Origin: Amycolatopsis mongoliensis
GTDB taxonomy: Bacteria; Actinomycetota; Actinomycetes; Mycobacteriales; Pseudonocardiaceae
Reading direction: 5' to 3'
NCBI RefSeq assembly: GCF_030285665.1
Contig: NZ_CP127295.1
Coordinates: 9,238,001-9,302,000 of the forward strand
DNA length: 64,000 bases
In this document: in pieces, positions 1 to 64,000 of the stretch
Numbering within the stretch: position 1 is the stretch's first letter
Layout: every line of letters starts with the position of its first letter
Translations under genes and position numbers: made by a program
The notes under the pieces: generated by a model
Seen by the model: the letters and a program-made list of their open reading frames with translations, nothing else
Told to the model about the DNA's origin: nothing
The model's database searches: none

Positions 1-242
1 GGTTGCTGACCACGCTCCAGGGCCGGGATCTGCTCCGAATCGAGGTGCTCGGTCATCTCGTCGTTGAGCGCGGTTTCCAGGACGTTCTTGGTGAACAGCT
101 TCAGCAACCCGTCCGGGCCGGTCAACGCCAGCCCGCGAGCTTTCGCCTCGGCCACCATCGCCGCGGCGGCGGCCTGCTCCGGCGACAGCTCCCGCGCCGG
201 CTTGGACTCACGCTTGCGTGGACTCACAAGGTCTGATGTCAT
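1..242 (-). mobile_element. IS256-family transposase, N-terminal part, cut by window edge
   Basis: Reading leftward from the ATG at 242, the protein begins MTSDLVSPRKRES and continues with a segment typical of Mutator/IS256 transposase N-termini (LLKLFTKNVLETALNDEMTE). These enzymes move IS elements by a DDE cut-and-paste or copy-out reaction. Only about 80 residues are inside the window, so the catalytic residues are not visible. After the EMTEHL segment the sequence reads DSEQIPALERGQQ, which is not what I expect for the family, so the copy may already be interrupted or rearranged near the window edge. No terminal inverted repeat was recognised to the right of the start. Confidence 0.7.
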
Positions 243-245
243 CAC

Positions 246-560
246 TCACAGTGCCCGTCCCGCCGGACCTACGCCCGGCGTGTCGGGCCGGAAACACCGA
301 TCTTGGAACAGTCCCCCTTCCACTGCTTCGTGGAAGTGGCTTGTGGACGCGGGGTAGTGTTTCAGGGGTCGGCGAACCGTCACGCGCACTTCGATCTTGT
401 GCGTACGCGGGAAGTCGTACTCGCGCAGCACCGGAACCGGCTCGTGGCGGCCCAGGCAGTGGGCAAGCTCGACGGGCACGACGCGAGACCCGACCCGAGC
501 AACCTCAAGGAGATCGCGCGCCGCGCAGGCCTGGTCGTCGGGGTCGCGGCTGGCGGCCAT
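246..560 (-). CDS. small hypothetical ORF, possibly a gene remnant
   Basis: The reading frame is open from about 650 down to 246, with the first ATG at 558-560. The middle part (AARDLLEVARVGSRVVPVELA) reads like a real helical protein, whereas the last 40 residues look like read-through sequence. I do not recognise a family. It lies between the IS256 end and the RibF-like gene, a place where fragments left by transposition are expected. Nothing else convincing is visible in 243-749, and there is no clear ribosome site for the ATG. Treat it as a possible remnant. Confidence 0.3.
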   Translation of the reverse strand: MAASRDPDDQACAARDLLEVARVGSRVVPVELAHCLGRHEPVPVLREYDFPRTHKIEVRVTVRRPLKHYPASTSHFHEAVEGGLFQDRCFRPDTPGVGPAGRAL

Positions 561-749
561 CCGGTCGAAGATGGCACGGGCAGCGCTGCGAGTCAGTAGC
601 GGGGACTCCCCCCGTTCGATTGACTCCTGACCCGTGAGGTCGCGTTCCGGTCTTGTCCGCCAGGGCCTCCGACGACGGCTGGACCTGGGATTTCGTCCTG
701 CCTAACGGCCCATCGTCAGACTGGAACGCATCCGACACCGGAGCGGAAG

Positions 750-1520
750 GTGGGCGAACCTGTGGAGCTGTCCGAACGATCTACCAAGACGGTGCAGGAC
801 CAGGCCTTCACGGTCTCGAGCATCGACGACGCCGACCATCGCACGCGCTCCATCGCGATCGGCTGCTTCGACGGCGTGCACCTGGGTCATCGGGACGTGA
901 TCAGCGGGTGCGACACCGTCCTCACCTTCGCGCCGCACCCGCTTCGGGTTCTCCGGCCGAGCCAGGCCCCGCCGCTGCTGACCGGCCACGCTCGGAAGCT
1001 GGCCAAGCTCTCCGCGCTGGGAGTCCGTGAGGTCGTCATCATCCCGTTCGACACGTCTTGGGCGAGCCAGACCGCCGAAACCTTCGTGGACGAAATCCTG
1101 GTCGGAACGCTGAACGCGAGCCACGTCTCGGTCGGGTTCAACTTCCGGTTCGGCGCCCGCGGTGCGGGCACGGCGGGCCGGCTCCGGGAGGACCGGCGGT
1201 TCGGGACCCGGGTCGTCCCCGCCGTCACCGCCGGGCCGGTGGTCGTGTCGTCGACGGTCATCCGTTCCCTCGTCGAACGCGGCAAGCTGACGCAGGCGGC
1301 GAAGCTGTTGGGAGCTCCTCTCGTGCAGCCGGCGACGATCCGGAAAGATCGCACCCTCCACTTCGCACCAGATCTCGCCGTTCCGGCTGACGGCGTGCAC
1401 GTCTGCCAGGTGGACGGTGTCCTCACCCAGGTGTCGTTCACCGGCCGGCCACGCATCCTCGATGCCGCCGAAGCATGGGAAACGAAGACAGGCGAGGTGA
1501 TCGTCACCTTTCCGGGGTGA
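750..1520 (+). CDS. RibF-like FAD synthetase (FMN adenylyltransferase domain)
   Basis: The protein (256 aa) has the nucleotidyltransferase signature GCFDGVHLGH at residues 38-47, VGFNFRFGARG at 128-138 and an SSTVIR segment near 167-172, all typical of the N-terminal adenylyltransferase half of bacterial RibF, which makes FAD from FMN and ATP. Family members are usually about 310 residues because a riboflavin kinase domain follows. Here only about 65 residues remain after the first domain, and I do not see the kinase core, so it probably makes FAD from FMN only, or has another nucleotidyl substrate. A specialised FAD supply fits its position beside flavin-dependent catabolic genes. The start is GTG at 750; an internal GTG at about 799 is an alternative. 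Confidence 0.75.
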   Translation: MGEPVELSERSTKTVQDQAFTVSSIDDADHRTRSIAIGCFDGVHLGHRDVISGCDTVLTFAPHPLRVLRPSQAPPLLTGHARKLAKLSALGVREVVIIPFDTSWASQTAETFVDEILVGTLNASHVSVGFNFRFGARGAGTAGRLREDRRFGTRVVPAVTAGPVVVSSTVIRSLVERGKLTQAAKLLGAPLVQPATIRKDRTLHFAPDLAVPADGVHVCQVDGVLTQVSFTGRPRILDAAEAWETKTGEVIVTFPG

Positions 1521-1530
1521 CACCGGCGCG

Positions 1531-2034
1531 CTACGCCCGGACGGCGCGAGTGGTACGCAGGATCGGCACGGAAGCCGCCAGGGCGGCCACCACTACGACG
1601 GCCAGACCGATGCGGACATCTCCGGCGGCGGACGGCACTCCGAGAACAGCGTCCACCGACCAGCGCCCAGGACCGGTGAAACCGAGCGCCACGACGACCA
1701 CCGCGAGCACCAGCGGGTACTCGCCGCCGCCGGCGGTGTTCCACCGGGCGCCCGCTTTGAGATTCGTGGCCACGGCCGCGACCAGCATCGTGCCCGCACC
1801 GACGGCGGCGCCGAGCGGAGTGGCGAGTCCCACGGCGAGGAGGACGGCGGCGACCAGTTCGCACAGCACAGCCGTGGCGGCCATTCGCCGTCCAGGGTGT
1901 TGACCGAGGCCTTCGAAGATCGCGGCGGCCTTCGCCATGCCCGGCCCGTGGAACCACCCCACCGCCTTCTGCGTGGCGTGGGCGTACAAAACGAATCCGA
2001 GCACCGCCCGCACCACGAGCAACCCGATATCCAT
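1531..2034 (-). CDS. DoxX family membrane protein
   Basis: A 167-residue protein with four hydrophobic segments (about residues 3-20, 50-72, 74-92, 103-120 and a weaker C-terminal one), the GLVRAVLG-like start and KAVGWFHGPG segment of the DoxX/DoxD family. These small inner-membrane proteins accompany redox reactions; few have a demonstrated substrate. AGGAGG sits 6 nt before the ATG. It is the last of three leftward genes (enoyl-CoA hydratase, YciI-like, DoxX) with short gaps, probably one transcript starting near 3190. Confidence 0.8.
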   Translation of the reverse strand: MDIGLLVVRAVLGFVLYAHATQKAVGWFHGPGMAKAAAIFEGLGQHPGRRMAATAVLCELVAAVLLAVGLATPLGAAVGAGTMLVAAVATNLKAGARWNTAGGGEYPLVLAVVVVALGFTGPGRWSVDAVLGVPSAAGDVRIGLAVVVVAALAASVPILRTTRAVRA

Positions 2035-2069
2035 GATGAACCTCCTGATCAGACGGTCGAGTACTTACT

Positions 2070-2450
2070 TCAGGCGAGCGTGAAACGACCGTCGGACAGC
2101 GTCAGCCGGACCTCCACGCTTCCCTCATTGATCTGCCACGGCACGATCCGGTACTTGCGGATTCCCCGGGCGTGGAAGGGGTCACGGTCGGCGATGTCCT
2201 TGGCTTCGGTCACCGAGTCCGCCCGGAGAACCAGCAGTCCGGCACCGGAGTAGCGGTAGTCGTCGTCGAGCATCGGGCCGGCGAAGAGCAGTTCGCCGGC
2301 GCGTTCCAGTTCGGTCAGCCACGCCTTGTGCTCGTCGAGATGGGGCCTCATGTCCTCGGGGGACATGCTCACCGGTTCGGTGAAGCACAGGAACACCACC
2401 TTCTGCGCTCCGGTGTGCCGCTCGTCGGGCTTCGCTTTTCGGCTTTCCAT
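2070..2450 (-). CDS. YciI-like domain protein
   Basis: A 126-residue protein with a ferredoxin-like YciI/muconolactone-isomerase fold pattern: HLDEHKAWLTELERAGELLFAG, a DDDYRYSGAGLLVLRADS strand pair, then AKDIADRDPFHARGIRKYRI. The aligned His and Asp of YciI (in HLDEH and DRDPF) are present. YciI-like proteins act as small hydrolases or isomerases of ring-cleavage-type compounds, and many are uncharacterised. It sits between DoxX and an enoyl-CoA hydratase in one leftward unit next to aromatic catabolism genes, so a role in an aromatic side path is a reasonable inference. Confidence 0.75.
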   Translation of the reverse strand: MESRKAKPDERHTGAQKVVFLCFTEPVSMSPEDMRPHLDEHKAWLTELERAGELLFAGPMLDDDYRYSGAGLLVLRADSVTEAKDIADRDPFHARGIRKYRIVPWQINEGSVEVRLTLSDGRFTLA

Positions 2451-2469
2451 GGTCGTATCCGTTCTCCGG

Positions 2470-3183
2470 TTACCGGTTCGGGGAAGTGCTCAGCATCGTG
2501 GTGAAGGAATCGAGGGCCGCGTCGAGCGCGTCCTCGTAGGGCAGTTCGGTGAACCGGTAGAACGATCGCCGGCCCGCCGCCAAGGCCCGGCCGGCGACCG
2601 ACGCGGCTTCCGCCAGCTCCCTTGCTTCCGAACGCACCCGGCCGGCGGCGATCTTGGTGATCGCGCCGAACCGCTCCGCTTCCGCCGCGGAAAACGGCAC
2701 GCCGGTGATGATGTTGCGCAACGCGTGCCGCGGCAGCATGCGCTGCAGCGGCGGTACTTGGGCGATCATCGGCCAGATGCCGATACCCGCTTCGAAGGTG
2801 CCGAGCCGCGCTTGCGGTGCCGCGACCGCGAGGTCGCAGCAGCACACGATCGAAAAGCCGGAGGCGAGTGCGTCGCCGTGGACGGCCGCCACGAGTGCCG
2901 TGCCGATCCGGGGCAGCAGCTTCAGGAGCTTCACCAGCGCGGTCGCGAACTCGGCCGGATCGCCGCCACGCTGGAGCTCCGCGACGTCGAGTCCCCCGCA
3001 GAACCGCTCACCGTCGGCGGCCAGCACGATCGCCAGGATCTCCCGGTCCTCGTCGGCGGCCGAAATGGCGTCGTGCAAGGCGTTCATCACGACCGGGTCG
3101 AGCAGGTTGTCGCTCCCGTTGGCCAGCGTGATGGTCGCGACGGACCCTTCACGCGTGGTCCGCACCGCTCCCGATTTCGGCAT
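2470..3183 (-). CDS. enoyl-CoA hydratase/isomerase family protein
   Basis: The 237-residue crotonase-fold protein has the oxyanion-hole region ERFCGGLDVAEL (about residues 59-70) and the second AAVHGDALASGFSIVCCCDLAVAA block (about 99-122), followed by GTFEAGIGIWP. The usual catalytic glutamates of a hydratase are not obvious: the position after the second oxyanion segment reads EAGIGIWP, so one Glu may be kept. At 237 residues it is slightly shorter than the usual 255-260. It is the first gene of the leftward enoyl-CoA hydratase, YciI, DoxX unit. The substrate is unknown. Confidence 0.8.
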   Translation of the reverse strand: MPKSGAVRTTREGSVATITLANGSDNLLDPVVMNALHDAISAADEDREILAIVLAADGERFCGGLDVAELQRGGDPAEFATALVKLLKLLPRIGTALVAAVHGDALASGFSIVCCCDLAVAAPQARLGTFEAGIGIWPMIAQVPPLQRMLPRHALRNIITGVPFSAAEAERFGAITKIAAGRVRSEARELAEAASVAGRALAAGRRSFYRFTELPYEDALDAALDSFTTMLSTSPNR

Positions 3184-3287
3184 CGTTCACATCCCGTCGC
3201 GGCGTTTGGTCGGCACGCCTTCGTTTCCGGCGCGTTCTCGACGAAACCACGGCCGGCCGACCGGGACAACGACGGCTAACGGCCCTT

Positions 3288-6200
3288 CTAACGGCGCAAG
3301 TGCGCCACGAGCCGCTTCACCTCCGACGAAGGGGCGACCCCGAGCTCGCCCATCGCCGCCACGTAACGGCGGAACACGGTCAGGACCGCGTCGTCGCTGC
3401 CGGTGGCGTGGGCGAGCGAGATGGCCAGGTGCCAAGCTTGTTCCCGGTAGGGGTCCCGGCGGAAAACCTCGTCCAGCAGTTCCCGCGCGAGCCCGTGCCG
3501 GCTCAGCCGGAACGCGATCCGGGCGGCGTCGACGCGCGCGATCGCGATCCGCTCGTCGAGTTCGGTCCGGCGGGTCCTGACCCACTCGCTCGTCAGCGTG
3601 GCCAGGTACGGGCCCGCGACGGCGCGGTCGATCGCGGCCCGCGAGGTCGCCAGCCGTTCGACGTCCGGCTGCCGGGTCGCGAGCAGGAGCTGGTCTTCCA
3701 TCGCTCGTGCGGTTCCCTCGACCCGGCCGGTGAGCGGGATGGCGAACGACTCCCCCTCCTGCGTCGGCGCAAGCTCCGCGGGAAGGACCGCCCTGAGTTT
3801 GAACAACGCCTGCCGCAGGTAGCTACGGCTCGCCGCGTCGTTCCGCCCGTCGAAGACCGCGGCGGTGATCTGGCGCCTGGTAGCGGTGTATTCCTTGGTG
3901 CTGAGGAGAAAGCTCAGCAACTCGACGCTCTTCGTCAGCCCCGGTTGCACGAGTTCGCCGTCCGACACCAGGCGGGGCTCGCCGAACTCTTCCAGGACCA
4001 GGCGGGGTGACCGCGCCCTCACCCGCAGCGAATCCTGCCGGGACAGGAGGTCGGTGATCTCGTGCCAGCGCGACATCCGTGTGGGAGACGCGTCGGCGGA
4101 GCGGGTGGCCACCTCCGGCACGTCGGTCAACGCCGCGAGCAGCAGGTGCTGAACCCCCTGCGCCGACGACACGTCGAGGGCCAGCCGTGCCGCTCGGTCG
4201 GAGCGGCCCTCGTCACCGGTCCGCCAATGCGCCTCCGCCAGGTACGCGGCGGCGGTGGCCAGCTCGAGCCGCCGGTCGCCGGCCCACATGCTCTCGACCG
4301 AACGGGACAGCACCCGCCCGGCCTCCGCGCAGCGACCGCGAAGCAGCAGGGCCAGGCCGCGCCACATCTGACCGACCTCGCGGGCGAACGCGTAGTTCGC
4401 GAGCCCCGCCGCCTCCGCCGCGGCGAGCGCCCGTTCCGCCTGCTCGGCGTCCTGGTCGAGCCGCAACCACAGCTTGGCCTCCAAGAGCAGGCTCAAGATG
4501 TGGTAGACCCGTGACCCCGACTCGGCGATCAGCTCCCGGCCCCGGCGGAGCGCGGTCCACGCCTCGGCGCCGCGACCGAGGTCGAGCATGAGCTCGACCT
4601 CGTCGAAGGCGTGCAACCACAGCGGCCGCGCCGATTCCTTCCGTTGCTCGTAAACGGACATCGCTTCGTCGATCCGGCCGCCCGCCCGGAGACCTGCCAC
4701 GGCCCACGGGGCACCGAGCACGGTGCGCCACGGATCGAACGGCCCCGGCGCTCCCAATCCCGAAACACGGCCTCGGAGGTACCTGCACCTGATGAGGATG
4801 CCGTCGAGCGGTCCGGACGGCGCCGCGGAGGCTTCGGGGAGCGCCGGCGCCTCCCCTGTGGCCAGTGCCATCAGCACCGACGCGACGGCGTGGGTCCGCC
4901 CGCGCGGCAGCCGCGAAACCAGCGACACGGCGTCTTCGATCCGGCCGAGGTGCCAGAGACACCACGCAGCGAGGGCGGTTGCCTCCTCGTGGTCCGGGGA
5001 CTCCGGTCCGGGGAGCCAGCAGTCGCCGAACCGGTCGAACAGCTCCGCCGCCCGGCCGAACTGCTCGAGGGCGAACGCGACCCGGAGCGCCACGGCACCG
5101 ATCCGGGGGGTCGGGCACCGGCTCGACGACCCGAGCTGGTCCCACCACCGCGCGGCCGGTGCGAAATCGCCGCGGGCCACCAGATCCGGCAGGAGCTCGG
5201 CTGCACGGTCCCAGGCACGGCCGACGTCGCCGATCCTCAGCAGCGCGTCGACGGCCTCTTCCTTTTCGCCCTGCTCCACAAGGAACTCGGCGTGGCGCCG
5301 CTCCAGCACCGCGTACACCTCCGCATCGTCGCGTTGGAGGGCTTCGCGCAAGAAGTCGCGGAACTGACCGTGCGGGGTCATCCGGGTGCCGTCCCGCGAC
5401 CAGGAAACCGGAAGGTGCTGCGCACGCAGGCGCGCCATCACCCGTGACGGCTCCGGCTGTCCCAGCGCCGCTGCGCCCGGCACGGTCACCTCGTCCAGCA
5501 GGCTCGTGTGCAGCAGGAACGCTCGCTCGTCTTCGGTCAGTCCATGGAGGACGGTGTGGGAGAAGAACCCGCACAAGCCCGACGTCGAGCCGCCGCCCCA
5601 GGCTCCGAAGCGCACCCCGGTGACCCACCCGCCGGTCCGGCGAACGACCTCATGCACGTCGACGCTCTCCTGCCCGGCCAGCCGCAGGACCTCGGCCGTC
5701 TCGGTGGCGTCGAACGCGAGATCCTCGTCCCCCACCACCCCGATCGGCGCCGAGGTGGCAGGCCGCGACAGCGGCACATCGACCCGGGAAACCAGCACGA
5801 GGTTCACCCCGGCCGGCAGATAGCGGGCGAAGGCGTCGAGGACCGCGATCGAGCCGGCGTCCCCGGTGATGCGCTCGACGTTGTCGCACACGATCACGAG
5901 ACTGCTGCCCTGCAGGCTTTCCGCGAGCAGCCCGGCCGACTCGCCGAGGTGCAGCCCGGTGCGGAGAGCGTCGCTCGCGACCTGGCCCGCTGCCGGCACG
6001 TACTGCTCGACCGCGGCCTCGAGGTAGACCGGCAACCGCCCGGCCTGCTCGGTGCCATCGAGGGAAACCCAGGCGACCGGACGCTCCAGCGCGCCGACGG
6101 CCTCGGCGACGGCGGTGGTCTTGCCCGCGCCGGCGCTCGCGCAGACGGCCACGACCGTCCGCGCCTCCAGCAGCGCGTGAAACCGGCGCACCACCCGGGA

Positions 6201-6290
6201 ACGCCGGACGACGTCCGCGCCGAATTCGGGAACCAGCAACTTGCGGCGGATGACGGGCCGGCTCGGACCAGTCCTGATCGCACTGTCCAC
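3288..6290 (-). CDS. large AAA-ATPase regulator with C-terminal winged helix and BTAD domain
   Basis: About 1000 residues. An N-terminal MalT-like ATPase has a Walker A motif ASAGAGKTT (about residue 52) and a hydrophobic strand plus Asp, SLVIVCDN, as Walker B (about 130). A long alpha-helical TPR-like region follows. The C-terminus carries an OmpR-type winged helix (LVQPGLTKSVELLSFLLS... SRSYLRQALFKLRAVLP) and then a bacterial transcriptional activation domain ending near LVAHLRR. This is the reverse of classical SARP order, where the winged helix and BTAD come first. It probably activates one or more of the neighbouring aromatic genes in response to a ligand. I chose GTG 6290 because GAGG lies 5 nt upstream; GTG 6296 is also possible. 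It is divergent from the flavin reductase gene. Confidence 0.85.
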   Translation of the reverse strand: MDSAIRTGPSRPVIRRKLLVPEFGADVVRRSRVVRRFHALLEARTVVAVCASAGAGKTTAVAEAVGALERPVAWVSLDGTEQAGRLPVYLEAAVEQYVPAAGQVASDALRTGLHLGESAGLLAESLQGSSLVIVCDNVERITGDAGSIAVLDAFARYLPAGVNLVLVSRVDVPLSRPATSAPIGVVGDEDLAFDATETAEVLRLAGQESVDVHEVVRRTGGWVTGVRFGAWGGGSTSGLCGFFSHTVLHGLTEDERAFLLHTSLLDEVTVPGAAALGQPEPSRVMARLRAQHLPVSWSRDGTRMTPHGQFRDFLREALQRDDAEVYAVLERRHAEFLVEQGEKEEAVDALLRIGDVGRAWDRAAELLPDLVARGDFAPAARWWDQLGSSSRCPTPRIGAVALRVAFALEQFGRAAELFDRFGDCWLPGPESPDHEEATALAAWCLWHLGRIEDAVSLVSRLPRGRTHAVASVLMALATGEAPALPEASAAPSGPLDGILIRCRYLRGRVSGLGAPGPFDPWRTVLGAPWAVAGLRAGGRIDEAMSVYEQRKESARPLWLHAFDEVELMLDLGRGAEAWTALRRGRELIAESGSRVYHILSLLLEAKLWLRLDQDAEQAERALAAAEAAGLANYAFAREVGQMWRGLALLLRGRCAEAGRVLSRSVESMWAGDRRLELATAAAYLAEAHWRTGDEGRSDRAARLALDVSSAQGVQHLLLAALTDVPEVATRSADASPTRMSRWHEITDLLSRQDSLRVRARSPRLVLEEFGEPRLVSDGELVQPGLTKSVELLSFLLSTKEYTATRRQITAAVFDGRNDAASRSYLRQALFKLRAVLPAELAPTQEGESFAIPLTGRVEGTARAMEDQLLLATRQPDVERLATSRAAIDRAVAGPYLATLTSEWVRTRRTELDERIAIARVDAARIAFRLSRHGLARELLDEVFRRDPYREQAWHLAISLAHATGSDDAVLTVFRRYVAAMGELGVAPSSEVKRLVAHLRR

Positions 6291-6386
6291 AGTCACCTCA
6301 CCGAGCGAGCGTCCGATCCACCGGCGAGACCGTCACCAGGCATTCTCCGGGTTCTAACGACCGTACGCCCGCGTCGTCGGCCCCAA

Positions 6387-6404
6387 ATCACGCATTCACG
6401 CGAT
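6387..6404. promoter_or_regulatory. 18-bp operator-like site 1 (hydroxyquinol genes)
   Basis: The sequence is ATCACGCATTCACGCGAT. Read on the other strand it matches the consensus ATCRCRYGAATRCGYGAT that also occurs at 12782-12799 and 16223-16240. It ends 67 nt before the GTG start of the flavin reductase gene, the same spacing as for the dioxygenase gene. It lies between divergent genes, so it may also affect the BTAD regulator. The binding protein is unknown; the local LuxR/BTAD regulators are candidates. Confidence 0.6.
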
Positions 6405-6471
6405 GCGGGACGGCCGGTCGCCGGCGCAGTCTCTGTCCCACCTTCAGCCGACGATGCTTCCGGAGGTTCCG

Positions 6472-6954
6472 GTGACCACTTCACCAGCAGTCGATCCCGC
6501 GCTCGCGTTCCGCGCCACGATGTCCCGGCTCCCCTCGGGTGTCTCGGTGATCACGACCCGGTTCGGTGACGCACCGATCGGCATGACGGCCAGCGCCGTC
6601 ACGGCGCTCTCCCTCGACCCGGTCCAGCTTCTCGTCTGCGTGGGCAACCACCTGTTCACCAAGCGGGCGATCGCTCAGCACGGGCGGTTCGGGGTGAACG
6701 TCCTCGGCGAGGATTCGCAGGAGCTCGCGAAGCGGTTCGCCGCGAAGGGTGATCGTTTCGCCGGGGTCGACTACGACGAGGACCACGGCGTCCCGATGCT
6801 CCGCGACGCCATCGCCGGCGTCGTCTGCGAGGTCGCCGGCGAGCTCCCGGGCGGCGACCACACGATCTTCGTCGGCAGCGCGCGGCAGTTCGGTCACCGC
6901 TCCGCCGGCCGGCCGCTCCTGCACTTCTGCGGCGAGTTCGGCCGGATCGCCTGA
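6472..6954 (+). CDS. flavin reductase component (HpaC/NpcB-like)
   Basis: A 160-residue protein of the flavin reductase-like, FMN-binding split-barrel family: FRATMSRLPSGVSVITTR, PIGMTASAVTALSLDPVQLLVCV, then FGVNVLGEDSQELAKRFA. Such enzymes use NADH to reduce free FAD or FMN and hand it to a partner monooxygenase, here most likely the HpaB/TcpA-type protein at 8854-10377. The start is GTG 6472, because GGAGG lies 5 nt upstream; ATG 6454 overlaps that ribosome site. The stop is followed after 3 nt by a LuxR regulator, so the two genes are probably cotranscribed. The operator-like site at 6387 lies upstream. Confidence 0.85.
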   Translation: MTTSPAVDPALAFRATMSRLPSGVSVITTRFGDAPIGMTASAVTALSLDPVQLLVCVGNHLFTKRAIAQHGRFGVNVLGEDSQELAKRFAAKGDRFAGVDYDEDHGVPMLRDAIAGVVCEVAGELPGGDHTIFVGSARQFGHRSAGRPLLHFCGEFGRIA

Positions 6955-6957
6955 GCG

Positions 6958-8850
6958 ATGGCGCGACCGTCCCCGCTCGACCGCCTCCAGTCGGCCACCG
7001 ATCCGATCGTCTTGATCAGCGGACCCGCCGGAGCCGGGAAGACCACCTTGGTCGAGGCGTGGGCCCGTGACGAGCCCCGCGTGCGCGTCCTCAGCCTCAC
7101 GCGCCACCACAACACGGCCGAGTCGCTCCTGAACGCGATCTTCGCCACCACGGGGACCACCGCATCGAGCCGCATCGCCCCGGAGGACGTGCTTCGCTGG
7201 GCCGAGCAGCTCGGCCGCGTGCCGTTCACCCCGGAACACCCCGGCCGGCTCGTCCTCGACGGCGCGGAGACGATCACCGATCCGGAGGCGCGGCTGCTCC
7301 TGCGCGATCTGGTCGACCACCGGCCGGCCGCGCTGCGGCTGGTCGTCACGACCCGGCACCGCAGGCCGGACTGGCTGACTCGCGGTCTGGCCTGTGGTGC
7401 CGCCACGACGATCACCGCGGAAGACCTCCGGCTCCCCTCGACGAAGACCGGCGAGAACGTCCACGACTGCGCAGGATGGGCGCTGGCGGTCACCCTGGTC
7501 GACCGCCTGGGTCGCGCGAAGGCCGCCGACGCCATCCGGGACTTCCTTCGTGACGAGGTGCTGGCCCGGGTGACCACCGAGGTCCGGCACCTCCTGCACG
7601 CGGTGTCGATCACCCCCGGAACCACCCCGGCACTGGCCATCCACCTGACCGGCAATCCCGCCGCGGGCCGGTTGCTCGCCGAGTTCGCCGACACCACCCA
7701 ATTCGCGACCCGCACCGGGAACCACACGTTCCGGTTGCACCCGCAGCTGGCCCGCGCGTTGACCGACGAACTCGCCACCGAGCACTGGGAGTCCTACACC
7801 GCTCTGCGCCGGCGCTACGCGGATTGGCTCGCCGGGCAAGGCCGGGTGGACCGCTCCACCCGCCTGTACGTGGAACTCGGAGACGAGGACACGGCGAACG
7901 CGACGCTGGTGGCGCAGTGGCAGCGCACTGTCCTTTCCGGACACGCCGAGCTCGTCGACGGTGCGCTCGGCTGCCTGCCGCCGCTCCGGCTCGCCCGCGA
8001 CCCACGTCTGTGCCTCATCTCGGCCATGGCGCACCTCGCCGGCGGCGACTGCCACGGCTGGCAACGGTGGGCCGACGTCGCCGAGGCGATCGGCGGCGAC
8101 GCCGTACTGGAGCCGGGCGTGCCGGTGGCGGCCGCGCTCGCCGTCTCCCGCCGGTTCGCGCGGGCGGTGACCGACGGCACGGTGTCCGGAGAGCCGTGCG
8201 ACGCCCCTCCGCGGGGATTGTGGAGCGCGCTGTCGGCGATCACCGAGGGACTGGGCTCGCTGTGGGCCGGGCAGTACGCCACCGCCACGGCGCGCTTCCA
8301 CCGGGCGGAGGTCGAGGCGCGCGTCTCGGGCGACCGGCTTGCCCTCGTCCACGCGCTCTCCGGTCTGGCCCTGACAGCCGCTCTCGGCGGTGACGACCGC
8401 GCTCTCCCGCACGCCGGCGAAGCGATCGCGATGGCCGGCGAGCTGTCGCCCCGCTGCCGGTGGGTCGCCGCCAACGCCCACCTCGCGCTCGCCACCGTCC
8501 ACCGTTCGGCCCGCGCTCGCCAAGACGCGATCGATGCCGCGAACGACGTGCTCAGGGCGTTCGAAGGCGTGTCGTCCGCGCTGGGGCGACGCACGCGCGC
8601 TCGAGCGACGGAGCTGTTGGACGACCTCCACCGGGCCGAGGTGCGGAACCGGAGAACACCGGAGCCGCGCCTGTCGTCCCGAGAGCAGCGGGTTCTGCGC
8701 GCACTGTGCGGTCCCCTGACCCTGCGCGAGATCGCGGGCGAGCTCTTCGTTTCGCACAACACGATCAAGAGCCAGGTGAATTCGATCTTCCGGAAGCTCG
8801 GGGTCCACGACCGGGCGGCCGCCGTCGCGGCCGCCCGGTCACGGCGCTGA
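6958..8850 (+). CDS. MalT-like LuxR-family regulator
   Basis: A 630-residue protein: P-loop SGPAGAGKTT at residues 21-30, Walker B strand RLVLDGAE, a winged-helix plus TPR-like central region, and a C-terminal LuxR helix-turn-helix (LSSREQRVLRALCGPLTLRE, then NTIKSQVNSIFRKLGVHDR) at about 565-625. It is shorter than typical MalT/LAL proteins (about 900 aa). It is cotranscribed with the flavin reductase and ends 3 nt from the convergent monooxygenase gene, so it is a likely regulator of the hydroxyquinol route. ATP and a pathway intermediate are the expected signals by family analogy. Confidence 0.85.
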   Translation: MARPSPLDRLQSATDPIVLISGPAGAGKTTLVEAWARDEPRVRVLSLTRHHNTAESLLNAIFATTGTTASSRIAPEDVLRWAEQLGRVPFTPEHPGRLVLDGAETITDPEARLLLRDLVDHRPAALRLVVTTRHRRPDWLTRGLACGAATTITAEDLRLPSTKTGENVHDCAGWALAVTLVDRLGRAKAADAIRDFLRDEVLARVTTEVRHLLHAVSITPGTTPALAIHLTGNPAAGRLLAEFADTTQFATRTGNHTFRLHPQLARALTDELATEHWESYTALRRRYADWLAGQGRVDRSTRLYVELGDEDTANATLVAQWQRTVLSGHAELVDGALGCLPPLRLARDPRLCLISAMAHLAGGDCHGWQRWADVAEAIGGDAVLEPGVPVAAALAVSRRFARAVTDGTVSGEPCDAPPRGLWSALSAITEGLGSLWAGQYATATARFHRAEVEARVSGDRLALVHALSGLALTAALGGDDRALPHAGEAIAMAGELSPRCRWVAANAHLALATVHRSARARQDAIDAANDVLRAFEGVSSALGRRTRARATELLDDLHRAEVRNRRTPEPRLSSREQRVLRALCGPLTLREIAGELFVSHNTIKSQVNSIFRKLGVHDRAAAVAAARSRR

Positions 8851-8853
8851 AGC

Positions 8854-10377
8854 TCACACCGCGGCGGCGCTGTCCTGCCTGCGCGCGTATTCGGCCTGGC
8901 TCAGGTACTCTGTACTGCTTTCTTCACGCGGTGTCTCGATGCCGCAGATCTGCCGCGCGTAGTCGGCGATCGGCCCGGCGGCGGACATCTCGGCGCGGCG
9001 CATGGTGAGCGTCCGGATGGCCAGCAGCGGCGTGCCGTTGAAGTTCTCGAAGGTCGCCATCCGGGCGCCCCAGTCCGACTGGAAGAAGTCGCGGATGACG
9101 CGGCTGATCTTGAGCCGGTCGTGCGGCCGGCCCACCGGACCGGTGTGCAGCGCCTCGAGCCAGGGCCGCAGCTCGGGCTGCTGCCACTGGCCTTCGGACG
9201 GGAACACCAGCGCCGCCCGCCCGGCGATGTCGACCAGTTCCGCGCTCAGCCGGGCGATGTTCTCGAGGTAGTACGCCCGGCCGAAGTCGAACATCAGCAC
9301 GTTCGGCTTGTAGGTCCCGCCGGGGGTGATGAACCCTTCGTCCTCGCAGCCGACCACGTGGGCCTTGAGCGTCTGGTGGAAGCCGGCGAACTGCGACACC
9401 CGGGCCATGACCGGCGGCAGTTGGCTCGTCCCGGTGTGTTCGGTGATCAGCAGCGCGAGCCCGAGCATCAGCTCCGCGCGGACCATTTCCCGGACCAGCC
9501 CGGTGTAGTGGACCCAGTCGAACACCCGCTGCGGGTAGAACGACGCGTGCTGGGGGTTGCCGAGGTGGAACACGCGGTTCCAGGGGATGAAGACGTCCTG
9601 GAAGATGATGGTCGTGTCGAGCTCGTCACCCTGGGCGGCCATCGGGTGTTCGACGGTCTCGCCGTCGCGCACGTTGCTTTCCCGGGACACCATGGTGACG
9701 CCGGGGGCGTTCGGCGGAACGGCGGCGAAGATGATCTGCTCTTCGGTGATGCCCGGGCGGTAGAAGACCCCGATGTTGATGCGGTCGCAGAAGACGGCGC
9801 CGGTGGCGATCGCCTTGACCCCGGTCACGACGATGCCTTCGGCCGAACGGGACACGACGCGCAGTGCGGGCGACTCCGCCTGAGCCGACTCCCGCGACCG
9901 GTCGGTCTGCGGATCGACGAACGCGATGGCCGCGTTGAGGTCGCCGGCCCGGATCTCCTCGAAGAAGTCGAGGATGCCCGGGGCCAGATCGCGGCCGTCG
10001 GTGCCGACCGACTGTTCGCTCCACGGCGCGGGATCGTCCACGTAGGTCCGGAACACCGAGTTGTTGACGTCGGGCGACCGGGGCGCCGAGCCCGCCCCGA
10101 GCTCCCGGATCACCGTCTCGTGATACCGGCGCTTGCGCTTCAACCCCTCTTTGTCGGTGTTCTTGAACCACATCATCGACCGGCGGGTGCCGTCCTCGTC
10201 GACGAACGTCATCACGTCCTCGAGGTCGGGGCGGTGGTGCAGGTCGTAGAAGTCCGCGGTGAGCTTCGCGAAGGCACGCGTCTTGGGGTGGGTGGCGACG
10301 TTGTCGATCAGCTCGTCACCGACCCAGACACGACGGCCGTCGTTGAGCGCTTCGAGATATTCTTTGCCGGTACGCAT
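8854..10377 (-). CDS. FADH2-dependent phenol monooxygenase, HpaB/TcpA type
   Basis: A 507-residue protein of the 4-hydroxyphenylacetate 3-hydroxylase family (acyl-CoA dehydrogenase-like fold): N-terminal MRTGKEYLEALNDGR, central HPMAAQGDELDTTIIFQDVFIPWNRVF, and a C-terminal helical region with SDWGARMATFENFNGTPLL. These enzymes take FADH2 from a separate reductase and ortho- or para-hydroxylate phenols. Relatives include 4-nitrophenol, chlorophenol and resorcinol hydroxylases. With a hydroxyquinol dioxygenase and maleylacetate reductase nearby, the product is most likely hydroxyquinol; the starting phenol cannot be told from sequence. The reading frame stays open far upstream, but ATG 10377 has GAAGGGA just before it and begins the conserved protein. 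It is divergent from the regulator at 10517. Confidence 0.85.
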   Translation of the reverse strand: MRTGKEYLEALNDGRRVWVGDELIDNVATHPKTRAFAKLTADFYDLHHRPDLEDVMTFVDEDGTRRSMMWFKNTDKEGLKRKRRYHETVIRELGAGSAPRSPDVNNSVFRTYVDDPAPWSEQSVGTDGRDLAPGILDFFEEIRAGDLNAAIAFVDPQTDRSRESAQAESPALRVVSRSAEGIVVTGVKAIATGAVFCDRINIGVFYRPGITEEQIIFAAVPPNAPGVTMVSRESNVRDGETVEHPMAAQGDELDTTIIFQDVFIPWNRVFHLGNPQHASFYPQRVFDWVHYTGLVREMVRAELMLGLALLITEHTGTSQLPPVMARVSQFAGFHQTLKAHVVGCEDEGFITPGGTYKPNVLMFDFGRAYYLENIARLSAELVDIAGRAALVFPSEGQWQQPELRPWLEALHTGPVGRPHDRLKISRVIRDFFQSDWGARMATFENFNGTPLLAIRTLTMRRAEMSAAGPIADYARQICGIETPREESSTEYLSQAEYARRQDSAAAV

Positions 10378-10423
10378 GGGGAATCCCTTCAGTGATGGGC
10401 ACCGGTGAGTGTCCGGGCGCCCG

Positions 10424-10473
10424 GGGTGAAAGCGGCCCGCGCGGCCGAGGATCACCCGGGTGAAACCGGCCCG
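10424..10473 (+). repeat. direct repeat in the divergent intergenic region
   Basis: Two copies of GGGTGAAASCGGCCCG, at 10424-10439 and 10458-10473, differ at one base and are 34 nt apart (about three helical turns). They lie between the monooxygenase gene and the regulator at 10517. The second overlaps a short palindrome CACCCGGGTG about 75 nt from the monooxygenase start. Possible binding site for one of the local regulators; no consensus known to me. Confidence 0.45.
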
Positions 10474-10516
10474 GGCTCCCGTTGCGCACCCCCGACCGGG
10501 CTTGCATGCTGTCGGG

Positions 10517-12781
10517 ATGACCGCCGTCCGCCCCGAGATCGCCGACGCGCTCGCGCGCCTGCGCCAGGGCAAGCCGGCGGCGCTCCTGGTGGAGCTGGAT
10601 CCGGGAACCCGGACCGCGGACGCGTTCCCGGAGCTGCGGGCGGCCGCGCGGGACGCCGGCTTCACCGTCGTCACGGTCACCTCGGTGGAAAGCGACCAGC
10701 TCTCGGCCCGGTCGCGGCTCCTGGAGGCGCTGGCGGGGCCGGGGACCGCCGGCCACGGGCCGGGCACCACCCAGGCGGCCGAACTCCTCGACTCGATGTC
10801 GCGGGACGCGCCGGTCGTCGTGGTGGTCGAGGACGCGCAGTGGAGCGATCCGGCGACGCTGCTGGCGTTGCGGACCCTGCCCCCGGTCCTGGGCCACCTG
10901 GCGGTCCTGTGGGCGGCCGGGGTGGCGCCGGGCAGCTCGCGAGCCGCCCGCGCGACGGAAAGCCTGCGGCGGGTCGGGGCGGTGACGATCCCGGCGGGAA
11001 CCGCCGTCCCCCGGTCCACGACCAGCACGTCGATCGCTTTCCTGCAGGTCGGTGCCGTCATCGGCGTGGAGTTCGCACTGGACGTCGCGGCGCGGGTGCT
11101 CGAACGGTCGGTGGGCAGCCTGCTCGGCGAGATCGACGCCGCGATCGCCGCCGGGACGATCGTCGACGACGGTTCGATGCTGCGGTTCACCGACGCGCGG
11201 CTGCGCGAGAACATCTACGACGCTTTGCCACCGTCGGCCCGCAAGGCGCTCCACTACGAAGTCGCCAAGGAGATGCTGCGGCCGGGAACCGAGCCGCAGG
11301 CCGTGTGGCACCTGACCCGCTCCACCGGCCGGCTCACCGAAGCCGACCTCGAAGTCGTTCGCGAGGCGATCGACCGGCTGGCGGCCGTGTCCCCGGAAGA
11401 CGCGGCCGAGCTGGCCTTCGAGGTCAGCCACCTGTTCCCGGCCCCGGACCCGCGGCACACCGAGTTCACGACCACGGCGGCGGAGCACCTGGGCAACACG
11501 AGCCGCGTCGGAGAGGCGCTCTCGACCCTCGAGCGGGTCAACCTCGGCGGCTTGAGCGACCAGGAGGAGGCCCGGCTCCGGCTGGTCGCGGCCCACCTCC
11601 ACCAAGCGGCCGGTGACGACACCGAAGCGATGTCCCACGTCACCCGGGCATTGGCGCTCCCGGACGTCGGCGCCGAGCTCGAACTCGCGCTCATCAAGAC
11701 GCAGGCGGTCGGCCACCTCAACCTGGGCGAGATCGAGGCCGCACGGCGGATCACCCGGTCCATCCTGGACGCGGCCCGGCACAGCCCCGATCCCGCCACG
11801 AAAGTCAGTGCGGACCTGTTCGCTTCGCAACTCGCCTTCGGCCAGGCGAAGGTCACGACCGCCCTGCAGCTGGCCGAACAAGCGGCGGCGGGAGTGGAGA
11901 TTTCGGCCACCCGCCCCCTGAGCGTTCCCCGGATCCCCGAGCTCTGGCTCGCGACCGTCCTGCTCTCGACCGACCGCGCCGACGAAGCCCCCGACCTCCT
12001 GCTCGCCGGGCAGCGCCACGCGGAGAAGCACGGGCTCGCCTGGTCGATCCCCTACTGGCACACGATCCGGGCCATCGAGCAATGGCTGCGGGACGAACTC
12101 GACGACGCGGCCGCCGAAGCCGAAACCGCCCTGACCACCGCCGAGCGGCTGGACATCACCCGGTCACTCCAGCTCACGCGGCCGGTCCTGGCGATGGTCG
12201 AAGCCGACCGGGGCAACGTGACCCACGCCCGCCGGCTGCTCGGCGGCGGTCGCTCCCTTTCGGCCCGGCCGCGCACCTACGACATGTGGACGGCGGCCGC
12301 GCTGATCCGGCTGGCGCCCGAGGAAGCCGCCGACGCCCACAGCTGGCTCGGCCGGCACGCGAACGTGTCCCGGTTGATGACTTTGCCCCCGAGGGTCTGG
12401 CCCACGCTCGTTCCTCGTGGCGCATCCGGGGGAAAGCTCTTGTCCCTGCTGGACGACATCGCCCGCACAGCGGGAGACCAGCGTGTCGTCGGGTCCGCCG
12501 TCGCGGCCGCGAGGTCGGCGAGCCAGGGTCCCCCGGCGCGACGCCCGAAGGCGGCCGGCCGCGTCCCGTGGGGGTGGGACAGCCTGACGGTGTCCGAGCT
12601 CCGGGTCGCCAAGCTCGTCGCCGAAGGGCACACCAACCGCGCCATCGCCGAACAGCTCCGGGTCTCGGTGCACACCGTCGGCACGCACCTGCGCCACGCC
12701 TTCACGAAACTCGACATCAACACCCGCGTCGAACTGACCAGGCACGCGCTGCAGCACGGCGTGCTGCCCGAGGAACCGTAG
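10517..12781 (+). CDS. LuxR-family regulator with degenerate ATPase domain
   Basis: A 754-residue protein. The C-terminal LuxR helix-turn-helix is clear (LTVSELRVAKLVAEGHTNRAI, then VHTVGTHLRHAFTKLDINTR; about 685-745). The N-terminal region resembles the AAA module of LAL regulators and keeps a Walker B-like strand (VVVVVEDAQWSDPATL), but the expected P-loop reads LLVELDPGTRTADAF with no GKT/S, so ATP binding is doubtful. A long TPR-like helical middle follows. ATG 10517 starts the conserved part; an in-frame ATG at 10460 is less likely because no ribosome site precedes it. Placed between the monooxygenase and dioxygenase genes, it is a probable pathway regulator. Confidence 0.8.
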   Translation: MTAVRPEIADALARLRQGKPAALLVELDPGTRTADAFPELRAAARDAGFTVVTVTSVESDQLSARSRLLEALAGPGTAGHGPGTTQAAELLDSMSRDAPVVVVVEDAQWSDPATLLALRTLPPVLGHLAVLWAAGVAPGSSRAARATESLRRVGAVTIPAGTAVPRSTTSTSIAFLQVGAVIGVEFALDVAARVLERSVGSLLGEIDAAIAAGTIVDDGSMLRFTDARLRENIYDALPPSARKALHYEVAKEMLRPGTEPQAVWHLTRSTGRLTEADLEVVREAIDRLAAVSPEDAAELAFEVSHLFPAPDPRHTEFTTTAAEHLGNTSRVGEALSTLERVNLGGLSDQEEARLRLVAAHLHQAAGDDTEAMSHVTRALALPDVGAELELALIKTQAVGHLNLGEIEAARRITRSILDAARHSPDPATKVSADLFASQLAFGQAKVTTALQLAEQAAAGVEISATRPLSVPRIPELWLATVLLSTDRADEAPDLLLAGQRHAEKHGLAWSIPYWHTIRAIEQWLRDELDDAAAEAETALTTAERLDITRSLQLTRPVLAMVEADRGNVTHARRLLGGGRSLSARPRTYDMWTAAALIRLAPEEAADAHSWLGRHANVSRLMTLPPRVWPTLVPRGASGGKLLSLLDDIARTAGDQRVVGSAVAAARSASQGPPARRPKAAGRVPWGWDSLTVSELRVAKLVAEGHTNRAIAEQLRVSVHTVGTHLRHAFTKLDINTRVELTRHALQHGVLPEEP

Positions 12782-12799
12782 ATCGCGTATTCGTGTGAT
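12782..12799. promoter_or_regulatory. 18-bp operator-like site 2 (hydroxyquinol genes)
   Basis: ATCGCGTATTCGTGTGAT, the complement of which fits ATCRCRYGAATRCGYGAT. It ends 66 nt before the ATG of the dioxygenase gene and begins directly after the stop codon of the preceding regulator. Same spacing to the start codon as sites 1 and 3. Confidence 0.6.
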
Positions 12800-12865
12800 G
12801 CCCCGCCGGAGGCGCTCACCGAAGATGAGGACTGACAGCGTCGTCCGGTGAGCAAAGGAAACACG

Positions 12866-13741
12866 ATGGCTGAACTGTTCTCGGAAGCCCGTTCGGTCGA
12901 CGTCGTGGCGGCCAGTTTCGCCGCGACGCCGGATCTCCGTCTCCGGCGGATCATGGTTTCCCTCGTCGAGCACCTGCACGGCTTCATCAAGGACGTCCAG
13001 CTGACCGAAGCCGAGTGGACGAACGCGATCCGGTTCCTCACCGAGACGGGTCAGCTCTGCTCGGCCACCCGGCAGGAGTTCATCCTGCTGTCGGACGTGC
13101 TCGGCGCGTCCATGCTGGTCGAAACGCTCAACAACCGGTCGGACGGCGTGCTGACCGAGTCGACCGTCGAAGGCCCCTTCCACGTCGTCGACTCGCCCGT
13201 CCGGGCCCTCGGCGCGACGATCGCCGGCGACACCAAGGGGGATCCCTGCCTGGTCACCGGCACGGTCACCGACCCCGACGGCCGCCCCGTCCCCGGCGCG
13301 ACCGTCGACGTGTGGCAGGCCAACGCCGAAGGGTTCTACGACATCCAGCAGCCCGGCCTCGATCCGGAGCAGAACCTGCGCGGGTTGTTCACCGTGGACG
13401 GTGACGGCGCGTTCCGGTTCCGCACGATCGTGCCGCGCTACTACCCGATCCCGGACGACGGGACGGTCGGGGAACTCCTGGCGGCGACCGCGCGGCATCC
13501 GAACCGGCCGGCGCACATCCACTTCGAGATCGCCGCTCCCGGTATGCGGACCGTCACGACGCACCTGTTCGTCGCCGGGACGCCGTACCTCGACTCGGAC
13601 GCGGTCTTCGGGGTGAAGGACAGCCTCGTGCGGGAGTTCCCCACAGTCGACGATCCGGGCCGGGCCGCCGAAGCCGGCCTGCCCAACCCGTTCCGCACGG
13701 TGAACTTCGACGTCGTCCTGCAACCTTCCACAAAGGACTGA
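12866..13741 (+). CDS. hydroxyquinol 1,2-dioxygenase (intradiol)
   Basis: A 291-residue intradiol ring-cleavage dioxygenase with the N-terminal helical dimerisation domain (residues 1-90), then TVEGPFHV, VDVWQANAEGFYD (Tyr about 158), RYYPIPDDG (Tyr about 192) and RPAHIHFEI (His 217, His 219). These give the Tyr-Tyr-His-His Fe(III) site. Cleavage of hydroxyquinol gives maleylacetate, which matches the maleylacetate reductase 1.3 kb away. Catechol 1,2-dioxygenase activity is the alternative, but the context favours hydroxyquinol. AAAGGAA lies 5 nt before ATG 12866; an in-frame GTG at 12848 is less likely. The stop overlaps the next start (TGATG). Confidence 0.85.
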   Translation: MAELFSEARSVDVVAASFAATPDLRLRRIMVSLVEHLHGFIKDVQLTEAEWTNAIRFLTETGQLCSATRQEFILLSDVLGASMLVETLNNRSDGVLTESTVEGPFHVVDSPVRALGATIAGDTKGDPCLVTGTVTDPDGRPVPGATVDVWQANAEGFYDIQQPGLDPEQNLRGLFTVDGDGAFRFRTIVPRYYPIPDDGTVGELLAATARHPNRPAHIHFEIAAPGMRTVTTHLFVAGTPYLDSDAVFGVKDSLVREFPTVDDPGRAAEAGLPNPFRTVNFDVVLQPSTKD

Positions 13742-14406
13742 TGACCGTGTCGCTCGAAGAAGAGCTCCAGGCGCAGCGAACGGCGGCCTGGAGCCGGCGG
13801 GACGCACGTGAGCGCGTGGTCCGGGCCGCGGCCGTCACCCGGGTCGCCGAGTCCGGTCTGGCCGAAGGCGCGCTGGGCGTCGGCGAACCCGTCCCCCGGT
13901 TCACGTTGCCGGACGCGCTCGGCCGGCCGATCGCGATCGGCGAACTGCTGCACCGCGGGCCGGTCGTCCTCTCGTTCTACCGCGGCGGGTGGTGCCCGTA
14001 CTGCAACCTCGAGCTTCGCGCCCTCGAAGGCGTGCTCGCGGAGATCACCTCGCTGGGCGCGCCACTGGTCGCCATCAGCCCCGAACTGCCCGACTCGTCC
14101 TTGTCGACCGCCGAGAAGAACGCGTTGACCTTCCCGGTTCTGTCCGACCACGGGAACCTGGTCGCGCGGCGGTTCCGGATCGTGCACGCGATCGCCCCCT
14201 CGGTCGTGGCCTACCAGCTCCGCAACGGCAACGACGTGGCGGCGTACAACGGAGCGAGGTCTGCCGAGGTCCCGTTGCCGGCCACCTACGTGATCGACGC
14301 GGACGGCAGAATCAGGTTCGCGTCGGTGGACGCCGACTACACCCGTCGCGCCGAACCGGCCGAGGTCCTCGAAGCTCTTCGTTCGGTGGTGGCCGACGCG
14401 GGGTGA
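13741..14406 (+). CDS. peroxiredoxin-like AhpC/TSA family protein
   Basis: A 221-residue thioredoxin-fold protein with the motif SFYRGGWCPYCNLELRAL, Cys85 and Cys88 forming a CxxC as in atypical peroxiredoxin-like proteins, and LSDHGNLVARRF downstream. It likely reduces peroxides or a quinone-type electrophile with a dithiol. It is translationally coupled to the dioxygenase (1-nt overlap), so it probably protects the cell or the iron enzyme from oxidants made during trihydroxybenzene turnover (hydroxyquinol autoxidises readily). Confidence 0.8.
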   Translation: MTVSLEEELQAQRTAAWSRRDARERVVRAAAVTRVAESGLAEGALGVGEPVPRFTLPDALGRPIAIGELLHRGPVVLSFYRGGWCPYCNLELRALEGVLAEITSLGAPLVAISPELPDSSLSTAEKNALTFPVLSDHGNLVARRFRIVHAIAPSVVAYQLRNGNDVAAYNGARSAEVPLPATYVIDADGRIRFASVDADYTRRAEPAEVLEALRSVVADAG

Positions 14407-14422
14407 TCCGCCCCGCGCTTCC

Positions 14423-15042
14423 TCAGGTCGGTTCGAGACCGCCGTCCACCGTGAGGACCTGACCGGTGAGCCAGGTGGCGTCCGGGTCGGCGAGCCGGAC
14501 GATCCACGCCGCGACGTCCGCGGGCAGACCTCGGCGGCCCAAGGGAATCCGGTCCGCCTCGTCCTGCTTGATCCGCTCGACCACGTCCGGGGGCAGACCG
14601 GCCGACGCCAGTGCTTCGGACTCCGTCGGTCCTGGGGCGACGGCGTTCACCCTGATCTTTTCGGGGGCGAGCTCCAAGGCCCAGCTCCGGGTGAGCATCT
14701 CGACGGCGCTTTTGCCGGCGGCGTAGTGGGATCCGCCGGCAGGGGCCGGTGCCCGAAGGTGCTGGAGACGTTCACGATCGAGCCGTGCACTGCACGCAGG
14801 TGCGGCAGGGCGGCGCGGGCGAGCGTGCTCGGCGCGGTCACGTTGAGCGCGAACAAGTCGTCGATGCCCGGATGTTCCCGCGCGGTCTCCGCCAGCGCGT
14901 CCTGGCGACGGCCGACCCCGAGGACGTGGGCTCCGGCCTCGGCGAAGGCGATGGCGGCGGCCCGTCCGATGCCCGACCCCGCGCCGGTGACGAGCACGAC
15001 GCGGTCGGCCAGGTGGCCGGCGGGCGGGTGCACAGTGATCAC
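14423..15042 (-). pseudogene. SDR pseudogene (internal deletion and frameshift)
   Basis: From GTG 15042 (AAGGAG upstream) the protein starts as a short-chain dehydrogenase: VVLVTGAGSGIGRAAAIAF gives the Rossmann glycine motif. Compared with the intact paralogue at 32199-32957, about 50 residues are missing after REHPGID, including the NAG motif. Near 14740 the frame then shifts by one base (from HRPLPA to GGSHYAAGKSAVEML), so the catalytic Tyr-Lys segment is in another frame. The tail (ALELAPEKIRVNAVAPGPTE to the stop at 14423) is well preserved. A deletion plus a frameshift means the gene is dead, and the deletion cannot be a homopolymer read error. Confidence 0.8.
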
Positions 15043-15077
15043 GAAAGCTCCTTTGTCCGACGTTCTCCGAACACCGG

Positions 15078-16151
15078 TCAGCAATCGCTTGCCGGCGCCT
15101 GGCCCGCCCACGCGTGACGAAGCAGCCGCACGACGCCCTCACGGGTGATCGGCGCCGGATTCGCGTACGGGTTCGCGACGACGCGCTCCGCGATCGGCTC
15201 GATGTCGGCCTCGCGCATCCCCAGATCCGCGAGCGAACGGGGTGCTTCCAGCCGCCCGGCCAGGTCCCAGAGCGCTCGCGCCGGATCCGGCTCCCCCAGC
15301 GCCCGGGACAACGCTTCGGCAGCAGCGGGCGCAGCCGCCTGGTTGTAGGCCAGAGCGTGCGGAAGCACCACGGCGTGCGTCGGCGAGTGCGGGAGATCCA
15401 ACGTCCCGCCGAGGACGTGGCAGAGTTTGTGGTGCAGGGACATCGTCGTGGCGCCCAGGCACGCTCCGCAGAGCCACGCCCCGTAGAGCGCGCGGGTCCG
15501 GGCCTCGACGTCGCGGGGGTTGCGGACGATCGCGGGCAGGGCGGCCACCATTTCCTGCGTGCCTTCCTCGGCGAGGAGCGAAACGATCGGCGAGGCGTCG
15601 GGGGCGTAGAGCGCTTCGACGGCGTGGGCCATGGCATTGATCCCGCTCGTCACCGACACCGGGACCGGGAGGCCGACCGTCAGGTCCGGGTCGTAGAGCA
15701 CACTCGCCGGCAGGACCCGGGGGTCTTTGCCGGTCCGTTTGACGCCGTCACCGGTCAGTCCCCAGACAGTGGTCATCTCCGATCCGGCGTAGGTGGTCGG
15801 CACCGCGACGACGGGCAGGCCGTGCTCGAGCGCCACGGCCTTGCCCAGCCCGATCGCCGAGCCGCCGCCCACCACCACGCACCCGTCCGCGCCCAGCTCT
15901 GCCGCCCGATCCCGGGCGCGGTTCGCCACCGAGAGGGGAACGTGCATCCGGGCCTCCGCCAGGATCCCGGCGGAGAGCTCCCCGAGCGCCGCGCCGACCA
16001 GCTCACCGGTACGCACCTGTCCTGGTGAACACACGACGAGCACGCGGCGCAGGCCGAGGTGGGCGATCTCCTCCGCCAGCACCGACACCGATCCGCTGCC
16101 GAACCGCACGCGCATCGGAAGCGCCTCGTAGGCGAACGATTTCAGCACCAC
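15078..16151 (-). CDS. maleylacetate reductase
   Basis: A 357-residue member of the iron-containing alcohol dehydrogenase superfamily in its maleylacetate-reductase branch: VVGGGSAIGLGKAVAL (NAD(P)-binding, about residue 96), PTTYAGSEMT and TSGINAMAHAVEALY, then SLHHKLCHVLGGT and LPHALAYNQ. It reduces maleylacetate to 3-oxoadipate with NADH, the last specific step of the hydroxyquinol route before the beta-ketoadipate pathway. The start is GTG 16151 with AAAGAGGA upstream. Operator-like site 3 lies 71 nt upstream. Confidence 0.85.
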   Translation of the reverse strand: MVLKSFAYEALPMRVRFGSGSVSVLAEEIAHLGLRRVLVVCSPGQVRTGELVGAALGELSAGILAEARMHVPLSVANRARDRAAELGADGCVVVGGGSAIGLGKAVALEHGLPVVAVPTTYAGSEMTTVWGLTGDGVKRTGKDPRVLPASVLYDPDLTVGLPVPVSVTSGINAMAHAVEALYAPDASPIVSLLAEEGTQEMVAALPAIVRNPRDVEARTRALYGAWLCGACLGATTMSLHHKLCHVLGGTLDLPHSPTHAVVLPHALAYNQAAAPAAAEALSRALGEPDPARALWDLAGRLEAPRSLADLGMREADIEPIAERVVANPYANPAPITREGVVRLLRHAWAGQAPASDC

Positions 16152-16222
16152 TTCGTCAGTCCTCTTTCCGGTCCACCGGCACAGGCACGTGCGACATCGT
16201 TCACGTGGCGGGCGCCGGGCAC

Positions 16223-16240
16223 ATCACGTGAATGCGCGAT
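16223..16240. promoter_or_regulatory. 18-bp operator-like site 3 (hydroxyquinol genes)
   Basis: ATCACGTGAATGCGCGAT, matching ATCRCRYGAATRCGYGAT. It lies 71 nt upstream of the maleylacetate reductase start codon. With sites at 6387 and 12782 it marks three of the four enzyme genes of the route. Confidence 0.6.
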
Positions 16241-16278
16241 CCTCGGAGCGGCCCGCGCCACGGTCGGCGGCCCGTGCT

Positions 16279-17325
16279 TCAGTTCCGCCGCTCGGGTGGC
16301 ACGTACTCGAAGGTCGGGCCCGCGGTCGTCGTCCCGTCGCCGGTGGGCATCTTCATCAGCGCCAGCGCTTGCTTGCGCAGCCCGAACATCGTGCCGACCG
16401 CGTCCATCATCCCGCCCGGGTTTCCGGTGAAGGCCTCTTCCAACTGGTAGAGCAGCAGGCTGTAGGTCTGGTTGAACTCCTCCTGGGCGACGCGGATGGC
16501 GCTGCCCTCCGGGTAGTCGGCGGTCCGCGGGTTGTGCCGCATCGGCAGCACGCCGTCGAGGTCGACCGCGATCTCCTCGCCGGTCGGCCCGGACTGCGGG
16601 GTGTCGCCGGTCCGGTAGCGGCGGCCCACTTTCAGCTCCTGGAACCGGAAGTAGTGCGCGACCTCTTCCCGGTCGGGGTGGAAGACGTCGCGGTCGCCGT
16701 CCCACACGTCCGTGCGCGCGGCCCCTTCACCCTGCTCGACGATTTCCGCCAGCGCGGCCGACGCGGACTTCAGGTCGTGGACCGGCAGCACCTCGCCACC
16801 CCCGCCGCGGAGGTGGAACTCGCCGATCTGCCGGGCCGGGTCGCCGGTGAACACCTGCTCCTCGCCCAGCTTGTCGCACAGCGTGCGCAACCCCTGCTCG
16901 ATCGCGGCGTAGAACTGGCCGATCGTCCGGTACTCGTCGCTCTGCGGCGGCGCGTCCGCCGACGCGGGCTGCTCGATGCGCAGGAACAGCTCCAGGGCCT
17001 CGGGACCGAACGGGGCCAGGTGGACGTGCACGGACCGGTCGCCGTGGGGCAGCGGATGCGGGTACGGCGGCAACAGGTCCGGCGTGTCGAGCTTGGGCGA
17101 GCCGCCGACGGCGTTGAGCAGGTTCGCGGCCAGCGCCAGGTGGATCATCTCCTCGGCGAGGACCGTGCCCACGACGTGGGTGGCTTCGGGGTTGCGCGCC
17201 GGGTCCAGCGAGTACAGGGCGCACAGGTAAGGCGGAATCGTCGCGTGCTCGAGCTCGATCGCCCACTGCAGGTGGCGGCGGAGATCGTCGATCGTGTCGA
17301 TGGCGTGGGCGCCACGGGTGTCCAT
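16279..17325 (-). CDS. ferritin-like protein with iminophenyl-pyruvate dimer synthase-type domain
   Basis: A 348-residue protein. The N-terminal half is a ferritin-like four-helix domain with metal-ligand-like spacing: HLQWAIELEHATIPPYLCALY, then VLAEEMIHLALAANLLNAVGG. This domain occurs in RebD/VioB-type iminophenyl-pyruvate dimer synthases and in many stand-alone actinobacterial proteins of unknown function. The C-terminal helices (QEEFNQTYSLLLYQLEEAF) complete the fold. The ATG at 17325 starts the conserved part. An ECF41-type promoter ends about 38 nt upstream and is arranged back to back with the promoter of the NmrA-type gene. The substrate is unknown; a di-metal oxidase or oxygenase is an inference. 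Confidence 0.75.
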   Translation of the reverse strand: MDTRGAHAIDTIDDLRRHLQWAIELEHATIPPYLCALYSLDPARNPEATHVVGTVLAEEMIHLALAANLLNAVGGSPKLDTPDLLPPYPHPLPHGDRSVHVHLAPFGPEALELFLRIEQPASADAPPQSDEYRTIGQFYAAIEQGLRTLCDKLGEEQVFTGDPARQIGEFHLRGGGGEVLPVHDLKSASAALAEIVEQGEGAARTDVWDGDRDVFHPDREEVAHYFRFQELKVGRRYRTGDTPQSGPTGEEIAVDLDGVLPMRHNPRTADYPEGSAIRVAQEEFNQTYSLLLYQLEEAFTGNPGGMMDAVGTMFGLRKQALALMKMPTGDGTTTAGPTFEYVPPERRN

Positions 17326-17363
17326 GCGGTACTCCGGTTCGTCGGGTCGGTGTCGACAGCCAG

Positions 17364-17390
17364 GACAGGACGCCACCGCGGTTTGTGACA
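17364..17390 (-). promoter_or_regulatory. ECF41-type promoter (ferritin-like gene)
   Basis: On the minus strand: TGTCACA, 16 nt, TGTC. The -35 box matches the published ECF41 consensus TGTCACA; the -10 box resembles CGTC. It overlaps a perfect 11-bp inverted repeat (17381-17391 and 17397-17407, 5-nt spacer) formed by two face-to-face TGTCACA boxes. Confidence 0.75.
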
Positions 17391-17397
17391 GCCGGGC

Positions 17398-17424
17398 TGT
17401 CACAAACCGGGAGCCTGTCCGGTC
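17398..17424 (+). promoter_or_regulatory. ECF41-type promoter (NmrA-type gene and flavoprotein)
   Basis: TGTCACA, 16 nt, GGTC, ending 55 nt before ATG 17480. It forms the right arm of the inverted repeat shared with the divergent ferritin-like gene, so the two promoters may be occupied competitively. Confidence 0.75.
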
Positions 17425-17479
17425 CTTGCTGGAGAACGACGTCCCGGAGCGGCCGGGACGCGGGAGGAGGAGGCACACC

Positions 17480-18238
17480 ATGAAGATCGTCGTGATCGGC
17501 GGCAGCGGGCTGATCGGCTCGAAACTCGTCCGGAAACTGGGAGAACACGGCCACGAAGCGGTCCCCGCGTCACCCGACTCGGGCGTGAACACGCTGACCG
17601 GCGAAGGGCTGGCCGAAGTGCTGGAGGGCGCCCAGGTCCTGGTCGACGTCTCGAACTCGCCCTCGTTCGCCGACGACGCCGTGCTGGACTTCTTCCGCAC
17701 CTCCACCGGAAACCTCCTCGCCGCCGGAGAGAAGGCCGGGGTGGGGCACCACGTGGCGTTGTCGGTCGTCGGCACCGAACGGCTCACCGAAAGCGGCTAC
17801 TTCCGCGCGAAGATCGCGCAGGAAAAGCTCATCAAGGAGTCCGGGCGGCCGTACTCGATCGTGCACGCCACGCAGTTCTTCGAGTTCGTGGGCAGCATCG
17901 CCCAGGCGGCGACCGACGGGACCACCGTGCGCCTGTCGGACGCGCGCATCCAGCCCATGGCCGCCGACGACGTGGCCGCCGCGGTCGGCCGGGTCGCTGT
18001 CGGCGCACCGCTGAACGGCACCCTCGAGGTGGCCGGCCCCGAGCAGTTCGGGCTCGACGAGCTGATCCGCACCGGGCTGGCCTTCCGCGGTGACCCCCGC
18101 GAGGTCGTCACCGACCCGGAAGCGCGCTACTTCGGTGCCCTGCTGGACAAGGACATGCTGCTGCCCGGTCCGGGCGCGCAGCTGGCCGCCACCCGGTTCG
18201 CCGACTGGCTCCCGCTGAACCCGCCGCCGGCGAAGTGA
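17480..18238 (+). CDS. NmrA-like NAD(P)-binding oxidoreductase
   Basis: A 252-residue atypical SDR: N-terminal KIVVIGGSGLIGSKLVRKLG (Rossmann motif at residues 2-21), an LSVVGTERL strand, and YSIVHATQFFEFVGSIAQ as the substrate-side segment. Members bind NADP and act as redox sensors, quinone reductases or epimerase-like enzymes. It is 52 percent-like by eye to the protein at 21361-22107 (shared HGHEAVP, NSP, ATQFFEF, RIQP and AADDVA segments). ECF41 sigma genes are classically linked to carboxymuconolactone decarboxylase, oxidoreductase or epimerase genes, and this is a natural candidate. GGAGGAGG precedes ATG 17480. The stop is 2 nt before the flavoprotein ATG. Confidence 0.8.
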   Translation: MKIVVIGGSGLIGSKLVRKLGEHGHEAVPASPDSGVNTLTGEGLAEVLEGAQVLVDVSNSPSFADDAVLDFFRTSTGNLLAAGEKAGVGHHVALSVVGTERLTESGYFRAKIAQEKLIKESGRPYSIVHATQFFEFVGSIAQAATDGTTVRLSDARIQPMAADDVAAAVGRVAVGAPLNGTLEVAGPEQFGLDELIRTGLAFRGDPREVVTDPEARYFGALLDKDMLLPGPGAQLAATRFADWLPLNPPPAK

Positions 18239-18240
18239 CC

Positions 18241-19964
18241 ATGACCGAGCACCAGATCGCGACGTCGGTCCTCGTCATCGGGACCGGCGGGGGCGGCCTG
18301 CGCGCCGCGATCGAGCTGGCCGAGCGGGGTGTCGACGTCCTCGCGGTCGGCAAGCGGGCGAAGTCGGACGCGCACACCACACTCGCCGCCGGCGGCATCA
18401 ACGCGGCCCTGGCGACGATGGACCCGGAAGACTCGTGGCAGCAGCACGCGGCGGACACGCTCAAGGAGAGCTACCTGCTGGCCGATCCCGAGACCGTGCG
18501 GATCGTGACCGAGAACGCCGCCCGGGGCATCGAGGACCTCGAACGCTATGGAATGCCCTTCGCGCGTGAGGCCGACGGGAAGATCTCCCAGCGCTTCTTC
18601 GGTGCGCACACCTACCGCCGGACCGCGTTCGCCGGTGACTACACCGGACTGGAGATCCAGCGCACGCTGGTCAACCGGGCGGCGCAGCTCGGCGTCCCGG
18701 TCCTGGACACCGTCTACGTCACGCGAATCCTGGTCCGGGACAACGTCGTCTTCGGCGCCTACGGATTCGACCTCGCGGACGGGACGCGGTACGTGATCCA
18801 CGCCGACGCGGTGATCCTCGCCGCGGGCGGGCACACGCGCATCTGGCGCCGCACCTCGTCCCGCCGCGACGAGAACACCGGCGACTCCTTCCGGCTGGCC
18901 GTGCTGGCCGGCGGCCGGATCCGGGACGCCGAACTGGTCCAGTTCCACCCGTCGGGTCTGATCGCGCCGGAGAACGCCGCGGGCACGCTCGTCTCGGAGG
19001 CGGCCCGCGGCGAAGGCGGGGTGCTGCGCAACGCGCTCGGCGAGCGGTTCATGGCCGAGTACGACCCGGACCGCATGGAACTGTCCACTCGCGACAGAGT
19101 GGCGCTGGCGGCCTACACCGAGATCAAGGAGGGACGCGGGACGCCGGGTGGCGGGGTGTGGCTCGACGTCTCGCACCTGCCGAGGGAGACGATCATGCGC
19201 CGGCTCCCCCGCGTCTACCAGACCCTGCTCGAACTGCAGATGCTCGACATCACCCGGGAACCGATCGAGATCGCGCCCACCGCGCACTACTCGATGGGCG
19301 GGGTCTGGGTCCGGCCGGAGGACCACGGCACCGGCGTCGAGGGCCTGTACGCCCTCGGCGAGGCGGCGAGCGGTCTGCACGGCGCGAACCGGCTCGGCGG
19401 CAACTCCCTGATCGAGCTGCTGGTCTACGGCCGCATCGTCGGTGAAGCCGCCGCGCGCTACTCACGCGACCTGGGAGCGCAACAGCGGTCGCCGGCGGCG
19501 ACGGAGGAAGCCCGGCGCGAGGTCGACGAGCTGCTGGCCGCCGACGGCCCGGAGAACGTACGCGCCCTGCAGCGCACGGTGCGGAACACCATGACCGAAC
19601 ACGCCGGGGTGGTCCGCCACGAGACCGGCCTGCGCGCCGGCCTGGCCGAGCTGGACGAACTGGAAAGCCGGGTGCGTGCCGTGGGCGTCCACCCCGACAT
19701 CGCCGGGTTCCAGGACCTGGCGCACGCGTTCGACCTCAAGGCGGCGGTGCTGGCCGCGCGGGCCACGCTCGAATCGGCGCTCGAACGCCGCGAGACGCGT
19801 GGCTGCCACAACCGCGCGGACCACCCGGACCTCGACGAGTCGCTGCGGGTGAACCTCGTCTGGTCCGGGCCCGGGCGGGTCGCGCGCGAAGAGCTTCCCC
19901 GGTCCCGGGGGAAATCGCTTCGCTCATGCGCGAGGTGTCCACCGCGGGCAAGCTCGTCGAATGA
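18241..19964 (+). pseudogene. fumarate reductase/succinate dehydrogenase-type flavoprotein, C-terminal frameshift
   Basis: The N-terminal 550 residues are intact: TSVLVIGTGGGGLRAAIELA (FAD-binding), THTTLAAGGINAAL-like segment, HPSGL, the catalytic-loop region and EAASGLHGANRLGGNSLIE. The family oxidises succinate or reduces fumarate-like substrates with covalent or bound FAD. Near 19897-19900 (CCCC) one base seems missing: the frame leaves REELP, while another frame continues PVPGEIASLMREVSTAGKLV and stops at 19964, exactly the normal end. As written, the protein would run on to 20370 through the sigma gene. Loss of one C from a C-run may be a sequencing error. Only the last 20 residues are affected, so a functional protein is quite possible. 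No iron-sulfur partner gene is adjacent. Confidence 0.8.
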
Positions 19965-19970
19965 TCCTCC

Positions 19971-20000
19971 GGGGGGCCCGGCCGCGCGGCCGGGCCCCCC
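19971..20000. terminator. 30-nt perfect palindrome, terminator-like hairpin
   Basis: A perfect inverted repeat with 15-nt arms (GGGGGGCCCGGCCGC and its complement) and no spacer, directly after the flavoprotein stop and 27 nt before the sigma factor start. There is no U-tract, as is common in actinomycetes. It probably separates sigma factor expression from the upstream ECF41-driven unit. Confidence 0.7.
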
Positions 20001-20026
20001 GGGAGCCGACGTCGTAGAGTCGTGGG

Positions 20027-20935
20027 GTGGCGGATTCCGGGATGAGTGCCGAACTCGGCGACCTGGCCGATCTCGAGGCGGCCACGGCCGCCTTCACCCA
20101 GGTGCGGCCGCGCCTGTTCGGGATCGCCTACCGCATGCTCAGCAGCGTCACCGAGGCCGAGGACCTGGTGCAGGAGGTCTGGCTGCGCTGGCAGACCTAC
20201 GACCGGTCCACGGTGACCAACCCGGAAGCGTTCTTGGCGACGACCACCACCCGGCTGGCCATCAACGTCCTCCAGTCGGCCCGGAAACGCCGGGAGACCT
20301 ACATCGGGCCGTGGCTGCCCGAACCGGTCGACACCGCCGCGGACCCGTACCTGGGCGCCGAACGCGGTGAAGCGCTGGAGTTCGCGACCCTGCTGCTGAT
20401 GGAGAAGCTCACCCCCGGCGAACGCGCGGCCTACGTGCTGCGGGAAGCCTTCGACTACTCCTACGCCCAGATCGCCGACATCCTGTCGTCGACCGAAGCC
20501 GCCGTGCGCCAGCTGGTCAGCCGGGCCCGCAAGCACCTCACGAGCGAGCGGCACGCGTCCGTGCCCGCGGCCGAGCAGCGGGAACTGCTGACCACGTTCC
20601 TCGCCGCCGCCCGGTCCGGCGACCTGGCCGAACTGGAGCGGCTCTTCACCCCGGACGTGACCAACCTGTCCGACGGCAACGGCCGCAAGGGCGTCGCCCG
20701 CCGTCCGCTCGTGGGCAGCGTCCGGGTGGCGAAGTTCCTGCAGGCGATCTCCAGCTGGTTCTGGGACGACATCGACATCGAGTGGACCCAGGCCAACGGG
20801 CAGACCGCCGCCGTGCTCCGCCAGGACGGCATCGTGTACGGCCTGCTCACGGTCAGCGCCACCGCCGAGGGCATCGATCAGCTGCTGTGGCTGGTCAACC
20901 CCGAAAAGAACAAGGCGGTGCAGGTCCCGGCCTGA
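20027..20935 (+). CDS. sigJ: ECF41-group sigma factor (SigJ-like) with SnoaL-like C-terminal domain
   Basis: A 302-residue sigma-70 factor. Region 2 is FTQVRPRLFGIAYRMLSSVTE with EDLVQEVWLRW; region 4 is GERAAYVLREAFDYSYAQIA with VRQLVSRARKHL. The linker carries WLPEP. A C-terminal NTF2/SnoaL-like domain of about 110 residues contains SDGNGRKGVARRP and LVNPEKNKAV, corresponding to the DGGGK- and NPDKL-type motifs of ECF41 proteins. In this group the C-terminal domain replaces an anti-sigma factor. The start is GTG 20027; ATG 20042 is an alternative. I see no ECF41-type promoter just upstream, but eight lie within 15 kb on either side. Symbol used by analogy with mycobacterial sigJ. Confidence 0.85.
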   Translation: MADSGMSAELGDLADLEAATAAFTQVRPRLFGIAYRMLSSVTEAEDLVQEVWLRWQTYDRSTVTNPEAFLATTTTRLAINVLQSARKRRETYIGPWLPEPVDTAADPYLGAERGEALEFATLLLMEKLTPGERAAYVLREAFDYSYAQIADILSSTEAAVRQLVSRARKHLTSERHASVPAAEQRELLTTFLAAARSGDLAELERLFTPDVTNLSDGNGRKGVARRPLVGSVRVAKFLQAISSWFWDDIDIEWTQANGQTAAVLRQDGIVYGLLTVSATAEGIDQLLWLVNPEKNKAVQVPA

Positions 20936-20955
20936 CCCGCCGGCGGGAGGAATCC

Positions 20956-21321
20956 GTGTTCGACCCGCATGACGCGACCGTGCGCCGGTTCGCCGCGGCG
21001 TGCCGCCGGCGGGACAGCGCCGCGCTCGAAGCCGTCCTCGGCCACGACGCGGTCGCGACGTGCGACGGCGGCGGCCTGGTGCCCTCGCCGCCTGGGCCGG
21101 TGCGCGGCGCGGCGGAGGTCGCCCGGCTGGTCATCGACGTCATGGGCGGGCGCGCGGGCACCGAGCTGACCGTCGAATCCGTCAACGGCCGCGCCGGGCT
21201 CGCCCTGCGGCACGTCTCCCGCGCCGTCGCGGTCGTCGCCGCCGAGACGGCCGGGCCCCAGGTCACCGCGCTCTGGATCGTGCTCGACCCGGCCAAGCTG
21301 ACCGGCTGGCACCGCGGTTGA
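20956..21321 (+). CDS. stand-alone SnoaL-like domain resembling the ECF41 C-terminus
   Basis: A 121-residue NTF2-fold protein: ATVRRFAAACRRRDSAALEA, CDGGGLVPSPPGPVRG, and a C-terminal TALWIVLDPAKLTGWH. The CDGGG and DPAKL segments recall the DGGGK and NPDKL motifs of the ECF41 sigma C-terminal domain, yet here no sigma domains are attached. GGGAGG is 5 nt before GTG 20956, and the gene follows the sigma stop by 20 nt, so they are surely cotranscribed. Inference: it may compete for or sense the ligand or surface that controls the sigma factor, or be a small enzyme. Confidence 0.7.
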   Translation: MFDPHDATVRRFAAACRRRDSAALEAVLGHDAVATCDGGGLVPSPPGPVRGAAEVARLVIDVMGGRAGTELTVESVNGRAGLALRHVSRAVAVVAAETAGPQVTALWIVLDPAKLTGWHRG

Positions 21322-21356
21322 CCGGGCCCGCACCGCGACCGCCGTGCGGGCCCGGT
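21321..21356. terminator. bidirectional terminator hairpin
   Basis: Arms ACCGGGCCCGCAC (21321-21333) and its exact complement (21344-21356) around a 10-nt loop, placed between the convergent SnoaL-like gene and NmrA-like gene 2. Confidence 0.75.
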
Positions 21357-21360
21357 CCCC

Positions 21361-22107
21361 TCACCGTGCCAGCCACTCCCGGTAGGTGGTCTTCGCGATG
21401 ACGGCCCCGTCCTTGGCGACGAGGGCGTCGCCGGACGCGGCCGCGAACAGGCCGGCCTGGTCGTCGGTCACGACGGGACGCCGGTCACCCTGGGCGGCGA
21501 GGGTGATCCGGCCCAGCTCGTCGAGGGCGAACACCTCCGGCCCGGCGACGTTCCGGGTCCCCCGCAGCGGGGCCCCCATGCTGACCTCGGCCACCGCCTG
21601 GGCGACGTCGTCCGCCGCGATGGGCTGGATGCGCGTCGCGGGCAGGCGGACGGTGTTCTCGTCGGAGGTCCAGGACATCGTCGCGGCCATGAACTCGAAG
21701 AACTGCGTGGCGCGGACGATCGAGTACGGCACCGGCCCGGCCATGAGGATGTCCTCCTGCAGCACCTTGGCGCGGTAGTAGACCAGGTCCGGCACCAGGT
21801 CGGCGCCCACGATCGAGAGGATGACCGCGTGGCCGACCCCGGCCGCGCCCGCCGCCTCCAGCAGGTTGTCCATGGTCGTCCGGAAGAACGCGGGCGAAGC
21901 CTCGTCGAACGTCGGCGAGTTCGTCAGGTTGACGACGACGTCGGCCCCGGCCAGCGCTTCGGCGAGGCCCTTTCCGCTGAGCAGGTCCAGCCCGGTGGAC
22001 GGCGAGTGCGGGACGGCTTCGTGCCCGTTCGCGGCCAGGATCTTGACGACCCGGGAGCCGATGAGCCCGGTCCCGCCGATGACGGCGATCTTCACTTCCT
22101 CGACCAT
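21361..22107 (-). CDS. NmrA-like NAD(P)-binding oxidoreductase, second copy
   Basis: A 248-residue atypical SDR with KIAVIGGTGLIGSRVVKILA at the N-terminus, NLTNSPTFDEASPAFF, ILSIVGAD, and VPYSIVRATQFFEFMAATM. Clearly a paralogue of the 17480 protein. The start ATG 22107 overlaps the end of the cupin gene by 16 nt, so the two are coupled and share the ECF41-type promoter at 22498-22524. Likely an NAD(P)H-dependent reductase or sensor; the substrate is unknown. Confidence 0.8.
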   Translation of the reverse strand: MVEEVKIAVIGGTGLIGSRVVKILAANGHEAVPHSPSTGLDLLSGKGLAEALAGADVVVNLTNSPTFDEASPAFFRTTMDNLLEAAGAAGVGHAVILSIVGADLVPDLVYYRAKVLQEDILMAGPVPYSIVRATQFFEFMAATMSWTSDENTVRLPATRIQPIAADDVAQAVAEVSMGAPLRGTRNVAGPEVFALDELGRITLAAQGDRRPVVTDDQAGLFAAASGDALVAKDGAVIAKTTYREWLAR

Positions 22108-22460
22108 CCCTTCGCCCGGAGTTCGTCCTCGGTCACGAGGTCGACCATCGGCTTGCCCGGCTCGCAGAGCATGGTGACGGTGAACCGCACCGGGACGTCG
22201 TCGCGGTTGTTGCCGTCCTGGTAGTGGATGACCTCGCCGCCCGGTTCCCAGAACGCCTCACCGGCGCGGACGACCCGCGGCGGCTCGCCTTCGAGCTCGA
22301 AGACCATCTCGCCCTCCAGCACGTAGCCGAAGGCCGGTCCGGGGTGGCGGTGCGGCGGGGTGCCGGGGTCGCCCGGCGGGTACTCGATGACGATGGTCAT
22401 CGCATGCGCCCCCTCCGGGATGAAGGGCGGTTTCGCCTCCTGTAGCACGGTCAATGACAT
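22092..22460 (-). CDS. cupin-domain protein
   Basis: A 122-residue single-domain cupin: GTPPHRHPGPAFGYVLEGEMVFELEGE is motif 1 (two His and Glu metal ligands) and FWEPGGEVIHYQDG is motif 2 (His). Single cupins act as small metal-dependent dioxygenases, isomerases or decarboxylases of aromatic-type compounds. GGAGG is 7 nt before ATG 22460. First gene of an ECF41-driven two-gene unit. Confidence 0.8.
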   Translation of the reverse strand: MSLTVLQEAKPPFIPEGAHAMTIVIEYPPGDPGTPPHRHPGPAFGYVLEGEMVFELEGEPPRVVRAGEAFWEPGGEVIHYQDGNNRDDVPVRFTVTMLCEPGKPMVDLVTEDELRAKGWSRK

Positions 22461-22497
22461 GAGAAGACCTCCTCGGCCAAACGGGTACACCCGCTAG

Positions 22498-22524
22498 GAC
22501 CGGACAGCCCCGCGATTTGTGACC
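22498..22524 (-). promoter_or_regulatory. ECF41-type promoter (cupin and NmrA-like 2)
   Basis: On the minus strand: GGTCACA, 16 nt, GGTC, ending 37 nt before ATG 22460. The 16-nt spacer ends in GGCTGTCC, as in several of the other sites. Confidence 0.75.
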
Positions 22525-22533
22525 GGCCGACCG

Positions 22534-24936
22534 TCACGTGCCGCGGGGCGGCGTCGCGAGGGTGCCGCTCGCCGACAGGAGGCGCAGTTCGCGGCCCCGC
22601 TGGACCGCCGCCCCGCGGTCGGTGGCGCCGAGCTTGGCGTAGATCCGGCGGATGTGCGTGTTGACGGTGTTCAGGGAGACCAGCAGTTCCCCCGCGATCT
22701 CCGGCCGTGTCAAGTTGGTCGGCAGGTACCGCAGGACGCGCAGCTCGCTGGGACTCAGCTCCTCCAGAGGTGCCCGCACCGACGGCGCCGGAACCCCACC
22801 GCGTACCGCGTCGAGGATGGTCGCGATGAGTGCCGCATGCCTGGTTTCCCACGCCGGCAAGGCTTCGAGAAGCCGCCACGCGCCGGTCATCGCGAACGGG
22901 AGCACCAGCCCGTCCGGCTCGGCGAGGTCGAGCGCCCGTTCGAGGGCGGCCGCGGCGGCGCGCTGGTCGCCGTCCTCGGCGCGGGCGAGGGCGGTGATCA
23001 GGTGCCCTTCGATCCGCGTGAGCACGTCCTCGTCAGCGACAGGCTGGAGCGCCGGAGCGGGGGCGTGCTCGGCGCGGGCCCGGGTGGCGGCCGTCCACGC
23101 GGCCACCCGGGCGGACAGCACGTGCTCGTCGGCCATGGTCGCCTGGCTCTGCCGCGCGGCGGCGAACTCGGTCAGCGCGGCGCGGTGGTCGCCGCGGGCG
23201 GCAGCGAGGAGAGCGGCGACCACGTGCACGAGCAGCCGGATGCCGGGTTCGCTGTCGGCGTCGGCGGCCTGCCTCGCCTGGTCCAGCCGGCGTTGCGCTT
23301 CCTCGAACTCGCCGGTCCAGGCCAGGACCCAGGCGAGGGTGGCCAGGGCGGGCGCGATGACCGGCTCGGCGTCCCACCCGTGCCGGACGGCGAGCGCGAT
23401 CGCGCCCTCGCAGCGCCGGCGGGCCAAGGCGAAGGACCGGTGCGTGGACGCGAACCCGAGGTGCGCGAGGGCGGCCACCTCCAGGTACGGGCGGTCGAGG
23501 TCGCGGGCCAGGGCGGCAGCCGCCAGCAGGTGGCGTTCGCCGTCGGCGGGCCGCCGCGACCACGCCTCGGTGACCCCGACGTTCAGCAGGACGACGGCAC
23601 GCAGGTCGGCCCCGGCGGCGGGCAGGGCGTCCACGTTCGCGACCACGCAGTCGAAGTGCCCGCGCAGCCGGGCGAGCAGCAGGTCCAGCGCGGTGACCGC
23701 CATCCGGTCCGCGCCGGCCGACCGGGCGGTCTCCAGGTGCTCCGCGGCCTCGTCGAGCCGCATCCGGCCCAGCGCGTCGATGGCGCGGACGAGGGCGAGC
23801 GAATCATCGGGCGCCGGGAACGCCCGCAGCAGCGCCCGCACCGTTTTCGCCTCGCCGTCGAGGGTCATGGTGAGCGCGTGGCCGGACAGCAGGGCGGCTG
23901 CCTCGGCCCAGTCGCCGGCGGCCTGGAGGTGCCGGACCGCGTCAGCGGGCTGCGCGTGCTCCGCGAACCACCAGGCCGCGAGCCGGTGCAGGCGCGGAAT
24001 CTCGGCGGCCTGGGTGCGGCGCAGTTCCAGGTTCAGCAACCCGGCGAACAGGCGGTGGTAGCGGAACCAGGTGCGCGCGGGGTCGAGTGCCACGACGAAG
24101 GCGTTGGCCTCGGCCAGGTCGAGCAGGATTCGCTCGGACCCGGTCGCGCCGGTGAGCAGGTCGGCGAGCGCGCCGCTGACGCGGTCCACAATGGAGGTGC
24201 GCAGCAGCAGGCGCAGCACGTCGGCGGGCTGCCGCTCCAGCAGCTCGGCCATCAGGTACTCGGCGACGGTCCGGTCGCTGCCCGAGAACGAGGCCACGAA
24301 CCGTTCCGGGTCGGGGTGACCGGCCAGCGACAGCACCGCCAGCCGCAGTCCGGCGGCCCAGCCCTCGGTCCGCTCGTGCAGGACCGCGATCACCCGTTCG
24401 GGCAGCGTGATCCCGGCCGCGGCCACGAGCGCGGCGGTCTCCTCGACCGTGAACCGCAGCTGGGCCGGGCGGATCTCGGCCACTTCCCCCGCGAGCCGCA
24501 GCTTGTGCAGGCCCAGGGGGAGGTCGCGGCGGGTGGCCACGATCGCGTGCGCCCGCGGCGGGAGGCCCGCCAGCAGCGCGGACAGCTCCTCGGCGGCACC
24601 GAGCTCGTGCGCGTCGTCGACGACCAGTACGAACGGACCCGCCACGCCGCTGATCTCGGCGATCACCTTCTCGCGGCCGTCGCAGTCCGGCGCGGCGTAG
24701 GGCGGCTCCCCGCCGCACGCCGCCCGGATCCCGCCGAGCACGCTGAACCAGAACAGCTCCGCCCCGGGCCGCACCGACACGAACGCGATCCGGCGGTCCT
24801 GCCCGTGGCGCTCGGCCCACAGGCGCAGCAGCGACGTCTTCCCGCTCCCGGCGGGCCCTGAGACGACCGTCACCCTCTTGTCCACCGCGGCTTCCAGTGC
24901 GGCGACGAGGCCGGCGCGGTCGATCAGGGCGGACAC
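22534..24936 (-). CDS. MalT-like LuxR-family regulator
   Basis: An 800-residue LAL-type regulator: P-loop VSGPAGSGKTSLLRLW (about residues 25-40), Walker B FVLVVDDAHELG, an EGWAAGLRLAVLSLAG segment typical of MalT proteins, a TPR-like middle, and a C-terminal LuxR helix-turn-helix (LSPSELRVLRYLPTNLTRPE, then TVNTHIRRIYAKLGATDR). GTG 24936 starts the conserved protein; the open frame upstream is only read-through. It is divergent from the MBL-fold gene at 25012 (75-nt gap), so it may control that gene. Its 3' end is 10 nt from the cupin promoter. Confidence 0.85.
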   Translation of the reverse strand: MSALIDRAGLVAALEAAVDKRVTVVSGPAGSGKTSLLRLWAERHGQDRRIAFVSVRPGAELFWFSVLGGIRAACGGEPPYAAPDCDGREKVIAEISGVAGPFVLVVDDAHELGAAEELSALLAGLPPRAHAIVATRRDLPLGLHKLRLAGEVAEIRPAQLRFTVEETAALVAAAGITLPERVIAVLHERTEGWAAGLRLAVLSLAGHPDPERFVASFSGSDRTVAEYLMAELLERQPADVLRLLLRTSIVDRVSGALADLLTGATGSERILLDLAEANAFVVALDPARTWFRYHRLFAGLLNLELRRTQAAEIPRLHRLAAWWFAEHAQPADAVRHLQAAGDWAEAAALLSGHALTMTLDGEAKTVRALLRAFPAPDDSLALVRAIDALGRMRLDEAAEHLETARSAGADRMAVTALDLLLARLRGHFDCVVANVDALPAAGADLRAVVLLNVGVTEAWSRRPADGERHLLAAAALARDLDRPYLEVAALAHLGFASTHRSFALARRRCEGAIALAVRHGWDAEPVIAPALATLAWVLAWTGEFEEAQRRLDQARQAADADSEPGIRLLVHVVAALLAAARGDHRAALTEFAAARQSQATMADEHVLSARVAAWTAATRARAEHAPAPALQPVADEDVLTRIEGHLITALARAEDGDQRAAAAALERALDLAEPDGLVLPFAMTGAWRLLEALPAWETRHAALIATILDAVRGGVPAPSVRAPLEELSPSELRVLRYLPTNLTRPEIAGELLVSLNTVNTHIRRIYAKLGATDRGAAVQRGRELRLLSASGTLATPPRGT

Positions 24937-25011
24937 GGACCGAGTGTAGGTCGCCGTGATCACCTGGATCCAGTGACGACCGCTCACCTGATGGGTGACG
25001 AACCTGGCCCC

Positions 25012-25965
25012 ATGACCACAACGAACGAACTGCCGGACTTCGCGCCGGTACCGCACTCCGCGCACGGCCCCGCCGTCAACGAGCAGGGTTACTTCGTCGG
25101 CCGCGTGGAGAAGAACCTCTACTGGGTCACCGACGGCGGCTACCAGGCCGCGTTCCTGACCACCCCCGACGGTGTGGTGCTGTTCGACGCGCCCCCGACC
25201 ATCGGGCACAACCTGCAGCGCGCCGTCGACGAGATCGCGTCGGCCAACGGCGTGTCCAACAAGGTGACGCACCTCGTCTACTCCCACCACCACGCCGACC
25301 ACATCGGCGCCTCCTCGTTGTTCGGCAAGGACGTGGTGCGAGTCGGCCACGCCGACACCAAGCGGCTGCTGCAGCGCTACGACGACCCGGCGCGGCCCCT
25401 GCCCGACGTCACCTTCGAGCAGGACCACACACTGCGGGTGGGCGGCGAGCGCATCGACCTGGCCTGGCGCGGCACGAACCACACGCCGGACAACATCTAC
25501 CTCCACCTGCCCGACCACGACACCCTGATGCTCATCGACGTCGTGGTGCCGGGCTGGGGATCGTTCGCCGCCTTCAACGTCAACAGCGATGTGCCCGGCT
25601 CCATGGCCGCCCCCGGCACCGCGCTGTCGTTCCCGTGGAAGCACTTCATCGGCGGCCACCTCGGCCGCCTGGGCACCCGCGACGACGTCGTGCTGCACGG
25701 GCAGTACATCGAGGACATCGCGGAGAGCGCGCGAGCGGCGTTGTCCACTGTGGATCCGATGCCGTTCTACGCCAAGTACGGCGACAACACCTGGGCGGCG
25801 GTGAAGGCTTACCTCGACACGGCGACCGAGTACGCCGCGGCGCCCGTGGTCCGGAAATACGCCGGGGTGCTGGGCGCGGCCGACGTCTTCATCGCCAGCA
25901 CGACGTTCGTCATCCTGGAGTCCCTGCGGCTGGAGGCCGGGGTCGGCCTGCAGATCCACCCGTGA
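25012..25965 (+). CDS. MBL-fold metallo-hydrolase
   Basis: A 317-residue metallo-beta-lactamase-fold protein with the HxHxDH motif in SHHHADHIG (His92, His94, Asp96, His97), FEQDHTLRVGGERIDL, and the second metal-site region HTPDNIYLHLPDHDTLMLIDVV. No signal peptide is visible. Members hydrolyse lactones, thioesters or beta-lactam-like bonds, so a lactonase is one possibility. ATG 25012 has only a weak ribosome site. A damaged relative lies at 26077-27035 on the other strand. No ECF41-type box is seen upstream. Confidence 0.8.
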   Translation: MTTTNELPDFAPVPHSAHGPAVNEQGYFVGRVEKNLYWVTDGGYQAAFLTTPDGVVLFDAPPTIGHNLQRAVDEIASANGVSNKVTHLVYSHHHADHIGASSLFGKDVVRVGHADTKRLLQRYDDPARPLPDVTFEQDHTLRVGGERIDLAWRGTNHTPDNIYLHLPDHDTLMLIDVVVPGWGSFAAFNVNSDVPGSMAAPGTALSFPWKHFIGGHLGRLGTRDDVVLHGQYIEDIAESARAALSTVDPMPFYAKYGDNTWAAVKAYLDTATEYAAAPVVRKYAGVLGAADVFIASTTFVILESLRLEAGVGLQIHP

Positions 25966-25975
25966 GCCGTCGAAC

Positions 25976-26015
25976 GTGCCGAGCGGCTGTGCCCGACACC
26001 GCGCCGCCTCGGCAC
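25976..26015. terminator. terminator-like hairpin
   Basis: Arms GTGCCGAGCGG (25976-25986) and CCGCCTCGGCAC (26004-26015) pair with one bulge around a 17-nt loop, 10 nt after the MBL-fold gene. Confidence 0.6.
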
Positions 26016-26076
26016 TCGGCCGGCGCCGGCATCGGTCCGGAACGACCTGACCCACCCCGTCGAGGAGCCCCACGTG

Positions 26077-27035
26077 TTACGGCCGGGTGCCGGAGGGGCC
26101 GAGTTCGCCGAAGTCGATGCGCAGCGACTCGAGCATGGCCATGGCGTTGTCGACGGTGAAGACGTCGGCGGCGGCGAGAACGCCGGTGTACTTGGCGGCG
26201 ACCGGTGCGGCGGCTGTCGCGGCGACGGCGTCGAGATAGGCCTTGAAGATGGCCCAGGAGTTGCCGCTCGGCCCGTACTTCTCGTGGAAGGGGGCGGGGT
26301 CGACCGAGGCCTCGGCTGCGCGGGTGCCGGCCAGGAGGTCGGCGACGTACTGCTTCTGGACGGTGGCGTCGGCGCGGACGCCCAGCCGGGAGAGAGCACG
26401 TCGACGACCATGAGCGTGGCGTAGGCCGGCGCGTGGACGAAGATGTTGTCCGGGGAGTGGCTCGGACCGTGGTAGGCGAGTTCGAGGTGCTCGCCGGCGA
26501 CGTGCAGGACGTAGCGGTCGTCGAAGGTCACCGTGGGTGCCGGACGGCTGGGGTCGACGTCGATGCGCAGCAGGCGGCGGGTCTCGGTGTGGCCGATGCG
26601 CACCACGTCCTTGCCGAACAGGGAGGCGGCTCCGATGTGGTCGGCGTGGGAGTGGGAGTACACCAGGTGCGTGACCTTGCCGGGTCGGCCGTCGGCGCGG
26701 GTCACCTCCTCGATGGCCCGCAGCAGGTTGTGCCCGAGGGTGGGCGGTGCGTCGACGAGCACGACGTCCTCCCTCGTGTGAGGAACATGGCCTGGTAGTA
26801 GGAGTCGGTGACCCAGTACAGGTTGCCCTTGATCTGCCCGACGAAGTAGCCGTCGGCGTTGAGCGCGGGCCCGACCGAGCCGGCCGGGATCGGGGCGTAG
26901 CCCGGAAGACCGGGCGAGCCGGTCGCGGAAGCGGTGCCCGGGAAGGCGCCGGGCAGCGAGACGGCGGTGGGAACCTCGGCGGCGACCGACGCGCGCCTCA
27001 AGAACGCGCGGCGGCCGGCGGGCTCAGGTAGTCAT
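26077..27035 (-). pseudogene. MBL-fold metallo-hydrolase pseudogene
   Basis: A ribosome site (AGAGGA) and ATG at 27035 are followed by MTT and then a stop or frame change. In the next frame comes GRRAFLRRAS, which looks like a degraded twin-arginine leader, and NADGYFVGQIKGNLYWVTDS, matching the 25012 protein. Near 26775 the frame shifts again, giving LVDAPPTLGHNLLRAIEEV and SHSHADHIGAASLFGKDVVR with an intact HxHxDH motif. At about 26395 the protein jumps from DVLSPGW straight to LGVRADATVQKQYV, losing about 40 residues relative to the paralogue and changing frame once more. It ends in GELGPSGTRP and a TAA at 26077. At least three breaks and one internal deletion: a true pseudogene. It is the third gene of the ECF41-driven unit beginning at 27637. 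Confidence 0.8.
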
Positions 27036-27068
27036 GTTTGTCCTCTTCAGCATGGGCGGTCGCCGCGG

Positions 27069-27422
27069 TCAGGAGGGGTGGAGTTCGACGACGGCGCGAT
27101 AGCCGGCAGGTTCCGAGGTGATGTGCAGGCCCGGATCGTCGAACATGCGCCGCAGCGAGGCATGCCATTCGGGGTTGCCGGTGGCCTTGTCGAGCGCGGT
27201 GCCCGAGGACCACTCGGCGATGTGGACGAACCGCACCTCGGGGGCGTCGGCGAGCGGCCGGTGCAGGCGGGAGCGGATGAAGCCGGGCTGGGCCGACATG
27301 ATCCGGGCGTTCTCCTGGTACACCTCGACGAAGTAGCCGGCTTCGGCGGCCGGCACGGTGTAGTGCTTGATGACGGTGACCGGCTCGTCGACACCGGTCT
27401 TCGATTCCAGGGATTCGGTCAC
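27069..27422 (-). CDS. ABM/dimeric alpha-beta barrel family protein
   Basis: A 117-residue protein. The core VTVIKHYTVPAAEAGYFVEV, QPGFIRSRLHRPL, FVHIAEWSSGTALDKATG and HASLRRMFDD fits the antibiotic biosynthesis monooxygenase fold. These small cofactor-free proteins oxidise aromatic substrates or degrade haem; the residues needed for haem binding are not recognised. GTG 27422 overlaps the stop of the 27419-27637 gene by 4 nt. Probably the second gene of an ECF41-driven unit. Confidence 0.75.
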   Translation of the reverse strand: MTESLESKTGVDEPVTVIKHYTVPAAEAGYFVEVYQENARIMSAQPGFIRSRLHRPLADAPEVRFVHIAEWSSGTALDKATGNPEWHASLRRMFDDPGLHITSEPAGYRAVVELHPS

Positions 27423-27637
27423 CGGTTTCCCCTTTCCCCTTCCTCGACCGCTTCGACAGCGCCGAGAAGTCCGCGGAGGTTGACCTCGTAGCGTTCGGCC
27501 TCGGTGGGGTCGAACTGCCATTCGGTGACCGGGGTGCGGGCGGCGTCTTCGAGGTGGCTCGATTCGGCGATGTCCAGCTCGGCCTCCACCTCGATTTCGA
27601 GCCCGTGCAGGAACTGTCCGTTGTCCGGCGTGCTCAT
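27419..27637 (-). CDS. small acidic hypothetical protein
   Basis: A 72-residue, strongly acidic protein (LEIEVEAELDIAESSHLEDA, then EWQFDPTEAERYEVNL). No family recognised. GGAGGAG precedes ATG 27637. It leads a unit with the ABM protein (4-nt overlap) and the MBL-fold pseudogene, driven by the ECF41-type promoter at 27685-27711. Charge and size would suit a partner or chaperone-like role, which is a guess. Confidence 0.65.
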   Translation of the reverse strand: MSTPDNGQFLHGLEIEVEAELDIAESSHLEDAARTPVTEWQFDPTEAERYEVNLRGLLGAVEAVEEGERGNR

Positions 27638-27684
27638 GTCTCCTCCGTAGAACTGTGGTGACCCGTCGCCCGGTCACGAGCTGA

Positions 27685-27711
27685 GACAAGACAGCCCGCC
27701 GTGTTGTGACA
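27685..27711 (-). promoter_or_regulatory. ECF41-type promoter (acidic protein, ABM, MBL unit)
   Basis: On the minus strand: TGTCACA, 16 nt, TGTC, 47 nt before ATG 27637. The spacer ends in GGGCTGTCT. Confidence 0.75.
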
Positions 27712-27733
27712 GGCGCGGCCGAAGTTCCGTGCC

Positions 27734-27760
27734 GGTCACGAACGCCGGCGCTGCGCTGTC
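27734..27760 (+). promoter_or_regulatory. ECF41-type promoter (LtrA unit)
   Basis: GGTCACG, 16 nt, TGTC, ending 46 nt before ATG 27807. The least canonical of the eight -35 boxes, but spacing and -10 box agree. Back to back with the promoter at 27685. Confidence 0.65.
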
Positions 27761-27806
27761 CTAGCTCGCGACCGACCGAGTGGGATGGAGCGAGCCCTTG
27801 CCGCCG

Positions 27807-29003
27807 ATGAACACCAGGATCCGGATCCGCGTCCGGATGAGCGCCCGCCCGATCGACGAACCGCACCGCGCGTCGAGCCAGCTCGAGCTGCTGTTCGACC
27901 TCGTCTTCGTGGTCGCCGTCGCGGCCGCCACCGCCCAGCTCGCGCACCACATCGCCGACGGACACGCCTGGACCGGCCTGATCGGGTTCCTCCAGGTGTT
28001 CTTCGCGATCTGGTGGGCGTGGATGAACTTCACGTGGTTCGCGTCGTCCTACGACACCGACGACGTGGCCTACCGGCTGCTGACCATGGTGCAGATGGCC
28101 GGGGTGCTCGTCCTCGCCGCCGGGGTGCCCGCCACGGCCACCGGCGACTACCGCGCCGTCGCGGCCGGCTACCTCGTCATGCGGATCGGGCTCGTCACCC
28201 AGTGGTTGCGGGCCGGCCTCGAGGATCCGGCGCGCAGGCGGACCGCGTTCCGGTACGCCACCGGCATCACCGTCCTGCAGATCGGCTGGGTGGGCTGGCT
28301 CCTCCTCGGCGAGACGGGTGTCCTTTCGCCGGGCACCCGGCCGGTGTGCTTCCTCGCGCTGGCTGCTGCGGAACTCGCGGTGCCGCGCTGGGCCGAGCGG
28401 CCCGGCGCCACCACCTGGCACCCGCACCACATCGCCGAGCGCTACGGGTTGTTCACGATCATCCTGCTCGGCGAGAGCGTCTTGGCCGCGATCACGGGTG
28501 TCCGGGGAGCTTTGCAGGCGGCGGAGATCAGCGCCGCGTTCGTCACGATCGCGGTCTCCGGACTCGTGCTGCTCTTCGCCACCTGGTGGCTGTACTTCCT
28601 GGAACCGGCCGGGGACGGGCTGAGCGATCGCCGTGAAGGGTCCTACCTGTGGGGCTACGGCCACTTCGGCATCTTCGCGGCGCTCGCGGCACTCGGCGCG
28701 AGCCTGGAGATCGCGGTCGAGGACACCGGACACCACCTGCCGGCCTCACCGCTTCTGATCAGCTACGCCGTCGCGGCCTCCGTGGGCGTGTTTCTCGTGC
28801 TCCTGTGGCTGGTCCACGTGCCCATCGTGGCGAGGACCGTCCTGCGTCCCGGCGCGGTCCTGACCTGCGCCACCGTCGTGTTCCTGCTCCCGCTCGCCGC
28901 GCCGTGGACCGGTGTGGCCGTCGTGGTCGCGGGCATCGCAGCGGCCTGCGCCCTGCTGGTCACTTTCACCATCACCCTGGAAAGAAAAGGAAATCCCTCA
29001 TGA
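27807..29003 (+). CDS. low temperature requirement A (LtrA) family membrane protein
   Basis: A 398-residue multi-pass membrane protein. SSQLELLFDLVFVVAVAAAT and QVFFAIWWAWMNFTWFASSY are hallmark LtrA segments, as is HHIAERYGLFTIILLGESVL. About ten to eleven hydrophobic helices are visible. LtrA is named from a Listeria growth phenotype; its biochemical function is not known. ATG 27807 was chosen; ATG-like starts at 27780 (GTG) and 27840 are alternatives, as no clear ribosome site decides. The stop overlaps the next start (ATGA). First gene of an ECF41-type unit. Confidence 0.75.
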   Translation: MNTRIRIRVRMSARPIDEPHRASSQLELLFDLVFVVAVAAATAQLAHHIADGHAWTGLIGFLQVFFAIWWAWMNFTWFASSYDTDDVAYRLLTMVQMAGVLVLAAGVPATATGDYRAVAAGYLVMRIGLVTQWLRAGLEDPARRRTAFRYATGITVLQIGWVGWLLLGETGVLSPGTRPVCFLALAAAELAVPRWAERPGATTWHPHHIAERYGLFTIILLGESVLAAITGVRGALQAAEISAAFVTIAVSGLVLLFATWWLYFLEPAGDGLSDRREGSYLWGYGHFGIFAALAALGASLEIAVEDTGHHLPASPLLISYAVAASVGVFLVLLWLVHVPIVARTVLRPGAVLTCATVVFLLPLAAPWTGVAVVVAGIAAACALLVTFTITLERKGNPS

Positions 29004-29974
29004 CCGAGCACATCCTCGAACCGGCCGCGCAGGACTTCGCGGACGCGACGGCGAAGCCGCCGTTCCAGTACGAACTCGGCCCCGAAAGCGGGCGGAAGGT
29101 CCTCGACGTCCAAGCCGCCCCGATCGGCCTGCTGCCGGTCGACGAGAAGTGGATCACGGTGCCGGCTCCGGTCGGCGACGTCCGCGTGCGCATCGTCAAA
29201 CCGGCCGGTGCGGCCGGTCCCCTGCCCGTGGTCCTCTAGGTTCACGGTGGTGGCTGGGTCTTCGGCAACGCGGGCACGCACGACCGGCTGGTGCGGGAAC
29301 TGGCCGCCGGGGCCGACGCGGCGGTCGTTTTCGTCGAGTACTCGCGGTCGCCCGAGGCGCGGTACCCCGTCGCGGTCGAACAGGTCTACGCGACCGCGCG
29401 GTGGATCACGACCGACGGTGCCGCCGAGGGCTTGGACGCGTCCCGCCTCGCGGTCGCCGGTGACTCGGTCGGCGGCACCATGTCCGCTGTCGTCGCGATC
29501 CTCGCCAAGCGGCGCGGGGACGTGACGTTGCGGCACCAGTCGCTGTACTACCCGGTCACCGACGCCGGTCAGGACACCGGCAGCTACCGCGAGTTCGCCG
29601 ACGGCCCGCACCTCACGGCCAAGGCCATGGCCTGGTACTGGGACGCCTACCTGCCCGAGGTGTCCCAGCGCGCCGACGTCACCGTGTCCCCGCTGCGCGC
29701 GGGTCCGGAGGACCTCGCCGGACTGCCGGAGGCCTTCGTGGTCGTCGACGAGAACGACGTCCTGCGCGACGAGGGCGAGGCCTACGCGCGCAAGCTCGTC
29801 GCGGCCGGCGTGCACACGACCTGCGTCCGCTACAACGGCACCCTCCACGACTTCATGATGCTCAACCCGCTCCGCGGGACCGCGGCCGCGACCGGCGCGA
29901 TCGAGCAGGCGTGCCGGGTGCTGCGGAAAGCGCTCCACGGCTGGGAAACCGACACAGAAGGAGAAGAACCATGA
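29000..29974 (+). pseudogene. alpha/beta hydrolase (HSL-type esterase) with in-frame amber codon
   Basis: The whole protein lies in one frame, 325 codons, but codon 80 is TAG (29237-29239). It falls in the oxyanion motif: PLPVVL-stop-VHGGGWVFGN, where the family has Tyr or Ile before the HGGG. A TAC-to-TAG change explains it. The rest is intact: nucleophile elbow GDSVGG, FVVVDENDVLRDEGEAYARK around the acid, and LHDFMML with the His. Hormone-sensitive-lipase-type esterases hydrolyse short esters. Unless suppressed or re-started, the gene is off. It is coupled to LtrA upstream and to the next hydrolase downstream by ATGA overlaps. Confidence 0.8.
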
Positions 29975-30693
29975 CCGAACAGAAGCCGACCGCCGTCCTG
30001 GTGCACGGTGCGTTCGCGGAATCCGCGAGCTGGCACGGTGTCGTCGAACGACTGCTGGCAAGACAGGTGGACGTCGTCGCGGCGGCGAACCCGCTGCGCG
30101 GCCTCACGAGCGACGCCGCGTACGTCCGTGACGTCGTCGCCGGCATCGGCGGACCGGTCGTGCTGGCCGGACATTCCTACGGCGGCATGGTGATCACCGA
30201 GGCGGCGGCCGGCAACCCGGCCGTGACCGGGCTCGTCTACGTGTGCGCGTTCGCCCCCGAGCGCGGGGAGAGCGCGCTGCAGCTGTCGGCGAAGTTCCCG
30301 GGCAGCACACTCGGCGAAACGCTGACCGCCTACCCGGTCGCCACCGGAGGCACCGAGTTCGCGATCCGGCCGGACGCCTTCCACCACCAGTTCGCCGCCG
30401 ACGTCCCGGCCGCCGAGGCGGCGGTGATGGCCGCGACCCAGCGCCCGGTCACCGAGGCGGCGCTCACCGAGGGCCTCCCGGCGGAAACCCCGGCGTGGCG
30501 GTCGGTCCCGTCCTGGTTCGTGTTCGGCGACCAGGACCGCAACATCCCCGTCGCCCTGCACCGGTACCTGGCGGAACGCGCCGGCGCCAAGGGCGTCCGG
30601 GAGGTGGCGGGCGGGTCGCACGCCCTCAGCGTGTCGGACCCGGCCGCGGTCACGGCCGCGATCCTCGACGCCGTCGGCCGCCCGGCCGCGTAA
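29971..30693 (+). CDS. alpha/beta hydrolase
   Basis: A 240-residue alpha/beta hydrolase: TAVLVHGAFAESASWHGVVE gives the oxyanion His-Gly, LAGHSYGGMV the nucleophile elbow (Ser about 70), FGDQDRNIP the acid region and GGSHALSVS the His. This is the small esterase/haloperoxidase-like group found often in stress regulons. AAGGAG lies 8 nt before ATG 29971. Third gene of the ECF41-type LtrA unit. Confidence 0.8.
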   Translation: MTEQKPTAVLVHGAFAESASWHGVVERLLARQVDVVAAANPLRGLTSDAAYVRDVVAGIGGPVVLAGHSYGGMVITEAAAGNPAVTGLVYVCAFAPERGESALQLSAKFPGSTLGETLTAYPVATGGTEFAIRPDAFHHQFAADVPAAEAAVMAATQRPVTEAALTEGLPAETPAWRSVPSWFVFGDQDRNIPVALHRYLAERAGAKGVREVAGGSHALSVSDPAAVTAAILDAVGRPAA

Positions 30694-30699
30694 GGAACT

Positions 30700-30740
30700 C
30701 CGTGAACGGCACATCGAGTCCCTCAATGTGCCGTTCACGG
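30700..30740. terminator. terminator hairpin
   Basis: Perfect 15-bp stem (CCGTGAACGGCACAT at 30700-30714 and its complement at 30726-30740) with an 11-nt loop, 7 nt after the hydrolase stop and just before the next ECF41-type promoter. Confidence 0.8.
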
Positions 30741-30760
30741 CTCCGGATTTCGCGCCGGGC

Positions 30761-30787
30761 TGTCACACGCCGCAGGGCTGTCTTGTC
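30761..30787 (+). promoter_or_regulatory. ECF41-type promoter (peroxidase and SDR)
   Basis: TGTCACA, 16 nt, TGTC, ending 49 nt before GTG 30837. The spacer ends in GGGCTGTCT, identical in that part to the promoter at 27685. Confidence 0.8.
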
Positions 30788-30836
30788 TTCACTGGTGCCG
30801 GTATCACGACGATGCCCGGCGGACAGGAGGTATGCC

Positions 30837-32177
30837 GTGACGACCGTGGTGACCCCCATCGCGGAGGCGGAAGCCGGGCACCCGTCGCCGGCCGAACCGA
30901 GCCGGTACGGGCGCATGTTCCCCGGCCTCGCCCCGCTGGTCACCGACCCACGGCTGCTGACGCGCGCGGGCGGCCACGGTGGGATCTGCGACGCGGCGGC
31001 CACGCCCGGACCGGGCGGCGACGACGACGCGACCGAGGCCGCCGGGTGGCCGTTCTTCGGCCAGCTGATCGCGCACGACACCACCGCCGACCGCTCTTCC
31101 CTCACCAGTGACCTGCACCCGGGAGCGCTCCGCAACGCCCGCGCACCGAGGCTCGACCTGGAGATGCTCTACTCCGACGGCCCCATCGGTTCGCCGTTCC
31201 TCTACGACACCGGGGATCCCGCGAAGTTCCTGCTCGGCCACCCAGATGGTCGCGACGTACCCCGCAACCAGCAGGGGGTGGCCCTGATCGGCGACCCCCG
31301 CAACGACTCTCACCTGGTCGCACTGACCCTGCACACCGCACTGCTGCGGGCACACAACCACATCGTGGACCTGCTACGGGACGACGGCGTGCCGGATGCT
31401 TTCGACCGGGCGCGGCAGACCCTCACCTGGCACTACCAGTGGATCGTGGTCCACGACTTCCTGCCCAGGCTCGTCGGGCTGCCCCTGGTCGAGCACGTGC
31501 TCGACGAGGGTGGCCGGTGGTTCGCGCCGTCCCCCGGACAGGCCCGCATCCCACTGGAGTTCTCCCACGCGGCCTTCCGATACGGCCACAGCCAGATCCG
31601 CCACACCTACCGGCTCGCCCACGGGGGCCCCGAACTGCCGCTCCTCCCGGACTTGGTCGGGTTCCGGCCGGTGCCCGCAAGCCGGTGCCTCGATCTCGCG
31701 CTCATCTTCGACCTGCCCGGCCGCCCGCCGGCACAACGGGCGAAACGCATCGACGGCCGCCTTCCCGCGAGCCTCATCGCACTGCCCGAGCAGATCACCG
31801 GCACGGTCGACACCGCCGCCCACCGGTCGCTCGCCGTCCGCGACCTCCTCCGCGGCGAGACCACCGGACTGCCCAGCGGCGAATCCGTCGCCCGCCACAT
31901 CGGCGTGCCGCCGTTAACCGCGGACGAAGGTTCCTGGCCACACGGCACGCCACTGTGGATCTACGTCCTCAACGAAGCCCAGCACCACGGCGGCGGCGAC
32001 CGCCTCGGCCCGGTCGGCGGCCGCATCGTCGCGGAAGTCCTGATCGGACTGCTGCGCGCCGACCCGGCGAGCTACCTGAGCCGCGAACCCGACTGGCGAC
32101 CGACCCTGCCCGCCGCGGGACCGGCCTACGGCCTGGCCGACCTGCTCACGCTGGGCCACACGCAGCCGGCAAGCTGA
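30837..32177 (+). CDS. animal-type haem peroxidase family protein
   Basis: A 446-residue protein of the peroxidase-cyclooxygenase superfamily. FFGQLIAHDTTADRS carries the distal His region (GQxIxHD), QQGVALIGDPRNDSHLVALT holds the catalytic Arg region, and LHTALLRAHNHIVDLL with EFSHAAFRYGHSQIRHTY covers the proximal His helix. Bacterial members oxidise halides, phenols or small organics with H2O2. No signal peptide is visible, so it is likely cytoplasmic. AGGAGG precedes GTG 30837. It is followed after 21 nt by the SDR gene, both under the ECF41-type promoter at 30761. Confidence 0.8.
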   Translation: MTTVVTPIAEAEAGHPSPAEPSRYGRMFPGLAPLVTDPRLLTRAGGHGGICDAAATPGPGGDDDATEAAGWPFFGQLIAHDTTADRSSLTSDLHPGALRNARAPRLDLEMLYSDGPIGSPFLYDTGDPAKFLLGHPDGRDVPRNQQGVALIGDPRNDSHLVALTLHTALLRAHNHIVDLLRDDGVPDAFDRARQTLTWHYQWIVVHDFLPRLVGLPLVEHVLDEGGRWFAPSPGQARIPLEFSHAAFRYGHSQIRHTYRLAHGGPELPLLPDLVGFRPVPASRCLDLALIFDLPGRPPAQRAKRIDGRLPASLIALPEQITGTVDTAAHRSLAVRDLLRGETTGLPSGESVARHIGVPPLTADEGSWPHGTPLWIYVLNEAQHHGGGDRLGPVGGRIVAEVLIGLLRADPASYLSREPDWRPTLPAAGPAYGLADLLTLGHTQPAS

Positions 32178-32198
32178 TTCGTCGAACAAGGAGGATTT

Positions 32199-32957
32199 AT
32201 GCCTGGAAAGCCGCAGTTCGAGGGACTGGTCGCGATCGTGACCGGGGCGAGTTCCGGGATCGGCCGCGCGGTGGCTCTCGATCTCGCCGAAGCGGGGGCT
32301 CGGGTGCTGGGTGTCGGGCGGCGCGCCGACCGGCTTGCCGAAAGCGCCGGCCGCCACCCGTCCATCGAGACTGTTGTCGCCGACATCTGCGCCGACGAGG
32401 CGCCCCGGAAGATCGTGGAGGCGGCCGTCGACCGCTGGGGACGGCTCGACATCCTGATCAATAACGCGGGTGCGTTCGTCGGGATGCCGCTGGAAGCGGT
32501 GAGCGCGCAATCCATCGAGGACATCATCGCCGTCAACGTCACGGCGCCGAGCATGCTCGCGCACGCCGCGCTGCCCCAGCTGATCGAACACCAGGGCGCG
32601 ATCGTCAACGTCTCGAGCACCTACGGCCACCGTCCCCTCCCTGGCGGGGCTCACTACGGCGCGTCGAAAGCCGCGATCGAGTCACTCACCCGCAGCTGGG
32701 CACTGGAACTCGCGCCCCACCGCGTCCGGGTCAACGCCGTCGCGCCCGGCCCGACCGAGTCGGAAGCACTGCTCGCCGCCGGGTTGGGCGAGGAACAGAT
32801 CACGCAGGTGAAAGCGGGCGAGGCCGGCAGGATTCCACTCGGCCGCCGCGGTGAGCCCGAGGAGATCGCCCACTCGATCCGCCACCTCGCCGATCCGGCG
32901 ACCACCTGGGTGACCGGTCAGGTTCTCGCGGTCGACGGCGGGCTCGCGCTCACCTGA
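32199..32957 (+). CDS. short-chain dehydrogenase/reductase
   Basis: A 252-residue classical SDR: VAIVTGASSGIGRAVALDLA, NNAG at about residue 88, Ser in VSSTYGHRPLP, and the Tyr-Lys pair in HYGASKAAIESLTRSW. It lacks a helix-alpha extension. This is the intact paralogue of the SDR pseudogene at 14423-15042 (same TESEAL and RIPLGRRG segments). AAGGAGG precedes ATG 32199. Probably NAD(P)-dependent oxidation or reduction of a small alcohol or ketone, coupled to the peroxidase. Confidence 0.85.
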   Translation: MPGKPQFEGLVAIVTGASSGIGRAVALDLAEAGARVLGVGRRADRLAESAGRHPSIETVVADICADEAPRKIVEAAVDRWGRLDILINNAGAFVGMPLEAVSAQSIEDIIAVNVTAPSMLAHAALPQLIEHQGAIVNVSSTYGHRPLPGGAHYGASKAAIESLTRSWALELAPHRVRVNAVAPGPTESEALLAAGLGEEQITQVKAGEAGRIPLGRRGEPEEIAHSIRHLADPATTWVTGQVLAVDGGLALT

Positions 32958-33011
32958 GGGCCCGGCGGGAGATTCTCGGTATGAAGCACGACGGCCGGAG
33001 TCCGCGGCGAC

Positions 33012-33038
33012 GGTCACAAATCCCACCGCTGTCCGGTC
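33012..33038 (+). promoter_or_regulatory. ECF41-type promoter (VOC gene)
   Basis: GGTCACA, 16 nt, GGTC, ending 42 nt before ATG 33081. Spacer ends in CGCTGTCC. Confidence 0.75.
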
Positions 33039-33080
33039 TTCGCCGGCGGCGACGACGACGACCGTGAGGAGATTTCAGTG

Positions 33081-33497
33081 ATGGAAGGTTTTCCCGCGCC
33101 GGATCAGGGCCTGATTGTGACGCACTTCCTGACCGTGCGCGACGTCGAAGTGTCGCGCGAGTTCTACGCCGGGATCTTCGGCGGGCACGTCGTGCTGGCC
33201 GAGAACCCCGCCACCGTGCGCGTCGCCAACACGTGGATCATCATGAACCCCGGCGGCGGCCCCACCCCGGACAAGCCGGACGTGACCCTGACCGCGCCCG
33301 AGCCCGGTGACCCGGTGTCGGCGTTCCTCAACGTCCGGGTGGCCGACATCGCGCAGTTCCACGCTCGAGCCCGCGCGAAGGGCGCGGAGTTCCTGACCGA
33401 GCCGCAGGACCGCGGGGCCGAGGTGCGGTGCTACCTCCGCGACCCGGACGGCTACCTGATCGAGATCGGCCAGACGACCGGCCTGCTCACCAGGTGA
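33081..33497 (+). CDS. VOC family (glyoxalase/bleomycin resistance-type) protein
   Basis: A 138-residue vicinal oxygen chelate protein with two beta-alpha-beta-beta-beta halves: TVRDVEVSREFYAGIFGGHV and VRVADIAQFHARARAKGAEF, ending in LRDPDGYLIEIGQT (Glu ligand). Possible roles: dioxygenase, isomerase, or drug or aldehyde binding. GAGGAG lies 9 nt before ATG 33081 or 6 nt before GTG 33078; either start is possible. A single-gene unit with its own ECF41-type promoter and a terminator. Confidence 0.8.
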   Translation: MEGFPAPDQGLIVTHFLTVRDVEVSREFYAGIFGGHVVLAENPATVRVANTWIIMNPGGGPTPDKPDVTLTAPEPGDPVSAFLNVRVADIAQFHARARAKGAEFLTEPQDRGAEVRCYLRDPDGYLIEIGQTTGLLTR

Positions 33498-33503
33498 CCG
33501 CAT

Positions 33504-33527
33504 GCCGGCGGGCGCACACCCGCCGGC
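33504..33527. terminator. bidirectional terminator hairpin
   Basis: Arms GCCGGCGGG and CCCGCCGGC around a 6-nt loop, between the convergent VOC and cupin genes. Confidence 0.75.
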
Positions 33528-33532
33528 AGCCG

Positions 33533-34003
33533 TCAGTCCACGAAATACGAGTCGTGTTCATCAAGGAACTTGGCGCGTTCGTCCTGCGCGATCTCGCCGA
33601 TCTTCTCGAAGTACTCCTCGCGCGGCGCGCCAGGCGTGAACAGCAGCAGCATCTCGGCCGGGGAGTCGGCGTCGTTGCGGAAGGCGTGCAGCCCGCCCTG
33701 CGGCACGTGGAGGAAGTCGCCGGCCCGGCCCTCGATCCACTTCTCCCCATTGAACAACCGGACCGTGCCGTCAAGGATGTAGAAGGACTCCGAGATCGTC
33801 CGGTGGAAATGCGTGCTAGGTCCACCGGCCCGCGGCTTCATCATGACGCGGTACAGGCCGTACTCACCGCGCGTCTGTTCGGTAGTAGCCAGGTAGTGAA
33901 TGCCGTCACCGGGCGCACCGAGGTCGGGCGGGGTATCGGCCGCGCGGAAGTTCGCGCTGACCTCGCCAGAGCTGCCGAAATAGACCTTGTCCGGGTACGA
34001 CAT
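33533..34003 (-). CDS. cupin-domain protein
   Basis: A 156-residue cupin: THFHRTISESFYILDGTVRLF (His-x-His and Glu ligands) and DFLHVPQGGLHAFRNDADSP (motif 2 His). The C-terminal EEYFEKIGEIAQDE helix is common in quercetinase-like or small dioxygenase cupins. ATG 34003 is preferred; ATG 34012 is in frame just upstream. Own ECF41-type promoter at 34044-34070. Confidence 0.8.
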   Translation of the reverse strand: MSYPDKVYFGSSGEVSANFRAADTPPDLGAPGDGIHYLATTEQTRGEYGLYRVMMKPRAGGPSTHFHRTISESFYILDGTVRLFNGEKWIEGRAGDFLHVPQGGLHAFRNDADSPAEMLLLFTPGAPREEYFEKIGEIAQDERAKFLDEHDSYFVD

Positions 34004-34043
34004 GACCACCATCCCTGTCTGTGCTGTCTCTCTCGACAACACA

Positions 34044-34070
34044 GACAAGGCGATGACGGTCCGTGTGACA
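34044..34070 (-). promoter_or_regulatory. ECF41-type promoter (second cupin)
   Basis: On the minus strand: TGTCACA, 16 nt, TGTC, 40 nt before ATG 34003. Last of the eight sites; the segment 34071-34315 beyond it holds no feature I can support. Confidence 0.75.
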
Positions 34071-34315
34071 GGTCAGCGGGTCGGTTCCTCGTTCCTCGAT
34101 GTTCATGCGGCCGGTTGCTGATACTGAGCTTCCCCAGTTGTCCGGACACCTTGGCGTTGCCCCGGTATCCCCAGTCGAAGCGCCGACGTGAACAGCCCGG
34201 AACAGGGCGCGCCGAACCCAGTAGCTCCAGTGCTCACCACCATCGACCACGATGACCATTCGCGGCGGACGAGGGGTGGTGCTCACCGAGGCGTACGAAA
34301 GGCTTCCGTTCGATG

Positions 34316-35188
34316 TCACCGCCGGATTGAACCACGCGGACAGAGAGGCTGCCCCATCCCAACGCGCTCTGCGAAGTCACTCGTCGCCGGACCATCGCCT
34401 GCGGAGCGCATCGAGCTGTTTCTGCGCGATCGGTGTGCTGCCGCCACTTCGCGGCGCTGTTCCGACTTCGGCTCAGCCCGAGCTGCCTCACTGTCAGCTT
34501 CCGCCACCTTCCTCGTCTGCCGCACGTGCGCGTCAAAGCGGGCCCGACCTTCGGCGTATCGCTGCCCCCACTCCTCACGCTGCTTGTCGAAGCCTTCCTG
34601 CCACTCCTGGGTGTCCGGGTCGAAGCCCTCGGGGTAGATGTAGTTCCCCTCGGTGTCGTACTCGGCGGCCATGCCGTACTGGGCCGGGTCGAACTCGGTG
34701 TCCGGCGTGACACCCTCGTTCGCCTGCTTCAGCGACAGCGAGATGCGACGGCGCTCGAGGTCGATGTCGATGACCTTGACCATGACGTCACCGTTGACCT
34801 GGACGACCTGCTCCGGGATCTCGACGTGGCGCTCGGCCAGCTCCGAGATGTGGACCAGACCCTCGATGCCCTCTTCGACGCGCACGAACGCACCGAACGG
34901 AACCAGCTTCGTGACCTTGCCCGGCACGATCTGGCCGATCGCGTGGGTGCGGGCGAACTGGCGCCACGGGTCTTCCTGGGTCGCCTTCAGCGACAGCGAG
35001 ACGCGCTCGCGGTCCATGTCGACGTCCAGGACCTCGACCGTGACCTCCTGGCCGACCTCGACGACCTCGGACGGGTGGTCGATGTGCTTCCAGGACAGCT
35101 CGGAAACGTGCACCAGGCCGTCGACGCCACCCAGGTCCACGAAGGCACCGAAGTTGACGAACCCGTCGCCGCCGCCGTCGAGGCGCAC
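34316..35188 (-). pseudogene. rpsA: 5'-truncated duplicate of ribosomal protein S1 gene
   Basis: From about 35151 leftward the protein matches the last part of actinobacterial S1 almost word for word: VNFGAFVDLGGVDGLVHVSE, KLVPFGAFVRVEEGIEGLVH, and NYIYPEGFDPDTQEWQEGF. These are the third and fourth S1 RNA-binding domains and the acidic linker. A normal S1 is about 490 residues with four domains; here the first two are missing. The C-terminal tail diverges after ARFDAHVRQTRK and lacks the usual Ser/Gly-rich end. The apparent GTG start at 35188 lies in unrelated sequence. This is a partial duplication, not the essential copy, which must lie elsewhere. Confidence 0.85.
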
Positions 35189-35193
35189 GCGTC

Positions 35194-35445
35194 GGTGTTG
35201 AGGTCGTACGGCCCGGGATCGTCGCCGTCCCGGTCGCCGGCGCAGCCGGGTACTTCGGCGGCGAAGAAGCCCTCGCCGAGCTGCTGATCACCGAAGTCGA
35301 AGCCCATGCCGGTGTCGAGTGCCGGGTCGGGGTCGCCGACGGCCTGTTCGCCGCGACCCTCGCAGCCCGCCGCGCGACCTTCGTCCCACCGGGGAGATCG
35401 GCCGGCTTCCTGGCGCCCTTGTCGGTCGCCGCACGTCCGGACCGG
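35194..35445 (+). pseudogene. fragment of Y-family DNA polymerase (ImuB-like)
   Basis: One frame reads GVEVVRPGIVAVPVAGAAGY, FGGEEALAELLITEVEA, then VECRVGVADGLFAATLAARR and FVPPGRSAGFLAPLSV. This is the palm/finger region of actinobacterial ImuB-like (catalytically inactive Y-family) polymerases, which work with DnaE2 and ImuA in SOS mutagenesis. Only about 80 residues remain, with no start and no C-terminus. It begins within 10-40 nt of the rpsA fragment end, on the opposite strand, so an illegitimate join lies near 35150-35194. The stretch 35446-35520 shows nothing clear. Confidence 0.7.
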
Positions 35446-35520
35446 ACGTGTCGCTGGTTGCCGTCCGGGCCGCGCTTTACCTTGCCGCGCCCGGGAAAAC
35501 CGAACGAGGTGAACAACTCC

Positions 35521-35660
35521 ATGCCCCGAAACCCCGCCACGGGCCGACACCGCATCACCCGGCGCACCAAGATCGCAACGGTCGGCATCAGCCTCGCCCT
35601 CGCGGCAGGCTCCCTGGTCGTCGCGACGACGACCGGCGGCACCGGCACCGCCGGAGCGTC
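35521..35660 (+). pseudogene. orphan signal peptide of a secreted protein
   Basis: ATG 35521 has GAGGTG upstream. The peptide MPRNPATGRHRITRRTKIAT is followed by a hydrophobic core ISLALAAGSLVVATTT and a small-residue end GTAGAS, a textbook Sec-type leader. Directly afterwards the sequence turns into IS110 transposase in another frame. So the body of the secreted protein has been lost. A very similar leader start lies at 52662, also next to an IS scar. Confidence 0.65.
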
Positions 35661-35663
35661 CGA

Positions 35664-36402
35664 AGTGGGTCTCGGACATCTTCGGGGTGTCCGGGCGGGC
35701 CATGCTGGCCGCGTTGGCCGCGTTGGCCGCCGGTGAGAGCGACCCGAAACGCTCGCGCAACTGGCCCGCACCTCGATGCGCCGCAAGATCAGCAGGCTGG
35801 AGGAGGCCGTCACCGGCTACTTCACCCGATCACCACGCGTTCCTGCTGTCCACCATGCTGGCCCGCGTGGATGCCGCCACCGCTGACATCGCCCGGGTGG
35901 ACGCCAGGATCGACGAGCTGATCGCCCCTTTCGCGGCGGCGGTCGAGCGACTCGATGAGATCACCGACGTCGGGCGGACCGCCGCCCAGGTGGCCATCCC
36001 CGAGATCGGCCTGGACACGGCGCGCTTCCCGACCCCCGGCCACCTGTGCTCCTGGGCCAAGTTCGCGCCGGGGGTGTCGGAGTCGGCCGGCAAGGACAAA
36101 GGCGCCGGTGCCACCGGCCACGGCAACCCCTATCTGGCCCGAGTCCTCGGTGAGGCCGCCGTGGCCGCCGGCAAGACCGACACCTTCCTCGGCGAGCGCT
36201 ACCGGCGCATCGCCCGCCGCAGCGGCGCCAAGAAAGCCATCATCGCGGTCGGCCGTTCCATCCTCGTGATCATGTGGCACCTGCTGTCCGATCCTGACAC
36301 CCGGTTCCGCGACCTCGGCACCGATTACTTCGCCCGGCACACCAACACCCAGCGCAAGATCCGCAATCACATCAGCCAGCTCAACGCCCTGGCGCCTGAG
36401 CT
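35664..36402 (+). mobile_element. IS110-family transposase fragment
   Basis: Homology begins at WVSDIFGVSGRAMLAALAA, continues as TLAQLARTSMRRKISRLEEA in a second frame, and returns at DHHAFLLSTMLARVDAATAD. The transposase C-terminal (IS116/IS110/IS902) domain follows: IPEIGLDTARFPTPGHLCSW, KDKGAGATGHGNPYLARVLG, FLGERYRRIARRSGAKKA. A missing base near 35749 and an extra C near 35826 disrupt the frame, and both the N-terminal DEDD domain and the normal C-terminus are absent. The element is dead. Confidence 0.8.
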
Positions 36403-36475
36403 CCACACGACAGACCCGGCTCCGCTGCGCTACGCCGAGTGCCTTCGGCCTGCCCACTCACCACCGATTTTCGGC

Positions 36476-36822
36476 TCAGAAGGTGATGACCTGATCGGCC
36501 CACGCCGTCCAGCCGGCGAGGTCGTCGAGGGTGGCGCCTTTCACCAGGGCCTCGGTGGCGATGCCGCGGGCATCGAGGCAGGTGCCGCAGCAGCCCACGT
36601 CGGCGCCGCGGCGGGCGGCGGACTCGACCATCCGGTCCAGGTGGTAGCGGCCGTCAGGCACCTTCTGCCCCGCCACGGCACAGCCGACCGCGTCGCCGAT
36701 CAGGAAACGCGCACGGCGCCGTCCTAGCGGCGGGCCAGAACGCCGGCCAGTCGCAGGCCGTTCCAGGAACGCTCGGTGCCGCACGGAGGGTCGTTGAGGA
36801 TGAACAAGACCCTGCGGCTCAC
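36476..36822 (-). pseudogene. DsrE-like protein gene, broken
   Basis: From GTG 36822 (AGGGGA upstream) the protein reads SRRVLFILNDPPCGTERSWN, GLRLAGVLARR, then TAG where the family has Glu (REGA). A few codons later one T is missing in what should be VRVFLIGDAV. The following frame is intact: DAVGCAVAGQKVPDG, GADVGCCGTCLDARGI and TLDDLAGWTAWADQVITF. DsrE-type proteins relay sulfur or bind metals through the conserved Cys residues (the CCGTC motif here). A nonsense codon plus a frameshift make it a pseudogene. It is adjacent to the PepSY-like gene. Confidence 0.75.
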
Positions 36823-36850
36823 GGCGTTCCCCTGACGCGGAGAGGGCGGG

Positions 36851-37474
36851 CTATTCGTCCGGGTGTTCCTGCATCTGGAGGAATTGGCCGTGCCAAGTGT
36901 GGTACCAGACCGCACCGGTGGTCGCGTTGACCGACAGCATGCCGACGATGTGGTCGCCGTCCAAGGTGTGCAGGGTGTAGTAGCCGGGGAACCGGTCGGG
37001 TTCGCCGGCGTGCAGACCGGTCCGGTGCTCGCGCAGCCACAGGTCGGCGATCCGCACTGCCTGGTCGGGCCCGATGGCAGCGGCTCCGGCCTGATCACGG
37101 GCCGACATCATGCCGTAGGCGGTGTTCCACATCATGGCCGGGCCGGACTCCAGCTGGACAGTGCCGCTACCGGGATCGATCAGAACTTCGGTCGCACGGC
37201 TGCCGTCGGCGGCGAGCAGCTCGGCGTAGTAGCCGTTGCTGAACTGCATGACTTCCCCTACGTGCAGGCCCCGTTGACCAGCGAAGCGCCCGGCCGCCTG
37301 GTCAGCGTCGGCCATGTTGCGCACCGGCCCCTCGCCCGCAACGCCACCCATCATCGTCGTGGGACCGGACGGTCCGGAGACGCCGCCCACGACCCACACG
37401 AGCGAGGCGATCAACGCGGCCGCCGCAGCAACCAGCACGGCAAGCGGCAGCCAGCGCCCACGGAGCGCGGTCAT
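36851..37474 (-). CDS. membrane-anchored PepSY-like protein
   Basis: A 207-residue protein with one N-terminal membrane segment (LPLAVLVAAAAALIASLVWV, residues 10-29) and an outside part with two repeats of a PepSY-like pattern: AAGRFAGQRGLHVGEVMQFS with YYAELLAADG, and DLWLREHRTGLHAGEPDRFP with YYTLHTLDGD and MLSVNATTGAVWYH. PepSY domains bind peptidase-like partners or act in the periplasmic face. Its ATG overlaps the SHOCT gene stop (ATGA), so the two are coupled. Function unknown. Confidence 0.7.
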   Translation of the reverse strand: MTALRGRWLPLAVLVAAAAALIASLVWVVGGVSGPSGPTTMMGGVAGEGPVRNMADADQAAGRFAGQRGLHVGEVMQFSNGYYAELLAADGSRATEVLIDPGSGTVQLESGPAMMWNTAYGMMSARDQAGAAAIGPDQAVRIADLWLREHRTGLHAGEPDRFPGYYTLHTLDGDHIVGMLSVNATTGAVWYHTWHGQFLQMQEHPDE

Positions 37475-37734
37475 CGGGACCTCGGTTTGCCGGCAGCGAG
37501 GTGTTCCCGCGCCTGGGTATAGGCGTCGATGTCGATCTCGCCGGAGGCAAAGCGGCGGTCGAGAATCTGCTCAGGTGTTTCCTGTGGTGGCCGGCCGCGA
37601 CCCTGCTCGTGGCCGCCGCCGGGACGCTGCTGCGTGAGGCGAACCACCGCCCACACGACCAGGCCGATCAACACGATCCACAGCACGGGCATCAAGGCCA
37701 TCCAGGCCCAGCCACCGCCGTTCCAGTACATCAT
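37471..37734 (-). CDS. SHOCT-domain membrane protein
   Basis: An 87-residue protein: one membrane helix (WMALMPVLWIVLIGLVVWAV), a basic-Gln linker, and the SHOCT motif ETPEQILDRRFASGEIDIDA at the C-terminus. SHOCT domains mediate oligomerisation. GGAGG lies 8 nt before ATG 37734; the stop overlaps the PepSY-like start. Such pairs are common in actinomycete copper or envelope stress loci, but I see no metal motif here. Confidence 0.75.
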   Translation of the reverse strand: MMYWNGGGWAWMALMPVLWIVLIGLVVWAVVRLTQQRPGGGHEQGRGRPPQETPEQILDRRFASGEIDIDAYTQAREHLAAGKPRSR

Positions 37735-37902
37735 CGTGCCCACCTCCACGGGGTCAGCCACCGCCTCCCATACTGTTCGCGCGGACCGATAGCTGCTGCC
37801 AGAGCCTTCGGAAACAGCGACCAGGGCCTTTCGGCCTTGCCGTCGCGCCCGGCCGGCACCGTTGGCCCCGCACATAAACCAGCAAATGTCCGGCGGGCGT
37901 GA

Positions 37903-38179
37903 GTGCCGCTGGCCTTGCTGCCGGTCAGCGGCTTGCTGGCCATGGCCCTCGGAGACTGGCCCCTGGCTGACAGGGGCGATGCCCCGCCGCTCACCGCCGC
38001 GCCGTGGGCGGCCCCCGGCTCTGCTGGCGCTCATCGCACCGGCCGTCGGCGGTCTCGTCTTCGGGCTACGAGCACAACGGCGAGGCCGACGCGCCGGTCT
38101 CACGCCGGTCATCGTCGCCAGCCTCGCGATCGTGGGCTCGATCGCGCTGAAGGTCCTCGCGTTCGTCATCACCCGGTGA
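37903..38179 (+). pseudogene. small membrane protein gene with probable frameshift
   Basis: One frame from GTG 37903 reads PLALLPVSGLLAMALGDWPL; a second frame then reads PPALLALIAPAVGGLVFGLR and LTPVIVASLAIVGSIALKVL, with a stop at 38179. Two or three membrane helices and a consistent overall length suggest one small membrane protein whose frame shifts near 38015. The family is not named with confidence. No clear ribosome site. Confidence 0.45.
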
Positions 38180-38479
38180 CAAGCTGAGCCAGGTGGGTTA
38201 TCGCACGAATCGAAGTCTTTTGCTTCGACAGGGCGGTCAGCCGACCTGGGCGGAGATCTAGGCGGCATCGGCACCGACGAAACCCAGCAGTGCGGAACCG
38301 GCTGTGTGTTGCCAAGGTTGTCCGAGCAGGCGGATCCCGGCGACGGGAGTGACGCCGCGGGTGTGGCGAAGACGACCGTGTTCGTCGCGCACCGCGAGTA
38401 CGTTGATCCAGCTGTGGTCTTGGTGGAATCCGGTTGCCCGGACGGTCCGGCCCTTCGTCGTCGCGTTCGGAAGCGCGGG
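38180..38479. other. intergenic, with a possible coding remnant on the minus strand
   Basis: On the minus strand an open stretch of about 65 codons (about 38259-38465) reads ATGFHQDHSWINVLAVRDEH, then RHTRGVTPVAGIRLLGQPWQ and ends in LLGFVGADAA. It looks like protein sequence rather than chance, but has no start codon and no family I know. Otherwise no feature is visible. Confidence 0.3.
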
Positions 38480-39904
38480 TCACCGGGCGGGAGTGTGCTT
38501 TTCGAACAGCACGTCCGGGTGCGCAGGGGCGGGCTGGTCGAGCAGGGGGGCCGGGAGGGACCTCAGGTAGCGGTCGAAGAACGCCAGGACGTAGGTGTTG
38601 ACGATGCGGTGCGCCTTCGCGCCGTCCAGCGGGCCGGTGATCCCGAGTGGGCGCAGCAGCGGGGAGATCAGCTGGGCGTCGCCGAAGTCGGCGTGGTACA
38701 TGCCCGGGATCCGGATCAGGTAGCCGTCCGCGGGGAGCCGGTCCCAGACGGCGCGCATGGTGTTCAGCGACCGGTCGATGTCGCTCTGCCGCCAGCCTTC
38801 CTGCCGCATCGTGTCGCTGTCGCGAGTGAGGAACATGGTGGGCTGGGTCAGCCCGGCCGTGACGACGGGATCGGGCATCCAGGAGTCCATGCTCAGGCAG
38901 GCCCGGAACCGCGTGTCGCGCAGGCAGCCCATGCCCGTGATCTCCCCGCCGAGCGAGAGCCCGAACAGGCCGGTGTGCGCCAGGTCGAGGCGGCCGGTCA
39001 GCCGGCCCGTCGGATCGGCGCGGTCGACGGCGCTCAACCGGTCGAGGGTGAAACGGGTGTCCTCGGCGATGTGGGGGAGGATCGCGTCGGCGAAGGTGCG
39101 GTCGGTCATGCGGGTGTCGAAGTCCGCGACCTGCCCGTCCGGGAAGACGACGGCGGCACTGGAGTACGGGTGGTCGATCCCGGCGACGATGTAGCCGTGC
39201 GAAACGAGCTCTTCGACGCCGAGCGTGTCGTACTGGCGGTAGCCGGCGAGCCCCGTGGCCAGCAGCAGCAACGGGAAGGTGCGGGGAGCAGCCGCCACCG
39301 GGGCGGCGGGGATCGCGTTGGTCCGGACGTCCTTGAGGTGGCTGAACACGAACGGCGGCAGACCGCCGCGGCGCGCGAGCGCGTCGAGCGCGCCGGCGTC
39401 GGGCACGTACGCAGCACGGGGCGCGTGGTCGTCCCGGTCGGCCGGGTACCAGACCTGCACCATCACCTCGCGCCGGTCGGCGGGGTCCGCGGTGAAGATC
39501 TCGGGCCGGTCCTGGTCCACCCAGTGGTAGGTGATGGTGCCGATGCCGTAGGGCCCGGTCGGCTCCGGGAAGGTGAAGACGGGGACCAGGACCGGCAGCG
39601 CCGTGGACGCGGCCAGCCCGAGCAGCCCGCCGGCGATCGCGGCACTCCTGAGGGTAGGGCGCAGCATCGGCCGTCCCGGGCGAAGCAGCCGGTAAAGCCC
39701 GGCCAGGACGAGCACCCCGGCCACGACGTAGGCGGGGACCAGCTGCCAGCGTGGCCCTTCCACCAGTACTTGTGCCGTCGCGACCGGCACCAGCAGCGCG
39801 GTCACCACCGGCCGCAACCACCGCGCCCTGCCCCGCAACGGGATCACCGCCGCGGCGAACGCGACCGACTCGACGCTCATCAAGAGTATTTCCAGCGGTC
39901 TCAC
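38480..39904 (-). CDS. PAF-acetylhydrolase-like membrane hydrolase
   Basis: A 474-residue protein. The first 110 residues hold four hydrophobic helices. The rest is an alpha/beta hydrolase of the platelet-activating-factor acetylhydrolase-like type: VMVQVWYPADRDDHAPRAAY, SHGYIVAGIDHPYSS, LFGLSLGGEITG (nucleophile Ser) and GMYHADFGD (His). Members hydrolyse short-chain ester or phospholipid-like substrates. GTG 39904 follows a GGGGGGAA ribosome site; an in-frame ATG at 39880 is an alternative. Divergent from the baeRF-type gene. Confidence 0.8.
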   Translation of the reverse strand: MRPLEILLMSVESVAFAAAVIPLRGRARWLRPVVTALLVPVATAQVLVEGPRWQLVPAYVVAGVLVLAGLYRLLRPGRPMLRPTLRSAAIAGGLLGLAASTALPVLVPVFTFPEPTGPYGIGTITYHWVDQDRPEIFTADPADRREVMVQVWYPADRDDHAPRAAYVPDAGALDALARRGGLPPFVFSHLKDVRTNAIPAAPVAAAPRTFPLLLLATGLAGYRQYDTLGVEELVSHGYIVAGIDHPYSSAAVVFPDGQVADFDTRMTDRTFADAILPHIAEDTRFTLDRLSAVDRADPTGRLTGRLDLAHTGLFGLSLGGEITGMGCLRDTRFRACLSMDSWMPDPVVTAGLTQPTMFLTRDSDTMRQEGWRQSDIDRSLNTMRAVWDRLPADGYLIRIPGMYHADFGDAQLISPLLRPLGITGPLDGAKAHRIVNTYVLAFFDRYLRSLPAPLLDQPAPAHPDVLFEKHTPAR

Positions 39905-40087
39905 GATTCCCCCCCGCTCCCGGGCCGAGCCGACATCGTGGCGGATCCGGTCACGTTCGCAGCAGAGCCCATGTGCCCCGACAGGGGGTAGGACAGCACC
40001 GGCCCGGCGGTGACTTTCGCCTCTCGCCGCAGGGACCGCACCGGCCCGACCGTAAAGCGGGGCAACGAAAAGAGGGAGGTTACCGCC

Positions 40088-41258
40088 GTGAACACGTCTT
40101 CCCGGCACGACCTCGACATCCTGCTGCGGCAACCCCGGGGACGATCGGTGTCGCTCCACCTGCCGACCCGCCGCGCGGGCGACGGCGCCCGACAGGACCC
40201 GATCGCGTTCGGCAACCTGACCGCCCGCGCGGAGGCGGAACTGACCGAAGGCGGACTGCGCCGACACGAGGTGCTCGACATCATGCGGCCCGCACACCGG
40301 CTCGCGCCGACCCGGAGTTCTGGCGGGACCGCGGTGACGGGCTCGCGGTGTTCCTGCGCCCGAGATGGTGGCGTGCCTTCCGGCTGCCGCTGCCGCTCGG
40401 CGAATCGGTCACCGTCGCCGACCGCTTCCACGTCTCCCCCCTGCTCCCCGTGCTCGCCGGCCACGACGAGTTCTTCGTGCTCGCGCTGAGCGAGAACGAA
40501 GCGCGGCTCTACAACCGCGACCGGTGGCGGATGCACCCGGTGCTCGTTCCCGGGCTGCCCCAAGGTGTCAAGGACGCGCTGCGGTACGACGAGCCACTGA
40601 AGCAGCGCGGCCACCACCTGGGCGTCCGGATCGGCGTGAAGGAACGCACCGTGGTGCATGGGCAAGGGATCGGAGGCGAAGTGCAAAGGAACGCCTCAGC
40701 CGGTACCTGCACACCGTGAGCCATGCCGTCGACACGTTCCTGACCAGGCAACACCGCCCGCTCGTGCTGGCCGGCGTGGAGCGCATCCGGGCGGCCTACC
40801 GCGAAATCACCCACTGCCGGCACGTCCTCACCGCCGGGATCCCGGGCAGCCCCGACCACGTGCCGCCCGCGGAACTGCACACCCGGGCCTGGGAGCTCGT
40901 GGCACCGGTCGCGGCCGGTGCCGAGGCCGAGGCCGTGACCCGCTGCGGGAACACCGCCGGCACCGGGCTGGCGTCCGACGACACCGTCGAGGTGGAGACG
41001 GCCGCCAGGGCCGGACGGGTCGAGGTGCTCTTCGTCTCGTCCGAGGCGACCCCGAACGAACAGCCGAGGTGCGAGACGGCAGCGGTGAGCACCCTGCGAT
41101 CCGGGGGCACCGTCCACGTCGTTCCGGCCGCCGGCGTGCCCGGGCGAGGCCCGCTCGCGGCGCTCTTTCCGGTATCGAGGTTCGCGGCCGTGGCAACGGC
41201 AGCAGGCCAGTCCGCTTGGGGGCGCGCGGGCCCACGGCACGATCGCCAACTCGGGTAG
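40088..41258 (+). pseudogene. baeRF-type (archaeo-eukaryotic release-factor-like) gene with two frameshifts
   Basis: GTG 40088 has GGGAGG upstream. Three frames together give one protein of about 370 residues: RGRSVSLHLPTRRAGDGARQ; then WRDRGDGLAVFLRPRWWRAF with FFVLALSENEARLYNRDRW; then RYLHTVSHAVDTFLTRQHRP, LVLAGVERIRAAYREIT and GRVEVLFVSSEATP. These are features of bacterial baeRF families (eRF1 domain-2/3-like folds) usually linked to stress and ribosome genes. Single bases are lost near 40312 and 40682 (the second in an A-run, CAAAGG for CAAAAGG). Homopolymer loss may be a read error. The exact end is uncertain. Confidence 0.65.
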
Positions 41259-41510
41259 GGCCGGCCAGGTGGCGGGTCGGGTGTTCGCTCACGACGACCG
41301 CGGGGCAGACGGCGGTGTGCAGGCAGGCGCGGCTGACCGGGCCGACCACGAGTTGGTCGGTGGGTTCGCAGGCGCGCACGAGACTGGCGGCGGGCTCGCC
41401 GTGCTCGATGCGGTGCTCGAGCGGGAGCCCGCCGGTGATCCGGTCGAGGTCCGGGCGCAGCCGGGCGCGGACGGCGCAGCCGCCGGAGCTTTTGACGAGC
41501 GGATAACCGG
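41255..41510 (-). pseudogene. universal stress protein remnant
   Basis: On the minus strand, in more than one frame, ARLRPDLDRITGGLPLEHRI, EHGEPAASLVRACEPTDQLV and VGPVSRACLHTAVCPAVVV correspond to the last third of a UspA domain. The ATP-binding GxxGxG signature is lost and there is no start. It is next to the baeRF-type gene, as is usual for these families. Confidence 0.5.
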
Positions 41511-41680
41511 CACGAGGGGACCACCACGAGCATCGACGAGGCAGCGGGCCAGTTCCGGACGGAGGCGCAGGGCCACCGAAAACGACTTTCGGCAGCGGCG
41601 TGGTGCCGTACGTCCCTCGTCCGAACCGTTCCCCGGGCGACAGACTGGGTTCAGGTATAGAGCAGACAGCGTTACCAGCG

Positions 41681-42455
41681 ATGCGAACTTCCGGACAGCT
41701 TTCCCGCCCGCGCCGGCCCTCTCGGCCGAACGCTGCTCGAGTGTTTTCCGACGACGCCGACCTCCGCCGTGCGCCGGAAACCAGCGGACGTCGGCGCCGG
41801 GCGGGCGTCCTGCTGCTGACCGCAGGCGCCGCATACTCGTTGTGGCTGCTGGAGTTCGTCCTGCCGACCGGGCTGTCCCCGGTCCGCAGCTTCGTCAGCG
41901 AGCACTACCCCGTGTTCCAGCCCTACCAGCACCTGTTCCGGGCCGGGGACCTCGTTGCCGGAGCCGGTTTCGTCGCCACGGCCTGGCTCTTGCGGCGCGT
42001 CCTGCCGCCGAACCGGCCAGCAGCCGCGGTGCGCTGGTCCCTCGTCGTGTTCGGCATCGCCACCGTGGCCGACGCGATGTTCGTGCCGGACTGCGTCTCC
42101 ACCGTAGACCCGGTGTGCGCACGCCTCGAGGTCACCGGGCAGGTCTCGTGGCACCACCTGGTGCACCTCGGGTCCAGCGTGGTCGCCCAGCTCGCGGTGG
42201 TCACCCTCGCGTTCGCGGCCGGCCGGCTCGCCGTCCACTGCGGTTCGCGGGCCGACCGGTCGCTGATCCGCCTGCTGTGCACGATCTGGGCCGTGGCCGG
42301 GCTCGGCTGCGTCGCGCTCTACCCGCTCGGCTGGCCCGGGATCCCGCAGCGGATCCAGCTGCTCGCCATGTCCGCCGCCGCGGTGGCTGGCGCGATCCGC
42401 TGCCTCCGCGGTCCCCCACCGCGCTACGGACGGTCTCGTCAGGCCGGTTTCACGG
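41681..42455 (+). CDS. DUF998 family membrane protein (stop codon lost)
   Basis: From ATG 41681 the protein has a charged N-terminus and then six to seven hydrophobic helices typical of DUF998: VLLLTAGAAYSLWLLEFVLP, HLFRAGDLVAGAGFVATAWL, AVRWSLVVFGIATVADAMFV, LVHLGSSVVAQLAVVTLAFA and LLCTIWAVAGLGCVALYPLG. Function unknown. The conserved part ends near 42440, but the frame has no stop until 43354, running through USP and permease sequence on the other strand. The real end has probably been lost by the rearrangement that left the USP remnant. No good ribosome site, so the start is uncertain. Confidence 0.6.
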
Positions 42456-42697
42456 CCGGGCCGAGGGGAACGAGGCGACGGGGCAGATCGCGCGGCGGAG
42501 AAGGGCTTGGCTGGTCGAGCCCAGCAGCAGGCCGCGCAAGCCGCCCCGGCCGTGAGATCCGGCCACCACGAGCTGGCCCGGCGCGTGTGGCCCAGCAAGG
42601 TGCGCGCGAGCCCGGCGATGGCGATCTCCAGCTCGACCGGTACCTCGGGATACCGGGCCCGGACCGCGAAATCCGAGGTCGTCGGAGCCTGGCTCAC
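42450..42697 (-). pseudogene. universal stress protein C-terminal remnant
   Basis: Two frames give FAVRARYPEVPVELEIAIAG, LARTLLGHTRRA and then QLVVAGSHGRGGLRGLLLGS, TSQALLRRAICPVASFPSAR. GSHGRGGLRGLLLGS is the classic UspA ATP-binding signature. One base is out of phase near 42560, and the N-terminal half is absent. Confidence 0.65.
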
Positions 42698-42760
42698 CGA
42701 CGGCCGCTCCGAACGCCTCGAGTGGGCAGTTCGACCCGCCGACCTTCACGTCGCGCGACT

Positions 42761-45186
42761 TCACTCCACGACGCGCAACGTCGCCGGGATGTCCATGCGG
42801 CGCAGGCGACGCAGGCTGAACAAGGGGGCCAGCGAAACCGTGACGATGCCCAGCCCGAGCGCCGTGAGAACGGTGGTGGGTGCCAATGCGGCGCTGACGC
42901 CGAGGTCGGGCATCACGCGCGGCAGGGTCGTCGTGGTGATCCAGGCCAGGACGCCGTAACCGCCGAGGATGCCGACCAGCGTGCCGATCGTGCCGATCGC
43001 CACGGTCTCGACGGTGGTCATGGTCAGCACGGTGCGCACGGGCAGGCCGAAGGCCAGCATGGTGGCGTGCTCACGGGCCCGCTCGTCCACGCCGATGCTC
43101 GTGGTGTTGACCGCGATCAGCAACGCCAGCAGGAGCGTGACCGCCGCGGCGACCTGCAGGACGCTCAGGTACTCGTCCAGGGTCGTGCGCATGCCCTCGG
43201 TGGTCGCCTGGGCCGTGTTCGCCGCGCTGATGTGCGGGATGGCGACCAGCGCTCGCCGCACGTCGGTGACGTCCACACCGGGGCGGGGGTGACGGTCAGG
43301 GTGTTCGTGACGCCGGTGAAGCCGAACGGTGCGGCGGTGGCTTGGTCCAGGTAGGCGAGCATGCGCATCGGGTTGGGGTGGAGGCCGGCCACGCGCATCG
43401 TCGTCCGGTCGGTGCGCAGGCCCTCGGGAGTGGCGCGGGGGTGGTCGAGGACGATCGTGTCGCCGACGTTCACGCCGAGGTCGTGTGCCGCTTCCTCCGC
43501 GAGCACGAGCCCACCGGTGGCGGCGCCCGAGACGATGCTGGGTGACCACCTGGCCCCGTCCGGCAGTACCTCGGCGACGAGGTCGACGTCCGCCGCGCCG
43601 GACCGGGCGGTGACGGGCAGCAAGAGGCCGGCGTCGGCGCGGCCGACCTGAGGCAGTGCGCCGACCGTGCGAACCGCGTCCGCGTCCTGCCGCTGGAAGC
43701 CGTCCAGGGTGACGATGACGCGGTCGGGCGCGGCGTGCAGGAACTCCCGCTCGGCTCGGTCGAGCGTGCCGTGGAAGGTGTCGATGGCTCCGGTGGTGGT
43801 GACGAGTGTCGTGATCGCGGCGGCGATACCCAGCGCGGTGAGCGCGGTGCGGCGCGGCGTGCGCAGCAGGTTGCGGATCGGGATCCGGTGGTAGCCGCGT
43901 CCGGGCAGCCGCAGCCGGCGCAACACCGGGGCGAGGCCGCTGCCGCGGGCCGCGAGGTGCCCGACGCGGATGGCCTGCACCGGCTGCACGCGCAGGGCCC
44001 GCCACACCGGCCAGGCGACCCCGGCGAGCGGCAGCACGAACCCGAGCGCGGCGGCCTGGAGGAACACGCCGGTCTGGAGCGGGGTCCGCCAGATCGGCAG
44101 CGGGAGCATGTCCACGAAGACGTTCCGCAGCGGTATCCCGACGACCCAGCCGACGACCATGCCCAGCCCGACGCCCAGCAGCGCGATCTGCGCCCCGAAC
44201 AGCAACGGCCGCACGGCGAGCCACCGCGACGGCACGCCGAGCGCCATCCCGATGCCGATCTCCCGCCGCTGGGCCTCGACGACCCGCGTGGTCAGGTTCA
44301 ACGCGGCGAACACCGCCCCGAGCAGGACCAGCAACGCGATCACCCGCCAAAGCTGGGTGTCGCCCTCGATGTCCTCGTACAGGACCCGGTAGGCGTCGAT
44401 GTCGTCGCGGGTGCTCACGGTCGCGGCCCGCGTCGCCGGGGTGTCGCGCAGGGCGCGGCCCAGTTCTTCCGCGACGGCGGCGCGGTCGCAGCCCGGCCGC
44501 AGCGTGAGCACCAGGTCGTTGACCTGCCCGGCCGCGCCCGTCACCCGCTGCGCGCTGTGCAGATCGGTGAACAGGACTCCGTAGGAGGACTGGCTGAGGA
44601 AGGGCGTGGCGCCCTGTCCTCCGGTGATCAGGAAGTACTCCGGGGACTGCCCGGCGCCGACCACCCGGACCCGGCTGCCGCCGGACACGGTCAGCTCGCC
44701 GGGCACCAGGCCGGCGTGCCGGCCGGCGAACGCCGAGTCGACCACGACCGCGGCGGTTCCGTCGTCGGCGGGGCGCAGCGCCCGTCCCGCTGTCGTGGAG
44801 ACACCGTCGACCTGCGGTCCCGGCGTGCTGTCGGTGCCGGCGATCTCACCGGAGACGAGCAGGTCGCCCGGCCCGGCGAGCTGGGTCGGCACGACGAGCC
44901 GCTCGCGGGCGGCGGTGACGTCGGCCGCGCGGGAGAGACCGGCCACGACCGCGCGCAGGACGCCCTCGGTGGCGGTGGTCCCCTGCGGCAGCCGGACCCG
45001 GAGGTCGTGGACGTGCAGGAGGGCGAAGCTCGCGTCGTTGGACTGCCGGCGCCACGCCGAGGTGCTCAGCAGGCTCGCATAGGTGCCCGTCCCGAGCGCG
45101 ATGACCAGCGCGATGGCGGCGACCAGCGGCCACCGGCGCCGCAGATCCCGCCAAGACCACTTCAACCACAACCGGATATGCGCCAT
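42761..45186 (-). CDS. FtsX/MacB-type ABC transporter permease, frameshifted
   Basis: About 808 residues when the two frames are joined. It has the double-FtsX architecture: an N-terminal helix and extracellular domain, ALNLTTRVVEAQRREIGIGM with three helices, a second extracellular domain, and a C-terminal LLALLIAVNTTSIGVDERAR, EHATMLAFGLP with three helices, ending RRMDIPATLRVVE. The frame breaks near 43283 in a run of five G (C on the coding strand): one base appears missing between TNTLTVTP and RPGVDVTDVRRAL. A homopolymer read error is possible. The ATG at 45186 follows the ATP-binding gene after 7 nt. Such pairs export lipids, peptides or drugs, or signal through envelope hydrolases. 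Confidence 0.75.
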
Positions 45187-45193
45187 GGCACGC

Positions 45194-45958
45194 CTACCAG
45201 TGCAGGTCCGCCAGCTCGGCACGGCCACCCTCGGGTGGTCCGTCGCCCACGATGTGCCCGCTGGAGAGCTCGATCACCCGGTCTGCCGCGCGGGAGATCT
45301 CGCGGTTGTGGGTGACCACGATGACCGTCCGGCCCGCTCGCGCCTGATCCCGCAGCAGCTCGAGGATCTGTACGCCGGTGCGGAAGTCCAGCTCCCCGGT
45401 CGGCTCGTCCGCCAGCAGGATCGGGTTGCCGGTGGCCAGTGCCCTGGCGATGGCCACCCGCTGTTGCTCGCCCCCGGAGAGCTGGTGGGCGAAATGGTCC
45501 GCACGCTCGCCGAGTCCCACCTGTGCCAGCACCTCCGCCGCGACCCGGCCCGGCTCGTCCCGGCCCGCGACGTCCGCGCCGAACTGCACGTTCTCCCGCG
45601 CGGTCAGCCCGGGGAACAGGTTGAAACTCTGGAAGATGAAGCTCACCGTGTGCCGCCGGATCCTGGTGCGCTCCGCCCGGGACGCCGAGGTCAGTTCGAC
45701 TCCGGCCAGCCGGACCGTCCCCGAGGTCGGGTTGTCCAGTGCACCGATCATGTTGAGCAAGGTCGTCTTGCCCGATCCCGACGCGCCGAGGACCACCACG
45801 AACGCCGACTCGTCGACGTGCAGGTTCACCTGGTCGAGCGCCTTGACCGTCGCACCGCCCACGGTGAAGTACCGGCAGACGTCGTCCAGATCGATCCGGG
45901 TGCCCGCCGCCTGTCCGTGCGCGTTCACGATCCGCTGCGGCTCCAACGCCGAGTCCAT
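45194..45958 (-). CDS. MacB/LolD-type ABC transporter ATP-binding protein
   Basis: A 254-residue ATPase: Walker [21 protein letters not shown] (about residues 56-75), Q-loop [14 protein letters not shown], signature [16 protein letters not shown], Walker [13 protein letters not shown] and switch His VTHNREI. The order and the [14 protein letters not shown] stretch are those of MacB/LolD-type exporters. It pairs with the FtsX-type permease 7 nt downstream. ATG 45958 begins the conserved part; an in-frame ATG about 90 nt upstream is less likely. Confidence 0.85.
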
Positions 45959-46047
45959 GAACCCGTTGTCCCACCCGGAAGTCGTGCCCGCCAGGGACCG
46001 ATGACCCGACGCTGAGGCACGAAAGTCCCCACGGTCGTGAAGGTGCA

Positions 46048-47811
46048 TCAGCGGCGGTGCGGGAACGAACCAGTCAGCCCACCGTTCGCCGTGGTGGCGT
46101 CGGTGTCGAGGAAGGCAAGGACATCTTGCGCGACGCGCCCTCTGTCGATGCCCAGGTGCCCACGTCCCGGGTAGAGGATCAGCCGGGCATCGGGAATGCC
46201 GGCGGCGGTTTCCTCGAACAGTTCCCGTCCGTAGCAGGCGTCCTGGTCGCCGCCGGCGACGAGCGTGGGTGCCGTGATGTCGGAGAGCCGCGTCTTCAGG
46301 TCGAAGTCGTCCTCGGCGTCGATGGTGGCAACCAGACCGGGATCGGCAGGACGCGCGATGACCGGTCCGAGGAGCCAGCCCAGCGCCCGCATGATCCGGC
46401 GGGTGACGGGTTTGGCGCCCATGATCGCCGTCATCGCGGCACCGGCGCGCCGTGGCCGGTGCTGCCGCAGCGCTTTCGCGGCGCTTCGTTGCGTGCTGAG
46501 TCCGAACGTACCGAGGCGATAGGCGGCCGAGACGATGACCAGGCGGCGCACGACGTCGGGGTGGTCGGCGGCCAGCTGCAGCGCGATGCTGCCGCCGGTG
46601 GAGACGCCGACCACGTCGACCGGGCGCCCGAACCACCACCGCAGGGCCTCGGCGTGCTCGCGGGCCAGCTCGGCGATCGTGGTCGGCGGGGTGCCGTCGC
46701 CGCGGCGGGCGATCCACCAGACCTCGCGGCCCTCGGCCAGCCGTTTGCATTGCTGCGCCTCGAACCACTTGGCCAGGCCACGCGGCGCTTTCTGGTGTGT
46801 CTCCAGGCCGGGCAGGAAGACCAGGGGCTCGCCCGTACCGGTCCGCACCGTCATCATCCGGGCAACGGAAGCCGGGGCCGTGCGCGCGTGGTGGCCGGCG
46901 CACAGGTGGTCGTGGAGGAACTCGGCCTGGACGGTGCAGAGCCGGTCGAACCACGGCGGCAGGTAGACGTCGAAGTGCCCGGCGGGGTAATGCCGGACCT
47001 CGGCCGACGGCGCCTTCGCGGCGATCTTGGCGGCGAAGCGGCTGGAGGCCTCGAGGTCGTGGTCGGCCACGCACATCAGCAGCGGCATGGCCAGCCGCTC
47101 GGCGGTGCCGCGGCGGTAGCGGGGAAGGGCGAACACGAACCGCGGCGCGATGGCGTTGCGCCAGCCGGTGGCCTCGCCGCCGAGTGCCGCGAACACTTCA
47201 CCGGCGCGGGGTTCGACGAACGCCGCGACCCGGCCGGGTTCGTCGACGACCGGGACGAGATACGGGGGTTCTCCGCGCCACCAGCGGACGAGGTCCCGCC
47301 CGGCAGCCACCGTGAACCGCAGCGTCAGCTCGATCACGTCACGCTCGAACCGCTGGGCGAGGGTACGGCCCCGCCGCCAGCCGTCGATGACCGGTACCTG
47401 CGCCACCACCGCGGCGATGGCCGGGTCGTCGGCGGCGACCGCGAGCACGTGCCCTCCGCTGAGCGAGGTGCCCCACAGGGCGATCCGGGCGGGATCGATC
47501 CCGGGCAGGGTGCGGGCGTAAGCGACGGCCGCGCGGTAGTCCTCGCGTTGCGCGCGGACGTCGATCACCTGCCGCGGGCTGCCCTCGCTGTCCCCGAAGT
47601 GCCGGTAGTCGAACACCAGCACGGCCATTCCGCGGGCGGCGAACCGTTTCGCGTAGTCCGGCAGCCCCAGCCGTTTCGTTCCGCTTCCCCCGTGCGCCAT
47701 GACCACGCACGGCACCGGCCGCGCGTCCCCCGGAGGCCGGTAGAGGTCTGCGACGCACCCGACACCCGCAACCGGGAAGGACACTTCCTGCGGCTCGTCT
47801 TTCGACGTCAT
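46048..47811 (-). CDS. double-domain alpha/beta hydrolase
   Basis: A 587-residue protein holding two alpha/beta hydrolase units in one frame. Unit 1 (about 1-325): CVVMAHGGSGTKRL, nucleophile elbow ALWGTSLSGGHVL, PLLMCVADHDLEA (acid) and HYPAGHFDVY (His). Unit 2 (about 345-575): FLPGLETHQ, VDVVGVSTGGSIAL (nucleophile), VAGGDQDACYG (acid) and GRGHLGIDR (His). Both catalytic triads look complete. A link of about 20 residues (CAGHHARTAPASVA) joins them. Members are normally about 280-320 residues, so this is a fusion, or two genes that lost a stop. ATG 47811 overlaps the P-type ATPase stop (ATGA). Confidence 0.8.
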   Translation of the reverse strand: MTSKDEPQEVSFPVAGVGCVADLYRPPGDARPVPCVVMAHGGSGTKRLGLPDYAKRFAARGMAVLVFDYRHFGDSEGSPRQVIDVRAQREDYRAAVAYARTLPGIDPARIALWGTSLSGGHVLAVAADDPAIAAVVAQVPVIDGWRRGRTLAQRFERDVIELTLRFTVAAGRDLVRWWRGEPPYLVPVVDEPGRVAAFVEPRAGEVFAALGGEATGWRNAIAPRFVFALPRYRRGTAERLAMPLLMCVADHDLEASSRFAAKIAAKAPSAEVRHYPAGHFDVYLPPWFDRLCTVQAEFLHDHLCAGHHARTAPASVARMMTVRTGTGEPLVFLPGLETHQKAPRGLAKWFEAQQCKRLAEGREVWWIARRGDGTPPTTIAELAREHAEALRWWFGRPVDVVGVSTGGSIALQLAADHPDVVRRLVIVSAAYRLGTFGLSTQRSAAKALRQHRPRRAGAAMTAIMGAKPVTRRIMRALGWLLGPVIARPADPGLVATIDAEDDFDLKTRLSDITAPTLVAGGDQDACYGRELFEETAAGIPDARLILYPGRGHLGIDRGRVAQDVLAFLDTDATTANGGLTGSFPHRR

Positions 47812-50168
47812 GATCGCGCTCCTGCCGGTTCGGCGTCCGAGACCAGGGCGAAGTAATTCTCTTCTTCTTGGACGAAGTGCAGGCTCAGCACGGTGTAGAG
47901 CCCGTAGAGGCCGGACAGCAGGTCGTCGAGCTGGGCGGGGTCGATCCGGCCGTCGGCCTCCGCGAGCCGCAGGTGGTGGCCCAGGCGGCGGGCGAGCCGC
48001 TCGATCTCGGCGTGGGCCCGGCTCATCGTGGCGGTGGCTTCGTCGCTGCCCAGCGGCGCGGCCAGTGCCGGGTAGAGCTGGGTCTCCTCGGCCCGCTCGT
48101 GGGGCAGCAGCCGCTCGACGAGGAACGTGTGGACGCGCTGGAGTTCGGCGAGTGCAGCCGGGGTCGCGCCGCTCCCGGCGAGCAGGTTCGCCGCGTCGCG
48201 CACCATCGGCAGACTGCCGCGCAGTTCGTCGTGTTCGGCGGAGAAGCGGTGCAGCAGCTGTTCCGTGGCCGGGGTCAGGGTGATCCCGCCGGCGGGTTTG
48301 CCCCGCAACGCGCGCAGCGCGTTGAGGATGACCGCGACGTCGATGCCTTCCTGCAGCAGCGCCCCGGCGGCGGGCGGCAGCCAGCCCAGGGCCGCGACCG
48401 CCATCGCGGCCAGCGACAGCAGCATCCCGGTCGCGGCGCTCTGCACGGCGATGCGGCGCGCGCGGCGGGCGATGTCCATCGCGTCGGCGAGCCGGTCCAG
48501 CCGGTCGGTGGTCAGCACGATGTCCGCGGCCTCGGACGACGCCGTGGAGCCTCTCGCGCCCATGGCCACGCCGACGTCGGCCGCGGCGAGTGCGGGCGCG
48601 TCGTTGACCCCGTCGCCGACCATCACCGTGACGTCCCGTTCGCGTTCGCCACGGACGGCCGCGACCTTGTCCGCGGGCGTCTGGTCCGCGCACACGCTGT
48701 CCAGCCCCAGAACCGTGCCGATTTCCTCGGCCGGTTCCCGCCGGTCACCGGTGAGCATGACGAGCCTGTGCAGCCCCGCCGCGCGCAGCCGCCGCAGGGT
48801 GCGCGGAGCGTCGCGGCGCAGCGGATCCCGCAGCAGCACGGCCCCGGCGGGCTCGCCGTCGACGGTCAGCCACGCGAGGGCGGCGCCGTCCAGTCCGGCC
48901 CGGCCGCGCACCGCCGTCGCCCACGGCTGTTGCGCCGACGGCCGGGCCGGCTTGCCGACCTCGACGCGGTGGCCGTCGACCGTGGCGGTGACGCCGCGGC
49001 CGGGTTCCTCGACGAGGTCCAGGGGCAGGGACAGGTACAGGCCGCGGGTGCGGGCTTCGGTGGTGATGGCCTCGGCCAGCACGTGCGGCGAGAGCTGCTC
49101 CGCCGAGGCGGCCAGGCGCAGCACCTCGGCCGTCTCCCACCCGGGCGCGGCCGCGACCTCCACCACGGCCGGTCGCCCGGCGGTCAGCGTCCCGGTCTTG
49201 TCCATCACCAGGGTCCTCGCCCGGCCCAGCGTTTCCAGCGCGCCGCCGCCGCGGATGATCACCCCGAGCCGCGACGAGCGCGACAGACCCGAGACGATCG
49301 CGACCGGCGCGGCCAGCAGCAACGGACACGGCGTGGCGACCACCAGCACCGCCACCGCACGGACCAGCGAGCCGCTGAACACCCACGCCAGTCCGGCCAG
49401 GACGAGCGAGAGGGGCAGGAACCAGGCGGCGTACCGGTCGGCCAGCCGCACCACCGGGGCGCTCTCGGCGCCTGCCTGCCGCGCGAGCCGCACGATGCCC
49501 GCGTAGGTGCTGTCCTCCGCGGTCGCGGTGGCGCGCAGTTCGAAGGCCGACCCGGCGTTCACCACGCCGCTGCGCACCGGTTCGCCCACGGCACGCTCCA
49601 CCTGCATCGGCTCGCCGGTGAGCACCGACTCGTCCAGCACCGCGGCGCTCTCGAGCAGCCCATCGGCCGGGACGACCTCGCCCGGGCCGACCACCAGCAG
49701 GTCACCAGCCGCCACCTCGGACAACGGCACCACCGACACCGTGTCACCGCATCGACGCCGCGCCGACCGCGGCGCGTGTTCGAGCAGCGCCCGCAGGTCG
49801 TGCGACGCGCGCCGTTCCGCCGCCGCGTCCAGCGCTCGCCCGGTCGCGAGCATCACCGCGATCAGGGCTCCGGCCAGGTACTCGTGCACCACCAGAGTGC
49901 CCACGAGCGACAGCACCGCGAGCAGGTCCACCCCGGCCCGCTTCCGCCGCAGCGCAGCGATCACCCACCACAGTGCGGGGATCACGGCCACCAGCGTTGC
50001 CGCCGCCCAGCACCCGTCGGCGAACCCGCCGGCGCCGGCCAGCCAGCCGACGCCACCGGCGAACAGAGCACCAACGGTGACGATCACCAACGCCGGCTCG
50101 GCCCATTTCCGCAAGGACCGCCAACGCATCCCTGACGTCTCGGGCGAAGTCTCGTCGTTTTCGATCAC
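47808..50168 (-). CDS. heavy-metal P1B-type ATPase with C-terminal hemerythrin-like domain
   Basis: A 786-residue protein. The ATPase core has TGEPMQVER (actuator TGE), the membrane metal motif TPCPLLLAAPVAIVSG, phosphorylation motif LVMDKTGTLTAGRP, LTGDRREPAEEIG and hinge MVGDGVNDAPALAAADVG. There is no N-terminal HMA domain. TPCP is the motif of the CPx (Cu/Zn/Co-type) pumps. After the last helices the final 160 residues are an HHE/hemerythrin-like bundle: FSAEHDELRGSLP, FLVERLLPHERAEETQLYPA and LHFVQEEENYFALV with the expected His/Glu ligands. That domain may bind iron or oxygen, or sense redox state. GGAGG lies 7 nt before GTG 50168; ATG 50204 is in frame but poorly placed. It is coupled to the double hydrolase. 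Confidence 0.85.
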   Translation of the reverse strand: MIENDETSPETSGMRWRSLRKWAEPALVIVTVGALFAGGVGWLAGAGGFADGCWAAATLVAVIPALWWVIAALRRKRAGVDLLAVLSLVGTLVVHEYLAGALIAVMLATGRALDAAAERRASHDLRALLEHAPRSARRRCGDTVSVVPLSEVAAGDLLVVGPGEVVPADGLLESAAVLDESVLTGEPMQVERAVGEPVRSGVVNAGSAFELRATATAEDSTYAGIVRLARQAGAESAPVVRLADRYAAWFLPLSLVLAGLAWVFSGSLVRAVAVLVVATPCPLLLAAPVAIVSGLSRSSRLGVIIRGGGALETLGRARTLVMDKTGTLTAGRPAVVEVAAAPGWETAEVLRLAASAEQLSPHVLAEAITTEARTRGLYLSLPLDLVEEPGRGVTATVDGHRVEVGKPARPSAQQPWATAVRGRAGLDGAALAWLTVDGEPAGAVLLRDPLRRDAPRTLRRLRAAGLHRLVMLTGDRREPAEEIGTVLGLDSVCADQTPADKVAAVRGERERDVTVMVGDGVNDAPALAAADVGVAMGARGSTASSEAADIVLTTDRLDRLADAMDIARRARRIAVQSAATGMLLSLAAMAVAALGWLPPAAGALLQEGIDVAVILNALRALRGKPAGGITLTPATEQLLHRFSAEHDELRGSLPMVRDAANLLAGSGATPAALAELQRVHTFLVERLLPHERAEETQLYPALAAPLGSDEATATMSRAHAEIERLARRLGHHLRLAEADGRIDPAQLDDLLSGLYGLYTVLSLHFVQEEENYFALVSDAEPAGARS

Positions 50169-50476
50169 CGGTGTCCTCCCGCGGTCCGGGCCACTGCCGT
50201 CCATCCGACCCCGCCATCGCCGCGCGGAGTAGAGGACCAGAGCACCGCACGCAGGGTCTTTCGTCTCTCCTCACCGGGGCGATACCGGAGTCGGTACGGT
50301 GACGGCCGATCGCTTCCGTCAACACTCTGATCACGGTCGAGCCGGGGCGGCTGTACGCGTCCACGGCCACTCCACCGGCCAGCACGTAGACCGTGTCGAT
50401 CTCCTTGGTGGCGATCCCAAGGCCGCGATCGGCGATGGCATGGTCCGCGACCCGCCTGCCATGGCACGCTCCCGTT
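50169..50476. other. intergenic, possible short remnant
   Basis: On the minus strand a segment reads HAIADRGLGIATKEIDTVYV and LAGGVAVDAYSRPGSTVIRV before losing character near 50330. It may be the end of a lost gene; no family recognised. Otherwise it holds the 5' region of the P-type ATPase gene, with no clear promoter seen. Confidence 0.3.
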
Positions 50477-51190
50477 CTACGGTGAGTCCGGGCTGACCCG
50501 CCACAGGGCGAAGGCGGCCCAGGCCAGCCAGGCGAACAACAACACGCCGTAGATCGCGTAGCTCCAGCCCAGAACGGGTCTGAAGAGCTCCGAAAGGATC
50601 CCGATCACGCCCGTCGCCAGACCTAACCAGGCGAAGCCCTTCGAGAAGGTTCCCCGCAGCATCAGCAGCGAGACGAGCAGCACGCCGAGCGTCTGCAGGA
50701 ACCCGAGCACCGCCGGGACGTCGTTGAGCGCGATGAGGACCTCCGCCCCGGCCACGAAGGGAGCCTTCCCCGCGGCGGTCGTCGCGTCGGCATATTTGTC
50801 GCTCAGCAACACCAAGGCCAGCGAACCGTCGCCGGTCGTGGGCACCGCCAGCGACAGGGCCCACGACGCGACGGCGATCAGGCCCGCGGTCACAGCGAAG
50901 CTCCTGCCCTGGTGCCGGAGGGCCACGGCCAGCGCCAGGAAGGTCACCATCAGGAAGATGCCCGGGGCCAGCCACAGCAGCTGCCGGACGACGTACAACG
51001 TTCGGTGCGCGTCGATGTACTCCAGCAGCTTCGCGCCGTCCGATACCGGCGGAGCGGCGGTGACGACGACCAAGACCAGCGCCGTGCCATACAGCAGCAC
51101 GGCCAGGCCCGCGGAAACGGCTCCAGCACGGTAGAGCGGGCCCCACGACGTCGCCGCGGACCGCCGGGCTGTTTCGGGCAAGGCACTCAC
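50477..51190 (-). CDS. DUF4386-like membrane protein
   Basis: A 237-residue protein with six hydrophobic helices: AGLAVLLYGTALVLVVVTAA, QLLWLAPGIFLMVTFLALAV, AVTAGLIAVASWALSLAVP, AVLGFLQTLGVLLVSLLML, FAWLGLATGVIGILSELF and YAIYGVLLFAWLAWAAFALW. The pattern fits DUF4386-type proteins of unknown function. GTG 51190 was chosen because the conserved part follows; the nearby GGGAGG is almost touching it, so the start is uncertain. Confidence 0.65.
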   Translation of the reverse strand: MSALPETARRSAATSWGPLYRAGAVSAGLAVLLYGTALVLVVVTAAPPVSDGAKLLEYIDAHRTLYVVRQLLWLAPGIFLMVTFLALAVALRHQGRSFAVTAGLIAVASWALSLAVPTTGDGSLALVLLSDKYADATTAAGKAPFVAGAEVLIALNDVPAVLGFLQTLGVLLVSLLMLRGTFSKGFAWLGLATGVIGILSELFRPVLGWSYAIYGVLLFAWLAWAAFALWRVSPDSP

Positions 51191-51607
51191 CTCCCACGTG
51201 GCTCCCGGCACGACCACCGCATCCGCCGCGACGGATCTGACCAGCAAACCGCCCGCCACGGCAGGCAGCAAAGAGCAGTTCGGCCGCGGTCCGGAGGACC
51301 TATTACCCCCTGCAGTAGTTCGTGATCACATTGCCGGGGAGGGGTGTGCGCTGGCGGTGCCAGATCCTGGCTTGGTGTTGGCGTCGCCCCGGGTGAACCG
51401 GTCGACGACGTCGACGACGGTGCGAACGAGCTGGATCACGAGCGTGGCAGCAGCGGGCGCATCCACCGGGGGGGTGCATGCAGCGGCATGCCGACCGGGC
51501 GGCAACCACCTTCGAAGCTGCACCTGAGACCCACAACGAGATGACGGACCTTGGACCCTTACCGCAGCGACTACCTCCCAGCGAAGATGAGCGACAGGAG
51601 GTGTGTC
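51191..51607. other. 417-nt intergenic region
   Basis: No convincing gene. It contains the presumed divergent promoters of the membrane protein and the flavodoxin gene. Only the AGGAGG ribosome site just before 51608 could be assigned. Confidence 0.5.
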
Positions 51608-52126
51608 ATGGACATCTTGGTGGCCTACGCGACCAAGAACGGCTCGACACAACAGGTCGCCGAGGCGATCGCTGCGGCACTGCGCGAGCACGCCGGCGAC
51701 ACCGAACTGCACGCGGCAAGGCAGGTCCGCGAATCGCTGGCCGGCCGCGACCTCGTCGTGCTGGGCGGTGCGCTGTACTCCGGACGCTGGCACCGCGACG
51801 CTCACCGGTTTCTCAAGCAGCACCGCCCGGAACTCACCGCCGGCGTACCGATCGCGGTGTTCGGCATGGGACCGCGCTCCGACGACAAAGACGCCTGGCG
51901 ACACGCTCGCGCGCAACTCGACCGGGCGCTGGCCAAACGGAATTGGCTGACCCCGGTCGCCGTCACCGTGTTCGGCGGCGTCGACCCGCCGGGGCGGAGG
52001 AAGCGGCACCGACGGGACATGCGCGACTGGGATGCGATCCGGAACTGGGCTCAACTGGTGCTGAATCAAGCACATGGACGACCGGAGCCGAACAGCCTCC
52101 AGCGTGCGCAGCCCACGGATGGGTAG
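51608..52126 (+). CDS. flavodoxin-domain protein (HemG-like)
   Basis: A 172-residue protein: DILVAYATKNGSTQQVAEAI is the FMN phosphate-binding loop region (residues 2-21), GRDLVVLGGALYSGRWHRDA the second FMN loop, and VPIAVFGMGPRSDD the third. The type resembles menaquinone-dependent protoporphyrinogen IX dehydrogenase HemG and small flavodoxin-like reductases. AGGAGG is 7 nt before ATG 51608. The last 20 residues (after LVLNQAHG) look like read-through into the adjacent IS scar, so the normal C-terminus may have been altered. Confidence 0.8.
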   Translation: MDILVAYATKNGSTQQVAEAIAAALREHAGDTELHAARQVRESLAGRDLVVLGGALYSGRWHRDAHRFLKQHRPELTAGVPIAVFGMGPRSDDKDAWRHARAQLDRALAKRNWLTPVAVTVFGGVDPPGRRKRHRRDMRDWDAIRNWAQLVLNQAHGRPEPNSLQRAQPTDG

Positions 52127-52216
52127 CCGGCAGCATGACGACGGTCGGTCCGCCGAAGCCCCACCGACTCACCCTGGACCACCGGGCGCGCTCAAGACCG
52201 ACGCCGAGGCCTACCC

Positions 52217-52650
52217 ACGTTCGCCGTCGACGACCACTCCCGCCCGGCCTACACCGAGATCCTCCCGGATGAGACCAAGGAGACCCGCGGCCGCGTTCTG
52301 GACCCGCGCGCAGGCGTTCTTCGCCGATGCCGGGATCACCGTCGCACGGGTGCTGACCGACAACGGCTCCTGCTACCGCTCCCGGCTCTGGCGCGACACG
52401 CTGCGCGACGCGGGCATCGCCCACAAACGCACCCGGCCTTACCGGCCACAAACCAACGGCAAAGTGGAGCGGTTCAACCGCACCCTGCTCGACGAATGGG
52501 CCTACGCCCGGCCCTACCGCACCGAGACCCAGCGCCGCGAAGCGTTACCGGGCTGGTTGCACACTTACGATCACCATCGCGGCCACACCGCACTCGCCGG
52601 CAAACCACCCGCCGGCCGCGTCCCCAACCTCACGGGGCGATACAACCAGC
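52217..52650 (+). mobile_element. IS481-family transposase fragment
   Basis: TFAVDDHSRPAYTEILPDET is the first catalytic Asp region; the frame then shifts by one extra base near 52290. AFFADAGITVARVLTDNGSC (second Asp), RTRPYRPQTNGKVERFNRTL (catalytic Glu region) and HTYDHHRGHTALAGKPPAGR follow. The N-terminal helix-turn-helix part is missing. The element is inactive. It ends at RVPNLTGRYNQ just before a second orphan signal peptide. Confidence 0.8.
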
Positions 52651-52661
52651 GGAGTCACGCC

Positions 52662-52874
52662 ATGCCCGGAAACACGGGAAGGCACCGCATCTTTCGACGC
52701 AACAAGATAGCGACCGGCGCCCTCGCACTCGTTGACCGACACCCCGATGCAGCCCGCCGCGGACCGGTCCGTCGGCGAGCACGAACTGCTGGTCGACAAG
52801 ATGACCAACAAGGTGCACGCCGGGGCTCGCCTGTACCCGGTGACAGCCTGTACCCGGCTCTCGCGGCGAAGTAG
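52662..52874 (+). pseudogene. orphan signal peptide start and C-terminal scrap of a secreted protein
   Basis: ATG 52662 begins MPGNTGRHRIFRRNKIATGA, close to the leader at 35521 (MPRNPATGRHRITRRTKIAT). After LALVD the hydrophobic core is lost. Another frame gives TDTPMQPAADRSVGEHELLV and DKMTNKVHAGARLYP, and the original frame ends GDSLYPALAAK and TAG at 52874. This looks like the two ends of a secreted-protein gene with its middle deleted. Confidence 0.5.
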
Positions 52875-52901
52875 GCAGGCCGCCGCCCGGGCGCGGCCGC
52901 C

Positions 52902-52932
52902 CCGGGACGCGGGATTCGTTCCCGCGTCCCGG
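52902..52932. terminator. terminator hairpin of the sugar operon
   Basis: Perfect 12-bp stem (CCGGGACGCGGG, 52902-52913, and its complement at 52921-52932) with a 7-nt loop, 16 nt after the beta-helix protein gene on the minus strand. Confidence 0.8.
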
Positions 52933-52947
52933 AGCCTCGGCCGGAGG

Positions 52948-54897
52948 CTAGTGCCCCGTCGGCGAGATGCCCGCGTCGCGCATCACGTCCTGCGCGGCCG
53001 GTGGCCAGCTGCCGTCGGTGATCTTGACGTTGCCGTCGAGGACGTTGTTGTGCGGGGCGCCGGTCGCGACCTGGGTGGCGCCCGTGTTGTACCAGTTGCT
53101 GGTGAGCGTGTTGTCGTTGGTGTTGTTGGTGCTGCTCGCGTTCGTGAACGCCCAGACCCCGGCGTCCTGGATCACGTTGTCCGACAAGCTCACGTACCGC
53201 GATCCCTCATCCAGGTACAGGCCCACCGTGTTGTGGTTGTCGTAGATGTAGTTGCGGTCGATGACCGCACCGGGGTTGGCGGAGAGGTTGTAGATGCTGC
53301 CCCCGTCGTGGAAGACCTTCTTCGTGCCGTGCACCAGGTTGTAGCGGACCACGGTGTCCTTCAGCGTGGTCGGCGTCGTGTACACGGGCTGGTAGGCGTA
53401 CAAGCCGCGGTTGCGGTAGTCCTGGCTGCCACCGGGGTCGTTGGCGCCCCAGCCCCAGCCGACGTCGATGCCGTCGTAGGCGAGGTCGGACACCTCGTTG
53501 TGCTCGATGACCGCGTGGGTGACGTAGGTGCTCAGGATCCCGGCCATGTCCTTGTAGTCCCGCGCCACGTTCGTGACGAGGTTGTCGGTGATGGTGACGT
53601 TCTTGGTGGTCATCGCCGAGTTGCTCGGGTGGTGCGCGTCGGGCTGCACGCCGCCGACCACGATGCCGGAGCCGGCGTCGTCGGTGAAGGTGTTGCGCCG
53701 CACGGTGATGCCGGACGCGCCGAGGCCGACCCCGCTGGCGTGGGCGTTGGCGTCGTTGCCGATGCCGAGGCCGACCTGGCCCAGGTGGGCGAACGTGTTG
53801 CCCTCGAACGAGATGGTGTCCGCGGCCGAAACCTGGACGGCGGCGGGGACCTGGTGCCAGCTGTTGCGGGCCGCTTCGAACTGCGGGCAGCCGATCTGGC
53901 AGGACGTCAGGAAGTCGGCGGGCTGGGGGAACGCCGAAGCGAGGAACGCACCGCTTTGCTGGTCGGCGTAACCGATCGACGTGCCGGGCTCGAGCCAGGT
54001 CGTGTGCTCGAAGCTCAGGCCGCGGAACGCGAGGTTGCGGACCGGACGGTCGTAGGTTCCGCTCACCTGGAGCAACGAAGTCAGGCGGGGCAGCTCCACG
54101 TCCTTACCCGCCGGGGACTGTCCCGGCGCGGCTTTGTAGTACAGCTTCCCCGCGGCCGGGTCGAGGTACCACTGCCCGGTCTGCAGGAAGGCGTACGAGT
54201 TCTCCAGCAGCAGCGTCCCGCCCGCGAAGGGCCGGGCGAGGGTGTCGTAGCCCCAGTTGTTGTTGTTCCAGGCCGGTTGCTGCATGGTGATGGTGGTGCC
54301 GGAGATGCTCTGCACCGGCGCGTACCGGTCGGTGAAGGAGTTCTGGCTCTCCACCTCGATCCGGTTCTGGGCGGGCAGGGAGGCCAGGTAGTTCAACGCC
54401 GGGTTGACGATCGTCAGGCCGGTGCCGGTGACCTGGACATCGGTGCGCGCGATGGTGATCGCGGCCCGGGGAGCCGACGCGCCGTCGATGTAGAGCTGGC
54501 GCGAATCGGCTCCCTTCGGCACGTCCGCGACGAAGATGTTCGCCGACGGGTCGTGCAGCTGCCAGCCCGTCACCGCCTGGCCCCCGGACAGGACCGGCTG
54601 CTGGCCGGCGCGGGCCTCCCAGGTGATGGTGTGGCCATTGCGGCCGGAGTCCTCGCCGTCGAACTTCAGCGGGGCGCTCAGCCGGTACGTGCCGCCCGCG
54701 AGTTCGACGTGGACGTCCGCGCGCGCGGACAGCGTGCGAGCGAGCTTCTGGGCGTGCTGCAAGGTATCGCCGCCGTGGGGAGCCACGACGATCGTGAAGC
54801 CGGGGATCCCGGCTGCCTGTGCCGGGACGGCGGTCAGTGCCGCGGCGGCGGTGGTGACGGCCAGCGCCGCCAGCACCTTCTTGACGGGGTGACGCAT
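52948..54897 (-). CDS. secreted right-handed parallel beta-helix protein
   Basis: A 649-residue exported protein. The leader MRHPVKKVLAALAVTTAAAA ends at AQAAG (cleavage about residue 29). The mature part starts with a GDTLQHAQKLARTL segment and a carbohydrate-active-enzyme style GGTYRLSAPLKFDGEDSGRN, then successive PbH1 repeats: VQVSAADTISFEGNTFAHLG, GITVRRNTFTDDAGSGIVVG, NVTITDNLVTNVARDYKDMA and NVIQDAGVWAFTN. This fold is found in pectate lyases and in alpha-galactosidase-like and other polysaccharide-active enzymes; the catalytic residues are not assigned. AAGGAGG is 6 nt before ATG 54897. Last gene of the sugar operon, so it probably releases the sugar that the ABC system imports. Confidence 0.8.
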   Translation of the reverse strand: MRHPVKKVLAALAVTTAAAALTAVPAQAAGIPGFTIVVAPHGGDTLQHAQKLARTLSARADVHVELAGGTYRLSAPLKFDGEDSGRNGHTITWEARAGQQPVLSGGQAVTGWQLHDPSANIFVADVPKGADSRQLYIDGASAPRAAITIARTDVQVTGTGLTIVNPALNYLASLPAQNRIEVESQNSFTDRYAPVQSISGTTITMQQPAWNNNNWGYDTLARPFAGGTLLLENSYAFLQTGQWYLDPAAGKLYYKAAPGQSPAGKDVELPRLTSLLQVSGTYDRPVRNLAFRGLSFEHTTWLEPGTSIGYADQQSGAFLASAFPQPADFLTSCQIGCPQFEAARNSWHQVPAAVQVSAADTISFEGNTFAHLGQVGLGIGNDANAHASGVGLGASGITVRRNTFTDDAGSGIVVGGVQPDAHHPSNSAMTTKNVTITDNLVTNVARDYKDMAGILSTYVTHAVIEHNEVSDLAYDGIDVGWGWGANDPGGSQDYRNRGLYAYQPVYTTPTTLKDTVVRYNLVHGTKKVFHDGGSIYNLSANPGAVIDRNYIYDNHNTVGLYLDEGSRYVSLSDNVIQDAGVWAFTNASSTNNTNDNTLTSNWYNTGATQVATGAPHNNVLDGNVKITDGSWPPAAQDVMRDAGISPTGH

Positions 54898-54943
54898 GAT
54901 CATCCTCCTTGAGGATCCTGCGGTGGGAAAACTTGGAGCGGCC

Positions 54944-55714
54944 TCAGCGGCCCAGCCAGCCGCCGTCGACGGGGACCAGCGCGCCGTGCACGTAGTCCGA
55001 CGCCGCCGACGCCAGGAAGACGGCGATGCCGCCGAAGTCCTCGGGCCGCGCCCAGCGGCCGGCCGGGATGCGGTCGAGGATCGCGGCGAAGCGGCCGGGG
55101 TCGGCTCGCAGCGCTTGGGTGTTGTCGGTTTCGACGTAGCCGGGGACGATCGCGTTGACGTTCACGCCGCGCCCGGCCCATTCGTTGGCCAGGGCCCGGG
55201 TGAGCCCGGCGATGCCCGATTTCGCCGCGGCGTACCCGGGGACGTTGATGCCGCCTTGAAAACTCAACAGCGAAGCGGTGAACACGATCTTGCCCCGGCC
55301 GCGCTCGAGCATGCGCCGGCCGACCTCGCGGGTGAGGGTGAACTGGCTGGTGAGGTCGACGGTGATGACGCGGTCCCAGTCGGCGTCGGGGTGTTCGGCG
55401 GCCGGGGCCCGGGCGATGGTGCCCGCGTTGTTGACGAGGATGTCCACCGGGCGCCCGAGACCGGCGAGGGCGTCCGCCAGCTCCGCGACGGCGGCCCGGT
55501 CGGCGAAGTCGGCGCTCAGCGCGGTGCAGGTGCGGCCGAGCGCGGTGACGCGCTTTTCGACCTCGCTGCCCGAAGCCTCCTGCTGAGCACTGACGGCCAC
55601 GATGTCCGCGCCGGCCGCGGCCAGCGCTTCGGCGATGCCGAGGCCGATCCCCCGGCGGGCGCCGGTGACCACCGCCAACCGGCCGGTGAGGTCGAACGGG
55701 GAAGGCGGGGTCAT
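54944..55714 (-). CDS. short-chain dehydrogenase (KduD/gluconate dehydrogenase-like)
   Basis: A 256-residue classical SDR: LAVVTGARRGIGLGIAEALA, DILVNNAGTIARAPAAE, the Ser in FTASLLSFQGG, and the catalytic YAAAKSGIAGLTRALANEWA. NVNAIVPGYVETDNTQALRA is typical of 2-deoxy-D-gluconate 3-dehydrogenase (KduD) and 2-keto-3-deoxy-L-fuconate dehydrogenase relatives. ATG 55714 overlaps the Zn-dehydrogenase stop (ATGA). It probably oxidises a keto-deoxy sugar acid. Confidence 0.8.
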   Translation of the reverse strand: MTPPSPFDLTGRLAVVTGARRGIGLGIAEALAAAGADIVAVSAQQEASGSEVEKRVTALGRTCTALSADFADRAAVAELADALAGLGRPVDILVNNAGTIARAPAAEHPDADWDRVITVDLTSQFTLTREVGRRMLERGRGKIVFTASLLSFQGGINVPGYAAAKSGIAGLTRALANEWAGRGVNVNAIVPGYVETDNTQALRADPGRFAAILDRIPAGRWARPEDFGGIAVFLASAASDYVHGALVPVDGGWLGR

Positions 55715-56772
55715 CGTGCCTCCCCGGAAGCGCGGCAGTCGATGAGGACCTTCATCACGCCCGCGCCGGATTCGAGTGCCGCGAAGGCCTCGCCGGCCCG
55801 GTCGAGGGGTTCGGTCCGTGAAATCAGGGCGTCGGCCGGGATCGCGCCCTCGCCGAGGAGCCCGACCGCAGCGGTGAAGTCGTCGCGGTCGTACAGGCGG
55901 GCGCCGACCAGCGTCAGTTCACGCCAGAAGAACCGGTGGAGGTCCACTTGCCGGGGCGCCGGGTGGATGGCGACCTGGACCAGCCGGCCTCGCGTGGCCA
56001 GTGCGCCGATCGCCGTCGCCACGCCCGCTTCGGCGCCGGACACCTCGAAAGCCACCGCGGCGCCGGCCCCGCCGGCCCACCGGTCGACGGTTTCGGAGAA
56101 GTGTTCGGCACGCGGGTCGAGCGCGGTCAGGCCCAGACCTTCCGCGACCGACCGTCGGAACGAGTCCGGCTCGGCCAGCAGGACGACCGCGCCGGACCGG
56201 CGTGCGACGAGGGCGATGAGCAGTCCGATCGGCCCGCCGCCGACCACCAAGGCCCGCTCGCCCGACTGCAGGCCAGCGCGCCGGACGTCGTGCACGGCCA
56301 CCGCGACGGGCTCGACCAGCGCGGCGTGGTCGAGCCGGAGGTCGTACGGCAGCCGCACCAGGGTTTCGGCGGGTACGGTCCAGCTGCTCTGCATCGCCCC
56401 CGGCGCGTCGATGCCGAGGAACACCAGGCGGTGGCAGATGTGGGTGTGGCCGGCCTGGCAGGCCGGGCACTCGCCGCACCACCGCAACGGCATGACCGTC
56501 ACGGGATCGCCGGGTCGCCAGCCTTCGACCCCGGCGCCGACCTCCGCGACCCGCCCGGACATTTCGTGGCCGAGCACACCGGGCGGGTGGACGCGGCTGT
56601 CCATGTCTCCGTGGTAGATGTGCAGGTCGGTGCCGCAGATCCCGGTGTAGGCCACGTCGATCCGGACGTGGCCGGGTGGCGGGGCCACGGGATCCGCCGC
56701 CTCGACGACCAGGCTCCGGCGGCCGGAGTAGGCGACCCGCCGGGTGGGCGGGCTCTGCGGTGGGGCACTCAT
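55711..56772 (-). CDS. zinc-dependent alcohol/sugar dehydrogenase
   Basis: A 353-residue medium-chain dehydrogenase: YTGICGTDLHIYHGDMDSRV (catalytic Zn Cys and region), GVLGHEMSGRVAEVG (His-Glu), CGECPACQAGHTHIC (structural Zn Cys cluster) and ALVVGGGPIGLLIALVARRS (NAD-binding). Close in type to sorbitol, L-threonine or L-idonate dehydrogenases. Start ATG 56772 overlaps the amidohydrolase stop; the SDR start overlaps its own stop. The substrate is likely a sugar or sugar acid of the operon route. Confidence 0.85.
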   Translation of the reverse strand: MSAPPQSPPTRRVAYSGRRSLVVEAADPVAPPPGHVRIDVAYTGICGTDLHIYHGDMDSRVHPPGVLGHEMSGRVAEVGAGVEGWRPGDPVTVMPLRWCGECPACQAGHTHICHRLVFLGIDAPGAMQSSWTVPAETLVRLPYDLRLDHAALVEPVAVAVHDVRRAGLQSGERALVVGGGPIGLLIALVARRSGAVVLLAEPDSFRRSVAEGLGLTALDPRAEHFSETVDRWAGGAGAAVAFEVSGAEAGVATAIGALATRGRLVQVAIHPAPRQVDLHRFFWRELTLVGARLYDRDDFTAAVGLLGEGAIPADALISRTEPLDRAGEAFAALESGAGVMKVLIDCRASGEAR

Positions 56773-57608
56773 TCCGGGTCCTTTCGTCCTGCTTGCCCGA
56801 GGGCAGCGCGTGCGAGGTAGGTCTTCTCGGCGTTGTGGCGGAGAACGGCTTCGGCGGGGTGACCGTCGAGTGCGGTGTGGACGGCGTCCAGCCACGCCTC
56901 GTGGTCGGTGGCCAGGGTCATCACGGGCCAGTCGCTGCCGTACAGGCATCGGCCGGGCCCGAACGCGTCGAGGGCTTCCTTCAGGGCGTCGACCACCTGC
57001 GAGCGGGCGGTGCCCGGAACGGTCTCCGTGGCCAGGCCGGACAGCTTGCACCGCACGTTGCCGTGCCGGGCGAGCCGCCGCAGGTCCTGGCACCACCGGC
57101 TGTACCCGGGGCCGCCGGGCGAGGGTTTGCCGAGGTGATCCAAGACGATCGTGGTCCGCGGGCAGGCTTCGGCCAGTGCGGTCAGTTCGGGCAGCTGGTG
57201 CGCGCGGACGCAGGCGTCGAACGGAAGCCCCGTCTCCCCCAGCAGCCGGACGCCCGCGCGGAAATCCTTGCCCTCGAGGAAGCCGGGAGCTTCGTCCTGC
57301 ACGTTGCGCCGGACGCCGACCACGAACGGGTCACCGGCGAACCGGCTCGCCTCCTCGGGGTGCTCCAGGTCGGCGTGCGCGACGATTCCGCGGATCCACG
57401 GGTGCCGCTGCGCTTCGCGCCGGATCCACGCGATCTCGGCGGCAGCATCCCCGGGGACCCGCCCCGCCTCGACCACGATGACGTCGTGCCGGGCGGGAAA
57501 GTCGTCCGGGGTGAACGGCCGGTTCAGCCGGTCGACGTCGTCGAGCCACGGGTAGCGCAGCTGCCGCGGGTCCCAGAAGTGCACGTGGGAGTCGAGGACC
57601 GCGGTCAC
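56769..57608 (-). CDS. amidohydrolase family lactonase (L-fuconolactonase/rhamnonolactonase-like)
   Basis: A 279-residue TIM-barrel hydrolase: VLDSHVHFWDPRQLRYPWLD is the HxHxWDP start typical of L-fucono- and L-rhamnono-lactonases, VVEAGRVPGDAAAEIAW follows, TTIVLDHLGKPSPGGPGYSR holds the HLGKP segment, and CLYGSDWPVMTLATD the late Asp. It opens an aldonolactone made by a dehydrogenase. GGAGG is 6 nt before GTG 57608, which overlaps the aldo/keto reductase stop (GTGA). With the AKR and SDR it forms a typical oxidative L-sugar route. Confidence 0.85.
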   Translation of the reverse strand: MTAVLDSHVHFWDPRQLRYPWLDDVDRLNRPFTPDDFPARHDVIVVEAGRVPGDAAAEIAWIRREAQRHPWIRGIVAHADLEHPEEASRFAGDPFVVGVRRNVQDEAPGFLEGKDFRAGVRLLGETGLPFDACVRAHQLPELTALAEACPRTTIVLDHLGKPSPGGPGYSRWCQDLRRLARHGNVRCKLSGLATETVPGTARSQVVDALKEALDAFGPGRCLYGSDWPVMTLATDHEAWLDAVHTALDGHPAEAVLRHNAEKTYLARAALGQAGRKDPE

Positions 57609-58549
57609 GCCGTTCCTCCCGGCTCCTGGTTTTCCGGGCGGCCGCTGGGCCACGAGCGGTCGCGGACCGGCTCGAGGCACTCCTCGACGGCGCGCAGCAG
57701 GTCGTCGTCGACCGGCTCGGTGATCCAGCGGACGTCCCGGCGCACCTCCTCCGGGTCGGCGGCACCGACCAGCGTCGAGGCGAAACCACCGGTGTTCACC
57801 GCGAACTGGAGAGCGACCCGCGCGAGTTCTTCGCCTCGGTCCCGGCACAACGCGGCCGCCTCCGCGCACCGCCGGAGGATGTCCTCCGGCGCGGGGTGCC
57901 AGGACGGCGCCCCGCGGTTGGTGAGGGCCCCCATCGACAGCGGGGACGCGGTGATCACGGCGGTGCCGTGGCGCGCGAACCGGTCCCGCCACGCGGCGAG
58001 CCGCCGGTTCTGCAGCGTGTACTGGCAATAGGAGATGATCGTGTCGACCTGGGTGCGTTCGACGACGTAAGCGAGAGCGGGCAAGGGAAAGCCGGTCACG
58101 CCGACGGCGCCGATCAGGCCCGTCTCCTGCAAGGCACGCAGGGCGGGAATCGTTTCGTGCACGACCTGGCCGAGGTCGCCGAACTCGACGTCGTGGCACT
58201 GGACGAGGTCGAGGTGGTCGGTGCCCAGCCGGTCGAGGCTTTCCCGCACGCTGCGGGTCACCCGGCCGGCACTGAAGTCGAAGTCGGCCTCGCCGTACCG
58301 GCCGACTTTGGTGGCGAGCACGTATTCCGAGCGCTCGACACCGCGCAACGCCTTGCCGAGGACGGTTTCCGCGACGGTGCCGCCGTAGAACGGGGAGACG
58401 TCGAAGAAGGTGATGCCGAGTTCGAGTGCGGTGTGGACGGCGTCGATGCCGCGTCGTTCGCCGCCGCGCGGCAACCGGCCCAGCGGGGCGGCGCCGAAGC
58501 CGAGTTCGGAGACCTCCAGCCCGGTGTCGCCGAGTGGTCCTCGTTTCAT
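57605..58549 (-). CDS. aldo/keto reductase (L-fucose/L-galactose dehydrogenase-like)
   Basis: A 314-residue AKR: GLEVSELGFGAAPLGRL, FFDVSPFYGGTVAETVLGKA (catalytic Asp and Tyr), YVLATKVGRYGEADFDFSAG (Lys) and DLVQCHDVEFGD (His). AKRs with this FYGG-x-AE pattern and a partner lactonase oxidise L-fucose or L-galactose to the lactone. ATG 58549 overlaps the preceding gene stop. Sugar identity is inferred from context only. Confidence 0.85.
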   Translation of the reverse strand: MKRGPLGDTGLEVSELGFGAAPLGRLPRGGERRGIDAVHTALELGITFFDVSPFYGGTVAETVLGKALRGVERSEYVLATKVGRYGEADFDFSAGRVTRSVRESLDRLGTDHLDLVQCHDVEFGDLGQVVHETIPALRALQETGLIGAVGVTGFPLPALAYVVERTQVDTIISYCQYTLQNRRLAAWRDRFARHGTAVITASPLSMGALTNRGAPSWHPAPEDILRRCAEAAALCRDRGEELARVALQFAVNTGGFASTLVGAADPEEVRRDVRWITEPVDDDLLRAVEECLEPVRDRSWPSGRPENQEPGGTA

Positions 58550-60465
58550 GCGTCACGCTCGTCGAACGGGGTCGCGTAGGACGGCGTGCGGGCCCGCAGA
58601 GCGAGCCGCAGGGTCAGGCGGATCCGGCTGGACCGGGGCAGGTCCACCCGCAGCCACGGCCCGTCGAGGTCGATCGACGCGGTCGTCACGGCCGGTTCGC
58701 GGTGGCCGTAGTCGTAGAGGCCGCCGATCCAGGAGGGGTCGTCGCAGACGGTGTAGGTCACGCCGCGGATGTGGTGCTCGGCGAACGCCCCGGCCTGGAC
58801 GATCACCGACCGCGGTGCCTCCGGGTCGAGGTTGACCAGCTCGACCACGGTCGCCTCGGGGTCGATGCCGGAAACCAGCGCCGCCACCGACGGGGGGAGG
58901 CCGGGGCGCCGCGCGTCCGCGTCGTGGTACCGGACGCGGGCCTGCTGCAGCCCGCCGTTGTAGACCACCTGCGGACCACCCCAGGTGAGCTGGACCAGCG
59001 CCTCGGTGACCACGGGGTTGGACTGCTGCCACAGGTGGATGTCGGCTTCGGGCACGGCCCGGCCGCGGTAGCGCTCCATCCGGGTCAGCCGGTGCCGCAC
59101 CTGGGCCTGGGCGGCGGCCAGGATGCGCTCGGGGTAGTCCGGGTTGTCGCCCGCGAGGTAGGCGAGCCACGGCTCTTCGTGCCCGGCTTCCTCCTTGCTG
59201 CGGAACGGCCGCACGGTTCGCCAGTCGTGGCCACCGGCCGCGCGCAGCCGTTCGAGGCGTTCGCGGTCTTCCGGCGCGGCCGTGTGGTGCCACAGCGCGG
59301 CCGGGACGCCCATCAGCATCGGGTTGTAGTCGAACCAGCCCCGGTCGTCGTAGCGGAAGGGGACGTGCAGCGTCGGGGTGTCGACGTCTTCTCGCAGCTG
59401 CACCGACCACTTGGACTCGAGGCTGGAGTCCGCCTCGGTGAAGGCCATCACCTTGCCGTGGCTGATGATTTCGTCCAGCGCCGGACGCACCAGGTCGGTG
59501 AAGCTCTCGTCCCCGGTGGCGAGCGCGGCCGACAACGCGGCGACGACGGCGGCGTGCCCGACGCTGTACCAGCCGTGCGGCCACGACCAGCCGTAGTGCC
59601 CGCCGTACCAGCGGCCCTCCAGCAGGCCGCCCACGGTGCCGTCGGGAGCGACGTTGTCGGGGAGGATGCCGTCGTTGGCCGCGGCGCGGTCCCGCCAGGC
59701 ACCCACGTACTCGGCGAGCCAGTCTCGGTAGCGCGGGTCGCCGGACAGCAGCAAGGCGTTGAAGACGAGCCCGGAGGCGGCCAGGTTGACCGCGGTGTCG
59801 CCGGTTCCCGTCCGGCGCCGCATCTGCTCGCCGAGCCGGGGGTCGCGCTCCCGCGGGGGTTCCTCGGCGTCCGGGGGCAGCAGCCACTCCAGCGGGAAGC
59901 CGTACGTCACGGCTTCTCGGGGCAGCCAGGGGTACGAACCGCCGTCGAAGAGCCCCTCGCGCGCCGGATCGCTGCCGTTGTGCGGCCGGCGGATGATGCG
60001 GTGCGCGGGGTCGTAGTTGCCGTGGGCCGGGTCGACGTAGAGCTCCGCGAACCGCAGCGCGCGCTCCCGCCACCGCTCGGGCGCCGCCATGCACAGGAAG
60101 TACAGCAGCAGCAGGCTTTCGCCCTGGTGGAACCAGTCGTAGCCGCGTTCGTACTCGTCGTGCAGCATGCCCAGCTCGGTCAGTTGCCGGGTGACGCCCT
60201 CCCAGTGCCGCTCGGACTCGGCGAGCAGGTCGTCGGCGCCGCCGAGCAGGTAGAGCTGCGGCCAGTTGAAGAAGGTCTCGTAGAAGTCGTCGACGCCGTC
60301 GCGGGTGGTGAGCTCGCCGTCGTAGGCCAGCCGTCCGTCCGGGCCGGTGAAGTCGCGGACGAACCGGCGCCACGCCCGGTCGAGCAGGGCGAACAGCTCG
60401 CGCTCGGCGATGGCCCAGCCCGGTGGTTCGAGCAGGGGTACCGAGGCCGTGATGACGGGATACAT
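58546..60465 (-). CDS. unknown 639-residue protein of the sugar operon
   Basis: Not recognised as a named family. It is rich in Trp, Tyr and His and shows repeated long helices separated by loops: FFNWPQLYLLGGADDLLAES, RGYDWFHQGESLLLLYFLCM, YGGHYGWSWPHGWYSVGHAA and EADIHLWQQSNPVVTEALVQ. This fits an (alpha/alpha)-barrel carbohydrate enzyme with a C-terminal beta domain (PRSVIVQAGAFAEHHIRGVT). No signal peptide. It sits between the ABC permease and AKR genes with a 4-nt overlap to the latter, so an intracellular glycoside hydrolase or lyase acting on the imported oligosaccharide is likely. ATG 60465 has GGAG upstream; ATG 60480 is in frame. Confidence 0.65.
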   Translation of the reverse strand: MYPVITASVPLLEPPGWAIAERELFALLDRAWRRFVRDFTGPDGRLAYDGELTTRDGVDDFYETFFNWPQLYLLGGADDLLAESERHWEGVTRQLTELGMLHDEYERGYDWFHQGESLLLLYFLCMAAPERWRERALRFAELYVDPAHGNYDPAHRIIRRPHNGSDPAREGLFDGGSYPWLPREAVTYGFPLEWLLPPDAEEPPRERDPRLGEQMRRRTGTGDTAVNLAASGLVFNALLLSGDPRYRDWLAEYVGAWRDRAAANDGILPDNVAPDGTVGGLLEGRWYGGHYGWSWPHGWYSVGHAAVVAALSAALATGDESFTDLVRPALDEIISHGKVMAFTEADSSLESKWSVQLREDVDTPTLHVPFRYDDRGWFDYNPMLMGVPAALWHHTAAPEDRERLERLRAAGGHDWRTVRPFRSKEEAGHEEPWLAYLAGDNPDYPERILAAAQAQVRHRLTRMERYRGRAVPEADIHLWQQSNPVVTEALVQLTWGGPQVVYNGGLQQARVRYHDADARRPGLPPSVAALVSGIDPEATVVELVNLDPEAPRSVIVQAGAFAEHHIRGVTYTVCDDPSWIGGLYDYGHREPAVTTASIDLDGPWLRVDLPRSSRIRLTLRLALRARTPSYATPFDERDA

Positions 60466-60499
60466 CAGAAGGTGCTCCATTCCAGGGCAGCGGTCACCG

Positions 60500-60524
60500 G
60501 CAGCGGCACCCGGGGTGCCGCTGC
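60500..60524. terminator. intercistronic hairpin
   Basis: Arms GCAGCGGCACCC (60500-60511) and GGGTGCCGCTGC (60513-60524) with a 1-nt centre, between the permease gene and the unknown gene. It may reduce expression downstream of the transport genes or protect their mRNA end. Confidence 0.6.
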
Positions 60525-60562
60525 GCAACGACCGGTGACAGCGCCGCGTCGGGCTGCCGCGG

Positions 60563-61498
60563 TTACTCCTTGGTCGCGCCGGCCAGCATCCCGGCGACCA
60601 GGAAACGCTGGGAGAACAGGAAGACGACGAGGACCGGCGTGATCGCCAGCAAGGTGGCCAGTGCCAGTTCCGGCCGCTCCACGGCCGTCGTGCCGACCGT
60701 CGGGTTGAACTGGGGCACCGAGTTCAGCAGCGTGCCCAGGCCGACCTGGACCGGGAACTGGTCGCTTTCCGGCAGGAGGACGTAGGGCAGGAAGTAGTTG
60801 GTCCAGTTGGCCACGAAGCTGAAGAAGCCGACGAGCGCGACGATCGGCGTGGCCAGCGGCAGGGCGACGTGGCGGAACACGCCGAACGACGAGCAGCCGT
60901 CGAGCTTCGCCGCCGCGATGAGGTCCCGGGGTACCGCGGTGCTGAAGTAGATGTAGGTCAGGTACACGCCGAACGGGTAGAACGAGTACGGCAGGATGAT
61001 CGACCACATCGAGCCGATCAGGTGCACGGCGTTCACCTCGAGGAACAACGGCACGACGAGGGTCGCGTTCGGCATCAGCATCACGACCAGCGTCGCGACG
61101 AGCAGCGTGCGCCGGCCGCGGAACTCGGTCATCGCGAGGGCGTAGCCGGCCGGGATCGCCACGCACAGCGTGATCGCCAGCGCGACGAACGAATACAGCG
61201 CGGAGTTGCCCAGCCACCGGAAGATCGCGTTGTCCTGGAAGGAGGTGAGCGCGGTCCAGTTGTCCGCCAGCGCGTGCCACGAGCCGAAGGACAGCGGGTT
61301 GCCGTGCACGAGCTGGTCGTCGGTCTTCGTGGCCGCCAGCAGGAGCCACCCCACCGGGAGCACGAAGAACACCAGGAACAGCGCGAGCACCAGGGCCGCG
61401 AGCGGGTTCGGCAGCTTCCGGGTTGCGCGCCGCCGCGGCGAGGCCGGGCGGCGCAGCGACTCGCTCGCCTGCGCGGGAAGGCGGGTGTCAGTCGGCAT
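60563..61498 (-). CDS. carbohydrate ABC transporter permease (MalG type)
   Basis: A 311-residue permease with six helices and the EAA loop AAAKLDGCSSFGVFRHVALP near residue 200. MalG-type features: ALAMTEFRGRRTLLVATLVV and a long N-terminal cytoplasmic tail rich in Arg. It overlaps the MalF-type gene by 11 nt. No ATPase gene is in the operon, so a shared MsiK-type ATPase is expected, as is usual in actinomycetes. Confidence 0.85.
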   Translation of the reverse strand: MPTDTRLPAQASESLRRPASPRRRATRKLPNPLAALVLALFLVFFVLPVGWLLLAATKTDDQLVHGNPLSFGSWHALADNWTALTSFQDNAIFRWLGNSALYSFVALAITLCVAIPAGYALAMTEFRGRRTLLVATLVVMLMPNATLVVPLFLEVNAVHLIGSMWSIILPYSFYPFGVYLTYIYFSTAVPRDLIAAAKLDGCSSFGVFRHVALPLATPIVALVGFFSFVANWTNYFLPYVLLPESDQFPVQVGLGTLLNSVPQFNPTVGTTAVERPELALATLLAITPVLVVFLFSQRFLVAGMLAGATKE

Positions 61499-62405
61499 CG
61501 AAGAACCCCGATCGCGCGACGAACACGCCGGCGACGACGAGCCCGACCACCAGCAGCTCCACCGAGATCGCCGCGGCGGTGTTCACATTGTTGTTCTGGA
61601 AGGCGAAGTCGTAGGAAAGCTGGTTCAGCGAGTAGTCGCGTCCCGCCACGCCGACACTCGCCTGCGACAGCAGCTGCGGTTCGACGAACAGCTGGGTCCC
61701 GCCGGCGAACGCCAGGATGACCATGTAGACGATCCACTTGCGCAGCAACGGGATCTGGATGCGCCACGCCGTCTGCCACACCCCCGCGCCGTCGATCCGG
61801 GCCGCCTCCAGCAGATCGGGCGAGATGTTGTTCAGGGCGCCGTACATCACCACGATCCAGCCGCCCGCCCCGGTCCAGAACGCGATCAGCGTGAACAGGA
61901 CCGGGAGGTGATCCGGCGCGACGACCTCGCCGAAGGTGTCGAACCCGGCCGCGCGCAGCAGCGCGCTCACCGGGCTCACCGACGGGTCCAGCATGAACAA
62001 CCACACCATCACGCTCGCGGCGCCGGCCAGCGCGCCCGGGATGTAGTACAGGAAGCGCAACGCCTTGCTCGTCCCGCTCGAGGTCAGGCGGTGCAGCAGC
62101 AGCGCGAGCCCGACCACGAACACGACCAGGGAAACCAGCCAGAACACCAGGTAGAGCGCCACGTGCCCGACCGCGGAGAAGTACCGGAAGTCGTTGGCGG
62201 CTTCGGCGAAGTTCGAGAAGCCGGCGAAGTTGTCCCCCGCGTCGGTGAAGGCGAAGTACACCGCGTACACCGTGGGAACGACCCCGAACGCGATCAGCAG
62301 GACGACGTAGGCGGCGACGAACAGGTGACCGGCCCGGCCCGGCCAGAACACCCGCCGTCGCGACGGGGTCCTGGCCGGCCGGGTGGCCGGGGTGGCGGTG
62401 GTCAC
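61488..62405 (-). CDS. carbohydrate ABC transporter permease (MalF type)
   Basis: A 305-residue permease: LFVAAYVVLLIAFGVVPTVY first helix, six helices in total, and the EAA loop LLEAARIDGAGVWQTAWRIQ. GTG 62405 follows GAGG and overlaps the solute-binding protein stop (GTGA). Inner-membrane partner of the MalG-type protein. Confidence 0.85.
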   Translation of the reverse strand: MTTATPATRPARTPSRRRVFWPGRAGHLFVAAYVVLLIAFGVVPTVYAVYFAFTDAGDNFAGFSNFAEAANDFRYFSAVGHVALYLVFWLVSLVVFVVGLALLLHRLTSSGTSKALRFLYYIPGALAGAASVMVWLFMLDPSVSPVSALLRAAGFDTFGEVVAPDHLPVLFTLIAFWTGAGGWIVVMYGALNNISPDLLEAARIDGAGVWQTAWRIQIPLLRKWIVYMVILAFAGGTQLFVEPQLLSQASVGVAGRDYSLNQLSYDFAFQNNNVNTAAAISVELLVVGLVVAGVFVARSGFFDAD

Positions 62406-63769
62406 TGGCTGACCTCGTACCCGTTGGACCGCGCGTAGTTCGTGATCGCGGTCTGCCATTCGGGCAGCATCGAGACGATCGTCTTGCCCGCGGTCAGCCC
62501 CGGTGTCACGGTCGACGCCCAGATCGCCTCCTGGCTGAACTGGCCGTAGCCCCACCCCGGCCACACCTGCGGGGCGGCCGCTTGCAGCGGGGCCGCGATG
62601 TCGTTGGCGTAGTACTTGCTCGAGGACTGCTTCGCCAGCCAGGTCTTCGCCGCCGCCGCGTAGGCGGGGTACCCCGGCGAGACCTTGCCCTGGTACTCGT
62701 CCGAAGTGGTGACCCAGGTGAGGAAGTCGGTGGCGTCCTTGAGGTTGGCGCTGTGGGCGGACAGCAGCCAGGTGCCGCCGCCGACGTTGCCGACCGACGG
62801 GGACGGGTCCCCGGCCCACTGCGGCAGCGGGGCCGCGGCGACCTGCCCGGCCGGGGTCTTGAACGACTCCTGGAACACCGACCCGCCGAACCACGACGGC
62901 CCGGGCATCATGAGGATCTTGTCCGCGGCGTTCTTGGCGAAGTCGGAGCTGAACACGCTGCTGGTGGACATCGTGCGGTTCTTGACGAGGGTGTCGAGCA
63001 GCGACGCCATCCGGGTGCAGTTCGGGCTGGTCGTGGTGACCTTGACCGACTTCGGGCCGGTGATCTCGTTGGCTCCGCACTTGGAGGCCCAGAGGTAGAT
63101 CTCCGGGGTGAAGTTGTCGCCGGCCGTGCCCACGAGGTAGCCGGGGTGCTCGGTGGCGACGCGCTGGCCCAGCGCCTGGTACTCCTCCCAGGTCTTGGGC
63201 ACCTGGTAACCCCACGACTGCATCAGCGGCGCGTTGTACCAGAGGACGGTCTGGGCGAGGTCGTTGCGCAGGCAGTACAGCGTGCCCTCGACCGTGCACG
63301 GGTCGTTGGCCCCGGCGGTCCAGCCGCTCAGAGTGGCCTCGGGGATCTGGCCCTTGTTCAGCGGCGCCGTGAACCCGGCCTGCACCGCCCAGGTGGCCTC
63401 GTTGTTCTGCGAGCTGAACACCACGTCCGGCCAGCCGCTGCGCGTGCGGTTGAACAGGCTCACCTTGGTCTGCAGGTAGTTCGAGCCGTTGGCGTCCCCG
63501 TCGTAGGTGACGATGTCCATCTGCACGGACGGGTGCTGCTTCTGGTAGAGCTGGGCCGCGGGCAGCCGCGTCGAATCGACCCAGACGGTGATCTTCCCGC
63601 CCGTCTGCTGCACCGGCTGGAACCCGCCCTGGGCTCCGCTGCCACTCCCGCCGTTGCCGCAGGCCGTGACCGCGGCGAGGACGGCCGCGACGCCTACGAC
63701 CAGGCCCGCATACCGCCGGCGGCGCCCGGACGATCCTCTGGCTCCGGGGGCGCGCACCTGAACTGTCAT
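62402..63769 (-). CDS. extracellular solute-binding lipoprotein
   Basis: A 455-residue sugar-binding protein of the family 1 type. The leader has RRRRYAGLVVGVAAVLAAVT and the lipobox AVTAC (Cys about 36), followed by a GSGSGAQGG linker. The mature part shows KITVWVDSTRLPAAQLYQKQ, SGWPDVVFSSQNNEATWAVQ and TWEEYQALGQRVATEHPGYL, typical of carbohydrate ABC receptors. ATG 63769 is preferred; the frame is open a little further upstream. First gene of the operon, next to the palindrome at 63832. Confidence 0.85.
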   Translation of the reverse strand: MTVQVRAPGARGSSGRRRRYAGLVVGVAAVLAAVTACGNGGSGSGAQGGFQPVQQTGGKITVWVDSTRLPAAQLYQKQHPSVQMDIVTYDGDANGSNYLQTKVSLFNRTRSGWPDVVFSSQNNEATWAVQAGFTAPLNKGQIPEATLSGWTAGANDPCTVEGTLYCLRNDLAQTVLWYNAPLMQSWGYQVPKTWEEYQALGQRVATEHPGYLVGTAGDNFTPEIYLWASKCGANEITGPKSVKVTTTSPNCTRMASLLDTLVKNRTMSTSSVFSSDFAKNAADKILMMPGPSWFGGSVFQESFKTPAGQVAAAPLPQWAGDPSPSVGNVGGGTWLLSAHSANLKDATDFLTWVTTSDEYQGKVSPGYPAYAAAAKTWLAKQSSSKYYANDIAAPLQAAAPQVWPGWGYGQFSQEAIWASTVTPGLTAGKTIVSMLPEWQTAITNYARSNGYEVSQ

Positions 63770-63831
63770 GAAGTACTCCACTTCATCGTGGGACCCGCAG
63801 GTCACACCTGACGCGGTAGCAAACACGTCAT

Positions 63832-63846
63832 ATGTGTCGTACACAT
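63832..63846. promoter_or_regulatory. perfect palindrome upstream of the sugar operon
   Basis: ATGTGT-CGT-ACACAT, 63 nt before the solute-binding protein ATG. The TACACAT half and following TTGCTGCG recur at 63930, giving two copies of TCRTACACATTGCTGCG (63837-63853 and 63926-63942) 89 nt apart. This is a likely operator of a GntR or LacI-type repressor. Confidence 0.6.
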
Positions 63847-63925
63847 TGCTGCGGGCGGTCTCTACAGCGACCTATCACAGCTGTTGAAAGCAGCTTCGTC
63901 AAGGCCTCAAGCGGGAGAAAATAAG

Positions 63926-63942
63926 TCATACACATTGCTGCG
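63926..63942. promoter_or_regulatory. second half-site repeat upstream of the sugar operon
   Basis: TCATACACATTGCTGCG, one base different from 63837-63853. Together the two sites bracket the divergent promoter region and may allow looping or cooperative binding. Confidence 0.5.
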
Positions 63943-63985
63943 AGCGTCGGGCAGATGTAGGGTTCATGGCACTGAGCCGCCGATG

Positions 63986-64000
63986 AAGGAGACAACTGGG
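63986..64000 (+). promoter_or_regulatory. ribosome-site-like sequence at the window end
   Basis: AAGGAG at 63986-63991 suggests a rightward gene starting at or just beyond 64000. Divergent genes at such sugar operons are often the repressor; this cannot be seen here. Confidence 0.4.

Follow-up and report, generated by a model that had tools for sequence, protein, structure and literature searches.

Putative ECF41-type promoters of a multi-unit regulon around a SigJ-like sigma factor gene in Amycolatopsis mongoliensis

Described ECF41 systems and the layout of the locus

The ECF41 sigma factors are presented as a widely distributed group that answers an unknown signal and controls one gene or operon (PMC3426412, Wecke et al. 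2012). According to the portions of that study used here, those of B. licheniformis and R. sphaeroides each act on one target gene or operon, with a CGTC or TGTT -10 element; commonly, the COE gene comes first, behind the promoter, and the ECF gene follows it. In S. meliloti, RpoE9 is an ECF41 factor with a -35/-10 motif matching the one described below, though it has one target by experiment (PMC6180224, in part) as against the predicted multi-unit set here. Azospirillum RpoE10, in the mention made of it in PMC12826043, has a wider output (lateral flagella), but it is proteobacterial and acts on other genes. Our comparison drew on parts of these papers and of PMC7730460, PMC8999054, PMC9205884 and PMC8103513. 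Searches of the open-licence PMC literature, judged by listed titles and abstract openings, brought up no paper that deals with an actinomycete ECF41 regulon of several promoters or with a stand-alone ECF41 C-terminal domain.

Here, the window is a 64,000-nt stretch of the 10.8-Mb genome of the soil actinomycete A. mongoliensis (GCF_030285665.1, NZ_CP127295.1, positions 9,238,001 to 9,302,000, forward strand; G000 in our set). The island within it contains the following genes, numbered from the start of the window.

16279..17325, minus strand: ferritin-like protein FerL (PF12902)
17480..18238, plus strand: NmrA-like NAD(P)-binding protein 1 (NmrA1)
18235..19964, plus strand: fumarate reductase/aspartate oxidase-like flavoprotein, with a reading-frame shift near the C-terminus
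20027..20935, plus strand: ECF41/SigJ-like sigma factor (the linked sigma) with sigma2, sigma4, a C-terminal SnoaL_2-like domain, the linker YIGPWLPEP and a degenerate end motif, NPEKN
20956..21321, plus strand: ECF41 C-terminal domain (SnoaL_2/NTF2-like) as a stand-alone protein of 121 aa; GTG start with GGAGG, 20 nt past the sigma stop
21361..22107, minus strand: NmrA-like protein 2 (NmrA2), 53% identical to NmrA1
22092..22460, minus strand: cupin 1
22534..24936: LuxR-family ATPase regulator, inside the island
27069..27422, minus strand: ABM-domain monooxygenase
27419..27637, minus strand: small unknown protein of 72 aa, also represented by relatives at other loci
27807..29003, plus strand: LtrA family protein
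29000..29974, plus strand: alpha/beta hydrolase gene (Abhydrolase_3) with an in-frame TAG at 29237 that interrupts it
29971..30693, plus strand: alpha/beta hydrolase (Abhydrolase_6)
30837..32177, plus strand: haem peroxidase (An_peroxidase)
32199..32957, plus strand: short-chain dehydrogenase (SDR)
33081..33497, plus strand: VOC/glyoxalase protein
33533..34003, minus strand: cupin 2

In common with the B. licheniformis and R. sphaeroides systems, as far as the compared parts of the literature describe them, the locus has a TGTCACA -35 box, a 16-nt spacer, a fused C-terminal regulatory domain and a linked COE-type gene. The last, in ECF41 systems a decarboxylase, oxidoreductase or epimerase gene, is here an NmrA-like/epimerase-family gene two genes upstream of the sigma (Epimerase Pfam score 22.9, cut-off 20.9), which directly adjoins it in two relatives (G047 and G017). 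Unlike those systems, there are seven or eight local putative promoters with a KGTC -10 element; the sigma gene has a promoter-like box of its own, and the regulatory domain is also encoded as a stand-alone copy. The single-target description would not hold for this locus, in which seven strong predicted sites stand before different units. A single target is how ECF41 factors have been described to behave, and not what admits a protein to the group.

The promoter motif and its sites

The first-pass annotation had listed eight sites of the form KGTCACR-N16-KGTC, and all were recovered at their positions and on their strands, with eight matches on both strands of the window against 0.70 expected and at most four in any of 100 dinucleotide shuffles. 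Re-measured from the -10 box, plausible start codons again lie 37 to 55 nt away at all eight. The ECF41-type -35 box and spacer also stood, and all five TGTCACA heptamers on the two strands of the window have KGTC at exactly 16 nt. While these two elements match the ECF41 promoter, the -10 is KGTC where the published form has CGTC, its first base being T or G in 28/28 sites near this sigma clade and C in 0/28. The spacer feature GGCTGTCY, reported earlier, is real though loose: of the 29 TGTCACA copies from 12 relatives' loci, 19 carry KGTC or CGTC at N11. A -10 element at N11 (TGTC/CGTC) was rejected, as this position varies among orthologous sites (TGCC, CGCC, GGCC) and KGTC at N16 is constant. 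KGTC was a constraint in the search for orthologous sites; without it, 27 of the 29 TGTCACA copies (12 sigma loci) still have KGTC at exactly 16 nt, and none at 15 or 17.

Across the whole genome, the pattern gave 63 matches, mostly of the GGTCACG type, compared with 35 for its reversed form. Eight of the 63 fall within the 16.7-kb island, where 0.10 are expected. By itself, the pattern is too loose for genome-wide use. Among the 55 matches outside the island, six were inspected (L199-L204), and none lies near genes resembling the regulon families. Because such degenerate counts lack genome-wide discrimination, they were replaced by profiles: R1, from 44 sites that include all eight window sites and one at a paralogous sigma locus (below), and R2, from the eight window sites alone. 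As a held-out control, a weight matrix was trained on 35 sites, all from other genomes. The putative promoters are as follows, with distances measured from the -10 box.

17364..17390, minus strand: putative promoter of the ferritin-like gene; 38 nt to ATG; R1 39.3 bits; kept before FerL orthologues
17398..17424, plus strand: putative promoter of the NmrA1-flavoprotein unit; 55 nt to ATG; R1 39.2 bits; kept before NmrA1 orthologues
22498..22524, minus strand: putative promoter of the cupin 1-NmrA2 unit; 37 nt to ATG; R1 38.9 bits; kept before cupin 1 orthologues
27685..27711, minus strand: putative promoter of the small unknown protein-ABM monooxygenase unit; 47 nt to ATG; R1 31.1 bits; kept in G023 and G038
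27734..27760, plus strand: putative promoter of the LtrA-hydrolase unit; 46 nt to ATG; R1 30.3 bits; kept in G023, G038 and G064
30761..30787, plus strand: putative promoter of the haem peroxidase-SDR unit; 49 nt to GTG; R1 33.7 bits; kept in G023, G064 and G078
33012..33038, plus strand: putative promoter of the VOC/glyoxalase gene; 42 nt to ATG; R1 30.4 bits, held-out 32.6 bits; its counterpart in G023 has a spacer of 14 nt in place of 16
34044..34070, minus strand: possible, weak promoter of the second cupin; R1 12.8 bits, held-out below 6 bits

At 17.39 kb, the two divergent -35 boxes together make up a long inverted repeat. Over the 10.8-Mb genome, the R1 matches at E<0.1 are confined to seven island sites (E 8e-9 to 6e-6) plus the site at the paralogue locus (E 0.004), and noise starts at E 0.37; with R2, the paralogue-locus site drops to E 0.30. 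With the held-out matrix, these seven sites score 32.6-52.4 bits and every other window position at most 6 bits; the paralogue-locus site reaches 23.7 bits, the next best in 156 kb of own-genome stretches being 12.2 bits. As for site 34044, its R1 score corresponds to E 2.05 despite its place in the training set, and R2 alone raises it (22.1 bits, E 0.002); moreover, a search of 79 congeners at E<=1e-40 gave no orthologue of the cupin 2 gene behind it. By these sequence scores, seven sites are solid, and the eighth is at noise and without independent support. A chance origin in GC-rich DNA would suit the loose 63-match count with its reversed control and the noise-level score of 34044, but the profile and held-out separation, the conservation before orthologues and the fixed spacing refute it for the other seven sites, making it a practically negligible explanation of the set.

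Conservation, co-occurrence and competing regulators

In relatives whose genes are arranged in another order, the orthologues of FerL, NmrA1, cupin 1, the ABM-unit small protein, LtrA and the peroxidase again have such a site in front of them. Counting as sigma-positive each congeneric genome with a sigma match at E<=1e-90, a site is present in 34/34 sigma-positive and 6/46 sigma-negative genomes, and still in 19/19 sigma-positive ones once the 15 that gave training sites are left out; as R1 was trained on the island sites and their orthologues, and the genomes are related, P values overstate independence here. In five of the six exceptions, a site locus contains a sigma relative that is split, truncated, fragmented or of a third clade, while G058 is site-positive with a best sigma relative only 44% identical. 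In G040, the sigma is present with no site around it, the sole match being on another contig. FerL occurs in 16/80 genomes, each site-positive. Among 80 GTDB loci with a sigma relative, a site (E<=0.01) accompanies 16 of the 20 sigmas of at least 57% identity, leaving four without one, and 1 of the 60 below. Class-wide, 23 of 25 site-positive genomes at E<=5e-4, a threshold picked after the table was seen, are sigma-positive, compared with 43/394 overall; at this threshold, 20 of the 43 sigma-positive genomes lack a site match, and at E<=0.05 the 109/394 matching genomes are probably in large part noise.

Near-identical promoters around one sigma, together with the same promoter-gene pairs in relatives, suggest that a type of protein described as serving one gene probably controls the whole set. 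We thus regard the sites as very probably promoters of the ECF41/SigJ-like sigma, with the consensus TGTCACA-N16-(T/G)GTC, that form a multi-unit regulon contrary to the published single-target view. Of the eight units that the first-pass annotation put under this one element, seven have strong sites, and the site of the cupin 2 unit is weak.

Alternatively, the motif might be the operator of another regulator, such as the LuxR-family ATPase regulator (22534-24936), and merely resemble an ECF41 promoter. This regulator does lie within the island, and the inverted repeat at 17.39 kb would fit such a role. Nevertheless, among 12 relatives' loci, it is intact in G023 alone and a 55-aa relic in G038, while the sites are kept in 11/12; the motif also has the ECF41 -35 box, the 16-nt spacing and the distance to the start codon, and follows the sigma across genomes. 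We therefore hold the operator reading to be very improbable.

The earlier attribution to one linked sigma is in keeping with sites that follow this sigma, but it is weakened by relatives that share the site type. A 60%-identical paralogue (8756135-8756995 in G000, 0.5 Mb from the island) has its own site of the same kind before a divergent NmrA gene, and in other genomes, further sigma relatives (42-58%) adjoin such sites. In other actinomycetes, sites also occur away from the linked-sigma orthologue, often beside another sigma relative. Since the motif is common to these relatives, the assignment of site to sigma is not unique. The paralogue, or both sigmas together, might then drive the island, with the linked sigma redundant or controlling a part only; in line with this, G010 and G059, whose sole match at E<=1e-90 falls within the clade of the paralogue, have sites before FerL, NmrA or cupin relatives. 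In contrast, genomes with the linked-sigma clade alone at that threshold (e.g., G038, G047, G023 and G064) retain the sites at shared units, and we judge control by the paralogue to be unlikely, although a serious contender. The preferred reading remains recognition by the linked sigma.

The linked sigma and its stand-alone SnoaL_2 domain

The gene at 20027 keeps its earlier assignment as an ECF41-type sigma. It passes TIGR02957 (335.7, cut-off 323.25) and just misses the SigJ model NF007214 (269.8, cut-off 271), and its closest solved relative is M. tuberculosis SigJ (PDB ID: 5xe7, E 3.6e-48), the alignment spanning sigma2, sigma4 and part of the extension. The domain layout is that of ECF41 (sigma2, sigma4 and a C-terminal SnoaL_2/NTF2-like extension), although the SnoaL_2 Pfam score (21.6) is below its cut-off of 27. 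The linker YIGPWLPEP fits the signature YVGPWLPEP (PMC7730460, in part), and NPEKN is a partial match to NPDKL, whose final L is absent throughout this sigma clade; NPDKL is a conserved ECF41 trait and not what defines the group. Membership in ECF56 was rejected, as SigJ is nearer than SigG1 (7qh5, E 5.8e-13).

As first noted, no copy of KGTCACR-N16-KGTC precedes the sigma gene in this genome, and the region holds two other elements.

19968..20003, plus strand: GC-rich hairpin between the flavoprotein and sigma genes, terminator-like with no T run (-42.5 kcal/mol, z -4.1)
20015..20020, plus strand: TAGAGT, a putative -10 box of housekeeping type, located 6 nt ahead of the GTG of the sigma gene

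Hairpins are also found in G038 and G023, and TCGTAGAGT is present in 13 of the 18 sigma upstream regions compared. The TAGAGT placement is presumably that of a leaderless promoter, and this conserved box is consistent with the lack of an ECF41-type site. Autoregulation of the sigma by read-through from site 17398 was considered and is compatible with the gene order, but the hairpin and the TAGAGT box favour separate expression.

The stand-alone SnoaL_2 gene adjoining the sigma was absent from the first-pass annotation. Its product aligns to TIGR02957 positions 166-278 (E 1.2e-18), and SigJ 5xe7 is its only match in a PDB sequence search at E<=1 (E 0.0098; Foldseek TMq 0.68). Median dN/dS over 66 pairs is 0.51, compared with 0.50 for the sigma C-terminal part and 0.26 for the sigma core; the gene is under constraint yet fast-evolving. 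As to docking motifs, the stand-alone copy has DGGG and an (N/D)PxKL end, and the fused copy DGNG and NPEKN. Among 81 sigma genes, 76 with a readable motif (those of <50% identity, with an uncovered C-terminus or duplicated were dropped), a stand-alone domain lies within 1.5 kb of 16/28 non-L and 9/48 L sigmas (P 0.0009, ignoring descent). A general rule that NPxKL loss accompanies the stand-alone domain was rejected, as independent pairs on the tree lend no support and the observation is of a single clade. The SigG1-RsfG system of ECF56 is similar in its SnoaL_2-fused ECF and co-transcribed regulator gene behind, though RsfG, in the part of PMC7730460 compared, is an anti-sigma without a Pfam domain, whereas here the neighbouring protein is homologous to the C-terminal domain of the sigma itself.

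The stand-alone protein is possibly a trans regulator of the sigma. More tentatively, we may picture a split ECF41 sensor. Duplication of the regulatory domain would have given a separate protein in which the canonical docking motifs persisted, whereas the fused copy degenerated; the separate protein would dock in trans on the sigma linker and act as an anti- or co-sigma that responds to a ligand, so that one ECF41 runs the whole regulon. Under the proposed mechanism, basal sigma would be made from its own housekeeping-type TAGAGT promoter and kept inactive by its C-terminal SnoaL_2 domain, perhaps also by the stand-alone protein, until a small ligand or reactive compound in the NTF2-like pocket releases it. 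RNA polymerase would then initiate at seven, possibly eight, promoters to yield NmrA-like proteins, flavoprotein, ferritin-like protein, cupins, ABM monooxygenase, LtrA, hydrolases, haem peroxidase, SDR and VOC protein, whose role may plausibly lie in detoxification, against a reactive organic compound or an oxidant. The stress or xenobiotic response suggested in the first-pass annotation is a possible role.

In databases, proteins related to the stand-alone domain go under the names siderophore-interacting protein or sigma factor, annotations that the present reading would correct. Within ECF41, a sub-clade with a shifted -10 preference can be recognized, and the stand-alone domain makes the question of trans-regulation directly testable. 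Moreover, a conserved regulon with a recognizable promoter offers many targets, through which the ECF41 signal and function may be deduced, and its promoters could serve as a reporter in the search for an inducer.

Candidate promoter sites of the island

The features of the window to which we refer repeatedly are these.

20027..20935 (+), ECF41/SigJ-like sigma gene
20956..21321 (+), gene of the stand-alone domain (121 aa), a separate copy of the C-terminal SnoaL_2/NTF2-like domain of the sigma
34044..34070 (-), candidate promoter site before cupin 2 (site 34044)

All eight KGTCACR-N16-KGTC sites proposed by the first-pass annotation lie where it had placed them, and are exactly the matches found in the 64-kb window (0.70 expected), a number reached by 0 of 100 shuffles of the window. 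Its claim on start-codon spacing likewise held, with 37-55 nt from the -10 box to the start codon, and KGTC follows exactly 16 nt after TGTCACA in all five window copies of this heptamer. Genome-wide, on a single 10.8-Mb contig, the loose pattern gave 63 matches and the reversed pattern 35. The proposed count of island versus rest placed eight of the 63 within 16.7 kb, for which the expected number is 0.10.

We built two profiles, R1 (39 columns) from 44 sites (eight of the window, one of the own-genome paralogue locus, and 35 of other genomes) and R2 from the eight window sites alone. On the own genome, R1 had eight matches at E<0.1 and a next one at E 0.37. Of the eight, seven lie in the island (E 8e-9 to 6e-6) and one, site 8757055, at the paralogue locus (E 0.004). 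Since all eight were training sites of R1, a held-out control was run, in which a matrix was trained only on the 35 sites that come from other genomes. This gave the seven window sites 32.6-52.4 bits and no further window position above 6 bits. Outside the window, across own-genome stretches totalling 156 kb, it gave 23.7 bits to site 8757055 and 12.2 to the next best. With R2, all eight window sites had E<0.01, and site 8757055 only 0.30. For site 34044, R1 gave 12.8 bits (E 2.05) and the held-out matrix fewer than 6. From these scores, the proposed single family is certain, as judged from sequence, for seven sites, and the case for site 34044 as a candidate member rests on TGTCACA, the 16-nt spacing and its position. 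Conservation is no test for the latter, because none of 79 congeners has a relative of the gene behind it at E<=1e-40. Separately, the divergent -35 boxes at 17377-17411 form an inverted repeat (arms of ~14 nt, 3-nt centre), and a divergent TGTGACA lies <=20 nt upstream of the sites of NmrA1 (an NmrA-like NAD(P)-binding protein, as is NmrA2) in 8/9 relatives.

Conservation with the sigma clade and the -10 box

The linked sigma recurs at 82-95% identity in twelve congeneric genomes, where like sites precede the genes of the ferritin-like protein FerL, NmrA1, cupin 1, the small protein of the ABM unit, LtrA and the peroxidase. Despite these like sites, gene order and content vary; in G064, cupin 1 neighbours the peroxidase and its site, and FerL neighbours LtrA and its site. 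At least one site is present in 11 of the 12 loci, none of the sites being found in that of G040. Within the 12 loci, KGTC stands exactly 16 nt behind TGTCACA in 27/29 copies and at 15 or 17 nt in none; in neighbouring stretches farther from the sigma, the 16-nt spacing occurs in 2/5 copies. The 14-nt spacer at the VOC gene of G023 counts against VOC membership. At five further congeneric loci (L273, L277, L278, L279, and L286), a lone site stands before the gene of a protein that has PSRxALKVGDI near its start and resembles a metallo-beta-lactamase-fold protein, and no linked sigma lies within the stretch.

Across the genus, R1 at E<=0.01 matches 40/80 genomes, including 34/34 that are sigma-positive (hit at E<=1e-90) and, without the 15 training-site genomes, 19/19. 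Among genomes without such a hit, it matches 6/46: G078 has a split sigma copy plus a third-clade sigma, G008 a third-clade sigma (47%), and G067, G045 and G021 a split, a fragmented and a truncated sigma, respectively, with G058 the sole one of the six without a close sigma relative (best 44%). FerL (E<=1e-60) occurs in 16/80 genomes, all 16 site-positive, and is directly behind a site in 14; in G008 it is downstream of LtrA, itself behind a site, and in G055 it is a gene fragment only, with no site detected. As for third-clade sigmas, those at L270:7085-7663 and L271:13868-14470 have 46-49% identity, with similarity that stops near residue 216, and are located amid sites of the same motif; the ECF41 linker signature was not found in these two.

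Beyond the genus, we examined 80 GTDB loci that contain a sigma relative (a few belong to Amycolatopsis too), where R1 sites (E<=0.01) are present in 16/20 at sigma identity >=57% and in 1/60 at lower identity. The site-headed genes are again those of NmrA1, NmrA2, the flavoprotein, FerL, LtrA and the Abhydrolase_6 hydrolase; others, named by eye from sequence, include those of an NDH-2-like and a universal-stress-like protein. The sigma gene itself has a site before it in Kribbella (L093). At the level of the class, 394 genomes were covered: the sigma (E<=1e-75) occurs in 43, an R1 site (E<=5e-4) in 25, and both in 23. Twenty annotated stretches around class-level sites hold the clade's sigma in 4, a different sigma relative (mostly partial, at 42-58% identity) in 7 and none in 9, and several have no clear target gene by the ORF rule. 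From this split, class-level sites are dispersed, and the motif appears to be common to more than one sigma. Two loci of identical gene layout (L103 and L370) carry two sigmas of the family close together with a stand-alone SnoaL_2 gene.

When any base was allowed at the first -10 position, 28 sites in 20 loci with sigmas of >=57% identity had 16 T, 12 G, 0 C and 0 A, and for more distant ECF41-like sigmas, also 20 loci, nine sites had 5 C, 3 T and 1 G. Set against the published ECF41 consensus -10 CGTC (PMC3426412), the T/G counts suggest that the clade has a -10 preference of its own. Six more distant own-genome loci (L195-L198, L205, and L206) were also scanned, with TGTCACA-N16-CGTC in three and none in two; at L195, a TGTCACA-N16-TGTC site lies upstream of an ECF41 of 40% identity. 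Both -10 types thus occur in the own genome, and T/G is not exclusive to the linked-sigma clade.

The sigma gene, the stand-alone domain and disrupted neighbors

The product of the gene at 20027 (302 aa) passes the NCBIfam TIGR02957 cut-off (335.7 vs 323.25), scores marginally under that of the SigJ model (269.8 vs 271), has M. tuberculosis SigJ as a PDB match (E 3.6e-48) and carries the ECF41 linker signature as YIGPWLPEP. Its NPDKL end motif is degenerate (NPEKN). An own-genome search with it returned 30 hits at E<=0.001, many being other ECF sigmas; a 60% identical paralogue is encoded at 8756135-8756995 (minus strand), and site 8757055 precedes an NmrA gene divergent from it.

As the first-pass annotation had noted, no copy of the site precedes the sigma gene in the window. 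Instead, TCGTAGAGT is found upstream of the sigma gene in 13/18 compared, the start being extrapolated for two of the five without it (L192 and L091). In the window, TAGAGT lies 6 nt upstream of the GTG start, which is the layout of a leaderless housekeeping promoter. Moreover, a hairpin (-42.5 kcal/mol, z -4.1) lies between the flavoprotein and sigma genes, with hairpins at this place in two relatives too. We infer basal, separate sigma expression, with control exerted post-translationally.

The predicted model of the stand-alone domain is NTF2-like (pLDDT 90). By E-value, epoxide hydrolase chains come first in Foldseek, and the top query-normalised TM scores among the best 50 matches belong to SigJ (0.68) and SigG1 (0.66-0.67). 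There are 275 homologues at E<=1e-5, and many of the 120 listed go by the name of siderophore-interacting protein or sigma factor; stand-alone ECF41 C-terminal domains (e.g. P0010, P0026, and P0039) bear the database names siderophore-interacting protein or sigma-70 factor. All 19 aligned stand-alone copies (window plus 18) end in (N/D)P(A/D)KL, unlike the window sigma and its close relatives with their NPxKN-type ends, and G040 and G043 have an NPxKN-type sigma without the stand-alone gene. Because motif loss and the stand-alone gene, compared over the 76 sigmas whose motif is readable, are not linked independently of descent, a trans regulatory role of the domain stays hypothetical.

Four disrupted genes lie within ~15 kb. 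An SDR gene (14423-15111) and a second metallo-beta-lactamase-fold gene (25950-27001) are split over frames, the Abhydrolase_3 gene of the LtrA unit has an in-frame TAG at 29237-29239, and a change of frame occurs in the flavoprotein gene close to its C-terminus (19860-19964). As the five relatives compared lack it, the last is a local mutation or sequence error. Also inside the island, at 22534-25965, are a LuxR-family ATPase regulator and a divergent metallo-beta-lactamase-fold gene, a pair intact in G023, with a regulator relic in G038.

Relation to known ECF41 systems and putative function

Wecke et al. (PMC3426412) arrived at control of one gene or operon as the general rule for ECF41 factors; RpoE9 of S. 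meliloti has a single target (PMC6180224), and an ECF41 of Azospirillum controls lateral flagella (PMC12826043). What is new relative to these systems is a predicted, conserved multi-promoter ECF41 regulon in actinomycetes. Its products would be NAD(P)-, flavin-, haem-, metal- and ligand-binding proteins, and detoxification of a reactive compound is a plausible function.
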